A DNA stretch of 64,000 nucleotides. Origin: Pomacea canaliculata (taxonomy: Eukaryota; Mollusca; Gastropoda; Architaenioglossa; Ampullariidae). The notes under the pieces are model-generated. The model saw only the letters and a program-made list of their open reading frames with translations. It had not been told where the DNA came from and searched no databases. The position numbers and the translations under genes were made by a program. Shown piece after piece: positions 1-64,000 of this stretch. Positions within the stretch are counted from its first letter, which is position 1; the number at the start of each line of letters is the position of its first letter. The stretch is from the NCBI RefSeq assembly GCF_003073045.1, contig NC_037593.1:12036735-12100734 (forward strand), in the 5' to 3' direction.

Positions 1-1030
1 TTGGAATGTCTTTCAGTGTCTAGCCTGTTGCATGTTTAATTGGCTATAAAACAAATGGTGCTGGTGGGGTTATGGGACACATTTGTTAATTATTACATGA
101 ATTTATTTGTGTGCATGGATGTGCACATTTCCATACAAACACTAATTTCTGAAGATGTATTTGCTTCATTATTCAATTATTGTTTCATGTTCATACAAAG
201 AAAATAAAAAATAAAGCAATGAAGAATCTCTTGAAACTTATTTGTGAAACATACAAGGTAATTTTTTTTTCATGCATCAGAACATTTTATAAATGTAATT
301 TAAGGCAAAATTCTCTTTGCCCCAGTAACATTTGCTGGAGAGAAAAATATTCCTGTTGGTAACAGAATCTGTAATTGGTAACAGAATCTGTAAGTGAACA
401 ACGAAGAATTCCTAAACAATGCATTTCATTTCATCAGGGACCTAAACCGGAACCTTGCAAAGAAGAGCTGCTGCCTTCCTCTAAGCAATGCTTCGCTCCA
501 TAAAATGTTCTTTATCGCCAGTTTGTTTTAAAGGAATAATTAGTATGCATCTGATTTGTTGAAGGATGAGTGTGCCTTATTTGCCATATTCTGTGGAAAT
601 GGCTTTAGCATAAGACTAATTCTTCAAGCAAATTTCTGTACTGTATAACAAAAAAAAAAAATTTTTTTCACGGGCACAGGGTAAGACACAGCGGAGACGT
701 TATACCCTATAACGTCTCTGGACACAGCACACAACCATTGCATGCATTTAAATGTCAGCTACACAAGTGCAATATATAAATATTTTGTAAAACTTTTTCA
801 TAGATATTTGTCACTTTTCTTGCCTGCTTCTTTAGGGATGCATTTGTGGATAAGAGTTTGCTGTATAAAATTGTTCATTTCATTCATGACAAACTTGCAT
901 GTTTATTTCAAGTGTAAAGGAAAAAGAAAATGATTCAGAGGATTCATAATTTTGGATCAAATTTTGCACCAAACCATTTCGATAGATGAACAGCAGTTTA
1001 TAAATAATGCTCAAACAAGAATTATGTAAA
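1..1030. other. AT-rich noncoding stretch
   Basis: I see no supported coding exon on either strand. The stretch contains a homopolymer A/T run near 650-668 and a perfect 11-bp hairpin at 694-718. Reading frames here are short and lack splice or domain support. Confidence 0.5.
694..718. repeat. perfect 11-bp inverted repeat (hairpin)
   Basis: GAGACGTTATA at 694-704 is exactly complementary to TATAACGTCTC at 708-718, with a 3-nt CCC loop. No gene context explains it. It could be a terminator-like hairpin or the remnant of a small palindromic element. Confidence 0.7.
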
Positions 1031-3934
1031 AAAAGACTTTATTTTCAACATGATGTGTAGTCTGCAGCAAAAATACATGATTGCATGAAGTTTATAACTT
1101 CAATGTGTCACTTCAGTAACACTGGTTGTAACCTAAAATTGTTATAAATACTATATAAACTCTAATGACATGATTGTATTTGTTTATTGACTGAATCAGG
1201 GATAAATATGTTAAGAGTAGTGAAACCCATTCTTTCAATAAGACACTGTTCCCAGATATTTCAGTCTCCGTTCAATTTTAAAATCCTTTTGACATGAAAA
1301 GATGCATTTCTTTGTGAATAATGAATAAAGGTACTATCACACAATTTAAATTAAAAGTGATGATCAACACAAAAAAATGGACATTAAAATAAGCAGCACT
1401 AAAAGCCATTCACAGCTTTTATTGTTATCAGCGTATTGGTGAGCCTCCTACCCTCCCATTTTAAATTTCCAGCAATGTTTAATCAGTTTTTTTAAAAAAA
1501 AAAGTTTTGACCATCTGGAAGACTCAAGGCTATGAACATATTGTAAGTTTGGTATTAGGCTTCAGCAGAATTTTTTTTTCAGTCTAGATCAATAAACAAG
1601 ACTACAATATTTTCCAGCCAAAATGCAAATTTGAAAACAAAACTTCTCAAACCTCTCTGATGTGAACATTATATCAGTAGTACTAAAAGGTAGCGTCTTA
1701 AAGGCTTTGTGAATACTCTCCCTCTGAAAAAAAGTGATAACTAAACTTGTCATAGATCAAACATGCAAGTACCTATAAAGTGAGGGAAGGGTGAAACAAC
1801 TCTTTCTTAATCCTAACCTCCTCCATCTACAATACTATCGCTTAATTACATGAAAATCTTACATAGATACATAATTTCCTGAGGCCATGCATGAAGTATG
1901 CATAGTTAAAAATTGAGATAATGGTCAAACTAAAATATATTTAAAAAAAAAAGGAAAAAATATTTAATGATGTGCACAGTCTATGTGGTCATACATATAA
2001 TTACACTATCTGTGTCTCAACACATACCTTCATTAATATAAAACTTTTTCCTTCAATATTAAACATTCATTTGATAACAAAGGTGCAGTATCAGAAGATT
2101 TAAGGGAGGATAGCACCATAACTGACTACAATCAATATGTCGAAAGAATGAATGCTACAACAGCTATGTGAAGAGCAACTAATATGTTAGACAAATAGCT
2201 CAGAATTATGCTGTTCTGGGAAAATTATCACAAGTGTGCACAGCTGGGAGTAAATCCAGTAAATGATGATATACATCTTGAGTTACATTTTCTCACTTAC
2301 TATCAATGTCCATTCACAAATCGCACCAAAATCTCTTCCTCTCCTTGCCTATAATACACCATGTTTGATGAGACCAAGAACACACCTATCAAAAACATGT
2401 CTGCAGGCATATGCACTAGCCTGCATAAATTGCAACACCATTTACTTGTTCACCTAGGTGAGGTCAGAATGAAGCATTTTAGTGGAACTGTTCACCTCTT
2501 AAAAGATTATATAGGTGGGGAACTAGTTAATTTTTGATTTTATTAATATAAAAGGTAAAAAGTTCAGGATACAAACCTAACAGACGACAAAAAAAAAATG
2601 TGAAAAATGATCAACTGATATTTTAAAAATTATTGGCATATTTGAAACACTGAGTTGGAAAATAAAATGTAATGAGAAGCGGAAGTGAATACTAAAAAAA
2701 CAGTCATAACAAAAAACGATGCAGAAATGATCTTTTTACCTGCTTTTGCTTTCTTAAGAAAATAAGGCTGGCAGTTCCTTTGTTAGGAAAATGCCGCTGT
2801 TTTTCAATTTCCTTATTATTATTTCCTTAATATTTAATGCACATATTTAATAACAAATCTAGCACTTCAAGCGATAAATCTCTAGGGAAGGAATGTTCTG
2901 ACAAGTTATTTTTCACCTGCAAACTGTTACAGTGTCCACCAAAAACAAGCATTATATTTTATCTCTGGATGTCTTTAGCTGCCCATGGATGTGATGTGTC
3001 AAATAACTTCTCAGAACACACTAATTTTTATTAGGAGGAAGCAAAACGTGATGTGTCAGATGTAAAAATATCTGATTAAAACGTGGCATGGGCATTTAAC
3101 AGAGAACTATTGAGGAGCAAACACAATGCAATGCAAAGCCCCATCATCAAGTCATTTGGTGCAAAGCCTCATGCCACACATTTACGAGCCTATGAAATGC
3201 AAAATCTAACACATTAGATGAAGTTCTTCCTTTGCTAAAGAGTAGCAAACCTGTTTGGAGGGAAGAGTCTTGGAATTTCAGAAATATTTTCATTTTTAGT
3301 GTTGCAATGCTCAGATCAGCAAAAAGCTATTTTTTTCTATATGCACTTCTTAACTGATGTTTAAACTCTGAACATCCATAAAAAAATATTTGCTTTTCCT
3401 AAATGCTTTATTATACAAAATTTGTCTTGGCAGTTTAAGATGCAATAAATTAAAGCAGGGGATACAGATCCACATGATCAGAAGATGGCACCATCCTGCC
3501 ATCAGAATCTACAGCCTGACCCTGAATGGGACAATTAAATACATATAAAGATCAACATTAAAATGCCATTTATGTTCATACCTCAGACATCACTCAAATG
3601 CACATACTACACAATATATATAGTGCAAATACTACAAGCACTAAATTAAAATTAAGTTTATAAATAACTACTAAACTCTAGCTTTTTTTCTTTTGCAATT
3701 TGAAAGATAAGTTCAAGACATCACATGCTTTTACTCAAGAGTATTTTACCTTTGTTAAAAAGGGGCACCAATACCCTCAAGCTTTCAGAAAATCACTAAA
3801 GAGAAAAAGGTGTACTCAGAACTTTAAATTACAATGCAGATCTAAAATGAAACACAATAAGCCAGGAAAGAAACACAGTTCTTAAATGTAAGGCATTTAA
3901 AAAGTGCTCACATAATCTGACAGGTACATATCAC

Positions 3935-4135
3935 GAACCAGCAGTGGCTCAGTTGATAAAGAATTTAAAATTCCTATGATGCTGGGATTGACTGAATCCT
4001 AGTTGTTGATGATTCATCATGTTCGGCAACAAAATATGGGACAGCCACATAACATAGACATATGGAATGTGTGAGGATGACTCCCTGCAATCTACACCTT
4101 CTCAAGGTCACGCAAACATATATATGTCACAACCA
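3935..4135 (+). repeat. tRNA-like SINE remnant
   Basis: It contains a pol III A-box-like block (TGGCTCAGTTGATAAAG, near 3,947) and, about 45 bp on, a degraded B-box-like block (GGGATTGACTGAATCC, near 3,994). Imperfect direct repeats flank it (TCACGAACCAGCAGT on the left, TCACAACCAGTAGT on the right, near 4,126), as expected for a retroposed SINE. The family is not identified. Confidence 0.4.
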
Positions 4136-4216
4136 GTAGTTAAATATATAGTTTAAAAAAGAAAACAATAATACTTTTCCAAAAATGTTAAGTATTTTGA
4201 CTGTTGTATTGTGAGT

Positions 4217-4817
4217 GGTGTCCAGTCACTTAATCCCCAGACACTTCATCCCCGACACTTCATCCCCTAGACTTTTAATCCCTAAGCACTTAATCCCTGA
4301 CACTTCATCCTTTATAAATCAAGTGCAACCTATAATAGATTGTTGGATGCAGTTAGAGAGCTAATGCCTAATGCAGCCCCAGGGTATGAGAAGTGACGAT
4401 GACGAAGACAATGAGTGACGTGGAATGGTCAGATGCCTCCCAGCACTGGCCTATGTACGTTAAGAAGACATTGTCGATTCCTTCGAATTGCTTGCAGAGT
4501 CAATGCCACAACATGATCGCATGCCGGAACTTCTATCCTACTTCGAGCATACGTATATACTGTATATATTGTTAAAGAACATTAAATTTACTAGCTTATA
4601 TGAACTTTAACTAATGTTGTAGATGTTCAAATGATGTTGAAGTTAAAAGCATGATTTGAATTTGAATTTCAATTAAATTTTTCGCTGACTTCATAATTTT
4701 TTCAGTTAAGGATTTAGTTTAGGGATTAAGTGTCTGGGGATTAAGTACTTAGAGATTAAAAGTCTAGGGGGTTAAGTGTCGGGGATGAAGTGTCTGGGGA
4801 TTAAGTGACTGGGAACC
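4217..4817. mobile_element. 601-bp non-autonomous Mutator-like (MULE) element with about 100-bp TIRs
   Basis: The ends are inverted repeats of roughly 100 bp. The left end starts GGTGTCCAGTCACTTAATCC and the right end, reverse complemented, starts GGTTCCCAGTCACTTAATCC. The inner parts are built of repeated ACTTAATCCC / ACTTCATCCC blocks. The flanks carry a 9-bp target-site duplication with 8/9 identity: ATTGTGAGT (4208-4216) and ATTCTGAGT (4818-4826). A 9-bp duplication plus long TIRs is typical of MULEs. An internal frame (about 4,464-4,559, plus strand) reads ...MPELLSYFEHTYI..., which resembles the segment of animal MULE transposases just before the conserved Trp/Asn-rich motif. So it is probably a deletion derivative of an autonomous MULE. 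Confidence 0.85.
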
Positions 4818-6236
4818 ATTCTGAGTAACTAGAAAGCAAACGGATGAATTCTAACATGTACTTAACCTAACACCTCAAATCACAAAAATTCTAACAAGGC
4901 TCTCCAATCTTATTCCTGCCTTTCTGTCAACCCCTCCCCTTTCCCAAAGCGAACTCAACACACACACACTATGGAAAGAGATCTGGTTATGTGTGAACAG
5001 ACTATACATTTTGCAAAATGCTACCTTAGAGCTTAATTATTTTAATTATCTTAATTATTTAAAACTTCTTTGGTTATCTTTTTATCACGAAAGGGAGATT
5101 CTTTCATGATTAGCCATTACAACTATTGAAAAGTTGGCAAAATTTAGGAATTGCACAACGCTGTTAAACTCAATCCCACTATCTTAATTTTCGCATTTCA
5201 CGTTAGCACAAATTGCTGTGTATGTATTGGACAATGAAGGAAAAGATATAAATATATAAACATAAAACTTTCAACCTATGGCTTTTGTTCCCAATGGTAG
5301 AACAGTATCTTCCAGATACATAATTAGACATGTTATGACAATTGTTACAGGTAATAACAAAAATGTAACATACACTCCACAATAAAGTCACAACATTTCA
5401 GTCACATTGCTACAAAAAAGTCACAGGTAGAACATTAATGCCAATTCAATTGCACAGATTAATGACCCACTGGATAAGGAACAACAGAGCTACAGCAACA
5501 ACAGCAGCGATAGAAAGAATAACTGCAAAAATATGTTTTAAATGCACTGGACAGACATCATGTATTATCCAGAATGATATGTATAATAACATAAAGTGCG
5601 TCACGAGAATTATATCAAACAAATGCAATCTATAGTTATAGATTTAAAATATTTGCTAATACTTGCACAGATGAGTCTCAGTTAAGGTGTTGAATGTTTT
5701 TGAATGTACTGTGCATCCAGATGAATCCATAAACAAAATAATATACAGGACCTCTCTGTCATTCACATTCTAACATACACTCATGCATATGTGCATGTGC
5801 ACATACACAGCAGAGAGGTATTTTACAAAAAAATGAAAGCTAGAAAACCTTGTGGAAAAGCTGTGAGGCAGAGAGGTTTAAAATATAATTATTATCTAGA
5901 AATATTTAGGTTATATCACAAAACAAGAAAACAGAAAGAAATGGACAAAAAATCCAAAGTGCTGGCTTCATTTATGGCTACGTAGTGGACACATTTTTAA
6001 AAAAGAAGGAAAAAACAAAAATCAAAAACAATAAAGAGAAGGGAGAGCAGATCTTCTCTATAACAGCAGCCCAAAAAGCCAGGCAGCCTTAGAATTGGCA
6101 GTGCTGGAGTGCACAACTATAGCTAAATATAGCCAATGATGTTCTCTGTGATGGATAGCACAGTTACCACAGAGTACGCTTGAGGAAACTAATCAAAACC
6201 CAACCACTGAGCTTTCGTGGGAATGGAAACATCAAG

Positions 6237-9144
6237 TTAAAAGTTTGTATGCTTGGCAGTGTCTGTGGTCCACATGTTGGTAAAGGACATGCTGTCCAGG
6301 CTGTTGAGGAATGAGTCGTTGTCTAGTGAAATCATCTCATCAGCATTGTCCTGTGTAAAGATGTGCATTAGATACAATACACACTGATATACTCAGTTGA
6401 TAAGACATACCACAGCTATTTTTCACAGTTCAAAATTGCTTAAAATTTGGCTCAGGGAAGATACACATACAAATAAGAAAGATTATCACACAGATAATAT
6501 TCCTCCTTATAGGAAAGAAAAATGCTCAATAACAAATGCCTATGACTATGTTTCTGGAATAAAAAAGCAAAGCCACAATTACCTTTTCACAATTAAAAGA
6601 CGTACTTCAGATTTTGTTCCAAGGAGGTGGGAGGGGAGGTAGAGTATTGGTATTTTACGCCAAGCAAGAAAGTAAGGCTATATAATGACAAAGCACTTGT
6701 AAACAGGTTTCACATGCAGAAAAAAAAAGCATGCCAGAGACAAGATATGAACCCAGGGCATCCAATCTTGACAGTATTGGATGTTGAGTAGAAAGGTGGG
6801 GATGAGGAAATGTCAAAACACTTTCCAGTTAATAACAGTTAAGGGTCCTATTTTAAGAAAACAAACAAATAAAAAAACTTCAAAAATACCTTTGGAATAT
6901 CAGCATGCCCATTAATGTAGCTCAAGGTGACACTGTCATCCCAATAGCTGGAAAGATCTATCTTTGATCCAGAAGACATTTTACCCCGTCGTCGAAACAG
7001 AAAGCCAATCAAGACAACTGTAAAAACATAAGACAGTCAAGATAACAAGATAACAAAAATACAGACATTGCAAAGATAAAAGACAAAATTGTGAAAAAAA
7101 ATCTTAATACGCATCTAGTTATATCTCACTGATTTGACAAGCATTTATTCTTTCCGAGAAACACAATCTTTAAGTTCTGGATTATTGTGAAGCATGTTTT
7201 ACAATGTTGAAGAAGTTTGTGGTTTGTTCCAGTGGTAAAGAAGTTTTTAATCTTGAAAGATACATCAGGAGTTATCATAAGACAAATGAGATATTTTTAA
7301 GGCACTCAGAAAAGTAAATGAAAAACTCAGTTTAGCACAATGTTTAACTAAAACACAAAATACAAATAATCTCCCACTCTGCCATATGCTCAGTTTGGAT
7401 AGATGTAACCGCTGAAATAAGATTGTGATGCTCACTACATGCATTAAAATTTCATGTAAATAAAACATGCTTGAAAGAAGCATTCATAGAAAGGTAATGG
7501 CAACTATAAAAAGACTAACAAAAATTCTTACCAAGCAGCAGAACCAAAGCTGCAGCCCCACATACCACTCCTATGATGACCTTTAGTCGTACACCATCAT
7601 CAAGCCCTTCGTTAACCTCTTCACAGTCATCCCCTCCTTGTGCACAAGACAGGTTACCAGGTGGCAAACTGGTTATCAGAGATGCAGATGATGGCCAGTC
7701 AGCGGGAGTGGTTTCCTCTGCTCTGGAAGGTATTATATGCTCTGATGATGAGCTTATCACCACAGTGGCATTAATGTCCAAAAGTTTGCTTGTCCAGTGC
7801 ACAGACATCGGGGAAGATAAGAACCTACTGAAATTGTCACTTGTCTGAGATGTCAAATCAGATACTTTATATACAGGTGAAGGTGTCCTGAGCAATGATG
7901 ATGATGAAAGTGTCAGTATTTGATAAGAACTCTCAATACTCTCAAGAATACTGTCAGAGCTTGACACAATATCTGTTGGAGAAGCAATGTTAAATACTTT
8001 GGCTGGAGTTTCAAAGGGTGGTAAACCACTGGTCTCATACAGACTAGGACTTATCCATCGTGGAGTGTCTGCAACTGAATCAATGAAGCTGGCTGACACT
8101 GGAAAAAGAGTTTTCTCAGAGGATTCTAAATAAAATTCTTTCGTCAAACTTAAAGTGAATGTTGTACTTTGAGAAGCTGCATCTGGAAAATCTGAGGCTG
8201 GTGTGTTTATTAAACTGTCTAGGGAGGGACCCACATGCGAAAAGTGAGTCTGGGCTGTTGGGTTGAATTTGTCAACAAAGAAAACATCAGGGAGCAGGCT
8301 TGATTGCAAGACTAAGGTTGGTGACAGTTCCTCTTCATGCTGAGCAGACTGCAGAGTTTGAGCTGCACTGTTGAGGGCCAGTTGAGGGTGACATGCAGCC
8401 CACAGCAATAAATTTATGAACAAGAGTTTGAGGTTTAACTGGATCTGACCTGGGAAAAAATATGAAGACATGTAAGCTTTTAACCACATTTTATCTTAAA
8501 ATTTATCAATACAGCTTTTATTTCAGATACAGCCTTTATTTTTAGTAAATGCTTTTGGGTGTTTGTGGACTGAAAAATAAACGTTTTTCTAGAATGTCCT
8601 TGAGAATACTGTCACTGCTTTTTTCTACAAGAAATATAAACTAAATGAGGAATTATTGAGAGAGCAGACTGCTTTATTTATAGCCTAAAAGAATGCAAAA
8701 ATCTCTATACTTATGAGTTATAAACAATCACTTTATTCTTCTCATTTATTTATCCCAAAGAGAAAATAATTCTGCAATCATTCTATTAGCTTATACATGT
8801 TTCATAATAGAGAAAATGTTCTTTCAAACAGGGCTAAATTAGCTACTTCTCTGGATGCTTCTTTTGTTGAGTAAGAAGGATGGAGATAGCTCAGTGTATT
8901 CTTAGCATGTCTGTCTTGGCTTACTTACCAAGTGAGTAGTGTAGTAATAGATCTGTCTATAGTGGTCTCCAGCTAACAAATATTTCAACAGCTGGAGGTA
9001 TACGTCTCATATTTGTAAGGCTTAATCATAGATGAAATGATCTGACAATGGCTGGTGTTATTTTTAAAACAAACTGAAAGAGTCTGAGCCTCTAGACCTA
9101 CCTTGTGCAGCAAAGCCCACAAGATCAAAACAAGTGCAATCCAT
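6237..9144 (-). CDS. Single-pass type I membrane protein with Ser/Thr-rich ectodomain, family unknown
   Basis: I rebuilt four coding exons on the minus strand, all with GT-AG borders and matching phases: 9102-9144 (start), 7532-8449, 6890-7017 and 6237-6350 (stop TAA at 6237-6239). The total is 1,203 nt, 400 residues. Residues about 20-42 are hydrophobic (LKLLFINLLLWAAC) and fit a signal peptide after a short polar N-terminus. The ectodomain (about 43-300) is rich in Ser, Thr and Pro and has only a few Cys, two of them close together before the membrane (SCAQGGDDCEE), so heavy O-glycosylation is plausible. One membrane helix spans about 303-328 across the exon 2/3 junction and is followed by the stop-transfer RRRGK. 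The tail is about 70 residues, acidic and Tyr-containing (SYWDDSVTLSYINGH), ending in SLDSMSFTNMW...TNF. The start ATG is the first in frame: a candidate upstream leader exon carries an in-frame TAA. I do not recognise the family. It could be an adhesion or mucin-like receptor. Confidence 0.8.
6715..6800 (-). repeat. tRNA-derived SINE fragment in the last intron of the membrane-protein gene
   Basis: On the minus strand it reads a tRNA-like 3' half with a B-box-like GGGTTCATATC, followed by TTGTCTCTGGCATGC and a run of T. The plus-strand form (ATGAACCCAGGGCATCC) is the usual look of a reversed tRNA SINE. No A box of quality is visible. Confidence 0.35.
8877..8935 (+). repeat. possible tRNA-like SINE head in intron 1 of the membrane-protein gene
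   Basis: GGAGATAGCTCAGTGTATTC followed by TTAGCATGTCTGTCTTGG resembles the A-box and anticodon-arm part of a tRNA-derived SINE. The B box is absent, so this is weak. Confidence 0.3.
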
Positions 9145-9188
9145 ATGATGACCAGCCTTCTTCTCTCTTGGCTGCCTTGCTAAACGCT
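9102..9188 (-). other. First coding exon of the membrane-protein gene with its 5' UTR part
   Basis: On the minus strand the acceptor TCTCTTTTGCAG precedes 9188 and the donor CAAG|GTAGGT follows 9102. The ATG is at 9142-9144, leaving 44 nt of leader in this exon. The acceptor implies at least one more 5' noncoding exon upstream. Confidence 0.65.
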
Positions 9189-11127
9189 CTGCAAAAGAGA
9201 AGGAAACAGTTTAAAGATAAAGGATGCAGTCCTTGGTGAAGTGTGCGCTGCTAGGAGGAGATTAGAAATGATCTGATCTATGATAACAGAAAGCATACAC
9301 ATCATTGAAATGCCTGTGTTGTTAATCCTGGTGTGCTCTTCTCTACTTACAAGATCAGGCTGACCCAGACATATTTATGCAGCTAGATTCAGGTTCCCTG
9401 TAAATAACGGTACATTACAGGATAAAGATATTGCAAGCAGCTATCTTTATTCCTCATTATAGAAACACATAATTATTTCTTAAAAATTAAGCCATTTATA
9501 GAAGAACCCCTTAAATCTATGTCTAGATAAAACAAGGCAGATGTTAAAAAATACAATTTAAACATGCTAGTTTTATTCTCTGGGTTAGCACATTCTCCTG
9601 ATTATTTTAGAAAACTTTTTTTAAATGTAATTTTTAAAGAATATTAATTAGGATAATTATATGATCAACCGTGAGCTATTAATGCACATAAGTACAAAAT
9701 AACTTCTGAATGAGTGTGGTAAAAAGATATAAAAGCTGTCAAACTAAACAGCACGTCATGTCACCTGACGACATGGCGAATATTATTGAGGTAAGAAGTT
9801 AAAGAGTTGCACTCTTGACTCTGTAATGCTTGTAGTTTGTAGTTTTCCATCTACATTTAATTTTCCACTCTCTCTCTCTCCTGCACATATTCTTGAAATA
9901 CAAATACAGGTAGACATCTCTTCTCTCTCTGCTCTCTTCTGCCAGCTGCTTTCTTCCTGTTACAAGTCTGTTTGTACAGTGTGATGGAATGTCAGTTTAT
10001 TACAGGCCTACTGTTCATCCACTTTTGTCAAACATCAATGCATTACTTTCCTACAATACCACTGAAGGTCTTTGTTAGCGCAGGTGTGGAACTTTAGAAT
10101 GTGGAGAGGGGGAGTTCTAAGTAAGTATGTTTACCAATCACTGAACCTCTCTTCCCATCCATGCTTCCCTCTCTATCACACTGATATTTTCTCACACTCT
10201 CAAAGGAAACAAACAAATAAATGATCCTGCTGTTAAATACATGTGTGTACGTGGTATAATAACCTCTCACATATAGATCTGGTCATATCTGAGATGAATT
10301 ATTCACAATAAATGATGTGTACATTCATTTATGTATGGAAGAAATATGTATACATGCAAACACCCCTCCCACCTAAGGTTTCAATGTTTTTAATAATCAA
10401 GTTCCATTAAAATCATCTTATTTAACTTACAAAAAACTGCCATGTAGTCTTTAACCTAATCTGAATATTAATAACATGCTTAAAGACATCTAAAATAAAA
10501 TGTAATTATTATATTAAGCAGGGCTTCTGCTAAGGCTAAATTCTTTGGGGTCCCAGGGACCCCTTCTTCAGATTTTTAAGGGGTCCCTGTTCTTCACCCA
10601 AATTTGAAGGGGACCCCATTGACGAAAATTGAAGGGGTCCTCCGAACTTTTAATGCATACTGTACGCAATTTTTTGCGTAAGCAGAAGCCCTGATTAAGC
10701 CTGACAAACTTCTTCCATAATCTTTAACATTGATTTGAATAACATCTAAATGCCTTTATTTGAATTACATTTAAATGCCTTTTTTAATCTAGATTATAAT
10801 TTTTCTATTATATCATTTAATGAAAAAGGTATATTATTCTGAATTCTGTTGGAAGCTACATGATGACAACAGTAATGCAATATTTCTAAAACTGTAAAAA
10901 ATTTAGTTAATATTGCTGACAATATTATTTCTTCATTTTAAGCAAATACAATCAACTCCCTCAGTCACCCAAATCAATCTCTTATATAGGTCCGTGCTCA
11001 CATGAACACACAGATATGAGTTCCAGTGGAATTTTCTTCTGGAACGGTTTCTTATTTTAGTTTCTCGTTAAAGAACAGCATTGTGATGATTTTTCACACA
11101 CTACATCTTATGTTTAAAACATCTTAC
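9189..11127. other. Presumed first intron of the membrane-protein gene; no coding signal
   Basis: The stretch is AT-rich with CT microsatellite patches near 9,865-9,945. No exon with splice support is seen. It contains the 175-bp MITE at 10,519-10,693. Confidence 0.4.
10519..10693. mobile_element. 175-bp MITE with 15-bp terminal inverted repeats
   Basis: The left end CAGGGCTTCTGCTAA mirrors the right end, whose reverse complement is CAGGGCTTCTGCTTA. Direct repeats ATTAAG flank it exactly (10513-10518 and 10694-10699), consistent with a 6-bp or longer target duplication. The interior has G/C runs that pair with each other (GGGGTCCCAGGGACCCC and AAGGGGTCC blocks). No coding capacity. The superfamily is uncertain. 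Confidence 0.75.
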
Positions 11128-11300
11128 CTCTTTCTATTCGTCTTTACTTCAGTCTTTGTGTCTCTAGACGTTTTCGTTGGTATGAGGTAATCGGGGTAAC
11201 GGAGATAGGATGCTTCACAGTCCAGCTGTCTGAAGACGACCACACCTTGATTCATTGCATGACCTTACACATTTTAACCTACCAGAGTTTGCGTGCCAAT
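11128..11300 (-). other. Candidate 5' noncoding leader exon and promoter of the membrane-protein gene
   Basis: On the minus strand a good donor, AAAGAG|GTAAGATG, ends the exon at 11,128. Joined to the exon at 9188, the frame upstream contains TAA (CTGAAG TAA AGACGA), so the MDCTC start stays first. The 5' limit is not visible. A plus-strand TATAAAAG at about 11,322 lies close by, so the region may be a promoter for either strand. Confidence 0.35.
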
Positions 11301-14300
11301 GGGTTCACGGAGACCAGAGGTGTATAAAAGCTTTCCAAACAGCGCAATGTGGGACTGGGAGTGGGAAAAGGGGGTGACAAAAATGCGGGCCATTGTCTTT
11401 ATCAGCTCGACACAAGACACGCCAAAATTATTACTCACATCTTCATAATCACCTTAAGAACCTTCAGTCTACCTATTTTTGAACGCTTCTTTTCAAGGGT
11501 TCTGCCTATGTCCCACTTAAGAGCGAAACACATTGTCGCTGATAGTGTATAATGCCTCTCAAGAACTCGCGGTGTACATTTACATGCGGAGATACTAACA
11601 CCGGAAGTCAGCGTCTGCATGAAAGTTTCGTATAAGCGTGGTGTTCAGTTAACGTGTTCGCATGCTTGACGGATTACCAGTGAACGAATATGAGATAATA
11701 ATCTCTCTTTCTCTCTCACTCTCACGCAAGCACACATACGCAAAAATTTCCTCTTTCGATGATATGTAAGTGGGTGAGTAACATCGTACAGTGTAAAAGC
11801 TCGAGGAAATAGGTGTCTTGAGGATAAGCAAGGTGAGATTTACACCGATGTGGATTATGTCTTCATGCTTGCTGGATGCTTCAACTCTTGACAACGTACT
11901 CCGTTGCGGTCATATTCGATTCATCAAGCTGTTTTCATATGATATTTCCCAACTGGTTCCGCTACCATTCATATTTTAATATTTATAACAGAGCCGAAAA
12001 CTTTATGCAAATTGACGAACAAAAAATAGAAGTTACTTTTTAAAACTTTATTAGTCAGGACACGTAAATCATATATAAAAGTCGACAACACTTCATCAAT
12101 ATAACAGTCGGGGAAAGTATTAAGTGACATGATTCGTTACAAATAGGTAAATATTGGTAGCAGAAATCTGCACATACCGAGAATTGTAGGTCGATCTGTA
12201 TCCTGTATTGTTCTTACCACTCCCGCGTCCCAGGCAGCGGCAAGCCCACCTACAGCACGTCCGTGCCCACAGTGTGTCAATGCAGAGGACTTTTGGTTAA
12301 TGTTCTTCGTCGACTGATGACTGGTTTGGTTTTCACGAGGGCGCGAGTGACAAATAGTCCACACCTGGACGGGAAGTATGCTATATACAAGTATGCACTT
12401 AACCAGAAATGTAACAAGAGCTTCGTCATACAGAGGGTATGTGTACATATGCTCGCTAACGCAATAGTCATTGAGTTTCAACGACGAATAAACTGAGCCA
12501 AGAGTACTTGTAGCCGGTGTACATTAAACAAAGACAGGTATAAAAAAAGAGAGAGAGAGTGGAGAAAACCTTTATCGAAAGAACAAAGAAAACAAGATAT
12601 TTAAGTGATGGCTCTGGTAATTCTCATTAGATTAAATATTTTGTTGTGAACACCTGATCAGTTGTCTTTACTGATTTACATATTATTTTGATCTATTATA
12701 TAACAATGAAGACTTGGGGATAGATGGTTCGGATTTTGAAAATCCATGAAAAAATTGTATGAAAGAACAGAAGAAGGGAAAAAGACCACCCACACCCTTA
12801 AGCTTGCCAACCTTGTAAACTGGACATGCATAAGTTTTCGAGGAATGTAATCAATGAACCTTATTTAAGTAAGCACCACAAATGATAGTATTATTTTTCA
12901 TGTTCTCTGTGCACTTTTAAAATGTGGTACATAGATTCTGCCACTAACTTAAATAATTTACCTTACCCTGCACACTCATGTATATGGTATTTGGTATATC
13001 GATTCATATTTCTAGTATTTCTGTGCCACAAACGTGTTATGTTTGCTGTATCTAATGTGATTATTTTGCACGTTGTGTACAATTTAATCTCTGACATTTG
13101 TTACCAACCTGTATAATTTGCTTTGCTTATGTTTTATATTGGACTGTGGTATATCTCTCTTAAATTTTTATGATACCGGCCATCATAATTTGCATTGCCT
13201 CATATGCATGTATTGTAGTAGTGTACATCTTTTACATTTGTGTCTCTAACATGTATAATTTGCTTTGTCCCTTATTAAACAGTGTGTACATATCTCTTGC
13301 ATTTGTATAATTTGCTGTTCCTTGTATGAATATATTGCATGCTGTGTACATTCATATCTCTTATGGTCATAATTTTCAGTTCTTTGAAATATAATTTTCT
13401 CCCTAAATCGAGAAATTTCGTTTATGTGCGGATTATAGTCGTAATTATGTTGCCTGCAAAATGGAACAAGAGGAATAGATAGAAAATGGAACACAAGAAA
13501 AAAAAAAAAATTACTAGTTTACATGACACATTGATCTTATAACAGTTATGGCAGAAGTTATCATGTGCAGAAGTAGATAAGGAACATCTATAACTACTGT
13601 TTATATATTCCTGCTGGAGCCATGTAGAAAGGAATAAAAAAGATATTACTATTATTGAACCACCATTTAACCAGTAGCTGACAAAATTTTGTAATGCCAA
13701 AGCTTGAAAAGATACGCCTGAAAAAGGTCCACGTGGAAACATTCTACTCGCTATAGAAGCAGTTCGATGAAGTGAATGACCGTTAGCTCTGCTCATCACA
13801 TTCTCTGTTACTGGAGTACAAGTTGTAATCCTTGAGACGTTCACTTTACTGTTTGCGAGTCTGTATTATGCATGCATGCGCACGATCTGAAACTATAGTA
13901 AAGGTATACCGAAATGGCATTTTCGAGGCTGAGTGTGCTCACTTTTCAGAGCAAGCGTTCACACGGCATCCTTGAAATGACGATGTTTTCAATTTGCTCT
14001 GCTTGGTAGATTAAAAAAAGTTTGGAATCAAGTTGTAAAGTTTAACATAAACATTTTAATAAATCAAAACCAAAACACTGTCAGTGACCTCACTGGAGAC
14101 AAAATTAGGAGCAGACGTACGTATGATCAGGGTCGATCAACCATGTAGAGTTGTATATAATGCAAAACATTCCAGCCTCACCCACTCCCTTACACATACA
14201 CGCATACGGACAAGCACACATTCTGTTTTCCGCATATGACAAGTTGGTGTAATTTGTATTCCGTGCTGTAGCTGTAGTTGATATTCTTGCTGAAGCAAAC

Positions 14301-14979
14301 TTGCAATCTTTCCCCTATACCTACTCTTTGTACGATGTAGATATATTGTTCACATGTATCTGTGTTTTTTTTTTCTCTCTCTCTTTACCGCAATGAAGTA
14401 GATGCACTATTATTTAGCTGATAATATAGGGGTCTAGCTGTGCATCAGATGCAAACTTGACATTGACCTTGCAATGCAGTGCATAGACTCTATATATATA
14501 TAACTGCGTGCTTTGACAAAGTGTCTACGTGCCGTTGTGAACTCATTATAGCTTCTGCTAAATCTGCGCTCATTCTTATGATTCTTGATGAGCAGACACG
14601 GACATTCACGTTTGTAGCTTCCTAGTCAGTGTATGCACGAACGTGTAAGTACTCATGTATACTTTTAGCATATTCCTATCTATGAGCTGGTTTAGTTATT
14701 TTCGGGTGTCCGAGCGAAATCTGTTCTGTCTTATCTCTGAAGTCATTTCCGCTCGTGCATTTGTCTGGCTCGCAAGTAAACCAGTTTTATGCGTATACGC
14801 GATTTATCTTCGAGCTTGTATAATTACTTTTTGTTGCAAATGTTCAGTTCATGGGACATTTAATAACCCTAGTACACTGTACATGAAACCAACAGATCAA
14901 GGGAAAGAACCTGACTTGAATTCCTTAATTTGGTAAGAGTTCTTTCCCCTCGCTACAAGTGGCATTGAAATTTCTGAAT
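11301..14979. other. Noncoding stretch, no supported gene
   Basis: Short open frames exist on both strands, but none has splice signals, domains or repeats of known genes. Between about 12,920 and 13,400 a degenerate tandem pattern around TGTATAATTTGCTTTG and GTGTACAT..TCTCTT recurs every 60-70 bp or so. CT- and TA-rich microsatellite patches lie near 14,370 and 14,492. Confidence 0.45.
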
Positions 14980-15496
14980 GGTTTGCGGCTTTATTATTGT
15001 TGTTGTTTTTGTGTGCAGATATCGGTAGTTATAGACGATATAGACATAACCTTTACATTAAAAAAAATTCCAAAACCAATCCGTTACTTAATTATTCTCT
15101 AGCAAAGTACGCGATTCACACCTGCAATCAACGAGCGCTGCTAACATGCAGTGTACTACGTACGTCACGTTGGTACACCATTCACAACATTGCCAGTCAG
15201 AGAGACAGATCGGGTTATTCGGACGTTGAAAGTCTGCATTTCTCGTGGTAAAGTAGCAGTTTTTCAGAACCACGAGAAATTTATACTGTCAGCGTCCGAA
15301 TAATCCGAACTGTCGCTCATTCTGTCTGATTGGTGTTGACTGCACTGTTACACTGAATGCACTGTTATTGGCGCTCGTTGATCGAAGGTGCGAATCATAG
15401 CGGGTTATTAACGAATGGGTTTCGGAAGCTGAAATTTACTGGTTAGTTTTATATCGCCTATATTTACTTATATCTTAAACAAAAAAATAGCAAACC
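14980..15496. repeat. large imperfect inverted repeat (foldback), about 517 bp
   Basis: The two arms pair from GGTTTGC (14980-14986) / GCAAACC (15490-15496) inward to a perfect inner stem TTTCTCGTGG (15239-15248) / CCACGAGAAA (15270-15279), leaving a 21-nt loop. Shared blocks along the arms include GGTTATTCGGACG against CGTCCGAATAATCC, CAACGAGCGC against GCGCTCGTTG, and TATAGACGATATAG against TATCGCCTATA. The arms have diverged, so it is old. No clear target duplication is seen. It could be a foldback transposon or a locally inverted duplication. Confidence 0.8.
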
Positions 15497-15788
15497 GTTA
15501 AGGTTGGTCTTTAATGTCAACGCATTTTTAGGGCGATTGTGTTGTTGTTAACTTCGGCGATTACTTTATGTCATAGTCACAATTTCTTCTTTTGGTCGCT
15601 ATATTAATGAAACAACAGAATAAAAGAGATTTTATTTTTTACTGAAACATTTTAAGCTAAAACATTAGAAAAAACTTCACCTGTACGATGTAAAGAAACT
15701 ACAATAAATAATCCTCCCCCCCTCTCTCTAACACACGCACAAAGAGCGAGCAAATATTACAGACTTATCCACCTGTTTCAGGTGAGAG

Positions 15789-18700
15789 ATGGCGGCCTTG
15801 ATGTCAGTTGCAGCTGTGGTGCTGGTAGCGGTGACAGCTTTGGTGGTCGTCATACTGCTTCCCGAGTCTCCAACTCCACTCACAACCTCCATTGATGCAG
15901 AATACGATTATATTATAGGTGAGGAACTAATGAATCAATCATAGGAACTAATGAATAGGTCATTATGTTGTATATGTCCACCCAAGTGATAAACTAATGA
16001 ACAGATGAAACTTATAATAACTGTTATGTTGCCCACCCAAGTACGTTAAGGTGTGAGACACCAACATCATCTTCACGTTGTCCGTCATTAATCTCAGATT
16101 CATCGTTGACCCTTGATAGACAAGTTACACCTGTCTGTCTGTCTGCATGAGTTCTGTAAGATCTGTAAGATCGTGGACACCAGCAACCCCTTTCTCACAA
16201 CAGTCAAGTGGCGTTTGCTGGTCTGTTTTGGCCACGTGATCTGGCACTCTATCCTAAGACCTTATTTACCTTGGATGAGGTCGACGCTGACAGGAATTGC
16301 TGACTTCCGCTCGACAGTCTTAAGTTTTGTTCAGCCACTATGTGTCTATCCAATTGCTCCCTCCGACAACCAGTACCAGCATAACCATTCCTCAACTGCT
16401 ACCAGACAAGAGATAAATGAATGAAAAGCAAGTCTAGCACGAGAGTTGCCAGAGCTGTGTAATAACCTTACTGTCGCGTATACTATAATAGATGTATATT
16501 GTCACAGTGATGCACTCAAACCGGAGCAAGAGAATTAAGGGAGAAAATTCAGGTGGAATACCAACCGTGCCAAACAAGATTTTGTCTGCGTTGCAATGTA
16601 CATTGTCATGCTTTACGATTACATTATTTATTTGTATAATTGCACACTAAATGAATACCACGTCTGAGATGCCGTTTGTTTTTCATGTGCTTTAGTGGGG
16701 GCGGGGTCAGCGGGCTGCGTGCTGGCCAGTCGGCTGTCCGAAGATGATGACGTGCGTGTCTTGCTGCTGGAGGCGGGGCCAGACGACCAGGGCGTGACAG
16801 ATTTTTCTGTTCCTCTTTATGGCGCGCAGCATATGTGGACCAAAGACTTCAGCTGGGACTTTTACATTGAATCGCAGAACCACAGCCTAGAAGGCTATAA
16901 ACAAAAGGTGACAGATGGATTAGAGAACACACACACAGTGTTGATATTCATGTACCCTTGTATTAGAGTACAGACTTATATAGTATTTATGATCTGATTT
17001 ATTTAATTACAGATGAGTGATCTATAAATCTCATAAGTGATGTGACGGAGAAAAGGATAAAGAGAGAGAATTAGGTGTGAATGTATTAGCCTATGCAAAG
17101 TACGAAGTGGATAACTGTGTGCGCGCGCGTGCGTGTGTACATGCATGCGTATTCAATATTATATAGCATTTTGGATGTGTATGTTTTACATAAATATAAT
17201 AACGTGTACGTATTCGATATTGTATGAGACTTACATTGTATATTACATGCATAATTGACAGAAAATCTCTGATAAGGTGAAAGAAACAATTATCTTGCAT
17301 CTCTCATCCTTTTTCAACTCGAGCACATATAGAAAAATGCAGGCACACACATTGACGTTCACACGCGCGCACACACACACACACAAATCAAATATTTGTT
17401 TTCAGTATTGAGAAGAAATGTTTGTCATGTGCAAAACCAAACATTTGTCTACTTTCTTTTTCCACAAAGAAAATGGTATGGCCACGAGGAAAGGTTCTGG
17501 GGGGAAGTTCCAACCTCAATGGCATGATCTACATCCGGGGCAGTCGCCATGATTATGATAATGGGCCAAAGCCGGTGCGGAAGGCTGGAGTTACCAGGAT
17601 GTATTGCCTTATTTCTTGAAGTCGGAAGACATACTCAGTCCTGATTTGTTGGATTCCAGTACGAGCTGAGCGTAACAGATTTATTTTCTCAAAAAGATAA
17701 TGCTTGCAAGATTCTAAAAAAAGTGTGAGAGAGATAGAGGTAAATAAACGAGAGAAAAGTTAAGCAAATATATGTATCGGGATTTCTAAGATACATTCGT
17801 TAACAAATGCTTTCCATCTGGACTCAGCACTTTTTGAAATTTTTTTTCTCATCTCCTTCCAGTAAAGCGATGTTACTATAATAAATCATGATATAGATTG
17901 CGCTGTCTTCGCAGAGTACCATGGGAAAGGAGGCCCTCTAAAGGTGGATATTCCGGACACCACACAACTTGCACAAGAGGTCTTACTTGCTGGAAAGGAG
18001 CTGGGCTACCCCGAGGTGGATCCCAACGGCGAGACTATGCTAGGTGAGACGGTGTTCATTTAATATCGAGTCGGTTAAAAAATATTTTTTGGTCTCTATA
18101 TTAGAAGGTCAGAAGGATGAGCAGACGGGGGGTGAGGAAGAGAAAAGCAATGCTTGTAGGACCGGAAGTTTATGCATTTAAATGGGCAACATATTTAAAT
18201 ATTTTTTCGTTTAGGATAAGATGTTTAGCTTATTTCCCAACCTCATTCTCTGATTGTCGTAATTTTTTGTTCAGATTTAACCTGTTTCTTTCAGGTTTCA
18301 GCAAGGTTTCACTGAGGTTTTCTTGGTGATTAGAGAAAAAAGCTAGCACCCGTTAGTTTACAGCGAAAGCAACATAGTTCGCAACCCTCTCATCACCCCG
18401 AAATCGTCTCTCTTTATTTTCACGTTGCTGTCTTCAGATCAAAGTTCACGCTGACCTACCCGTGGGTGATAACCTGCAGGATCACCTCTTTATGGACATC
18501 GGTATTAGCATCAACGAGTCCATCGGTGCGACCGAGGAGAAGGCAAGCAGTTTGTGGGAGCGTGCCAAGTACTGGCTCTTTGGGAAAGGTAACTTACTTT
18601 TTTTCCAAAAGAATCTACGGTAACTGTTAAGTTCTCAGCTTTATTTGTGTCAGGAGACCTTTCCCATCAAATTTCAAACTGATAGTTTTACTACATGGAA

Positions 18701-21003
18701 TGCACTTCTGACTAAAGCAATTTGTTCTCTAGAAATACTGACCTCTTTCACCTTCCCCCAAAGAAACTATTGATTTTTTTTAGACATATTCTTTTTTTCT
18801 GTCCTTAGGAATCCTCAGCTCCACGTACACCATAGAGACCCTTGCTTTCTTTGCCACCAATGAAGAAAAAAGACAGCTGGGATGGCCAGATGTTCAGCTT
18901 CATGTGTTTACTTCCCTTTCCATTATTGCTCCCCACATTCTAACTGAGGAGGTGAGAAAAAGACATCCATCCAATCAATCAAGGCAGCTAGAGAAACAAA
19001 CTTTGTTTTTTTTCTGGTAATTTCTGAATGATAATTTGTATGAGTGCCTGAAGAGTGAAAATGTGACAAACGCAATAAAGATCACGAAAGTGTGAACGAG
19101 AACAGCCTTCGACTGAATCTCCGTTAGGATTTAGCCACGCCTTACTCGACACCTTTGCTGTTGTTCGTAGAACCTACAACGACAGTCTGGAAGAAAAAAT
19201 AAAGTCGGACTGTCATGCTTATCCACGCTGCTGAACTCTCTCAGCGTGGGGTCACTGCGCCTGCGCAGTGGGAATCCTCTGGATGACCCCGTCATTGACC
19301 CGCACTATTTAGAGAGGTCAGAGGACGTGGAGGTCATTCTGTACGGTAAGTGAGGCACTGACCACTCGTCCTTCCGTTCTTCCTTTATAGCTTCCTCCTC
19401 TCCAAGCTATTTAAAGACTACTTACTAAAGCTGTAGAAAGAGGAAATTGTAAGACCTCTAACATATTTTACCATGTGTTCAGTTTAACAATAAAAAATAT
19501 TTTTTGACATCATTTTTATGCTTTAAAGGTCAAGTAAAACATTTTATCAGAATTGAAGGAGCTATTATGTGTGTGTGTGTGTTTATATATAAATAATACG
19601 TTTAAAATTATTTCAACGTCAGGTATAAAAGTCTGTAAGGAGCTGATGAACACTTCTGCTTTACGGAAATTTGGAGCGGAACTGGCAGACAAACCAGTGA
19701 GCGCATGCGCGAAGACGTACGAGCTGGACTCTGACGATTACTGGCGCTGCGCCATTCGCTACTCCGTGCACACGTGCTACCACCCTACTGGCACGTGCAA
19801 AATGGGTGACGTCACTGACAACACCACGGTGGTCGACAGTCAGCTGAGGTAAAGGTTTGAGCTTCATTAGGTCCCAGCTCGCAAGACACTAGATTCTCCG
19901 GTTAGTCTGTGAAAAAAATTCTCTAACGCAAAGCTAATTAATTGCAGGACGCACTTTAATAAATCATGGCTCCTTTGCACAACCATAACCTTTTCCATCC
20001 TGGATACGACCTGTATGGTGTCGGAATGCTGCTGTGTTTATAATTATAAGCTTATCAATTGTGTACTAATTCCACTATTTTTATTTCGTCTTGAAACTCA
20101 GATAGATATTAAGTAATGTAGTGTTTTACCTAGACAAGTTAGTCTCAGAGACCTTGATCCACTACACTGCACTCATTTATGTCATGTGAGCGGTGCCACA
20201 GAAAACAATGTTTTATATAGTTTCTTACAGTGCAGTAGCAACTCTTATCAGATGTTTTTTTTTATCTGTATATGATAGATATTCCGCATATTATTCACAA
20301 TGCAAAATTGAACGCGGCAACTATCAGGTATACCTCTAAGGTATTCACATTTTTCGGGATTTATCGCATGCTTCATGTACTCACTGTGCAGACAAAGTAT
20401 TAACCGACATATTAAATAAAAGACACTCCTCCTGTAGTGACGTCATTACCAATCACATCGCGACTTTAAGTAGAAACGAAAAGAGAAAACGAAGAGTTAG
20501 TTCGTCTGACTTTGGACTATCTAGCAGCCACACGTTGGTTGACTATTATTAGAAAGTCATACCAAAAAAAAAAAAAAAATTAAAATAAAAAAAGATGAAC
20601 TTGGAGTTTGTGTAACTCCGATTATGCAGTTCCGCGAAAGACTTGAGAATGGACGAGTAACAACTTGAGGGGACTGCTCTTTATCTTTTTTTTGTCTCGA
20701 CTTGCTCGACAAAAACCTATAAAGACTTGTTCAAGCTCGACTCTCGTGGTACGTAATGACTGTATCTTAGGCATCATAAAGACATTGTCTAATCACGAAA
20801 TCCAACAGTTATTTGCTACAGTTATCTTCTCGCAGTATGACACCTTGACCTGTCCTGTTGTGTTTAGGGTCAAAGGCATCCGCGGCCTGCGTGTGGCGGA
20901 CGCCTCCATCATGCCCACCATAGTCTCCGGCAACACCAACGCCCCCGTCATCATGATCGCGGAAAAAGCCGCCGACCTCATCCGAGGCCGCTCCGCCGTG
21001 TGA
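15789..21003 (+). pseudogene. GMC oxidoreductase copy 1 (broken: frameshift plus exon 5 deletion)
   Basis: It has the family's 10-exon layout with one exon missing. Recognisable exons: 15789-15918, 16696-16907, 17470-17658, 17915-18043, (exon 5 absent), 18438-18588, 18809-18951, 19171-19345, 19623-19848 and 20868-21003. Splice sites are kept and codons line up with copy 2. Two lesions are visible. In exon 3, one base of the conserved Trp codon is missing near 17,562 (DYDN then out of frame), so exon 3 is 189 nt against 190 in the other copies, and a stop follows. Exon 5 is deleted: after its acceptor and first 12 nt (18295-18306) the sequence jumps to DNA that lies downstream of exon 5 in copies 3 and 4, so GMC signature 2 is gone. 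The active-site motif YHPTGTCKMG and the C-terminal SGNTNA remain. It is the most diverged copy and lacks the long shared upstream unit. A processed origin is ruled out by the introns. Confidence 0.85.
16200..16410 (+). repeat. LINE 3'-end fossil in intron 1 of copy 1
   Basis: It is homologous to 28,330-28,545 in copy 2. In one frame it reads LVCFGHVIWHSIL, similar to the [11 protein letters not shown] segment near the C-terminus of some non-LTR retrotransposon ORFs. Being shared by all four genes, it predates their duplication. Confidence 0.5.
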
Positions 21004-22073
21004 CGCCAGCAGCAGATCACGTGATGAATAATGTCTGGAAGAGGTGTTGAATACTTATATCGACATGACCTTGAACTGCTTGAAGCTTTTTCGTTGACTG
21101 ATCCTTCCTTTCCTTCATATTCCTCTTACTAACATTAAATTCATTCATTTGTGATCGATTGCATTCACCTACCACCAACCAATCCTCCGTTATCCAAGAA
21201 GCCTCCTCCTATTTATCATCCGTCATCCATGACCCACCCTTACACCACATCCATTATCACACATCTATTTTTCATTCTTCCTTCAGCTGTCATCTATTTG
21301 TTCATCATCCATCATCCACCCATCCAAAAAATCGTCCACCTATCCGTCATTTATCCAGAAAACTTTCCTCGACAGAAAGCTGATGTTTAAAAATTGTAAC
21401 GGCACATTTTACTGACTTTTAAACGACAGCCGTCTTGATTTTTACACCATTAGGTATTGTACAGCATGGTTAAATGCATGCAGGTTAAAATTATTAGTAA
21501 ATTTGTTGTTTGTATTTCGTCTTCCGTAAGTATTTAATCCCGGTGGCGAGGATGTGGCTAAGGGTGTGGAGAGAGAGAGGGAGAGAGTTGTGTGTACATG
21601 TGTGTGTGTGCTTGCATATTTGACTGTAAAGTGGATGGAGTTGTTCTACAGTTGCTATTAACCATCCACAGCGAGCTGCTCGTTTTTAAAGCATTTTTAC
21701 ATATTGCTTGAAGCAGATAAACAGTGTTTTAATATTGTCTCTTATCGCATATGAAGCGCTTGAGTCACATCAGACACTGACACGTGATGATGTTCGTTTT
21801 TGCGAGTCTTTTCAGAGCTTAGTATACTTCGGAAGCATCATCTTTTGAACCAGCAGACGCTAGTCCGCACAGAGATTTTGTAGTTTGTTCCTAACCTGTT
21901 GTCTGGAAATCTAGAAAAAGAAAAATGCATGATTTTCTGAAAGAAATGAAAAAGAAATTGTTCATTCTGTCTACCAGGTTGAGACAAATGTGACATGATA
22001 AACCGTGTGATGCTTATTGCTTACAAGGTTAAACAATTTAATGCTTACATTGATTACAATGTTAATTTACTAT
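21004..22073. other. Spacer downstream of copy 1
   Basis: No gene. It contains a CATC/CACC-rich degenerate simple repeat at about 21,170-21,350 and GA/GT runs near 21,570-21,610. At about 22,037-22,073 it begins a sequence (TTAATGCTTACATTGATTAC...) that recurs at about 40,145 and 55,990. Confidence 0.5.
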
Positions 22074-25000
22074 TTTCTCCCAAAACCTCTGGCATGAAAA
22101 TAAAAAAATCCAAAATACAGGAAAGCGATTGCTGGAATGAACAGTGGATACTATGAACAGTCACTAAATGTGTGGGCAAACGAAAAATATAAATAATCAC
22201 TGTTTAATTAAATAAAAAATGTTTATGTGTGAAAGTTGCCGAAGTATTTTGTTTTTGCCTCGTATCTAAGTCTAACGAGGCAGTGACAACTTCTTGTCCT
22301 TCTGTAACTCGGAGATGGCGGAAACAAAGAAATAAACCGATGACAGTCGCTGAAAGAACATCCACTGACTGGAATGGAACCAGCCGCTATGGTAGCCAGA
22401 CGGCGACGGCGCCACGTAGCTAGTGTAACACGTGATTGCCAACGACGGATTGAGTAACGAGAGGATTACATGTTGGTATCTGGGTCTAGACCAGTAACAA
22501 CCAGTATTGTGAGAATGTGCAAAACGGTATATATGAGCGAGAAACAGTGCGCGTGTGGGATAGAAATTTGCAGGTTCCTTCCTCACGCGAGGCTGCTGAC
22601 ATTTGTTTACAGAAACGTTCCGAAAAAAACAACAACCTGGTTTTAAAAAAGACTATGTCACGAAAACGTGTAAAATAATTTTTAGATAGTTAACCGTTTG
22701 AAGCAGAACAACATGTAACAACGTTTCTTAAAAGATAAGTTGACAAGTTACTGTTCAGATTAACACGGACAGTAAAAGTACAGTAAGTAGGACTGTAACG
22801 ATGACATGCTGCTACATGTGACACGGGCAAAGTGAGTGAGGCGGAACAATTGTGACAGTTGTAAGAACAGCCCAGACGTGAGTATCTAGTGAGAGATATC
22901 AAACACCACTTGCGTGGATCTGCAGACCCTTCCCTCCCCCCCCCCCAAAACACACTCTTTGTTCACACCCAACGCATGCGCAGTCTGCACCCAAACATTC
23001 ACCCTCTGACCTTGCTGACCTAGCGTCGTCAGTGCAGGTGCTTATACCTGGGAGAGCGAAATAAAAGAATTGGTTAATGTCAGTGTGAGAGGGATAAATA
23101 ATCGTGAGACTCCTGTCACAAGAAGGGAGGGAGCGGGTACCCAGTCTTACAAGCTGCTAGTGCAGAAGCGGTGCAGGGTGCATTGTGGCAGGGTGCATCG
23201 TAGGGACGGAATTTATTTTGCACGGGCCATCAAGGAGAGCCCCCAGTGAGAAACTGGTAAGATTTTTCTTTAACTGTCGCAGAATGTTACTGATGTCTGC
23301 ATGGTGCTGGTTAGAATCATGGTAACGGTGGTAGGTGAGAGGGCAAGATAATAGTCTTTGTAAGTATAAGGGATAAATCAGTGATAAGAATGTAATGCAT
23401 ACATCAAAGAAGGGTTAGATATTCCCAGGAAACGAGAGCGAACACAAAAAAGCCGAACATGTGTAGGAGACGATGTGTTAATGTTAAATGTCAAGATGGT
23501 CGACTCGGTGACAAGCCAGCGACAACATTAGTAATTGAAGGAGGGTTGTGTACCGACTTTTAGAAAAGTATTGTTTAGATAACGGATTGAGGTGCCCAGA
23601 GCGAACCAAGCGTGACTGTGGTCTTCCTGTTATAAGCGATGGATTGTTGTGGCTTCAGGGAGAAGCGTCTTGTTTCTGGTTATAAGGTCTATGGACAAAG
23701 CTTTACAACTTTAGAAACAAGACCCTCTTCCTTGAGCTCTCCATATTCCCCAATGCAACTACTTACCCTCGCTTCATAAGTAACAAAAAGTTTATGAAAT
23801 GCTAGAATCCTGGCTATAAACGGTATGTCACGGAATGTAATATACTTAATACTGTCTGAATGGAATGTCCATAAAACATGGCGACTGAGGTTTATTTTAG
23901 CGGGAAGTTTACTTTTGTTGATGTTATCTCATGAACCTGATCACGTATCTACAAAATTTACCTATATCCCCTCGCATGAAAACCTCGACAAAGGCAACAT
24001 ATTGCAACACATAATAATAAATATCTTTGAAGTATTAACACTTTTTTAAATGGATAGGAATATTCTTCAGGCATTTCAGGCTGAGTTGAGGTTCCTGGTT
24101 CGACACCACATGTGCAAACGTGTTTTCGTTAGAAATGATGTCTGTCGTCGGAATATGGCGACGAAGGCAACAGAATAAGTGTTAAGCTGCTATTGTTCTT
24201 TTTTGTTTGTTTGTTTGATTGTTTATTTACTCCGTGCACGAGTGATGGTCGGGTGAGGAAAACTAGCAACGACCTTCTGACACCGAGTCGCAACTTGAGA
24301 CTATAGGTGGCTGAAATATGAGGACATCTCGGCCTTGAACTGCAAGTGAACTGCAGGTTAACTGCAGGTTAACTACCACCAGTCCTATGATAATGGCTTC
24401 TGTGGAAAACAGTAAGACTGGGGAAACTTATGCAACGAAACGTTTGAGGCCAACATCTGTACGCCACTATTTAGGAGAGGTCGTATTGACAATCAAAACA
24501 GACAATTCATTAGTGTAACCAGTCTCACCTGCCCTTTAAGTGGTTACCCATGGATAGGCCAATAGTGCAAGAAACACAGAGCCAAAGAGATAGATCGGCT
24601 TTATTTTACCTCCATAAAGTAAATGGTATGATGGTGCCACATTTCTTGGTCAGTCAAAAGCCTTATTCCTCTTCGTAAGACCACAAGTGAATCGTAAAAT
24701 AAAATTATGAAAGAAAGACTGAATTACAGGAAAAGCTCACTGACTCCTCTCTGTCTCTCATTGAAGGAAAATCCCAATGCATCCGAAATTGTCAACTCCG
24801 ACTATTCATTATCTTAATCATCAAACTCTTTAGAAAACTGCCAACCCCTTCCCCTATCCTATATTTTTGCTTGAGAATGTTGACTAAAGTCTAATTTATT
24901 TACTATTTACTGGGAAATTTATTGAAAGTCTGTACGGAGTAATTAAATTATTTAAAATTGAATCATCTCAGATAAATTATTTCATTCTTAGACTGTTTCA

Positions 25001-25339
25001 CATAAGCTTTGGACTGTAATAGTAGTTGTATGCTAATAGTCTGTAAACAAGAAAAAATGAAATCAGAACCAAGTCCCCTGAAATAGAATAAAATTTATGT
25101 ATTCTTCTGCCGATGTCAGTAAAATTATTTTGTCCTCAAATATTGATTTGAATAGAAATAATGAAAGGTGTTTTTAAGCATCATGATGGTAACCTTCGAG
25201 TGGGCTTTGGTTTCTGTGCACAAGTACAGTTTAAGGTAGTATCACCTTCGTGTCCAAGAATGAAAACAGAAGAAAAGTTATCACGATTGTAGCGGTTTCA
25301 CCGAAGTGTTTCAGTAACAGCGACTAGGTGTACTTTTAC

Positions 25340-25353
25340 GTGTCACGTGACAC
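25340..25353. promoter_or_regulatory. 14-bp palindrome centred on an E-box (CACGTG)
   Basis: GTGTCACGTGACAC is a perfect palindrome. The same 14 bp occurs in unit 3 (41482-41495), and unit 4 (about 57,314-57,327) has one change (TTGTCACGTGACAC). It lies about 1.7 kb before the GMC start codon. A bHLH or bHLH-Zip binding site is possible; that is inference. Confidence 0.35.
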
Positions 25354-25685
25354 TCCGTTGGGTGGGCGTTGTGCCTGAGTAACAAGAGGTCATAGCGCAG
25401 GACAGGTTACTTGACGGTATCTCGAACAGTGTCAACAAGTTGTGAGAATGTTTGTGTGCAAAATGATAGGCCCCAGAATTAGTGAGCGTGTGTGCGCATG
25501 TCACTAAGCGTTCGAGAGCAGAATGTGCATGTCACGTGAAGTTGCTGACATCTGTTTACAGCAACGTTGCGAAAAATAAAGCTGCATACAAGTTTTAAAA
25601 CTAAGGTAAACATATTACTAAAATGAGTAAACCAAGAAAACAAACTACCGTATCTCCAATGCAGAAAAAAGCAATAATTTATCCT

Positions 25686-25913
25686 AAAGGATAAGAAGAC
25701 ATAGGTGAGGTTAAAGACAGTAAAAGTACAGTAAGAAGGACGAAGGATAGGAAGACATAGGTGAGGGTTAAGGACAGTAAAAGTACAGTAAGAAGGACGA
25801 AGGATAGGAAGACATAGGTGAGGGTTAAGGACAGTAAAAGTACAGTAAGAAGGACGAAGGATAGGAAGACATAGGTGAGGGTTAAGGACAGTAAAAGTAC
25901 AGTAAGAAGGACG
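25686..25913 (+). repeat. 57-bp minisatellite, four copies (unit 2)
   Basis: The unit is GGATAGGAAGACATAGGTGA followed by a GGTTAAGGACAG..AGTACAGTAAGAAGGACGAA block, about 57 bp, repeated four times nearly perfectly. Unit 3 has one copy (41822-41880) and unit 4 four (57658-57884). Confidence 0.95.
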
Positions 25914-26634
25914 ACCGCTGTAATAGTGAGATGTTGCCTTATGTGACACTCACACAAAAGTGAGGCGAAACAATTTTAGCTTTGTTCATGTTCTACAGAC
26001 CTGGGAGAGGAAAATGAAAGACTTTTTAAAAACCATTGTGAGGAATATACACACAGCAAATATAAAAATAAGGAATTGATAATCTTTCAAATGTTGTGCA
26101 TATATCATTGTGACAGTCTTGCTGGAAATAAATCTATAAATCAAAAATATTTTATAACTACCGGCACCCTGCTGGAGCCACACATATTCAAAGCCACTAA
26201 CACAAGGAAGTTTTTTTTTTATTTTTTATTTTTTTACAAATAAATCCGAAATACTCTTACCATTTTCTTGTAGATGTAACATGTTTACATGTAAATTTTT
26301 CTGGGAAGTTTTCTTTGTACAGGAGGCAGCCAGTGTTCTGCCAATATGTAATGACAACTACGTGAATGACTGGCTGTACAAAAGGGGAATCTTTTTTTCT
26401 CCAATGGCTCGTTTGCTATTTGTAACAACATTCGCGGAACATACAAAATAATCTACTTGAAAATTAGCTTATTTTATTCGGTCAAACTGTAATTTCGCCG
26501 AACTTTTGAAACTTGTACAATAGCAGCCTGCCTTCCTGAGTCACCCAAATCCGCCTTTTGTCATAAGATGAGAGAGAAATATGCTCATTGCCTTTTCCAA
26601 GTTTATCCAAAACAGTCTGGTTAGTTCATTGCGC

Positions 26635-26642
26635 TATAAAAG
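26635..26642 (+). promoter_or_regulatory. TATA-like box upstream of GMC gene 2
   Basis: TATAAAAG sits in a block conserved in all three units (CAAGTTTATCC...GGTTAGTTCATTGCGC then the box, then TGTTCAATTGTC). Units 3 and 4 have TACAAAAG at the same place. A start site about 30 bp downstream would give a leader of some 430 nt before the ATG, possibly shortened by a leader intron ending at the TTTCAG just before the ATG. Confidence 0.45.
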
Positions 26643-27091
26643 TGTTCAATTGTCTTCCTTTATCTGCTGTCATGACCTGCCGCGTCCTGCAGTTCATCTC
26701 ACAGGTGTTTCATGCACTTTGATTCTTAGTGCTTTTGCTTTTTTAAAATTAATCTTTTTATCTTCTTATGATTATTCTGGGCTACAGCTGATGAAGAAGT
26801 CATGTGCATATGCGTATGTCTTGTCATATACTCGTTTGCATACTATCTTGTAATGGGTCTTCCCTTGTCCATCAAAACTTATGTTGTTACTGTTGTTATT
26901 TTTATTAGTATTTATTAATTATAATTACTTGTTACTGAATATGCCGTTTTCTCGGCGACCTGGACGTTCCAAACCCTGACTTATAACATATAGGAATCTA
27001 CAATTAAAAATCCCTCCTTCTCTCTCTCACACACACGAGCTCGCAACAGCGATCAAACCTTACAGACTAATCCACCTGTTTCAGACGAGAG

Positions 27092-30000
27092 ATGGCGGCC
27101 TTGATGTCAGTTGCTGCTGTGGTGCTGGTAGCTGTGATAGCTTTGGTGGTCGTCATACTGCTTGCCGAGTCTCCAACTCCACTCACAACCTCCATTGATG
27201 CAGAATACGATTATATCATAGGTGAGGAACTAATGAATAGATCATAGTAATTAATGAATAGGTCATTATGTTGTATATCAGTCCGCCCAGGTGATAAACT
27301 AATGAACAGATGAAACTTATAATAATTGTTATGTTGTCAACCCAAGTACGTTAGGGTGTGAGACACCAGCATCATCTTCACGTTGTCCGTCATTAGTCTC
27401 AGATTCATCGTTGACCCTTGATAGACAAGTTACAGCTGTTTGTCAGTCTGCCTATTGTGATACATAAGTTACAGCTGTCTGTCAGTCTGACTGTTGTGAT
27501 AGATAAGTTATAGTCAGCTGTAAGTCTACTTATTGTTATAGGTTACAGCTGTCTGTCAAGCCGCCTATGAGTTCCGCCACATTCTCTCTACACACGCTGT
27601 CGCCACTCTTGTCTGTGAGTTTGTTCTATCTCGGCTTGATGGTTGCTAGCTGCCCCTCAAACCTTCTTCATTCACTCCAGAAAGTACAAAACTCCGCCGC
27701 ACGTCTGGCGCTTAGAGCAAAATAAGACCATGTCAGTCATCTGTTTCGTTTTCTACACTGGTTCCTGCACTGACTATTTCCCTTAACTTCTTTTCCTACA
27801 TCCCTGCCAGTATATCCCGCTTTTCATCTGATGACGCCCTATCATCAAAACAACGACATATGGTCACTAGATTGTATAGGTACTACTCAGCAAAACAGTG
27901 GAACTCTCCTCCATTCCATTTCCTTCAACCTATCATAGAATCCTTTAAATCGGCACTTTAAAACATTTGTTCCACGAGGGTTACTCCTAACCCCAGTCAC
28001 CATATTAGTCTTCCTGCTCGTCTTCCTCTGCAGATTTATGACACTCTCCATCCTTATTGTTTGTTCCCTGGTTGTCCCTTTGTCTCACTTGTCAGCATAG
28101 CTGTCCTTCCGTCCTTTGTATTCTATCCATTACTTCTACTTGTCGCAAGCCTAGTACAGACTTTTCTTAAAGTTCGCATCTTGCTGATGTAGAATGTGGA
28201 CTCTGTCGAGAATACAGACATTTGACAACAACTGTATGAGCAGGTCGCTCTGAACATTTGAAGTGAGACACAAAGCAATCAATTTGTCCTGAACACGGTC
28301 ACCACCCTCTAGGGACACCTGCAACTCCCTTTAAGGTGCAGTTTGGTCTGGTTTGGCCACGTGACCCGGCAGGACACTCTAAGACCGTCTTTCAATGTAC
28401 ATTGGATGGGGTAGACGCTAAGATGAAGGAAGAAGTGGACTGGTCGTTCCAAGCAGGAATTGTCGACCGCCGCTCGACTTGTCAGCCACAGTGTGTAACA
28501 ACTTGCTCCCTCCGACAACAAATATAACTATTCATCAACTACTACCAGACAATAGACGAATGAATGAATTAAAGCAAATCACGAGTACTGCCTTTCAATG
28601 ATTGTTATAACCGAGTATGCACAGTGATACATTCAAACCGGAGCAAGAGAATGACGGGCGAAAAATCAGCTGGAAAACCAACCGTGCCAAACAAGATTTT
28701 GTCTGCGTTGCAATGTACCTTGCTGTGTTTTATACTTACATTATTTATTTCTACAATTGCACACATAATGAATACAAGGTCTGAGATGCCGTTTGTTTTT
28801 CATGTGCTTTAGTGGGGGCGGGGTCAGCGGGCTGCGTGCTGGCCAGTCGGCTGTCCGAAGATGATGACGTGCGTGTCTTGCTGCTGGAGGCGGGGCCAGA
28901 TGACCAGGGCGTGACAGATTTTTCCGTTCCTCTTTATGGCGCGTGGCATGTGCGGAGGAAAGACTTCAGCTGGAACAGTTTCACTGAATCTCAGAGCCAC
29001 AGCCTAGACGGCTATAAACAAAAGGTGACAGTGGAAAGCTAACACTGACACATAGATTGGAGGACACACACACACACAGAGTATACATGTATCCCTAAGT
29101 TAGAACACATACTCATGTAGTATTTATGATTTGGTTTATTTGATTACAGAACAAGTAACCTATAAATCTTTAAATAATCAGTAAATAGCCTATAAAATAG
29201 AGGAAAGAAAAATATAAAGTGAGAGAGAATAAAGTATGAATGTATTAACTGATACAAAGTACTCATTGGACAGGTCTATGTGAGTGTTCGCGCGTGCACG
29301 CATGTGTGCGTACATGTTTGATATTATAAAGAATTTTGCATGTGTGTGTACAGATACCTATGTATGTGGAGGTATTCGATTTTGTATGAGGTTTACATTG
29401 TATACTATATGCACAATTGACTTGCGAACATGTCATAAAATATTTTGCATTTTCTATCTTTGTCTCACAGGCATTGACGTTTATACGCACACACACACAC
29501 ACAAATCAAATATTTGTTTTCAGTATTTAAAAGAACAGTTTATCGTGTACAGAATAAACACTGTTTTTTCCTTCTCGAAAGAAAATGATATTTACACGAG
29601 GGAAGGTTCTGGGCGGAAGTTCCAACCTTAATGCGATGATCTACATCCGGGGCAGTCGCCATGATTATGATAACTGGGCCAAGTCCGGCGCAGAAGGCTG
29701 GAGTTACCAGGATGTATTGCCCTACTTCTTGAAGTCGGAAGACATACTCAGTCCAGATTTGTTGGATTCTAGTACGTGCTGAACGTAACAGATTTATGTT
29801 CTCAAAGCCTACAGGAAAAAAAAAAAAGAAAAAAAGGAAAAGCAATAGAATCGAATAAATGATAGAGCAGTCTGACAAAATCGTGAAACTGGATTTCTGA
29901 ATAATCAATGTCTTCCATTTCATTCTCAGCACTTCCACATCTTGAAACTTTTTTCTTATCTACCATACGTTCAGTATTCTTTCTCTCCCCATTACAGTTT

Positions 30001-33000
30001 AGCCACAGCAGATAACTGTTTCTGTAATAAATCATAATATAGATTGCGCTGTCTTCGCAGAGTACCATGGGAAAGGAGGCCCTCTAAAGGTAGAGATTCC
30101 GGACACCACACAACTGGCACAAGAGATCTTACGTGCTGGAAAGGAGCTGGGCTACCCCGAGGTGGATCCCAACGGCGAGACTATGCTAGGTGAGACGATG
30201 TTCATTTAATATCGAGTCGGTTAAGAAATATTTTTTTAGTCTCTATATTAGAAGGTCAGAAGGATGAGCAGACGGGCGGTGAGGAAGAAAGAAACAATGC
30301 TTGTTAGACCCGAAATCTATGCATTTAAATGAGCAAAATATTTAAATATCTTTTCGTTTAGGTTAAGATGCTTACCTCATTTCCAAACCCCATTGTCTGA
30401 TTGTCGTAATTTTTTGTTCAGAGTTAACCTGTTTCTTTCAGGTTTCAGCAGGGTGCAGGCGACCCAGAAGAACGGAGTCCGCTACAGCACGTCACGCGCC
30501 TTTTTACACCCTGTCCTTGACCGCTCTAATCTGCATGTTGGGGTCAATGCTCACGTCACTCGAGTGTTGATCGAAGACGGAGTGGCGAGAGGAGTGGAGT
30601 TTAGTCTGGATGGGACCCTGCGCACAGTTCGTGCCAAGAAGGAAGTGATTGTGTCTGCTGGTGCCATCGGGTCTCCACAGATCCTCATGTTGTCCGGAGT
30701 TGGTCCCAGAGACCATCTAGAGTCTCATGGAGTAGGTGCTTCTACCGTCTTTTGTCGTTTTTAATAAGTTCTGTTTGTAGACATATATGTCAAGAACGGA
30801 AGAGGCTCTTCACCAAGGTTTCGATAAATGAGTATCTTTCTTGGTGATTAGAGAAAAAAGCTAACACCTGCTAGTTCTTTTACATAACTGCTTTTGTTTA
30901 GTGCAAAAGCAACATAGTTCGCAACCCTCTTATCATCCCGAACTCGTCTCTCTTTATTTTCACGTCGCTGTCTTCAGATCAAAGTTCATGTTGACCTACC
31001 CGTTGGTGATAACCTGCAGGATCACCTCCTTATGAACATCGGTATTAGCATCAACGACTCCATCGGTATCACCTGGGAGAAGGCAAGCAGTTTGTGGGAG
31101 CGTGCTAAGTACTGGCTCTTCGGGAAAGGTAACTCACTTTTTTCCAAAAGAGTCTGTGGTAACTCTTCAGTTCTCAGCCATAATTTAGCTTTCTTGAAAG
31201 AGCTTGTGTGTGTGTGTGTGTGCGAGTGGGCTAGTCAGGAGACCTTTCCCATAAAGTTTCAAACTTTTTCTTACATGAAAAGTACTTCTGACCTCTTTCC
31301 CACTCAACCTAAGACAAACAAATAAACAACAAACAAACAAAAAGAAAAACTAGTGACTTTTTTCTAAGACCTTTACTTGTTTTGTATCTTCAGGAATCCT
31401 CAGCTCCACATACGGTACAGAGACCCTTGCTTTCATGGCCAGTAATGAAGAAAAACGAAAACTAAGATGGCCAGATGTTGAGCTTAATCTGTTTTCTTCC
31501 CTATTCTTTAGAGATTCCGACATTCTGACGGCAGAGGTGAGAAAAAAGACATTGATCCAATCAACCAAACAGCCAGCCAGTCAGACGGCTAACCAACTAA
31601 CCACCTACTCACCCTGTAACTCCATTCTTTGGGCGTCGTTTTCTCTGTTGATTAGTTATTACTTGTCTTTAATTGCTGATATTTCCCCCCTTCTTGTAGT
31701 TCCTCAGATATTTCTTATAATATATAACACAACATAATATGATACTATAATATAATATTTTAGTATTTAGTAATTACTTTCTTTGCTGAGAAAGATATTC
31801 TGAGGAATTGTTTACTGTTATTTCTGGTAATTTCTGGTTGATAAATAGTTTATATAAGTGCCTGAAAAGTGAAAATGTGACAGCCTGATCGACAATAAAG
31901 ATCACGAGAGTGTGTAGCAGAACATCCTTCGACTGAATCTCCGTTAGGTTTTAGCCACGCATTTCACGACACCTTTGCTGTTGTTCGCAGAACATAGAAC
32001 GAGTGTCTGGAAGAAAAAATAAAGTCGGGCTGTCATGCTTATCCACGCTGCTGCACTCTCTCAGCGTGGGGTCAGTGCGCCTGCGCAGTGGGAATCCTGT
32101 GGACGACCCCGTCATTGACCCGCACTATTTAGAGAGGCCAGAGGACGTGGAGGTCATTCTGTACGGTAAGCGAGGCACTGACCACTCGTCCTTCCGTTCT
32201 TCCTCCCCAAGCCATTTAAAGACTAGTTACTAAAGCTGAAGAAAGAGATTGTAAGACCTCTAACACATTTTTTCATGTGTTCAGTTTTTCTATTTAGAAG
32301 GACAAATATTTTTATTTCACGGTCTTGGGCTCATTTATTGTTCTGTTTCCTTTGCTTATAAAAGGTTCATTAGTAGATATTTTAGTATTGTCGGTGTTTA
32401 ATATTTAGTATTAGTAATATTTATTAATATTGTAGATAACTACTACAGATTGAAAAATACGGATTAGAAGTACATTATCCATTTTATGTTTTCAGGGTCA
32501 AGGAAAACACTTTATCAGAATTGATGGAATTATTAAGTATATTTGTAAAAAACGTTTTATAATTATTTCAATGTCAGGTATAAAAGTCTGTAAGGAGCTG
32601 GTGAACACTTCTGCTTTACGGAAATTTGGAGCGGAACTGGCAGACAAACCGGTGAGAGCATGCGCGGACAAGCACGCGCCGGACTCTGACGATTACTGGC
32701 GCTGCGCCATTCGCTACTCCGTGTCCACGTCCTTTCACATCACCGGCACGTGCAAAATGGGTGACGTCACTGACAACACCACGGTGGTCGACAGTCAGCT
32801 GAGGTGAGTCGCTGTAGGGACTCGACAATAAAACGTTGGAAACGTCGTTAACATTTGATTAAATCTTGAGAAACCCTTAAAATATTACGGCTACGTGGCA
32901 GTTAGTAGCAAGAAAAAAAAAGAGAAATATTTTCCTTACTTTTACCGTTTTCAGTTAACCGTGGTAACACTGGTTATAATGAAAATGATAATTAATAATA

Positions 33001-33856
33001 AAGTTATTTTTTATCATCCTCTTTTTTGGTAAATAAGAGATAGCCTGTAGAGTTAGTTACCTTTTGTATTTATGTAAAATTTAAAAGAGATTTGTCGTTT
33101 AAGTGAGCTGTGAAAGTAGAAACGGATGCAGTGCTTCTCGAACAAATCCTTTGCAGGTAACCGCCACACTGTGGAACTCTTGACCCTAAATGATCTCAGA
33201 TAACATTGATAGTTTACAACAGTCTCGACCGTTATTCCGGTTGCTTTAAGACTTAGGTTACTTTGCAAACACCATTAACTGTGTACAAGGCCTCGTACGT
33301 TTTAAAGATAATTTGATATTACACTATACCAAAGCTTTAATTTTTATTTCTCTATTTTGAATATGAATGATAGAAAGCAAGGTTCCAAATGCTTCCTAAG
33401 TTATTCCCTTCACTGGTTAAATCCCCAACATGCGCAGACAAAGCATCTGGATTGAATTTCCGCCATGAGTTGATGTGCTCTGTCTGTGCGGATTGTGTGC
33501 ACCTCAGAAGAGCCAGGTGCAATGTTTTGAGGAGGAAAAGCAGTAGCCCATGCTATTTAAGACAGTAGAGAAGTAAATATGTTTGTCCTCGCTTGGCTCG
33601 TAACACTGGATATGGCACAAGAGGAAATAGAGAATGATTGACTGTTCAAAGGAATTTAAAAAAGAAATGTCCGTCAATGTACTGGCAGTTTGACATTCTG
33701 ACCTGTCCTCTTGTGTTCAGGGTCAAGGGTATCCGTAGCCTGCGGGTGGTGGATGCCTCCATCATGCCCACCATCGTCTCCGGCAACACCAACGCCGCTG
33801 TCATCATGATTGCAGAAAAGGCTGCAGACATCATCAGGGGGCGCTCTACTGTGTGA
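27092..33856 (+). CDS. GMC oxidoreductase copy 2 (intact; choline/glucose dehydrogenase-like flavoprotein)
   Basis: It has ten exons with GT-AG borders and matching phases: 27092-27221, 28813-29024, 29582-29771, 30061-30189, 30442-30731, 30978-31128, 31394-31536, 31991-32165, 32578-32803 and 33721-33856. The coding length is 1,782 nt, 593 residues, normal for the family. Residues 1-25 are strongly hydrophobic (signal peptide or anchor). Then comes [14 protein letters not shown], with the FAD dinucleotide motif GAGSAG at 45-50 and LLLEAG closing the Rossmann unit. GMC signature 1 ([19 protein letters not shown]) starts at 120 and signature 2 ([15 protein letters not shown]) is at 294-308. The C-terminal half holds the active-site motif [10 protein letters not shown] (His527) and SGNTNA (Asn571), the usual His/Asn pair that abstracts the substrate proton. 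The family oxidises alcohols, sugars, choline and related substrates with FAD; the substrate here is unknown. The N-terminus suggests secretion or membrane attachment. This is the only complete intact copy in the array. Confidence 0.93.
27425..27565 (+). repeat. 39-bp tandem repeat in intron 1 of copy 2
   Basis: Four imperfect units of the pattern GATAGACAAGTTACAGCTGT followed by CTGTCAGTCTGCCTATTGT. Copy 3 also has four (43905-44050) and copy 4 five (59762-59950); copy 1 keeps only one. Confidence 0.75.
27562..28210 (+). mobile_element. LINE (Jockey/CR1-like) reverse transcriptase C-terminal fossil, intron 1 of copy 2
   Basis: In two successive frames it reads [14 protein letters not shown] and [20 protein letters not shown], then [12 protein letters not shown]. 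This is the familiar end of non-LTR reverse transcriptases (SRLDYCN...[11 protein letters not shown]...LHWLPV). Stops and frameshifts make it dead. The same fossil is in intron 1 of copies 3 (about 44,041-44,660) and 4 (about 59,941-60,560) but not in copy 1. Confidence 0.75.
28330..28545 (+). mobile_element. Second LINE 3'-end fossil, intron 1 of copy 2
   Basis: One frame reads [13 protein letters not shown] and the next [13 protein letters not shown]..., resembling the C-terminal WFGHV-R-DTL region and basic tail of other LINE ORFs, followed by [15 protein letters not shown]. It is also present in copies 1 (16,200), 3 (about 44,815-45,050) and 4 (about 60,715-60,945). Confidence 0.55.
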
Positions 33857-34676
33857 CGTCAGCAGATCTTGTGATGAAAACACCTGAGGATAAAGGGCCT
33901 CGAACCTTATAGTTTTTTTGTTTTTTTTGTCTTAAAAGTTTTGAGGAATTCAGCCATCCAGCTATTCATTCGTAGGAAGGTTTAAGGGAACAGTTCACTA
34001 ATCAAACCATACATTTTAAAGAGTAATGCAGTACACCTTGTGGTCTTTCTTCCACTTGAGATGGAGGACAAGGAGGAGGACAGTTTCACTGCGATGGTTA
34101 CTTACACAGCCTCATTGTTTTTGGAACAAAAATGCCTGAATGTCATGAACTTTGATTTTTCTAAAAATTAAATAATATCCCAACATGATTACAGCTTATC
34201 CGCAACAGACAGAATAAAAAGATTTAAATGATAAATTTAGTGCAATTTTTCTATCAAAATTATTTTAGAGATTCAATGGTGAGGCAAACAGCGGAGTGTT
34301 CTTTCAGTAAATGAAACCAACGCAGTGTAAAATATTGTTCTTTCTGATTAAGTATGAATTTTCCTTGTTATCGTCTAAAACGAGGCCAGATTATATTTTG
34401 TCTTATCTGTCAACACCAAGAAAAGCAAACTAAATATTTACGACGTGAATGTAGATTTTATTTTAAATAAACTCTTTTACAAACATCAAATGCTCATTCA
34501 TCTATGTTCTCACACTTCGACCGCACAAGCAAATAGTAAGAAGATCATATCACCTTACAAACTTCTTTTGAAATCGGGTTCATAGGAGAAAGAGTGAAGA
34601 AGATATACCGAGTGTATGCTATGTTTTACTAATTAATATATAAATATTATGATAAGTTGTAACATCCAAGTATACA

Positions 34677-34701
34677 ATGCATCTTATCTTAAAAGATGCA
34701 T
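34677..34701. repeat. short hairpin with 9-bp stem
   Basis: ATGCATCTT (34677-34685) pairs with AAGATGCAT (34693-34701) around a 7-nt loop. TAAATATTATGAT occurs on both sides, suggesting a tiny palindromic insertion. Confidence 0.5.
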
Positions 34702-35069
34702 AAATATTATGATTAAACAGTGGAGATCACAGTCATAACCGCTGGAATTCTTCCTGTAGTGTTTATATTCACTACTGTAAAAGTGATGTACATCAGAATA
34801 TGTATTAGAGTAAGTTTGCATTTTTAAACAAATAGCTCTCAAAATCGTCGAAATGGTCGAAAGAATTGTTCATATTAGGGAAAGAATAAACAAAACAAAA
34901 AAACAAAAAACATAAACATTAACATTGTCGATCAAGTCAAACAAATGGTCGCTTGCAAGCACTAGACTATATGGTTTCCATTGTCAATCAATAGGTTTTA
35001 ATGAAAGGCTTGATAGAAAATTGATCATATTAGAGAACGAAAAACATTCCAAAGCAAAACGAAAATGAT

Positions 35070-35150
35070 CGCCACTCCAAGTTTCGAACACACCAACTTT
35101 CAAACATCAGGCTTCGTTCATAGCCACTAGGCGAAGGTGAAGCTCACGAA
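35070..35150 (-). repeat. tRNA-derived SINE remnant (minus strand)
   Basis: On the minus strand an A-box-like CGCCTAGTGGC is followed about 45 nt later by a B-box-like GTGTTCGAAAC, the spacing of a tRNA head. A second piece with A-box-like CTAGTGCTTGC lies at about 34,945-34,975. The sequence is not folded well enough to be a functional tRNA. Confidence 0.45.
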
Positions 35151-35454
35151 GCTTTGTAATCTAACGTACTTGTAGAAACATCGTGTCGCTTGTGTTGTTG
35201 GGCCCTCATTTATTTTACCTTGACCTGTAATCAGTTTAAGGCCTTGAGCTATTCTGCCTGTCGCAATTCACTTTATGCCACCCTTCACAGTATTTAAAAG
35301 TTGTACAATTAGCCCCAGAACAAGTTTCATAGCTTTCAAAGAGTGAAGCGGAGGTTGGCTTAGAAGGGAAGTGTGCAAGGTCGCTGACGTCACGCTTCCG
35401 AAGGCTTCCGAAGTTCCGCAGGCTTCCGAAGTTGCTTCATCGTTCAGGAAAAAA

Positions 35455-35523
35455 AGATCAGCGGGCCGGATGGCACCGCGTCGCGGGCCAGATATGGCCC
35501 GCGGGCCGTAGGTTGGGCATCCC
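35455..35523. mobile_element. hAT-like transposon terminus (right end fragment)
   Basis: Reverse complemented, the end reads CAGGGATGCCCAACCTACGG followed by CCCGCGGGCC...TCTGGCCCGC...CCGGCCCGC. This is the typical end of a widespread hAT MITE group with GGCCCGC repeats. I cannot find the matching left end or a clear 8-bp duplication, so the left boundary is unknown. Confidence 0.5.
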
Positions 35524-38078
35524 TGATGTAGGATATACTGATAGCGATAGAGGCAGAGACAATGAATAAACGTTTTTTATATGTCGCGCATGCGTTGGAC
35601 CACGAACTTATAACCCCTGGACAGGTGGCAGACGATTAACTGCTAGAACGAGGCTCCAGACCTCAAAACTTGCGTTTTTTTCACATTTCAGATTAACTAC
35701 TAAAAAGAGGCAGGAAACGACATAGCTTCCGGTTTATTAACATTCTTTGTTACGGCTCGCCGAGACTAACAGCAGTCCACTTCGCAAGAGGCCAAGAGTG
35801 AGTCTCGGCATACAGACATCAGTCCATAAATACACGTCCATGGCTGGACTTTTATGGAGCCATGCTTCGGTCAGTGGAAGGCAGCAGCCATGCATCGGGT
35901 GCGTGCAAAAGATAGGTAAAAAACGCGAGGCAGGTAAAAAAACTAGACGACCCACCCGACTAACGAGAGCCAGAATTTTCATAGAGTGGAAAATTCTCCT
36001 TGGGAACTTCCGTCCTCTTCCCTGGAACAACAAAGAGGAAAGGACTGATTTGGCGCTAAGATAGGGTGTTAGCGAGAGGTATCGGTCAGTCCGGTTACAG
36101 TTTCAAAAGATTCTTCACTGCTTTATTATTTATTTGGTGTGGCATCAGCCCATACGAGGTTGACAAGACCCGAACACAAAGGTAAAATAACGAGGCCCAG
36201 CAAAGCATTGAAGAACACTTACCAACACGTGACATTAGCTCCACCTGTCGCTTGTTTTCGTGTCTCCTTATCATCTTTCAGGCCGAAAGATCGACATCAT
36301 CGCAGGTTGTTCAAAGGTTGAAGAAAGGATTTAAATGTCTTGCTCTTTTTACCAACCATCCTTATTTAGTTCACAGTTCATTCTCATGATATTGAAACTA
36401 CAGGAATACTAGACAGTAACTGTCTTGCAAGAGATGACAATGGTCATTGTTAGTAGATAGCAGAACTGCTTTCTTTCTCCTGGGTACTTGATATTAAAAT
36501 TTAAAAAAATAATTTACATCCGTCATTCATATTTTTAGAAACGATTTGAGGAACATGTTCGACAAGGATTACTAGAATCATCCTCACAGAATGTAACAAA
36601 TTAAAAATAAAATATGAGCAGAAAGTAACGGTAGATTCTCGATCCGTGGTGTAGCGGGAGCGCTTGTTTAGGTCAGCGGGTACCGCTGACAGTGCATAGT
36701 CCCTCCAACCCACATCCCATCCCACCCCACGCTTGGTCGCACGAGACGGGCAGCAATAGTGGGTGACGTAGTACCCAAGCTGCCCAGTACAAATAGCGGG
36801 CGAAAAGCAGCCCTCGTACCCGTTTTTCTCGGCACAGAAACTGGTCTTTCTCCCAATACCTCTGGCTTGAAAAAAAAAAATCCAAAATACAGGAAAGTGA
36901 TTGCTGGAATGCTGGAATGAACAGTGGATACTATGAACAGTCACTAAATGTGTGGGCAAACCAAAAATATAAATAATCACTGTTTGATTAAATGAAAAAT
37001 GTTTACGTGTGAAAGTTGCTGAAGTATTTCGTTTTTGCCTCGTATCTAAGTCTAACGAGGCAGTGACAGCTTCTTGTCCATTTGTAACTCGGACATGGCG
37101 GAAACAAAGAAATAAACTGATGACAGTCGCTGAAAGAACATCCACTGACTGGAATGGAACGACGCTAGGGTAGCCAGACGGCGACGGCGCCACGTAGCTA
37201 GTGAAACACGTGATTGCCAACGACGGATTGAGTAACGAGAGGATTACATGTTGGTATCTGGGTCTAGACCAGTAACAACCAGTATTGTGAGAATGTGCAA
37301 AACAGTATATTGTATTACTGTATTTTTATAACTGTATTATTTTTATAACTGTTATTATTATAACTGTATTACAGGCTGAAGAAACAGTGCGCGTGTGAGA
37401 TAGAAATTTGTAGGTTACTTCTTCACGCGAGGCTGCTGACATTTGTTTACAGGAACGTTCCGAAAAAAAACCGAGTTTTAAAAAAGACTATGTCACGAAA
37501 ACGTGTAAAATAATTTTTAGATAATTAACCATTAGAAGCAGAAAAACATGTAACAACGTTTCTTAAAAGATAAGTCGACAAGTTTACTGTTAAGATTAAC
37601 ACGGACAGTAAAAGTACAGTAAGTAGGACTGTAACCATGAGATTCGATTCGGGCCGGGAGTGTAACTTCCCTTAACGGCCCCATTTCTCAGCCCGAAAGG
37701 TTCCCTTTCGGGGCCGATGTACTCTTGCAGGCTGGGTCTCCTCTGACATGGGGCAAAAGTGAGTGAGGCGAAATAAAAGAATTGGTTAATGTCAGTGTGA
37801 GAGGGATAAATAATCGTGAGACTCCTGTCACAAGAAAGGAGGGAGCGGGTACCCAGTCTTACAAGCTGCTAGTGCAGAAGCGGTGCAGGGTGCATTGTGG
37901 CAGGGTGCATCGTAGGGACGGAATTTATTTTGCACGGGCCATCAAGGAGAGCCCCCAGTGAGAAACTGGTAAGATTTTTCTTTAACTGTCGCAGAATGTT
38001 ACTGATGTCTTCATGGTGCTGGTTAGAATCATGGTAACGGTGGTAGGTGAGAGGGCAAGATAATAGTCTTTGTAAGTA

Positions 38079-38898
38079 CAGTGGAACCTCGGTTAGCGAA
38101 CGCCTCGGATAGCGAATATTTCGGATAACGAAGAAAAATTTCGTTAAAAGTTTGTCTCGGATAGCGAACAAAATTTCGGATAACGAACAGCCACGTGAAC
38201 CACACGTGACCGACCAGCATGTCATCATTCGCGCTCGAGACAGAGTTACGATCAGTCGTTCCTTATCTGTGCGCATTCTTCTTATTTAGTGATTGTTTTG
38301 CTTTATTTTAATAAGATAATCCTCAATCATGGCTCCAAAGAAGATTAAGAGCAATTAATAGTAGTGAGGTAATGACAAGGAAGCGGCCAACAAATGAATT
38401 GAAAAAGGAAATGATTTCAAAGTATGAAGGTGGCATGCGTCTGTCGGATATGTGATGTCGTATTACCGAAGAGTTTTACAAAAAGGCAGAATGAACAGAC
38501 ACTGGACAAGTTTTTCTCCTTTAACCTCAAAGCTACAGAAAAGGGAAGTCACCCCCGATTTTATAATGTCACGTGTGCTCATGGAGGGGGAATCAAATCA
38601 GTAATTGCACCCCTTCCTTCCCACACCTGCTTCCAACCACGCCGTCAAAACGGCAAGTTTTCTGATGTTTAAATGCTTTCGTTAATGTTTTTATGTTTAT
38701 TTAACTCCATTTATATTGTATTATAACTGTTCTCATTAAAACAAATACCTACATAGTCTGTAACTTTCAAATATTAGCGAGTCAACAGGGGCTGGGAACC
38801 AATTAAATCTATTTCCTTTATTTCTTATGGAAAAAATTGTTTCGGATAACGAACAGCTTTCCAGAACGGATTAAGTTCGTTAACTGAGGTTCCACTGT
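38079..38898 (+). mobile_element. 820-bp Tigger/pogo-like DNA transposon remnant
   Basis: Its terminal inverted repeats are CAGTGGAACCTCGGTTAGCG on the left and the complement (GTTAACTGAGGTTCCACTG) on the right. It is flanked by TA on both sides (38077-38078, 38899-38900). The empty site GTAAGTATAAGGG is present in units 2 and 4. Interior scraps of transposase remain: an ATG (38,329), RKRPTNELKKEMISKYEGG near 38,377-38,435 (like the N-terminal CENP-B helix-turn-helix), and KRQNEQTLDKFF near 38,475-38,520 (like the C-terminal end of Tigger/Jerky proteins). So it is an internally deleted element. Confidence 0.93.
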
Positions 38899-39138
38899 AT
38901 AAGGGATAAATCAGTGATAAGACTGTAACGCATACATCAAAGCAGGGTTAGATATTCCCAGGAAACGAGAGCGAACACGAAAAAGCCGAACATGTGTAGG
39001 AGACGATGTGTTAATGTTAAATGTCAAGATGGTCGACTCGGTGACAAGCCAGCGACAACATTAGTAATTGAAGGAAGGTTGTGTACCGACTTTTAGAAAA
39101 GTATTGTTTAGATAACGGATTGAGGTGGCTAGAGCGAA

Positions 39139-39640
39139 TGTCATGGATCTAGTCAGAGTGCTAGGACTGGGCGCGTGTGTAGATGAAAGCGTGCGAATGA
39201 TGGACGTTCTCGAAATAGAACGTGAAAAATGACGTATAGTGACGTAAAAAGAAAGAGTGAGGTAAGAGAGAGGATCGTTGAGAAGGGATATGGAAGCAGA
39301 AGGACGTTAGAGGGCATTTTGAAGAAGAAGGACGTTAGAGAGTAGATAGAAGAGGAAGAAGGATAGCGAGGGGAAGAAGAAGAAAGTAGAGAGCGGAAAG
39401 GGAGACGTGAACGTATGTGCTAAGACAGTGAGTTTATAGCGTGTGAGGTGTTCGATTGAAGGATAAACTGTGGTGTTAGAGACCGTTTCGCTTTTGCTGG
39501 TTTTTTTTGGTTGGTAATTTTGTTCAATAAACAGACAGATTCGTACAGGCGAGTCATTCTTCAATTAGAACGCGCAATTGTCCGACCCGCTGGTGAGTTG
39601 GAGAGAGCGAGAAACGATAGGCACCGGCGGCGTCGTGACA
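39139..39640 (+). mobile_element. 502-bp solo LTR of a Ty3/Gypsy-type retrotransposon
   Basis: It begins TGTCATGG and ends CGTGACA (TG...CA with inverted TGTCA/TGACA) and is flanked by an exact 5-bp duplication GCGAA (39134-39138 and 39641-39645). Units 2 and 4 show the uninterrupted site (AGAGCGAACCAAGC). AATAAA at 39526-39531 is the expected internal polyadenylation signal. No internal retroviral-like coding sequence remains, so it arose by LTR-LTR recombination. The Gypsy assignment rests on the 5-bp duplication and is inference. Confidence 0.9.
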
Positions 39641-42364
39641 GCGAACCAAGCGTGACTGTGGTCTTCCTGTTATCAACGATGGATTGTTGTGGTTTCAAGG
39701 AGAAGCGTCTTGTTTCTGGTTATAAGGTCTATGGACAAAGCTTTACAACTTTAGAAACAAGACCCTCTTCCTTGAGCTCTCCATATTCCCCAGTGCAACT
39801 ACTTACCTTCGCTTCATAAGTAACAAAAAGTTTATGAAGTGCTAGAATCCTGGCTATAAACGGTATGTCACGGAATGTAATATACTTAATACTGTCTGAA
39901 TGGAATGTCCATAAAACATGGCGACTGAGGTTTATTTTGGCAGGGCGTTTACTTTTGTTGATGTTATCTCATGAACCTGATCACGTGTCTACAAAATTTA
40001 CCTTTATCACCTAGTATGAAAACCTCGACAGAGGCAACATATTGCAACACACAATTATAAATATCTTTGCGTTGAAGTATTAACAGTTTTTTTAATGAAT
40101 AGGAATATTCTTCAGGTATTTCAGGCTGAGTTGAGGTTCCTGGTTTAATGCTTACATTGATTACAATGTTAATTTACTATTTTCTCCCAAAGCCTCTGGC
40201 ATGAAAATGATATAAAAAAAATTAAAAATGCAGGAATAAAATACACCACATGCGCAAACGTGTTTTCGTTAGAACTGATGTCTGTCGTCGGAATATGGCG
40301 ACGAAGGCAACAGAATAAGTGTTAAGCTGCTATTGTTTTTTTTTTGTTTGTTTGTTTGATTGTTTATTTACTCTGTGCGCGAGTGATGGTCGGGTGAGGA
40401 AAATTAGCAACGACCTGTCTGACACCGAGTCGCAACTTGAGACTATAGGTGGCTGAAATAAGAGAACATCTCGGCCTTGAACTGCAAGTGAACTGCAGGT
40501 TAACTGCAGGTTAACTACCACCAGTCCTATGATAATGGCTTCTGTGGAAAACAGTAAGACTGGGGAAACTTATGCAACGAAACGTTTGAGGCCAACATCT
40601 GTACACCACTATTTAGGAGAGGTCGTATTGACAATCAAAACAGACAATTCATTAGTGTAACCAGTCTCACCTGCCCTTTAAGTGGTGACCCATGGATAGG
40701 CCAATAGTGCAAGAAATACAGAGCCAAAGAGACAGATCGGCTTTATTTTACATCTATAAATTAAATGGTATGATGGTGCCACATTTCTTGGTCAGTCAAA
40801 AGCCTTATTCCTCTTCGTAAGACCACAAGTGAATCGTAAAATAAAATTATGAAAGAAAGACTGAATTACATGAAAAGCTCACTGACTCCTCTCTGTCTCT
40901 CATTGAAGGAAAATCCCAATGCATCCGAAATTGCCAACTCCGACTATTCATTATCTTAATGATCAAATTCTCTAGAAAACTGCCAACCCCTTCCCCTCTC
41001 CTACATTTTTGCTTGAGAATGTTGACTAAAGTCTAATTTCTGTACTATTTACTGGGAAATTTATTGAAAGTATGTACGGAGTAATTAAATTATTTAAAAT
41101 TGAATCATCTCAGATAAATTATTTCATTCTTGCACTGTTTCACATAAGCTTTGGACTGTAATAGTAGTTGTATGCTAACAGTCTGTAAACAAGAAAAAAT
41201 GCAATCAGAACCAAGTCCCCTGAAATAGAATAAAATTCATGTATTCTTCTGCCGATATCAGTAAAATTATTTTCTCCTCAAACATTGATTTGAAAAGAAA
41301 TAATGAAAGGTGTTTCTAAGCGTCAAGATGGTAACCTTCGAGTGAGCTTTGGTTTCTGTGCACAAGTACAGTTTAAGGTAGTATCACCTTCGTGTCCAAG
41401 AATGAAAACAGAAGAAAAGTTATCACGATTGTAGCGGTATCACCGAAGTGCCTCAGTAACAGCGACTAGGTGTACTTTTACGTGTCACGTGACACTCCGT
41501 TGGGTGGGCGTTGTGCCTGAGTAACAAGAGGTCATAGCGCAGGACAGGTTACTTGACGGTATCTCGAACAGGGTCAACAAGTTGTGAGAATGTTTGTGTG
41601 CAAAACGATAGGCCCCAGAATTAGTGTGCGTGTGTGCGCATGTCACTAAGCGTTCGAGAGTAGAATGTGCATGTCACGTGAAGTTGCTGGCATCTGTTTA
41701 CAGCAACGTTGCGAAAAATAAAGCTGCATACAAGTTTTAAAACTAAGGTAGTACATATTACTAAAATGAGTAAACCAAGAAAACAAACAAACAATGCAGA
41801 AAAAAAGCTATGACGTATCCTAAAGGATAAGAAGACATAGGTGAGGGTTAAGGACAGTAAAAGTACAGTAAGAAGGACGACCGCTGTAATAGTGAGATGT
41901 TGCTTTATGTGACACTCACTCAAAAGTGAGGCGAAACAATTTTAGCTTTGTTCATGTTCTACAGACCTGGGAGAGGAAAATGAAAGAGTTTTTAAAAACC
42001 ATCGTGAGGAATATACACACAGCAAATATAAAAATAAGGAATTGATAATATTTCAAATGTTGTTTATATATCATTGTGACAGTCTTTGCTTGAAATAAAT
42101 CTATAAATCAAAAATATTTTCTTACTACCGACAGCCTGCTGGAGCCACACATATTCAAAGCCACTAAAACAAGGATGTTTTTTTTTTAACAAATAAATCC
42201 GAAATGCGCTTAACATTTTCTTGTAGATGTAACGTGTATACATGTAAATTTTTTATGGGAAGTTTTGTGATCAATATAACTATGACAAAGTTAGTATATA
42301 ATACACCTAACCTATGTTGTCTCCAAAAGTCAATAACATCCCAGATCGCCATAGATTATTTTAT

Positions 42365-42705
42365 TTAGTGTTTAGAGATGAGCATGTACACCTTTTCAAC
42401 AGTCTCAAACCTATGGAAACTCCAGATTTCCGAGATGTAAGAAAGTTTTGGTAAAACCTGAGAATCGAACATCTTGAAAAATACGTTTCTTGGTAAATTT
42501 CCCATGTAACCTTGGCATTTTATAAGCTTGGCTCCGATTTTGGCCTTCGCTGCCAAATCCTTGACAGCCTGGGAGAGGGAGAGTTTGTAAAACAAAGACA
42601 CAAGGCCTTGAGGTTTTTTTTTTGTAAACCGAAGGTGAGATCTCTGATGTTTAAAGGTGTGTGTCTCGTGAAGAGAACTAAACTGAAGAGGTAGTATCTT
42701 GTCAT
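42365..42705 (-). mobile_element. LINE reverse transcriptase fossil (minus strand), unit 3
   Basis: On the minus strand a 78-codon frame reads FYKLSLSQAVKDLAAKAKIG, then FFKMFDSQVLPKLSY.SEIWSF and ETVEKVY. This matches the post-catalytic part of many non-LTR reverse transcriptases (MFD..V.P.L.YG.E.WGF...IE.VH). The homologous stretch in unit 4 (about 58,360-58,710) is more broken. Unit 2 lacks it. Confidence 0.65.
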
Positions 42706-43128
42706 GAGCTAGACTTAGTAATTTGACAATTTTTGTGCTACCGACATAGTCTTTAAGTTAGGTGGTGAGACCATGAAAGGTGTGGGTTGAAGTGCATCCG
42801 AGCGTCTCGTGATAGTGAGCCTCGGCATTGTACAGGAGGCAGCCAGTGTTCTGCCAATATGTAATGACAACTACGTGTACAACAGTGGAATCTTTTTTCC
42901 TCCAAAGGCTCGTTTGCTATTTGTAAAAACATTCGCGGACCATAAATTACTTGAAAATTAGCTTATTTTATTCGGTCAAACTGGAATTTCGCCGAACTTT
43001 TGAAACTTGTACAATAGCAGCCTGCCTTCCTGAATCCCCCAAATCCGCCTTTTGTCATAAGATGAGAAAGAAATATGCTCATTGCCTTTTCCAAGTTTAT
43101 CCAAAACAGTCTGGTTAGTTCATTGAGC

Positions 43129-43136
43129 TACAAAAG
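43129..43136 (+). promoter_or_regulatory. Altered TATA-like box of copy 3 (TACAAAAG)
   Basis: It lies at the same position and context as TATAAAAG before copy 2, with T to C at the third base. Copy 4 has the same change (58982-58989). The weaker match may lower promoter strength; that is inference. Confidence 0.35.
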
Positions 43137-44040
43137 TGTTCAATTGTCTTCCTTTATCTGCTGTCATGACCTGCCGCGTCCTGCAGTTCATCTCACAGGT
43201 GTTTCATGCACTTTGATTCTTAGTGCTTTTGCTTTTTTTAAAATTAATCTCGTTATTTTCTTATGATTATTCTGGGCTACAGCTGATGCAGAAGTCATGT
43301 GCATACGCGTATGTCTTGTCATATACTCGTTTGCATACTATCTTGTAATGGGTCTTCCCTTGTCCATCAAAACTAATGTTGTTGTTATTATTATTTTTAT
43401 TAGTATTTATTAATTATAATTACTTGTTACTGAATATGCCGTTTTCTCGGCGACCTGGACGTTCCAAACCCTGACTTATAACATATAGGAATCTACAATT
43501 AAAAATCCCCCCTTCTCTCTCACACACACACGAGCTCGCAACAGCGATCAAACCTTACAGACTTATCCACCTGTTTCAGACGAGAGATGGCGGCCTTGAT
43601 GTCAGTTGCTGCTGTGGTGCTGGTAGCTGTGATAGCTTTGGTGGTCGTCATACTGCTTCCCGAGTCTCCAACTCCACTCACAACCTCCATTGATGCAGAA
43701 TACGATTATATCATAGGTGAGGAACTAAATAGTAATTAATGAATAGGTCATTATGTTGTATATCAGTCCGCCCAGGTGATAAACTAATGAACAGATGAAA
43801 CTTATAATAACTGTTATGTTGTCCACACAAGTACGTTAGGGTGTGAGACACCAACATCATCTTCACGTTGTCAATCATTAGTCTCAGATTCATCGTTGAC
43901 CCTTGATAGACAAGTTACACCTGTCTGTCAGACTGCCTATTGTGATAGACAAGTTACAGCTGTCTGTCAGTCTGACTGTTGTGATAGATAAGTTATAGTC
44001 GTCTGTAAGTCTACTTATTGTTATAGGTTACAGCTGTCTG

Positions 44041-44660
44041 TCAAGCCGCCTATGAGTTCCGCCACATTCTCTCTACACACGCTGTCGCCACTCTTGTCTG
44101 TGAGTTTGTTCTATCTCGGCTTGATGGTTGCTAGCTGCCCCTCAAACCTTCTTCATTCACTCCAGAAAGTACAAAACTCCTTTGCACTTCTATCGTTTAG
44201 AGCTAGGACATGAGACCATGTCAGTCATCTCTTTCGTTTTCTACACTGGCTCCTGCCCTGACTATTTCCCTTAACTTCTTTCTCTACATTCCTGCCAGTA
44301 TATTTCATCTGATGACGCCCCGTCACCAAAACAACAGGTGGTCACCGGATTGTATAGGTACTGCGCAGCAAAAAAGTGGAATTCTCCTCCATTCCATTTC
44401 CTTCAACCTATCATAGAATCCTTTAAATCGGCACTTTAAAACATTTGTTCCACGAGCGTTACTCCTAACCCCAGTCACCATATTAGTCTTCCTGCTCGTC
44501 TTCCTCTGCAGATTTATAACACTCTCCATCCTTATTGTTTGTTCCCTGATTGTCCGTTTGTCTCACTTGTCAGCATAGCTGTCCTTCCATCCTTCGTATT
44601 CTATCCATTACTTCTACTTGTCGCAAGCCTAGTACGGACTTTTCTTAAAGTTCGCATCTT
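44041..44660 (+). mobile_element. LINE reverse transcriptase C-terminal fossil, intron 1 of copy 3
   Basis: Copy of the fossil at 27,562-28,210, more decayed in the NSAARL stretch. A second LINE tail follows at about 44,815-45,050. Confidence 0.65.
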
Positions 44661-47600
44661 GCTGATGTGGAATGTGGACTCGAATGTGGAATGTCGAGAA
44701 TACAGACATTTGACAACAACTGTATGAGCAGGTCGTTCTGAACATTTGAAGTGAGACACAAAGCAATGAGTTTGTCCGTAGCACGGTCACCACCCTCTAG
44801 GGACACCAGCAACTCCCTTTCAGGTGCAGGTTGGTCTGGTTTGGCCACGTGACCCGGCAGGACACTCTAAGACCGTCTTTCAATGTACATTGGATGGGGT
44901 AGACGCTAAGATGAAGGAAGATGTGGACTTCAAAGATACAGAAGTGGACTGGTCGTTCCAAGCAGGAATTGTCGACCGCTGCTCGACTTGTCAGCCCCAG
45001 TGTGTAACAACTTGCTCCCTCCGACAACAAATATAACTATTCATCAACTACTACCAGACAATAGACGAATGAATGAATTAAAGCAATTCACGAGTACTGT
45101 CTTTCAATGATAGCCTTGTTATAACCGAGTATGCTATAATAGATGTATATTGTCACAGGGATACACTCAAACAGGAGCAAGAGAATGACGGGAGAAAAAT
45201 CAGCTGGAAAACCAACCGTGCCAAACAAGATTTTGTCTGCGTTGCAATGTACCTTGTTGTGTTTTATACTTACATTATTTATTTGTACAATTGCCAATGA
45301 ATGAATGCAAGGTCTGAGATGCCGTTTGTTTATCATGTGCTTTAGTGGGGGCGGGGTCAGCGGGCTGCGTGCTGGCCAGTCGGCTGTCCGAAGATGATGA
45401 CGTGCGTGTCTTGCTGCTGGAGGCGGGGCCAGACGACCAGGGCGTGACAGCTTTTTCTGTTCCTCTTTATGGCGCGTGGCATGTGCGGAGGAAAGACTTC
45501 AGCTGGAACAGTTTCACTGAATCTCAGAGCCACAGCCTAGAAGGCTATAAACAAAAGGTGACAGTGGAAAGCTAACACTGACACATAGATTGGAGGACAC
45601 ACACACACAGAGTGGTGGTGTACATGTATCCCTGTGTTAGAACTCATACTCATGTAGTATTTATGATTTGGTTTATTTGATTACATAATAAGTAACCTAT
45701 AAATCTTTAAATAATCAGTAAATATCCTATAAAAAAGAGTAAAGAAAAAGATAAAGTGAGAGAGAATAAAGTATGAATGTATTAGCTGATACAAACTACT
45801 GAGCGGACAGGTCTATGTGTGTGTACGCGCGTGCACGCATGTGTGCGTACATGTTTGATGTTATAAAGAATTTTGCGTGTGTGTACAGATACCTATGTAT
45901 GTGGAGGTATTCGATTTTGAATGAGGTTTACATTGTATACTATATGCACAACTTACTTGCGAATATGTCAGTGTCCCTGAAAGAATGAAAGAATAAAATA
46001 TTTTGCATGTTGTATCTTTGTCTCACAGGCATTGACGTTTATACGCACACAAAATAAAATCAAATATTTGTTTTCAGTATTTAAAAGAACAGTTTATCGT
46101 GTACAGAATAAACACTGTTTTTTTTTCTCGAAAGAAAACGATGTTTACAAGAGGGAAGGTTCTGGGCGGAAGTTCCAACCTTAATGCGATGATCTACATC
46201 CGGGGCAGTCGACATGATTATGATAATTGGGCCAAGTCCGGCACAGAAGGCTGGAGCTACCAGGATGTATTGCCCTACTTCTTGAAGTCGGAAGACATAC
46301 TCAGTCCTGATTTGTTGGATTCCAGTACGTGCTGAACATAACAGATTTATGTTCGCAAAGCTTACAAAAAAAAAAAAAAAAAGAAAAAAAAAGAGGAAAA
46401 GCAATAGAATCGAATAAATGATAGAGCAGTTTGACAAAATCGTGAAACTGGATTTCTGAATAATCAATGCCCTCCATTTCATTCTCAGCACTTCCACATC
46501 TTGAAACTTTTTTCTTATCTACCACAAGTTCAGTATTCTTTCTCTCCCCATTACAGTTTAGCCACAGCAGATAACTGTTTCTGTAATAAATCATAATATA
46601 GATTGCGCTGTCTTCGCAGAGTACCATGGGAAAGGAGGCCCTCTAAAGGTAGATATTCCGGACACCACACAACTGGCACAAGAGGTCTTACGTACTGGAA
46701 AGGAGCTGGGCTACCCCGAGGTGGATCCCAACGGCGAGACTATGCTAGGTGAGACCGTGTTTAATATCGAGTCGGTTAAGAAATATTTTTTTAGTCTCTA
46801 TTTTAGAAGGTCAGAAGGATGAGTAGACGGGAGGTGAGGAAGAAAGAAACAATGCTTGTTAGACCCGAAATCTATGCATTTAAATAAGCAACATATTTAA
46901 ATATTTGTTTGTTCAGGATAAGATGCTTACCTCATTTCCCAACCCCATTGTCTGATTGTCGTATTTTTTTTGTTCAGATATAACCTGTTTCTTTCAGGTT
47001 TCAGCAAGGTGCAGGCGACCCAGAAGAACGGAGTCCGCTACAGCACGTCACGCGCCTTTTTACACCCTGTGCTTGACCGCTCTAATCTGCATGTTGGGGT
47101 CAATGCTCACGTCACTCGAGTGTTGATCGAAGACGGAGTGGCGAGAGGAGTGGAGTTTTATAAGGATAGGATCGTGCGTACAGTTCGTGCCAAGAAGGAA
47201 GTGATTGTGTCTGCTGGTGCCATCGGGTCTCCACAGATCCTCATGTTGTCCGGAGTTGGTCCCAGAGACCATCTAGAGTCTCATGGAGTAGGTGCCTCTA
47301 CCGTCTTTTTTCAATTTTAATAAGTTCTGTTTGTAGCCATATATGTCAAAAACGGAGGAGGCTATTCATTAAGATTTGGATAAAAGAATATCTTTCACTG
47401 AGGTTTTCTTGGTGATTAGAGAAAAAAGCTAACACCTGCTAGTTCTTTTTCATAACTGCTTTTGTTCACCGCAAAAGCAACATAGTTCGCAACCCTCTCA
47501 TCACCCCGAACTCGTCTCTCTTTATTTTCACGTCGCTGTCTTCAGATCAAAGTTCACGCTGACCTACCCGTGGGTGATAACCTTCAGGATCACCCCTTTA

Positions 47601-47879
47601 TGAGCATCGGTATTAGCATCAACGACTCCATCGGTATTACCTTGGAGAAGGCAGGCAGTTTGTGGGAGCATGCCAGGTATTGGCTCTTTGGGAAAGGTAA
47701 CTCTCTATTTTCCAAAAGAGTCTGTGGTAACTCTTCAGTTCTCAGCCATAATTTAGCTTACTGGAAAGAGCATGTGTGTGTGTGTGCGAGTGTTCTAGTC
47801 AGGAGTCTTTTCCCATCAAGTTTCAAATTGATAGCTTTCTTACATGAAATGTACTTCTGACTCTTCCCCACTCACCTCA

Positions 47880-47960
47880 AAACAAACAAACAAACAAACA
47901 AACAAAGAAACAAACAAACAAACAAACAAACAAACAAACAAACAAACAAACAAACAAACA
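47880..47960 (+). repeat. (CAAA)n microsatellite, intron 6 of copy 3
   Basis: About 20 tandem CAAA units with one GAAA interruption. Copy 4 has a shorter version (63,775-63,825), and copy 2 only a few units near 31,315-31,340. Confidence 0.95.
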
Positions 47961-48988
47961 GAAAAACTAGTAATTTTTTCTAAGACCTTTACCTGTTTTG
48001 TATCTTCAGGAATCCTCAGCTCCACGTATGGTACAGAGATCCTTGCTTTCATGGCCAGTAATGAAGAAAAACGAAAACTAAGATGGCCAGATGTTGAGCT
48101 TCTTCTGCATTCTTCCCTTTTATTTAGAGATTCCGACATTCTCACGGCAGAGGTGAGAAACAGCCATTCATCCAATCAGCCAAGCAGCCAGCCAGTCAGA
48201 CGGTCAACCAACTAACCACTTACTCACCCTGTACTCTGACTTTTCTCCCTTCTTCCCTCCAAAAAAACTCCATTCTTTGGGCGTCGTTTTCTCTGTTGAT
48301 TAGTTATTACTAGTCTTTAATTGCTGATATTACCCCCCTTCTTGTAGTTCCTCAGATATTTAATATAATATATAACACAACATAATATAATGCTGTAATA
48401 TAATATTTTAGTTTTTAATAATGACTTTCTTTGCTGAGAAAGATATACTGAGGAATTGTTTAGTGTTATTTCTGGTAATTTCTGGTTGATAAATAGTTTA
48501 TATAAGTGCCTGAAAAGTGAAAATGTGACAGCCTGATCGACAATAAAGATCACGAAAGTGTGTAGCAGAACAGCCTTCGACTGAATCTCCGTTAGGTTTT
48601 AGCCACGCATTTCACGACACCTTTGCTGTTGTTCGTAGAACATAGAACGAGTGTCTGGAAGAAAAAATAAAGTCGGGCTGTCATGCTTATCCACGCTGCT
48701 GCACTCTCTCAGCGTGGGGTCAGTGCGCCTGCGCAGTGGGAGTCCTCTGGACGAACCCGTCATTGACCCGCACTATTTAGAGAGGCCAGAGGACGTGGAG
48801 GTCATTCTGTACGGTAAGCGAGGCACTGACCACTCGTCCTTCCGTTCTTCCTCCCCAAGCCATTTAAAGACTAGCTACTAAAGCTGAAGAAAGAGATCGT
48901 AAGACCTCTAACACATTTTTTCATGTGTTCAGTTTTTCTATTTAAAAGGACAAATATTTATGTCACGGTCTTGGGCTCATTTATTGTT

Positions 48989-48989
48989 C

Positions 48990-49041
<52 letters not shown>

Positions 49042-49043
49042 CC
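48989..49043 (+). repeat. (CAA)n microsatellite at the exon 9 deletion point of copy 3
   Basis: About 17-18 perfect CAA units sit exactly where copy 2 carries about 600 bp with exon 9. Left flank TTTATTGTTC and right flank ACCGTTTTCAGTTAACCG both match copy 2. Confidence 0.95.
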
Positions 49044-51386
49044 GTTTTCAGTTAACCGTTGTAACACTGGTTATGATGAAAATGATAATTAATAATAAAG
49101 TTATTTTTTATCGTCCTCTTTTTTGGTAAATAAGAGTTAACCTGTTGAGTTAGTTACCTTTTGTATTTATGTAAAATTTAAAAGAGATTTGTGGTTTAAG
49201 TGAGCTGTGAAAGTAGAAACGGATGCAGTACTTCTCGAACAAATCCTTTGCAGGTAGCCGCCACACTGTGGAACTCTTGACCCTAAATGATCTCAGATAA
49301 CATTGATAGTTTACAACAGTCTCGACCGTTATTCCGGTTGCTTTCAGACTTATGTTACTTTGCAAACACCATTAACTGTATACAAAGCCTGGTACGTTTT
49401 AAAGATAATTTGATACCACACTGTACCAAAGCTTTAATTTTTATTTCTCTATTTTGAATATGAATGATAGAAAGGTTCCAAATGCTTCCTAAGTTATTCC
49501 CTTCACTGGTTAAATCACGAACATGCGCAGACAAAGCATCTGGATTGAATTTCCGCCATGAGTTGATGTGCTCTGTCCGTGCGGATAGTGTGTGCACCTC
49601 AGAAGAGCCAGGTGCAATGTTTTGAGTAGGAAAAGCAGTAGCCCATGCTAATTGAGACAGTAGAGAAGTAAATATGTTTGTCCTCGCTTGGCTCGTAACA
49701 CTGGACAGGGCACAAGAGGAAATGGAGAATGATTGACTGTTCAAAGGAATTTAAAAAAGAAATGTCCGTCAATGTACTGGCAGTTTGACATTCTGACCTG
49801 TCCTCTTGTGTTCAGGGTCAAGGGTGTCCGCAGTCTGCGGGTGGTGGATGCCTCCATCATTCCCACCATCGTCTCTGGCAACACCAACGCCGCTGTCATC
49901 ATGATTGCAGAAAAGGCCGCAGACATCATCCGGGGCCGCACCACCGTGTAACGTCAGCATCGGATCACGTGTGGAAGACATTGTGGGATTGAATGCGTTC
50001 GAACCTTAAAGTTGATCTGGTCTGAAACATCTGAGACACCAAGCCTTGCCATCATCCATTCGTGGGAATGTCCAAGGGGACAGTTCGTTAAGCACAGCGC
50101 ACATTTCAAAACGTTATACAGAAAACCTCAAGGTCTTTCTTCCACTTGTCCTGTTGCACGAGAAAGACATTGTCATTGCAGTTAATACTAGCACTGCTTA
50201 ACTATTTTTTTTTGTCGCAACAAAATATTCCAGATTCTTGATGTTTCTCGACACTTCGAAAAGTAAAATCTAATTTCCCCACAACTTTATTGACAACGGA
50301 CACTCTATATAAAATCATATCCTGTTTTCAGTGCAATTTTTGTTTGTCAAAAGTATTTTAGAGATCCAAAGAATGAGGCAACAGGTGGACTATTCATTCA
50401 GAAAGTGAAACCAGAACACAGCAGAACATTGTTCGTCATAAAGCTTAAAGTTATTATACACTAGTTTTTTTCTTTTTTATTATTGAGCCCTTTTATGATC
50501 ACCTGTAACACAAAGTGGAATATATTGCTAAGTACGAAAGTAATTGACGACATTTAAGGAAAAATCAGTTGTAAAGTATTCAAAGTTTCACAAACTACCT
50601 ATATATCAAACACATATTCTTGTAAGTCTTCAACATCTGCAATATAAATGGCTTACTCTAGTTTTCTTTATCCATATTTAAACATTTCTATGAGAGCCTT
50701 TTAAAAAATATTGAGTAGTTTAGTAGTTACTAAGCTTTCAGTTTTTCTTCCCTTGTTTTCTCAGTTTCTTGTTTTGATTAGAGACTATGTTTACTTCAAA
50801 AGCTTATAACTTTTTATTGACAAGAGATATAGACCTGCAAATTGGCTGAGCTTTTCTTCATACAAATTTAAACATTTGAAGGAGAGCATTTCAAGAAATA
50901 TTTAGTAGTTTGGTAGTTATACCGTTTTAAATCAAAGTTTCTTAAAATGTAACACAGTTTTTTTTACAAAAAAATTAAAAAAAAAAAACAAAACTCAACT
51001 AACCCTTAACTCAACCGGTGCCTGGCCTTAAGTTACTCTATAACTAGCTTGACACGAGCCCCCAGCATGCCTCAACCCAATGAAAGAAAACTCAAGGCAA
51101 TTTAGTACGTTTTAAAGATTACTATAATTTACCAACAATAACAGGGAATACACAAGAACAGGTAACTTGGTGATAAGTTGTCTCCCCTAACTTGGCTGGT
51201 TCCCTAGGTCGTCCCGTTCCCAACTGTTTCCCCTTATATCTAATACACACCACTTCGCACAACACACGCTCGCCACTTATCTCGTTACACCAAAAGTCAC
51301 GTGCACGTGGAGGCAGCCTCTGTTCGACGTCCCAGAACTGTTTGGGTCACGGTCAGTTGCAGCGACTTCTCTGTCTTCAGCGCAGA

Positions 51387-51713
51387 GACTCTGGCACTGT
51401 CTTGTTTACACAGACTCTGAGACTGTCTTGTTTACCACAGACTCTGGCACTGTCTTGTTTACCACAGACTCTGGCACTGTCTTGTTTACACAGACTCTGA
51501 GACTGTCTTGTTTACACAGACTCTGGCACTGTCTTGTTTACCACAGACTCTGGCACTGTCTTGTTTACTCAGACTCTTGTACTGTCTTGTTTACACAGAC
51601 TCTGGCACTGTCTTGTTTACCACAGACTCTGGCACTGTCTTGTTTACCACAGACTCTGGCACTGTCTTGTTTACCACAGACTCTGGCACTGTCTTGTTTA
51701 CCACAGACTCACT
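51387..51713 (+). repeat. 12-copy minisatellite, 25/27-bp units
   Basis: The unit is CTCTGGCACTGTCTTGTTTA followed by CCACAGA (27 bp) or CACAGA-type shorter forms (25 bp), repeated 12 times. Variants GAGACTG and TTGTACTG occur. Because 27 is a multiple of 3, long open frames run through it, but these are a by-product of the repeat. Confidence 0.95.
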
Positions 51714-52481
51714 CGTGTCGCTCTTGCTCTGGTCTTGCCGTGTGTCACCCCGGCTCTTCCGTCCCTTTAGATCTGGGTGTTGATTCAATGCAGCAGCTCT
51801 CAGAGACCGACGTTCCTTCACCAGATTCAGCTTTTACTGGTTTCATCAAACAGCTGCCGGTACTGAAGCACTATACACTCCGTCGTAGCGGGGTCAACGC
51901 AAATCTGAAATCAACTGTCAAGTCGACACACTTCTCAGGCAGGGTTGCAGTGAAGACTTTACACAGCTTTGAGCCGACTTCAGTCAACTTTACTCCACAC
52001 AAGTTGCATGCGAAAGACCCAGACGCTGATGTCACTCCCCAGAAGTTTCTAGCCCGAAATGCGGAGCTAGCATCTCGATCTTTCTGTCCAAAACCCCGTT
52101 CCATTGGCCAGTCATGCCACCTGACACACCACAACTAATCACGCCTCAAAGCCACCACGAGCATAGGCTCCCACCCGCGCCCGCGTAAATGACGTAATTT
52201 CTAGAGAGAGAAACCACGTCATTTCTAGAGTAAAACAGATGTGCAGACCCACACTACAGCCCTACCCCCAATCTTTCACGACACACGTAATTACGTGAAG
52301 ACTATGTTTCGATTTTTCCGGTTCAGGCATCACTGAAAAAAACAACAACAAAAAAACAAAACAACAAACCTTTGGTTCGAGTAGAATAGTTTCTAGTGTA
52401 TTGTCTGTTTTACAATTGGCATTTCTCCAATCAGTATGAGAGATTCTTTTGAAACTAAATATCATGCTTGCATTTTTCAGA

Positions 52482-52562
52482 CATTGCCTATTCCAAGTTT
52501 ATCCAAAACATCTGGTTAGTTCATAGCACCATAAAAGGTGTTCATTTGTCTTCCTTTCTCTG
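52482..52562 (+). repeat. Orphan copy of the GMC promoter-proximal block
   Basis: CATTGCCTATTCCAAGTTTATCC..., GGTTAGTTCAT, CATAAAAG and TTGTCTTCCTTT match 26,586-26,670 in order and spacing with a few changes. No GMC exon follows before unit 4, so this is a detached or decayed fragment of a unit. Confidence 0.65.
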
Positions 52563-55500
52563 CCTCAGAAAATGTGCATGTATTGTTTTCTTCCATCCCC
52601 GTATAGTCTGTCAAAACATTTGCACCTCGAATTCTATCGGTAATTATGTACTGAAACCATTTTAGTCTGATGTATTGTATTTTTTTTCACCAAGGTAATC
52701 ATATATTTAATTTGTTTTCCCTTTTGAAGAAACATTAGAATATACTTGTTCTTTCTGTTAATATTTCATAAAAATTTTTGAAAGATTTCGTAATAGAATT
52801 AATTAGTTTTGCAGATTTTGATGTCTCTATATTGTTCTTAATTGTAATGCCCGCTGAATGAATACATTGGTTAATTACCCTACCACATCCCATGTATGTA
52901 ACTATATTGTAACTCCGTACTTTCCATTAATCTCACCAGCTAAGAGTAGAGTGCCAGATTCATTATTTTGTTTATTGCTCTGTAACCTGTTTTGAATGCA
53001 GAATATATCCTTGTTGCTCAGCTGAAATATAGTATTTAAATTTATTGGTTGTGCCATCACTTCCTTTGATGTTTCCAGCTTAATGCAATAATAAAATTCT
53101 TTACATACATTTAATACATATTTCCAAAGTTATTTATGTGATGGGTGTAATTGTACCTATTTGATCTATATTTATTTACATCTACAAGCTTAGGGTATAT
53201 CTTTAACACGATATCTTTTCATTGGTACTTAGTAGTCAGCTTCTTAATCCAAGATAACTTAAGTGCTTTTATATAGGTAAATATGAGATATCCTAAACTT
53301 CCATTGTTTTCACTGATTTTCGTATTTATCTTCTCAGGGTTCAAATTCCAAATGAACTTAAAGCATAGTCTTTGAAGATCCCGTATATCTGTAATTGTGA
53401 GGTTGTCAATAAATGAGTTATGTTAAAATTAATAACTTTAGCTTTTCTACCAACTGGTGGGATAACTCTTTAGAGCCAAGACTAAAGCTCATTCGCCACG
53501 CGTAGTAAGCGGTTGCGCGACAGCGCTACTTGTCCCAGCCCACGCGTCGCCTGTATCTGTACGACGCACTGTTGTACCACAGTAGAGTCTGTCGAGTGTT
53601 TAGTTCTGTGCGTAAATGAACGAATACATAAGGGGAGAAATACGGGAACCGTAAGGAATTGTTCCTCTTTCAATTACTTCTCTTTAAATCTGAAAAAATC
53701 AACCAATCAGGTATTTTCTCCATGTTAAAACCACGCGAAGGTTTTTACTTCAGCGCCATTATGACATTCGTAGCAGGTTACTCAATTCGACGTGGATTTG
53801 TACTCAAACAACCGAAAATGAGAAGAAAACAGTAAGTAATATTAAAATTCAAAGGTATATTCTCATTAAATATATGCCTGTTTGTGCTTTTGTGTGTGTA
53901 TATATTTAAAAATTTTTTTCTGATTGTCGAACTTTTGACCTACAGCCCCATTTTGTGAGTTCTCGGTCCGATACAGTTAAAGTCTTTCAGTTGATTTTAC
54001 TACAAGACAACAAAACGTATATTTCTTAAAATGTAAACCAGGTAAATCTATTTTAAATGATCTTTAAAACGGAGTATCACACATAGTTGTTGTTAATGAA
54101 GGATATTAAATATAATTTTTTTAAAAATACCAGTCGAGATTTCATTCGCGGTCATTCTCTGCTGCGTACACCGGGGTCGAACGGGCTACCGCAGCAGCTG
54201 CGTATTGAAATGTTTATGTGTGAAAGTTGCCGAAGTATTTCGTTTTTGCATCGCATCTAAGTCTAACGAGGCAGTGACAGCTTCTTCTCCATTTGTAACT
54301 CGGACATGGCGGAAACAAAGAAATAAACCGGTGACAGTCGCTGAAAGAACATCCCCTGACTGGAATGGAACCAGCCGCTTTGGTAGCCAGACGGCGACGG
54401 CGCCACGTAGTTAGTGTAACGACGGATTGAGTAACGAGAGGATTACATGTTGGTATCTGGGTCTAGACCAGTAACAACCAGTATTGTGAGAATGTGCAAA
54501 ACGGTATACATGCTCGAGAAACAGTGCGCGTGTGAGATAGAAATTTGCAGGTTCCTTCTTCACGCGAGGCTGCTGACATTTGTTTACAGAAACGTTCCCA
54601 AAACGAGTTTTAAAAAAGACTATGTCACGAAAACGAGTAAAATTTTTTTTAGATAATTAACCGTTCGAAGCAGAAAAACATGTAACAACGTTTCTTAAAA
54701 GATAAGTCGACAAGTTACTGTTCAGATTAACACGACAGTAAAAGTACAGTAAGTAGGACTGTAACAATGAGATTCGATTCGGGCCGGGAGTGTAACTTCC
54801 CTTAACGGTCCCATTTCTCAGCCCCAAAGGTTCCCTTTCGGGGCCGATGTACTCTTGCAGGCTGGGTCTGCTCTGACACGGGCAAAAGTGAGTGAGGCGA
54901 AATAAAAGAATTGGTAAATGTCAGTGTGAGAGGGATAAATAATCGTGAGACTCCTGTCACAAGAAGGGAGGGAGCGGGTACCCAGTCTTACAAGCTGCTA
55001 GTGCAGAAGCGGTGCAGGGTGCATCGTGGCAGGGTGCATCGTAGGGACGGAATTTATTTTGCACGGGCCATCAAGGAGAGCCCCCAGTGAGAAACTGGTA
55101 AGATTTTTCTTTAACTGTCGCAGAATGTTACTGATGTCTTCTTGGTGCTGGTTAGAATCATGGTAACGGTGGTAGGTGAGAGGGCAAGATAATAGTCTTT
55201 GTAAGTATAAGGGATAAATCAGTGATAAGAATGTAATGCATACATCAAAGCAGGGTTAGATGATCCCAGGAAACGAGAGTTGACACAAAAAAGCCTAACA
55301 TGTGTAGGAGACGATGTGTTAATGTTAAACGTCAAGATGGTCGACTCGGTGACAAGCCAGCGACAACATTAATAATTGAAGGAAGGTTGTGTACCGGCTT
55401 TCAGAAAAGTATTATTTGAGTGAACGACGAAGAAGAAGAAGAAGAAGAAAAGTATTGTTTAGATAACGGATTGAGGTGGCTAGAGCGAACCAAGCGTGAC

Positions 55501-57657
55501 TGTGGTCTTCCTGTTATCAACGATGGATTGTTGTGGCTTCAAGGAGAAGCGTATTGTTTCTGGTTATAAGGTCTATGGACAAAGCTTTTCAACTTTAGAA
55601 ACAAGACCCTCTTCTTTGAGTTCTCCATATTCCCCAGTGCAACTACTTACCTTCGCTTCATAAGTAACAAAAAGTTTATGAAATGCTAGAATCCTGGCTA
55701 TAAACGGTATGTCACGGAATGTAATATACTTAATACTGTCTGAATGGAATGTCCATAAAACATGGCGACTGAGGTTTATTTTGGCGGTGCGTTTACTTTT
55801 GTTGATGTTATCTCATGAACCTGATCACGTGTCTACAAAATTTACCTTTATCACCTAGTATGAAAACCTCGACAGAGGCAACATATTGCAACACACAATT
55901 ATAAATATCTTTGCGTTGAAGTATTAACTTTTTTTTTTAATGGATAGGAATATTCTTCAGGTATTTCAGGCTGAGTTGAGGTTCCTGGTTTAATGCTTAC
56001 ATTGATTACAATGTTAATTTACTTTTTTCTCCCAAAGACTCTGGCATGAAAATAATAAAAAAAAAAAATTAAAAATGCAGGAATAAAATATACCACATGC
56101 GCAAACGTGTTTTCGTTAGAACTGATGTCTGTCGTCAGAATATGGCGACGAAGGCAACAAAATAAGTGTTAAGCTGCTATTGTTCTTTTTTGTTTGTTTG
56201 TTTGATTGTTTATTTACTCTGTGCGCGAGTGATGGTAGGGTGAGGAAAACTAGCAACGACCTTCTGACACTGAGTCGCAACTTGAGACTATAGGTGGCTG
56301 AAATAAGAGGACATCTCGGCCTTGAACTGCAAGTGAACTGCAGGTTAACTACCACCAGTCCTATGATAATGGCTTCTGTGGAAAACAGTAAGACTGGGGA
56401 AATTTATGCAACGAAACGTTTGAGGCCAACATCTGTACGCCACTATTTAGGAGAGGTCGTATTGACAATCAAAACAGACAATTCATTAGTGTAACCAGTC
56501 TCACCTGCCCTTTAAGTGGTGACCCATGGATAGGCCAATAGTGCAAGAAATACAGAGCCAAAGAGAGATCGGCTTTATTTTACCTCCATAAAGTAAATGG
56601 TATGATGGTGCCACATTTCTTGGTCAGTCAAAAGCCTTATTCCTCTTCGTAAGACCACAAGTGAATCGTAAAATAAAATTATGAAAGAAAGTCTGAATTA
56701 CATGAAAAGCTCACTGACTCCTCTCTGTCTCTCATTGAAGGAAAATCCCAATGCATCCGAAATTGCCAACTCCGACTATTCATTATCTTAATCATCAAAC
56801 TCTTTAGAAAACTGCCAACACCTTCCCCTCTCCTATATTTTTGCTTGAGAATGTTGACTAAAGTCTAATTTATTTACTATTTACTGGGAAATTTATTGAA
56901 ACTCTGTGCGGAGTAATTAAATTATTTAAAATTGAATCATCTCAGATAAATTATTTCATTCTTGCACTGTTTCACATAAGCTTTGGACTGTAATAGTAGT
57001 TGTATGCTAACAGTCTGTAAACAAGAAAAAATGAAATCAGAACCAAGTCCCCTGAAATAGAATAAAATTCATGTATTCTTCTGCCGATGTCAGTAAAATT
57101 ATTTTCTCCTCAAATATTGATTTGAATAGAAATAATGAAAGGTGTTTTTAAGCATCATGATGGTAACCTTCGAGTGACCTTTGGTTTCTGTGCACAAGTA
57201 CAGTTTAAGGTAGTATCACCTTCGTGTCCAAGAATGAAAACAGAAGAAAAGTTATCGCGATTGTAGCGGTAACACCGAAGTGTTTCAGTAACAGCGACTA
57301 GGTGTACTTTTACTTGTCACGTGACACTCCGTTGGGTGGGCGTTGTGCCTGAGTAACAAGAGGTCATAGCGAAGGACAGGTTACTTGGCGGTATCTCGAA
57401 CAGTGTCAACAAGTTGTGAGAATGTTTGTGTGCAAAATGATAGGCCCCAGAATTAGTGTGCGTGTGTGCGCATGTCACTAAGCGTTCGAGAGTAGAATGT
57501 GCATGTCACGTGAAGTTGCTGACATCTGTTTACAGCAACGTTGCGAAAAATAAAGCTGCATACAAGTTTTAAAACTAAGGTAGTACATATTACTAAAATG
57601 AGTACACCAAGAAAACAAACTACCGTATCGCGATAATGTAAAAGCAATAATGTATCC

Positions 57658-57884
57658 TAAAGGATAAGAAGACATAGGTGAGGTTAAGGACAGTAAAAGT
57701 ACAGTAAGAATGACGAAGGATAGGAAGACATAGGTGAGGTTAAAGACAGTAAAAGTACAGTAAGAAGGACGAAGGATAGGAAGACATAGGTGAGGTTAAG
57801 GACAGTAAAAGTACAGTAAGAAGGACGAAGGATAGGAAGACATAGGTGAGGGTTAAGGACAGTAAAAGTACAGTAAGAAGGACG
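57658..57884 (+). repeat. 57-bp minisatellite, four copies (unit 4)
   Basis: Same unit as 25,686-25,913. The units differ at a few bases in a pattern unlike unit 2, so the array has turned over since the duplication. Confidence 0.95.
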
Positions 57885-58359
57885 ACCGCTGTAATAGTGA
57901 GATGTTGCCTTATGTGACACTCACACAAAAGTGAGACGAAACAATTTTAGCTTTGTTCATGTTCTACAGACCTGGGAGAGGAAAATGAAAGAGTTTTTAA
58001 AAACCATTGTGAGGAATATACACACAGCAAATATAAAAATAAGGAATTGATAATATTTCAAATCTTGTTTATATATCATTGTGACAGTCTTGCTGGAAAT
58101 AAATCTATAAATCAAAAATATTTTCTTACTACCGACAGCCTGCTGGAGCCACACATATTCAAAGCCACTAACACAAGGAAGTTTTATTTTTAAGAAATAA
58201 ATCCGAAATGCGCTTAAAATTTTCTTGTAGATGTAACATGTTTACATGTAAATTGTTTCTGGGAAGTTTTCTCATCAATATAACTATGACAAAGTTAGTA
58301 TTTAATACACCTAACTTATGTTGTCCCCAAAAGTCGATAACATCCCAGATCGCCATAGA

Positions 58360-58710
58360 TTATTTTATTTAGTGTTTAGAGATGAGCATGTACACCTTTT
58401 CAACAGTCTCAAACTTATGGAAACTCCAGATTTCCGAGATGTAAGAAAGTTTTGGTACAACCTGAGAATCGAATATCTTGAAAAATACGTTCCTTGGTAA
58501 ATTTTCGATTTAACCTTGGCATTTTATAAGCTTGGCACCGATTTTTACCTTTTTGCCAAATCCTCGACAGCCTGGGAGAGGGAGAGTTTGTAAAACAAAG
58601 ACCAAGACACAACACCTTGAGTTTTTTTTTAAACCGCAGGTGAGATCTCTGATGTTTAAAGGTGTGTGTCTCGTGAAGAGAACTAAACTGAAGAGGTAGT
58701 ATCTTGTCAT
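58360..58710 (-). mobile_element. LINE reverse transcriptase fossil, unit 4
   Basis: Counterpart of 42,365-42,705 with more indels. The YLGL/LSY-type blocks are split between frames. Confidence 0.5.
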
Positions 58711-59435
58711 GAGCTAGACTTAGTAATTTGACAATTATTTTGCTACCGACATAGCTCGTTTGCTATTTGTAACATTATTCGCGGAGCATACAAAATAATC
58801 TACTTGAAAATTAGCTTATTTTATTCGGTCAAACTGTAATTTCGCCGAACTTTTGAAACTTGTACAATAGCAGCCTGCCTTCCTGAATCCCCCAAATCCG
58901 CCTTTTGTCATAAGATGAGAGAGAAATATGCTCATTGCCTTTTCCAAGTTTATCCAAAACAGTCTGGTTAGTTCATTGCGCTACAAAAGTGTTCAATTGT
59001 CTTCCTTTATCTGCTGTCATGACCTGCCGCGTCCTGCAGTTCATCTCACAGGTGTTTCATGCACTTTGATTCTTAGTGCTTTTGCTTTTTTTAAAATTAA
59101 TCTCTTTATTTTCTTATGATTATTCTGGGCTACAGCTGATGCAGAAGTCATGTGCATACGCGTATGTCTTGTCATATACTCGTTTGCATACTATCTTGTA
59201 ATGGGTCTCCCTTGTCCACCAAAACTTATGTTGTTGTTATTATTTTTATTAGTATTTATTAATTATAATTACTTGTTACTGAATATGCCGTTTTCTCGGC
59301 GACCTGGACGTTCCAAACCCTGACTTATAACATATAGGAATCTACAATTAAAAATACCTCCTTCTCTCTCTCACACACACGAGCTCGCAACAGCGATCAA
59401 ACCTTACAGACTAACCCACCTGTTTCAGACGAGAG

Positions 59436-62400
59436 ATGGCGGCCTTGATGTCAGTTGCTGCTGTGGTGCTGGTAGCTGTGATAGCTTTGGTGGTCGTCAT
59501 ACTGCTTCCCGAGTCTCCAACTCCACTCACAACCTCCATTGATGCAGAATACGACTATATTATAGGTGAGGAACTAATGAATAGATCATAGTAATTAATG
59601 AATAGGTCATTATGTTGTATATCAGTCCGCCCAGGTGATAAACTAATGAACAGATGAAACTTATAATAATTGTTATGTTGTCCACACAAGTACGTTAGGG
59701 TGTGAGACACCAACATCATCTTCACGTTGTCAATCATTAGTCTCAGATTCATCGTTGACCCTTGATAGACAAGTTACACCTGTCTGTCAGACTGCCTATT
59801 GTGATAGAAAAGTTACAGCTGTTTGTCAGTCTGCCTATTGTGATAGAAAAGTTACAGCTGTCTGTCAGTCTGACTGTTGTGATAGATAAGTTATAGTCGT
59901 CTGTAAGTCTACTTATTGTTATAGGTTACAGCTGTCTGTCAAGCCGCCTATGAGTTCCGCCACATTCTCTCTACACACGCTGTCGCCACTCTTGTCTGTG
60001 AGTTTGTTCTATCTCGGCTTGATGGTTGCTAGCTGCCCCTCAAACCTTCTTCATTCACTCCACAAAGTACAAAACTCCTTTGCACTTCTATCGTTTAGAG
60101 CTAGGACATGAGACCATGTCAGTCATCTCTTTCGTTTTCTACACTGGCTCCTGCCCTGACTATTTCCGTTAACTTCTTTCTCTACATTCCTGCCAGTATA
60201 TTTCATCTGATGACGCCCCGTCACCAAAACAACAGGTGGTCACCGGATTGTATAGGTACTGCGCAGCAAAAAAGTGGAATTCTCCTCCATTCCATTTCCT
60301 TCAACCTATCATAGAATCCTTTAAATCGGCACTTTAAAACATTTGTTCCACGAGCGTTACTCCTAACCCCAGTCACCATATTAGTCTTCCTGCTCGTCTT
60401 CCTCTGCAGATTTATAACACTCTCCATCCTTATTGTTTGTTCCCTGATTGTCCGTTTGTCTCACTTGTCAGCATAGCTGTCCTTCCATCCTTCCTATTCT
60501 ATCCATTACTTCTACTTGTCGCAAGCCTAGTACAGACTTTTCTTAAAGTTCGCATCTTGCTGATGTGGAATGTGGACTCTGTCGAGAATACAGACATTTG
60601 ACAACAACTGTATGAGCAGGTCGCTCTGAACATTTGATGTGAGACACAAAGCAATGAGTTTGTCGTAGGCACGGTCACAACCCTTTAGGCCGTCTAGGGA
60701 CACCAGCAACTCCCTTTCAGGTGCAGGTTGGTCTGGTTTGGCCACGTGACCCGGCAGGACACTCTAAGACCGTCTTTCAATGTACATTGGATGGGGTAGA
60801 CGCTAAGATGAAGGAAGATGTGGACTGCAAAGATACAGAAGTGGACTGGTCGTTCCAAGCAGGAATTGTCGACCGCTGCTCGACTTGTCAGCCCCAGTGT
60901 GTAACAACTTGCTCCCTCCGACAACAAATATAACTATTCATCAACTACTACCAGACAATAGACGAATGAATGAATTAAAGCAAATCACGAGTACTGTCTT
61001 TCAATGATAGCCTTGTTATAACCGAGTATGCTATAATAGATGTATATTGTCACAGGGATACACTCAAACAGGAGCAAGAGAATGACGGGAGAAAAATCAG
61101 CTGGAAAACCAACCGTGCCAAACAAGATTTTGTCTGCGTTGCAATGTACCTTGCTGTGTTTTATACTTACATTATTTATTTCTACAATTGCCAATGAATG
61201 AATACAAGGTCTGAGATGCCGTTTGTTTATCATGTGCTTTAGTGGGGGCGGGGTCAGCGGGCTGCGTGCTGGCCAGTCGGCTGTCCGAAGATGATGACGT
61301 GCGTGTCTTGCTGCTGGAGGCGGGGCCAGACGACCAGGGCGTGACAGCTTTTTCTGTTCCTCTTTATGGCGCGTGGAATGTGCGGAGGAAAGACTTCAGC
61401 TGGAACAGTTTCACTGAATCTCAGAGCCACAGCCTAGAAGGCTATAAACAAAAGGTGACAGTGGAAAGCTAACACTGACACATAGATTGGAGGACACACA
61501 CACACAGAGTGGTGGTGTACATGTATCCCTGTGTTAGAACTCATACTCATGTAGTATTTATGATTTGGTTTATTTGATTACATAACAAGTAACCTATAAA
61601 TCTTTAAATAATCAGTAAATATCCTATAAAAAAGAGTAAAGAAAAAGATAAAGTGAGAGAGAATAAAGTATGAATGTATTAGCTGATACAAACTACTGAG
61701 CGGACAGGTCTATGTGTGTGTACGCGCGTGCACGCATGTGTGCGTACATGTTTGATATTATAAAGAATTTTGCGTGTGTGTACAGATACCTATGTATGTG
61801 GAGGTATTCGATTTTGTATGAGGTTTACATTGTATACTATATGCACAACTTACTTGCGAATATGTCAGTGTCCCTGAAAGAATGAAAGAATAAAATATTT
61901 TGCATGTTGTATCTTTGTCTCACAGGCATTGACGTTTATACGCACACAAAATAAAATCAAATATTTGTTTTCAGTATTTAAAAGAACAGTTTATCGTGTA
62001 CAGAATAAACACTGTTTTTTTTTTCTCGAAAGAAAACGATGTTTACAAGAGGGAAGGTTCTGGGCGGAAGTTCCAACCTTAATGCGATGATCTACATCCG
62101 GGGCAGTCGACATGATTATGATAATTGGGCCAAGTCCGGCACAGAAGGCTGGAGCTACCAGGATGTATTGCCCTACTTCTTGAAGTCGGAAGACATACTC
62201 AGTCCTGATTTGTTGGATTCCAGTACGTGCTGAACATAACAGATTTATGTTCGCAAAGCTTACAAAAAAAAAAAAAAGAAAAAAAAGAGGGAAAGCAATA
62301 GAATCGAATAAATGATAGAGCAGTTTGACAAAATCGTGAAACTGGATTTCTGAATAATCAATGTCTTCCATTTCATTCTCAGCACTTCCACATCTTGAAA

Positions 62401-64000
62401 CTTTATTCTTATCTACCACACGTTCAGTATTCTTTCTCTCCCCATTACAGTTTAGCCACAGAAGATAACTGTTTCTGTAATAAATCATAATATAGATTGC
62501 GCTGTCTTCGCAGAGTACCATGGGAAAGGAGGCCCTCTAAAGGTAGAGATTCCGGACACCACACAACTGGCACAAGAGATCTTACGTGCTGGAAAGGAGC
62601 TGGGCTACCCCGAGGTGGATCCCAACGGCGAGACTATGCTAGGTGAGACGGTGTTTAATATCGAGTCGGTTAAGAAATATTTTTTTAGTCTCTATTTTAG
62701 AAGGTCAGAAGGATGAGCAGACGGGAGGTGAGGAAGAAAGAAACAATGCTTGTTAGACCCGAAATTTATTCATTTAAATGAGCAACATATTTAAATATTT
62801 GTTTGTTCAGGATAAGATGCTTACCTCATTTCCCAACCCCATTGTCTGATTGTCGTATTTTTTTTGTTCAGATATAACCTGTTTCTTTCAGGTTTCAGCA
62901 AGGTGCAGGCGACCCAGAAGAACGGAGTCCGCTACAGCACGTCACGCGCCTTTTTACACCCTGTGCTTGACCGCTCTAATCTGCATGTTGGGGTCAATGC
63001 TCACGTCACTCGAGTGTTGATCGAAGACAGAGTGGCGAGAGGAGTGGAGTTTTATAAGGATAGGATCGTGCGTACAGTTCGTGCCAAGAAGGAAGTGATT
63101 GTGTCTGCTGGTGCCATCGGGTCTCCACAGATCCTCATGTTGTCCGGAGTTGGTCCCAGAGACCATCTAGAGTCTCATGGAGTAGGTGCTTCTACCGTCT
63201 TTTTTCAATTTTAATAAGTTCTGTTTGTAGCCATATATGTCAAAAACGGAGGAGGCTATTCATTAAGATTTGGATAAAAGAATATCTTTCACTGAGGTTT
63301 TCTTGGTGATTAGAGAAAAAAGCTAACACCTGCTGGTTCTTTTTCATAACTGCTTTTGTTCACCGCAAAAGCAACATAGTTCGCAACCCTCTCATCACCC
63401 CGAACTCGTCTCTCTTTATTTTCACGTCGCTGTCTTCAGATCAAAGTTCACGCTGACCTACCCGTGGGTGATAACCTTCAGGATCACCCCTTTATGAGCA
63501 TCGGTATTAGCATCAACGACTCCATCGGTATTACCTTGGAGAAGGCAAGCAGTTTGTGGGAGCATGCCAGGTATTGGCTCTTTGGGAAAGGTAACTCTCT
63601 ATTTTCCAAAAGAGTCTGTGGTAACTCTTCAGTTCTCAGCCATAATTTAGCTTACTGGAAAGAGCATGTGTGTGTGTGTGCGAGTGTTCTAGTCAGGAGT
63701 CTTTTCCCATCAAGTTTCAAATTGATAGCTTTCTTACATGAAATGTACTTCTGACTCTTCCCCACTCACCTCAAAACAAACAAACAAACAAACAAACAAA
63801 CCAACAAACAAACAAACAAACAAACAGAAAAACTAGTAATTTTTTCTAAGACCTTTACCTGTTTTGTATCTTCAGGAATCCTCAGCTCCACGTATGGTAC
63901 AGAGATCCTTGCTTTCATGGCCAGTAATGAAGAAAAACGAAAACTAAGATGGCCAGATGTTGAGCTTCTTCTGCATTCTTCCCTTTTATTTAGAGATTCC
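59436..64000 (+). CDS. GMC oxidoreductase copy 4 (intact as far as seen, 3' end outside window)
   Basis: Exons seen: 59436-59565, 61243-61454, 62033-62222, 62514-62642, 62892-63181, 63440-63590 and exon 7 from 63876 to beyond 64000. All have GT-AG borders and open frames in the same phases as copy 2. The N-terminal hydrophobic segment, FAD motif GAGSAG, signature 1 ([19 protein letters not shown]) and signature 2 ([15 protein letters not shown]) are all intact. The sequence is nearly identical to copy 3, except around exon 4 where it matches copy 2. The catalytic His/Asn exons (9 and 10) lie outside the window, so whether it shares copy 3's exon 9 loss cannot be seen. Intron 1 carries the same two LINE fossils and five 39-bp repeat units. 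Confidence 0.88.
59941..60560 (+). mobile_element. LINE reverse transcriptase C-terminal fossil, intron 1 of copy 4
   Basis: Nearly identical to the copy at 44,041-44,660, including the same decayed stretch, so it was copied with the gene. The second LINE tail follows at about 60,715-60,945. Confidence 0.65.
63775..63825 (+). repeat. (CAAA)n microsatellite, intron 6 of copy 4
   Basis: About 12 CAAA units with one interruption (CCAA). It sits in the same place as the longer tract in copy 3. Confidence 0.9.

Follow-up and report, generated by a model that had tools for sequence, protein, structure and literature searches.

A tandem array of four GMC oxidoreductase genes in Pomacea canaliculata with uneven divergence along its copy pairs

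Four GMC oxidoreductase genes, all on the + strand and head-to-tail, lie in the window (the whole 64,000-base stretch of DNA analyzed here), and the divergence within each copy pair is a mosaic. The sequence-only reading had proposed a birth-and-death array; its tandem, partly pseudogenized character stands, but its simple recent expansion, its order of events and its one survivor are not supported. Expansion by simple block duplication lacks support because divergence varies along the same copy pair, and the supposedly readable order of events dissolves in the mosaic: stretches of one pair diverge very differently, and overall identity therefore gives no order. The copies are probably older tandem paralogs that have been partly overwritten by gene conversion or unequal exchange among neighbors.

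RESULTS

Gene Structure of the Array

Self-comparison of the window gave BLAST E-values down to 0.0, so the likeness of the copies is not due to chance, and it bears out the earlier view of four head-to-tail genes on a single 10-exon plan, seven exons of which are visible in copy 4 (Table 1). When the annotated Pomacea canaliculata glucose dehydrogenase [FAD, quinone]-like protein P0002, an 82% paralog, was compared with the window by tblastn, matches were confined to the four copies; P0002 itself is not encoded there. Eight other open reading frames of the window had no match in Pfam, Rfam had none over all 64,000 bases at gathering thresholds, and a search of a phage collection with a piece of exon 5 yielded nothing. 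None of the 64,000 bases is N.

Table 1. Positions of the copies and associated features in the window
Feature	Positions	Strand	Remarks
Copy 1, GMC oxidoreductase pseudogene	15789-21003	+	exons 1-4, 6-10 and exon 5 remnant
Copy 1 exons 1-4	15789-15918, 16696-16907, 17470-17658, 17915-18043	+	
Copy 1 exon 3, 1-base deletion (frameshift)	17470-17658	+	189 nt versus 190
Copy 1 exon 5 remnant (~13 nt) and deletion junction	18295-18308	+	
Copy 1 exons 6-10	18438-18588, 18809-18951, 19171-19345, 19623-19848, 20868-21003	+	
Copy 2 upstream block	22074-27091	.	5.0 kb
Copy 2, all ten exons intact, encodes 593 aa	27092-33856	+	100% to P0001
Copy 2 exons 1-5	27092-27221, 28813-29024, 29582-29771, 30061-30189, 30442-30731	+	
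Copy 2 exons 6-10	30978-31128, 31394-31536, 31991-32165, 32578-32803, 33721-33856	+	
Copies 2/3 divergence change point, best fit	33835-33836	.	inside exon 10
Copy 2 3' flank	33857-34340	.	~65-67% like copy 3 3' flank
Copy 3 upstream block	36847-43586	.	6.7 kb; insertions of 821 and 507 bp absent from copies 2 and 4
Copy 3, pseudogene without exon 9	43587-49951	+	nine exons open
Copy 3 exons 1-5	43587-43716, 45346-45557, 46135-46324, 46620-46748, 46998-47287	+	
Copy 3 exons 6-8, 10	47546-47696, 48010-48152, 48639-48813, 49816-49951	+	
Copy 3 pure (CAA)n, 53 bp, replacing exon 9 and intron flanks	48989-49041	+	
Copy 3 3' flank	49952-50434	.	~65-67% like copy 2 3' flank
Copy 4 upstream block	54208-59435	.	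5.2 kb
Copy 4, open into exon 7, reaches window end	59436->64000	+	exons 1-6 and part of 7
Copy 4 exons 1-4	59436-59565, 61243-61454, 62033-62222, 62514-62642	+	
Copy 4 exons 5-7	62892-63181, 63440-63590, 63876->64000	+	

The states previously assigned to the individual copies were confirmed. Copy 1 had been called doubly broken, and it has both the frameshift in exon 3, which on a straight reading leads to a stop after 163 codons, and a near-total loss of exon 5, of which ~13 of 290 nt are left and the donor site is gone (deletion of ~30455-30835 in copy-2 coordinates). The one-base deletion could in principle be an assembly error; the exon 5 loss seems too large for one. Copy 2, called intact, has 593 codons open to a TGA and GT/AG at all nine introns, and its spliced protein is 100% identical to P0001, a Pomacea canaliculata glucose dehydrogenase [FAD, quinone]-like isoform X1 that represents a 90% cluster of 5 sequences; this identity marks the window as apple snail DNA. 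P0001 and P0002 are recorded on contigs of equal length (34,737,321 bases). Copy 3, said to have lost its active-site exon, has a CAA repeat in place of the sequence corresponding to ~32347-32943 of copy 2, and joining exon 8 to exon 10 produces a frameshift and a product of 502 codons from which His527 and Asn571 are gone and in which a 38-residue GMC_oxred_C match, under the family cut-off, is all that is found. This repeat could also in principle be an assembly error. Copy 4 is intact as far as it is visible, as had been stated, with exons 1-6 and 125 of the 143 nt of exon 7 in the window, all open.

The Protein Encoded by Copy 2

The copy 2 protein matches the Pfam families PF00732 (GMC_oxred_N; 183.8 bits, E 5e-54, cut-off 23) and PF05199 (GMC_oxred_C; 132.3 bits, E 2e-38, cut-off 24.6). 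Gly45, Gly47 and Gly50 of the FAD-binding GxGxxG motif, together with His527 and Asn571, are invariant in 36 sequences; in a larger conservation set, comprising the 113 of 119 homologs (P0002-P0120) with lengths of 560-640 aa, His is present at the His527 column in 111 and Asn at the Asn571 column in 109. We take these two residues to be the catalytic His and its partner Asn, through which the enzyme, with FAD as its bound cofactor, should presumably oxidize alcohols or sugars. The AlphaFold model of copy 2 (mean pLDDT 94) shows the GMC fold with confidence and places a helix at residues 2-24. The intact product is thus a 593-residue GMC enzyme whose N-terminal helix is hydrophobic. A Foldseek comparison of the model with 8rpg gave an E-value of 4e-63 and TM-scores of 0.81/0.93, and the nearest PDB entries, at TM-scores of 0.8-0.9, are those of alcohol oxidase, fatty acid photodecarboxylase (FAP) and choline oxidase. 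All three come ahead of glucose dehydrogenase, which first appears at rank 38; the name "glucose dehydrogenase" for copy 2 is a database label.

Copies 2-4 carry several unusual residues. They have in common Phe118-Thr119, where copy 1 and P0002 have Trp-Pro, so that the motif reads F-T-R-G in copies 2-4 and W-P-R-G in P0002; the H-P and N-A-P of P0002 are likewise H-I and N-A-A in copy 2. Among the 113 homologs, Trp is found at position 118 in 109 and Phe in none, and Pro is present in 102 at Thr119, in 99 at Ile528 and in 104 at Ala575. The idea that such residues mark copies 2-4 as plainly decaying was rejected on two counts: no column conserved in at least 98% of homologs is altered (0/63, 0/76, 0/67 and 0/53 changed in copies 1 to 4, respectively), and 23 of the 113 homologs depart from 90%-conserved columns as much as copy 2 or more. 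In an alignment, a solved choline dehydrogenase is also without Trp-Pro at the 118-119 position, and therefore this change need not kill the enzyme.

Copy 4 and Selection on the Copies

All 409 codons of copy 4 that could be compared with copy 2 are open. The dN/dS ratio, computed with gapped codons dropped, is 0.39 for copies 2-4 (95% interval, 0.22-0.75), 0.39 for copies 2-3 (95% interval, 0.23-0.67), 0.39 for copies 1-2 (0.28-0.55), 0.48 for copies 1-3 and 0.57 for copies 1-4; the 8 differences between copies 3 and 4 are too few for an estimate. These values indicate that the lineages were constrained for much of their history. Because of its 409 open codons and the ratio of 0.39, copy 4 may be regarded as a candidate second working gene, and since it continues beyond the window, the description of copy 2 as the one clear survivor finds no support.

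Upstream Blocks, Spacers and 3' Flanks

The reading that ~5 kb of upstream DNA accompanies copies 2-4 and not copy 1 agrees with the self-comparison: the likeness of copy 1 to the other copies begins at 15695, 94 bp 5' of its ATG. At its left end the copy 4 block begins ~145 bp further in than the blocks of copies 2 and 3. A segment of 566 bp in copy 3 and ~480 bp in copy 4 is absent from copy 2, and a stretch near the left end of the block is alike in copies 3 and 4 but different in copy 2; by shared indels, copies 3 and 4 belong together in the upstream block too. On the other side of the genes, a relationship between copies 2 and 3 can still be recognized in their 3' flanks (65% over 519 columns, E 4e-48), but with a likeness of only ~65-67% these ends, at least, are old. 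The spacers before copies 3 and 4, which follow copies 2 and 3, match at E 1e-4 only in this diverged 3' flank. When the sequences were compared from 14 bases before the end of the gene, no clear likeness of the copy 1 spacer (21004-22073) to those behind copies 2 and 3 extended past the first 39 bases.

Uneven Divergence along the Copy Pairs

Upstream, copies 3 and 4 have 93 differences in 3077 columns (3.0%), but from copy-2 coordinate 26490 on, in a part that covers the promoter and gene, 51 in 4986 (1.0%; Fisher p 1e-10 at this point, which the scan itself selected). The change-point statistic reaches 41.8, compared with a maximum of 17.4 in shuffles (n = 500, every third column scanned); of the 8123 columns from copy-2 coordinate 23052 rightward, the scan used all but 60 that looked misaligned. 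In copies 2 and 3 the same two parts are nearly equal, at 3.8% upstream versus 4.9% in the gene (p 0.02), and the contrast between copies 3 and 4 therefore does not reflect slowly changing gene sequence.

The best-fitting change point for copies 2 and 3, at 33835, falls within exon 10 and 21 bases short of where the copy 2 stop codon ends. Up to this point 12 of 311 columns differ (3.9%), and to the right of it 165 of 493 (33.5%), with a likelihood statistic, calculated without a shuffle control, of 117.

In copies 1 and 2 the introns fall into stretches of different divergence: the start of intron 1, introns 4 and 5 and the start of intron 8 are 91-93% identical, introns 2, 3 and 6 are 72-76% identical, and intron 7 at both its start and its end, like the ends of introns 1 and 8, is intermediate (80-87%). 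The mismatches are clustered (variance 38.3 versus a maximum of 17.6 in 5000 shuffles). The first of these groups has 56 mismatches in 717 columns and the second 236 in 918 (p 4e-22), where the two groups were chosen after seeing the data and the four intermediate segments left out; the same two groups differ between copies 2 and 3 by 4.5% versus 6.0% (p 0.17). The profile of copy 1 is nearly equal against copies 2, 3 and, within the window, 4. When P0002 is included in the comparison, copies 1 and 2 are the closest pair in seven of the exons present in copy 1, but for exons 7 and 10 copy 2 is no nearer to copy 1 than this outside paralog is.

The exons are uneven as well. Synonymous divergence per exon, counted with intron-split codons dropped, ranges from 0.04 (exon 8) to 0.49 (exon 10) for copies 1-2 and from 0 to 0.23 for copies 2-3, and none of 20,000 random draws was as uneven for either pair. 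Exons 3, 6, 7 and 10 have the highest values in both pairs, and over ten intron segments the divergence of copies 1-2 correlates with that of copies 2-3 with a Spearman coefficient of 0.55 (p 0.10). Because the same exons are highest and the introns show this correlation, a regional mutation rate may lie behind part of the uneven divergence.

DISCUSSION

Formation of the Array

The array comprises tandem duplicates, part of them intact and part pseudogenes, as in a birth-and-death family, but the independent evolution after duplication that defines such a family is not seen, as the divergence along copy pairs is discordant. What is found are tracts of unequal age that have sharp borders and extend over introns and exons, as in an array shaped by gene conversion, with a regional rate effect possible in part. 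The simplest form of birth and death, in which copy 1 split off first, a block of gene plus 5 kb of upstream DNA was duplicated twice and breakage followed with no exchange, is consistent with the presence of the upstream block in copies 2-4 only, with the 566/~480-bp segment and other indels that copies 3 and 4 share and copy 2 is without, and with overall identities that decrease from copies 3-4 to 2-3 to 1-2. However, each pair should then show a single age, and copies 3-4, 2-3 and 1-2 do not; barring assembly errors or strong regional rate differences, this history is contradicted, and we consider it improbable. If the assembly had joined two haplotypes of a single locus end to end as copies 3 and 4, the 99% likeness of their gene parts would be explained, but the upstream blocks are 3.0% apart, the insertions of 821 and 507 bp are in copy 3 only, a repeat differs by 170 bp, the left edges differ, the spacers are unlike, and there are no N bases in the window. 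This explanation was rejected on the strength of the indels, the upstream divergence and the unlike spacers, and its likelihood is very low.

Unequal crossing over by itself, in which misaligned copies recombine within exon 10 and close to the promoter and so yield units whose parts differ in age without gene conversion, is a stronger candidate, though still an unlikely one. An exchange in exon 10 gives like bodies with unlike 3' flanks, as observed in copies 2 and 3, and the contrast in copies 3-4 could result if a newer duplication began close to the promoter; the right end of their shared tract, and the spacer that would bear on this, lie beyond the window. Such crossing over predicts duplicated spacers, however, and the spacers of the window are not duplicates; the alternating tracts of copies 1-2 would in addition require several events. 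The partial overwriting of older tandem paralogs, by gene conversion or unequal exchange among neighbors, is the account that we favor with reasonable confidence. In outline, a set of older tandem paralogs would have come first, and the block of upstream DNA plus gene would have spread to the positions of copies 2-4, its right edge possibly fixed by a recombination event in exon 10 that left the older, diverged 3' ends in place. Tracts may have passed between copy 1 and the ancestor of copies 2-4, because the profile of copy 1 is alike against each of them, and copies 3 and 4 would have been re-homogenized in promoter and gene body after their upstream blocks had diverged.

A bolder extension of this account, which we put forward only tentatively, is that the array grows by overwriting and not by adding, a block of ~12 kb (upstream DNA and gene, into exon 10) having replaced the bodies of old, diverged paralogs of which the 3' ends persist. 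If this were true, copy number would be old and sequence identity young, and the broken copies would serve as exchange partners for working ones. More generally, the array cautions against using overall identity to date tandem duplicates: the apparent divergence depends on the stretch, being 1% or 3% for copies 3-4 and 4% or 33% for copies 2-3. Together with the surrounding genome, it could reveal the limits of exchange (the promoter edge and exon 10) in a snail enzyme family.

Comparison with Known Systems

Judged from its sequence, the array appears to be an ordinary tandem GMC family with pseudogenes. Among the papers listed, titles and the beginnings of abstracts yielded no literature on such an array in Pomacea or mollusks, and the main text of the Pomacea papers searched contains no mention of GMC or glucose dehydrogenase. 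Among the closest named relatives outside Pomacea are GMC genes of Batillaria attramentaria and Nucella lapillus, ~50-63% identical; BaRGS_00012067 and BaRGS_00012072 are probably clustered, and likewise ACOMHN_022010 and ACOMHN_022011, since the contigs recorded for each pair are equal in length.

Tandem GMC arrays in insects, and exchange among tandem copies in other families, are already known from the parts of the literature considered here. As described in PMC1891103, an insect GMC cluster in an intron of flotillin-2 is a tandem array that has grown by duplication; the terms "gene conversion" and "pseudogene" were not found in the main text of that paper. The snail array resembles this cluster in its tandem duplication, but the insect cluster appears far older, because its order is conserved in four distant species and the proteins of the fly cluster are 27-69% identical. 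The vitellogenin genes of mosquitoes, for which the title of PMC2875236 names duplication, concerted evolution and purifying selection, resemble the snail array, going by that title, as such a family, but they belong to another protein family in another phylum, and in the snail array two of the four copies are dead.

Exon 4, Intron 9, and Repeated Elements of the GMC Oxidoreductase Array

The relationships among the four tandem GMC oxidoreductase genes are unusual in exon 4, where copy 4 (62514-62642) is identical to the intact copy 2 (30061-30189) and where the pseudogene copy 3 (46620-46748) has two sites in common with copy 1, the other pseudogene; this pattern runs counter to the trend elsewhere and perhaps reflects a small exchange tract. 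Intron 9 of copy 1 (19849-20867) does not resemble its counterparts in copies 2 and 3; its identity of 46% in the alignment is comparable to the 47% obtained with unrelated 5' flank.

The upstream blocks common to copies 2-4 also contain a recurring 48-bp stretch, located at the left edge of the block in copy 2 (see the table); in copies 3 and 4 its recurrences sit in a segment that is missing from copy 2 at the corresponding place, and the stretch is a possible site of exchange or insertion. At the place of the 56-57-bp tandem repeat, the upstream block of copy 3 is shorter by ∼170 bp.

Repeats and open frames in and beside the array
Feature	Positions	Strand	Location
Open frame, 326 codons	7515-8495	-	Left of the array
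Inverted repeat, imperfect (67%)	15113-15396		∼390 bp 5' of copy 1 ATG
48-bp stretch	22037-22084		Copy 2 upstream block, left edge
48-bp stretch, recurrence (100%)	40144-40191		Within copy 3 upstream block
48-bp stretch, recurrence (98%)	55989-56036		Within copy 4 upstream block
Tandem repeat, four 56-57-bp units	25687-25914		Copy 2 upstream block
Tandem repeat, four 56-57-bp units	57660-57885		Copy 4 upstream block
Minisatellite, ∼12 copies of 27-bp unit	51386-51710		Spacer, copies 3 to 4
Open stretch	42365-42757	-	Copy 3, in segment that copy 2 lacks
Open stretch	58415-58762	-	Copy 4, in segment that copy 2 lacks

The product of the 326-codon frame would be Ser/Thr-rich with a hydrophobic end, and a Pfam search with it gave no match. 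The same search gave none for the two open stretches in the segment common to copies 3 and 4, which may represent the tail of a retrotransposon reverse transcriptase.
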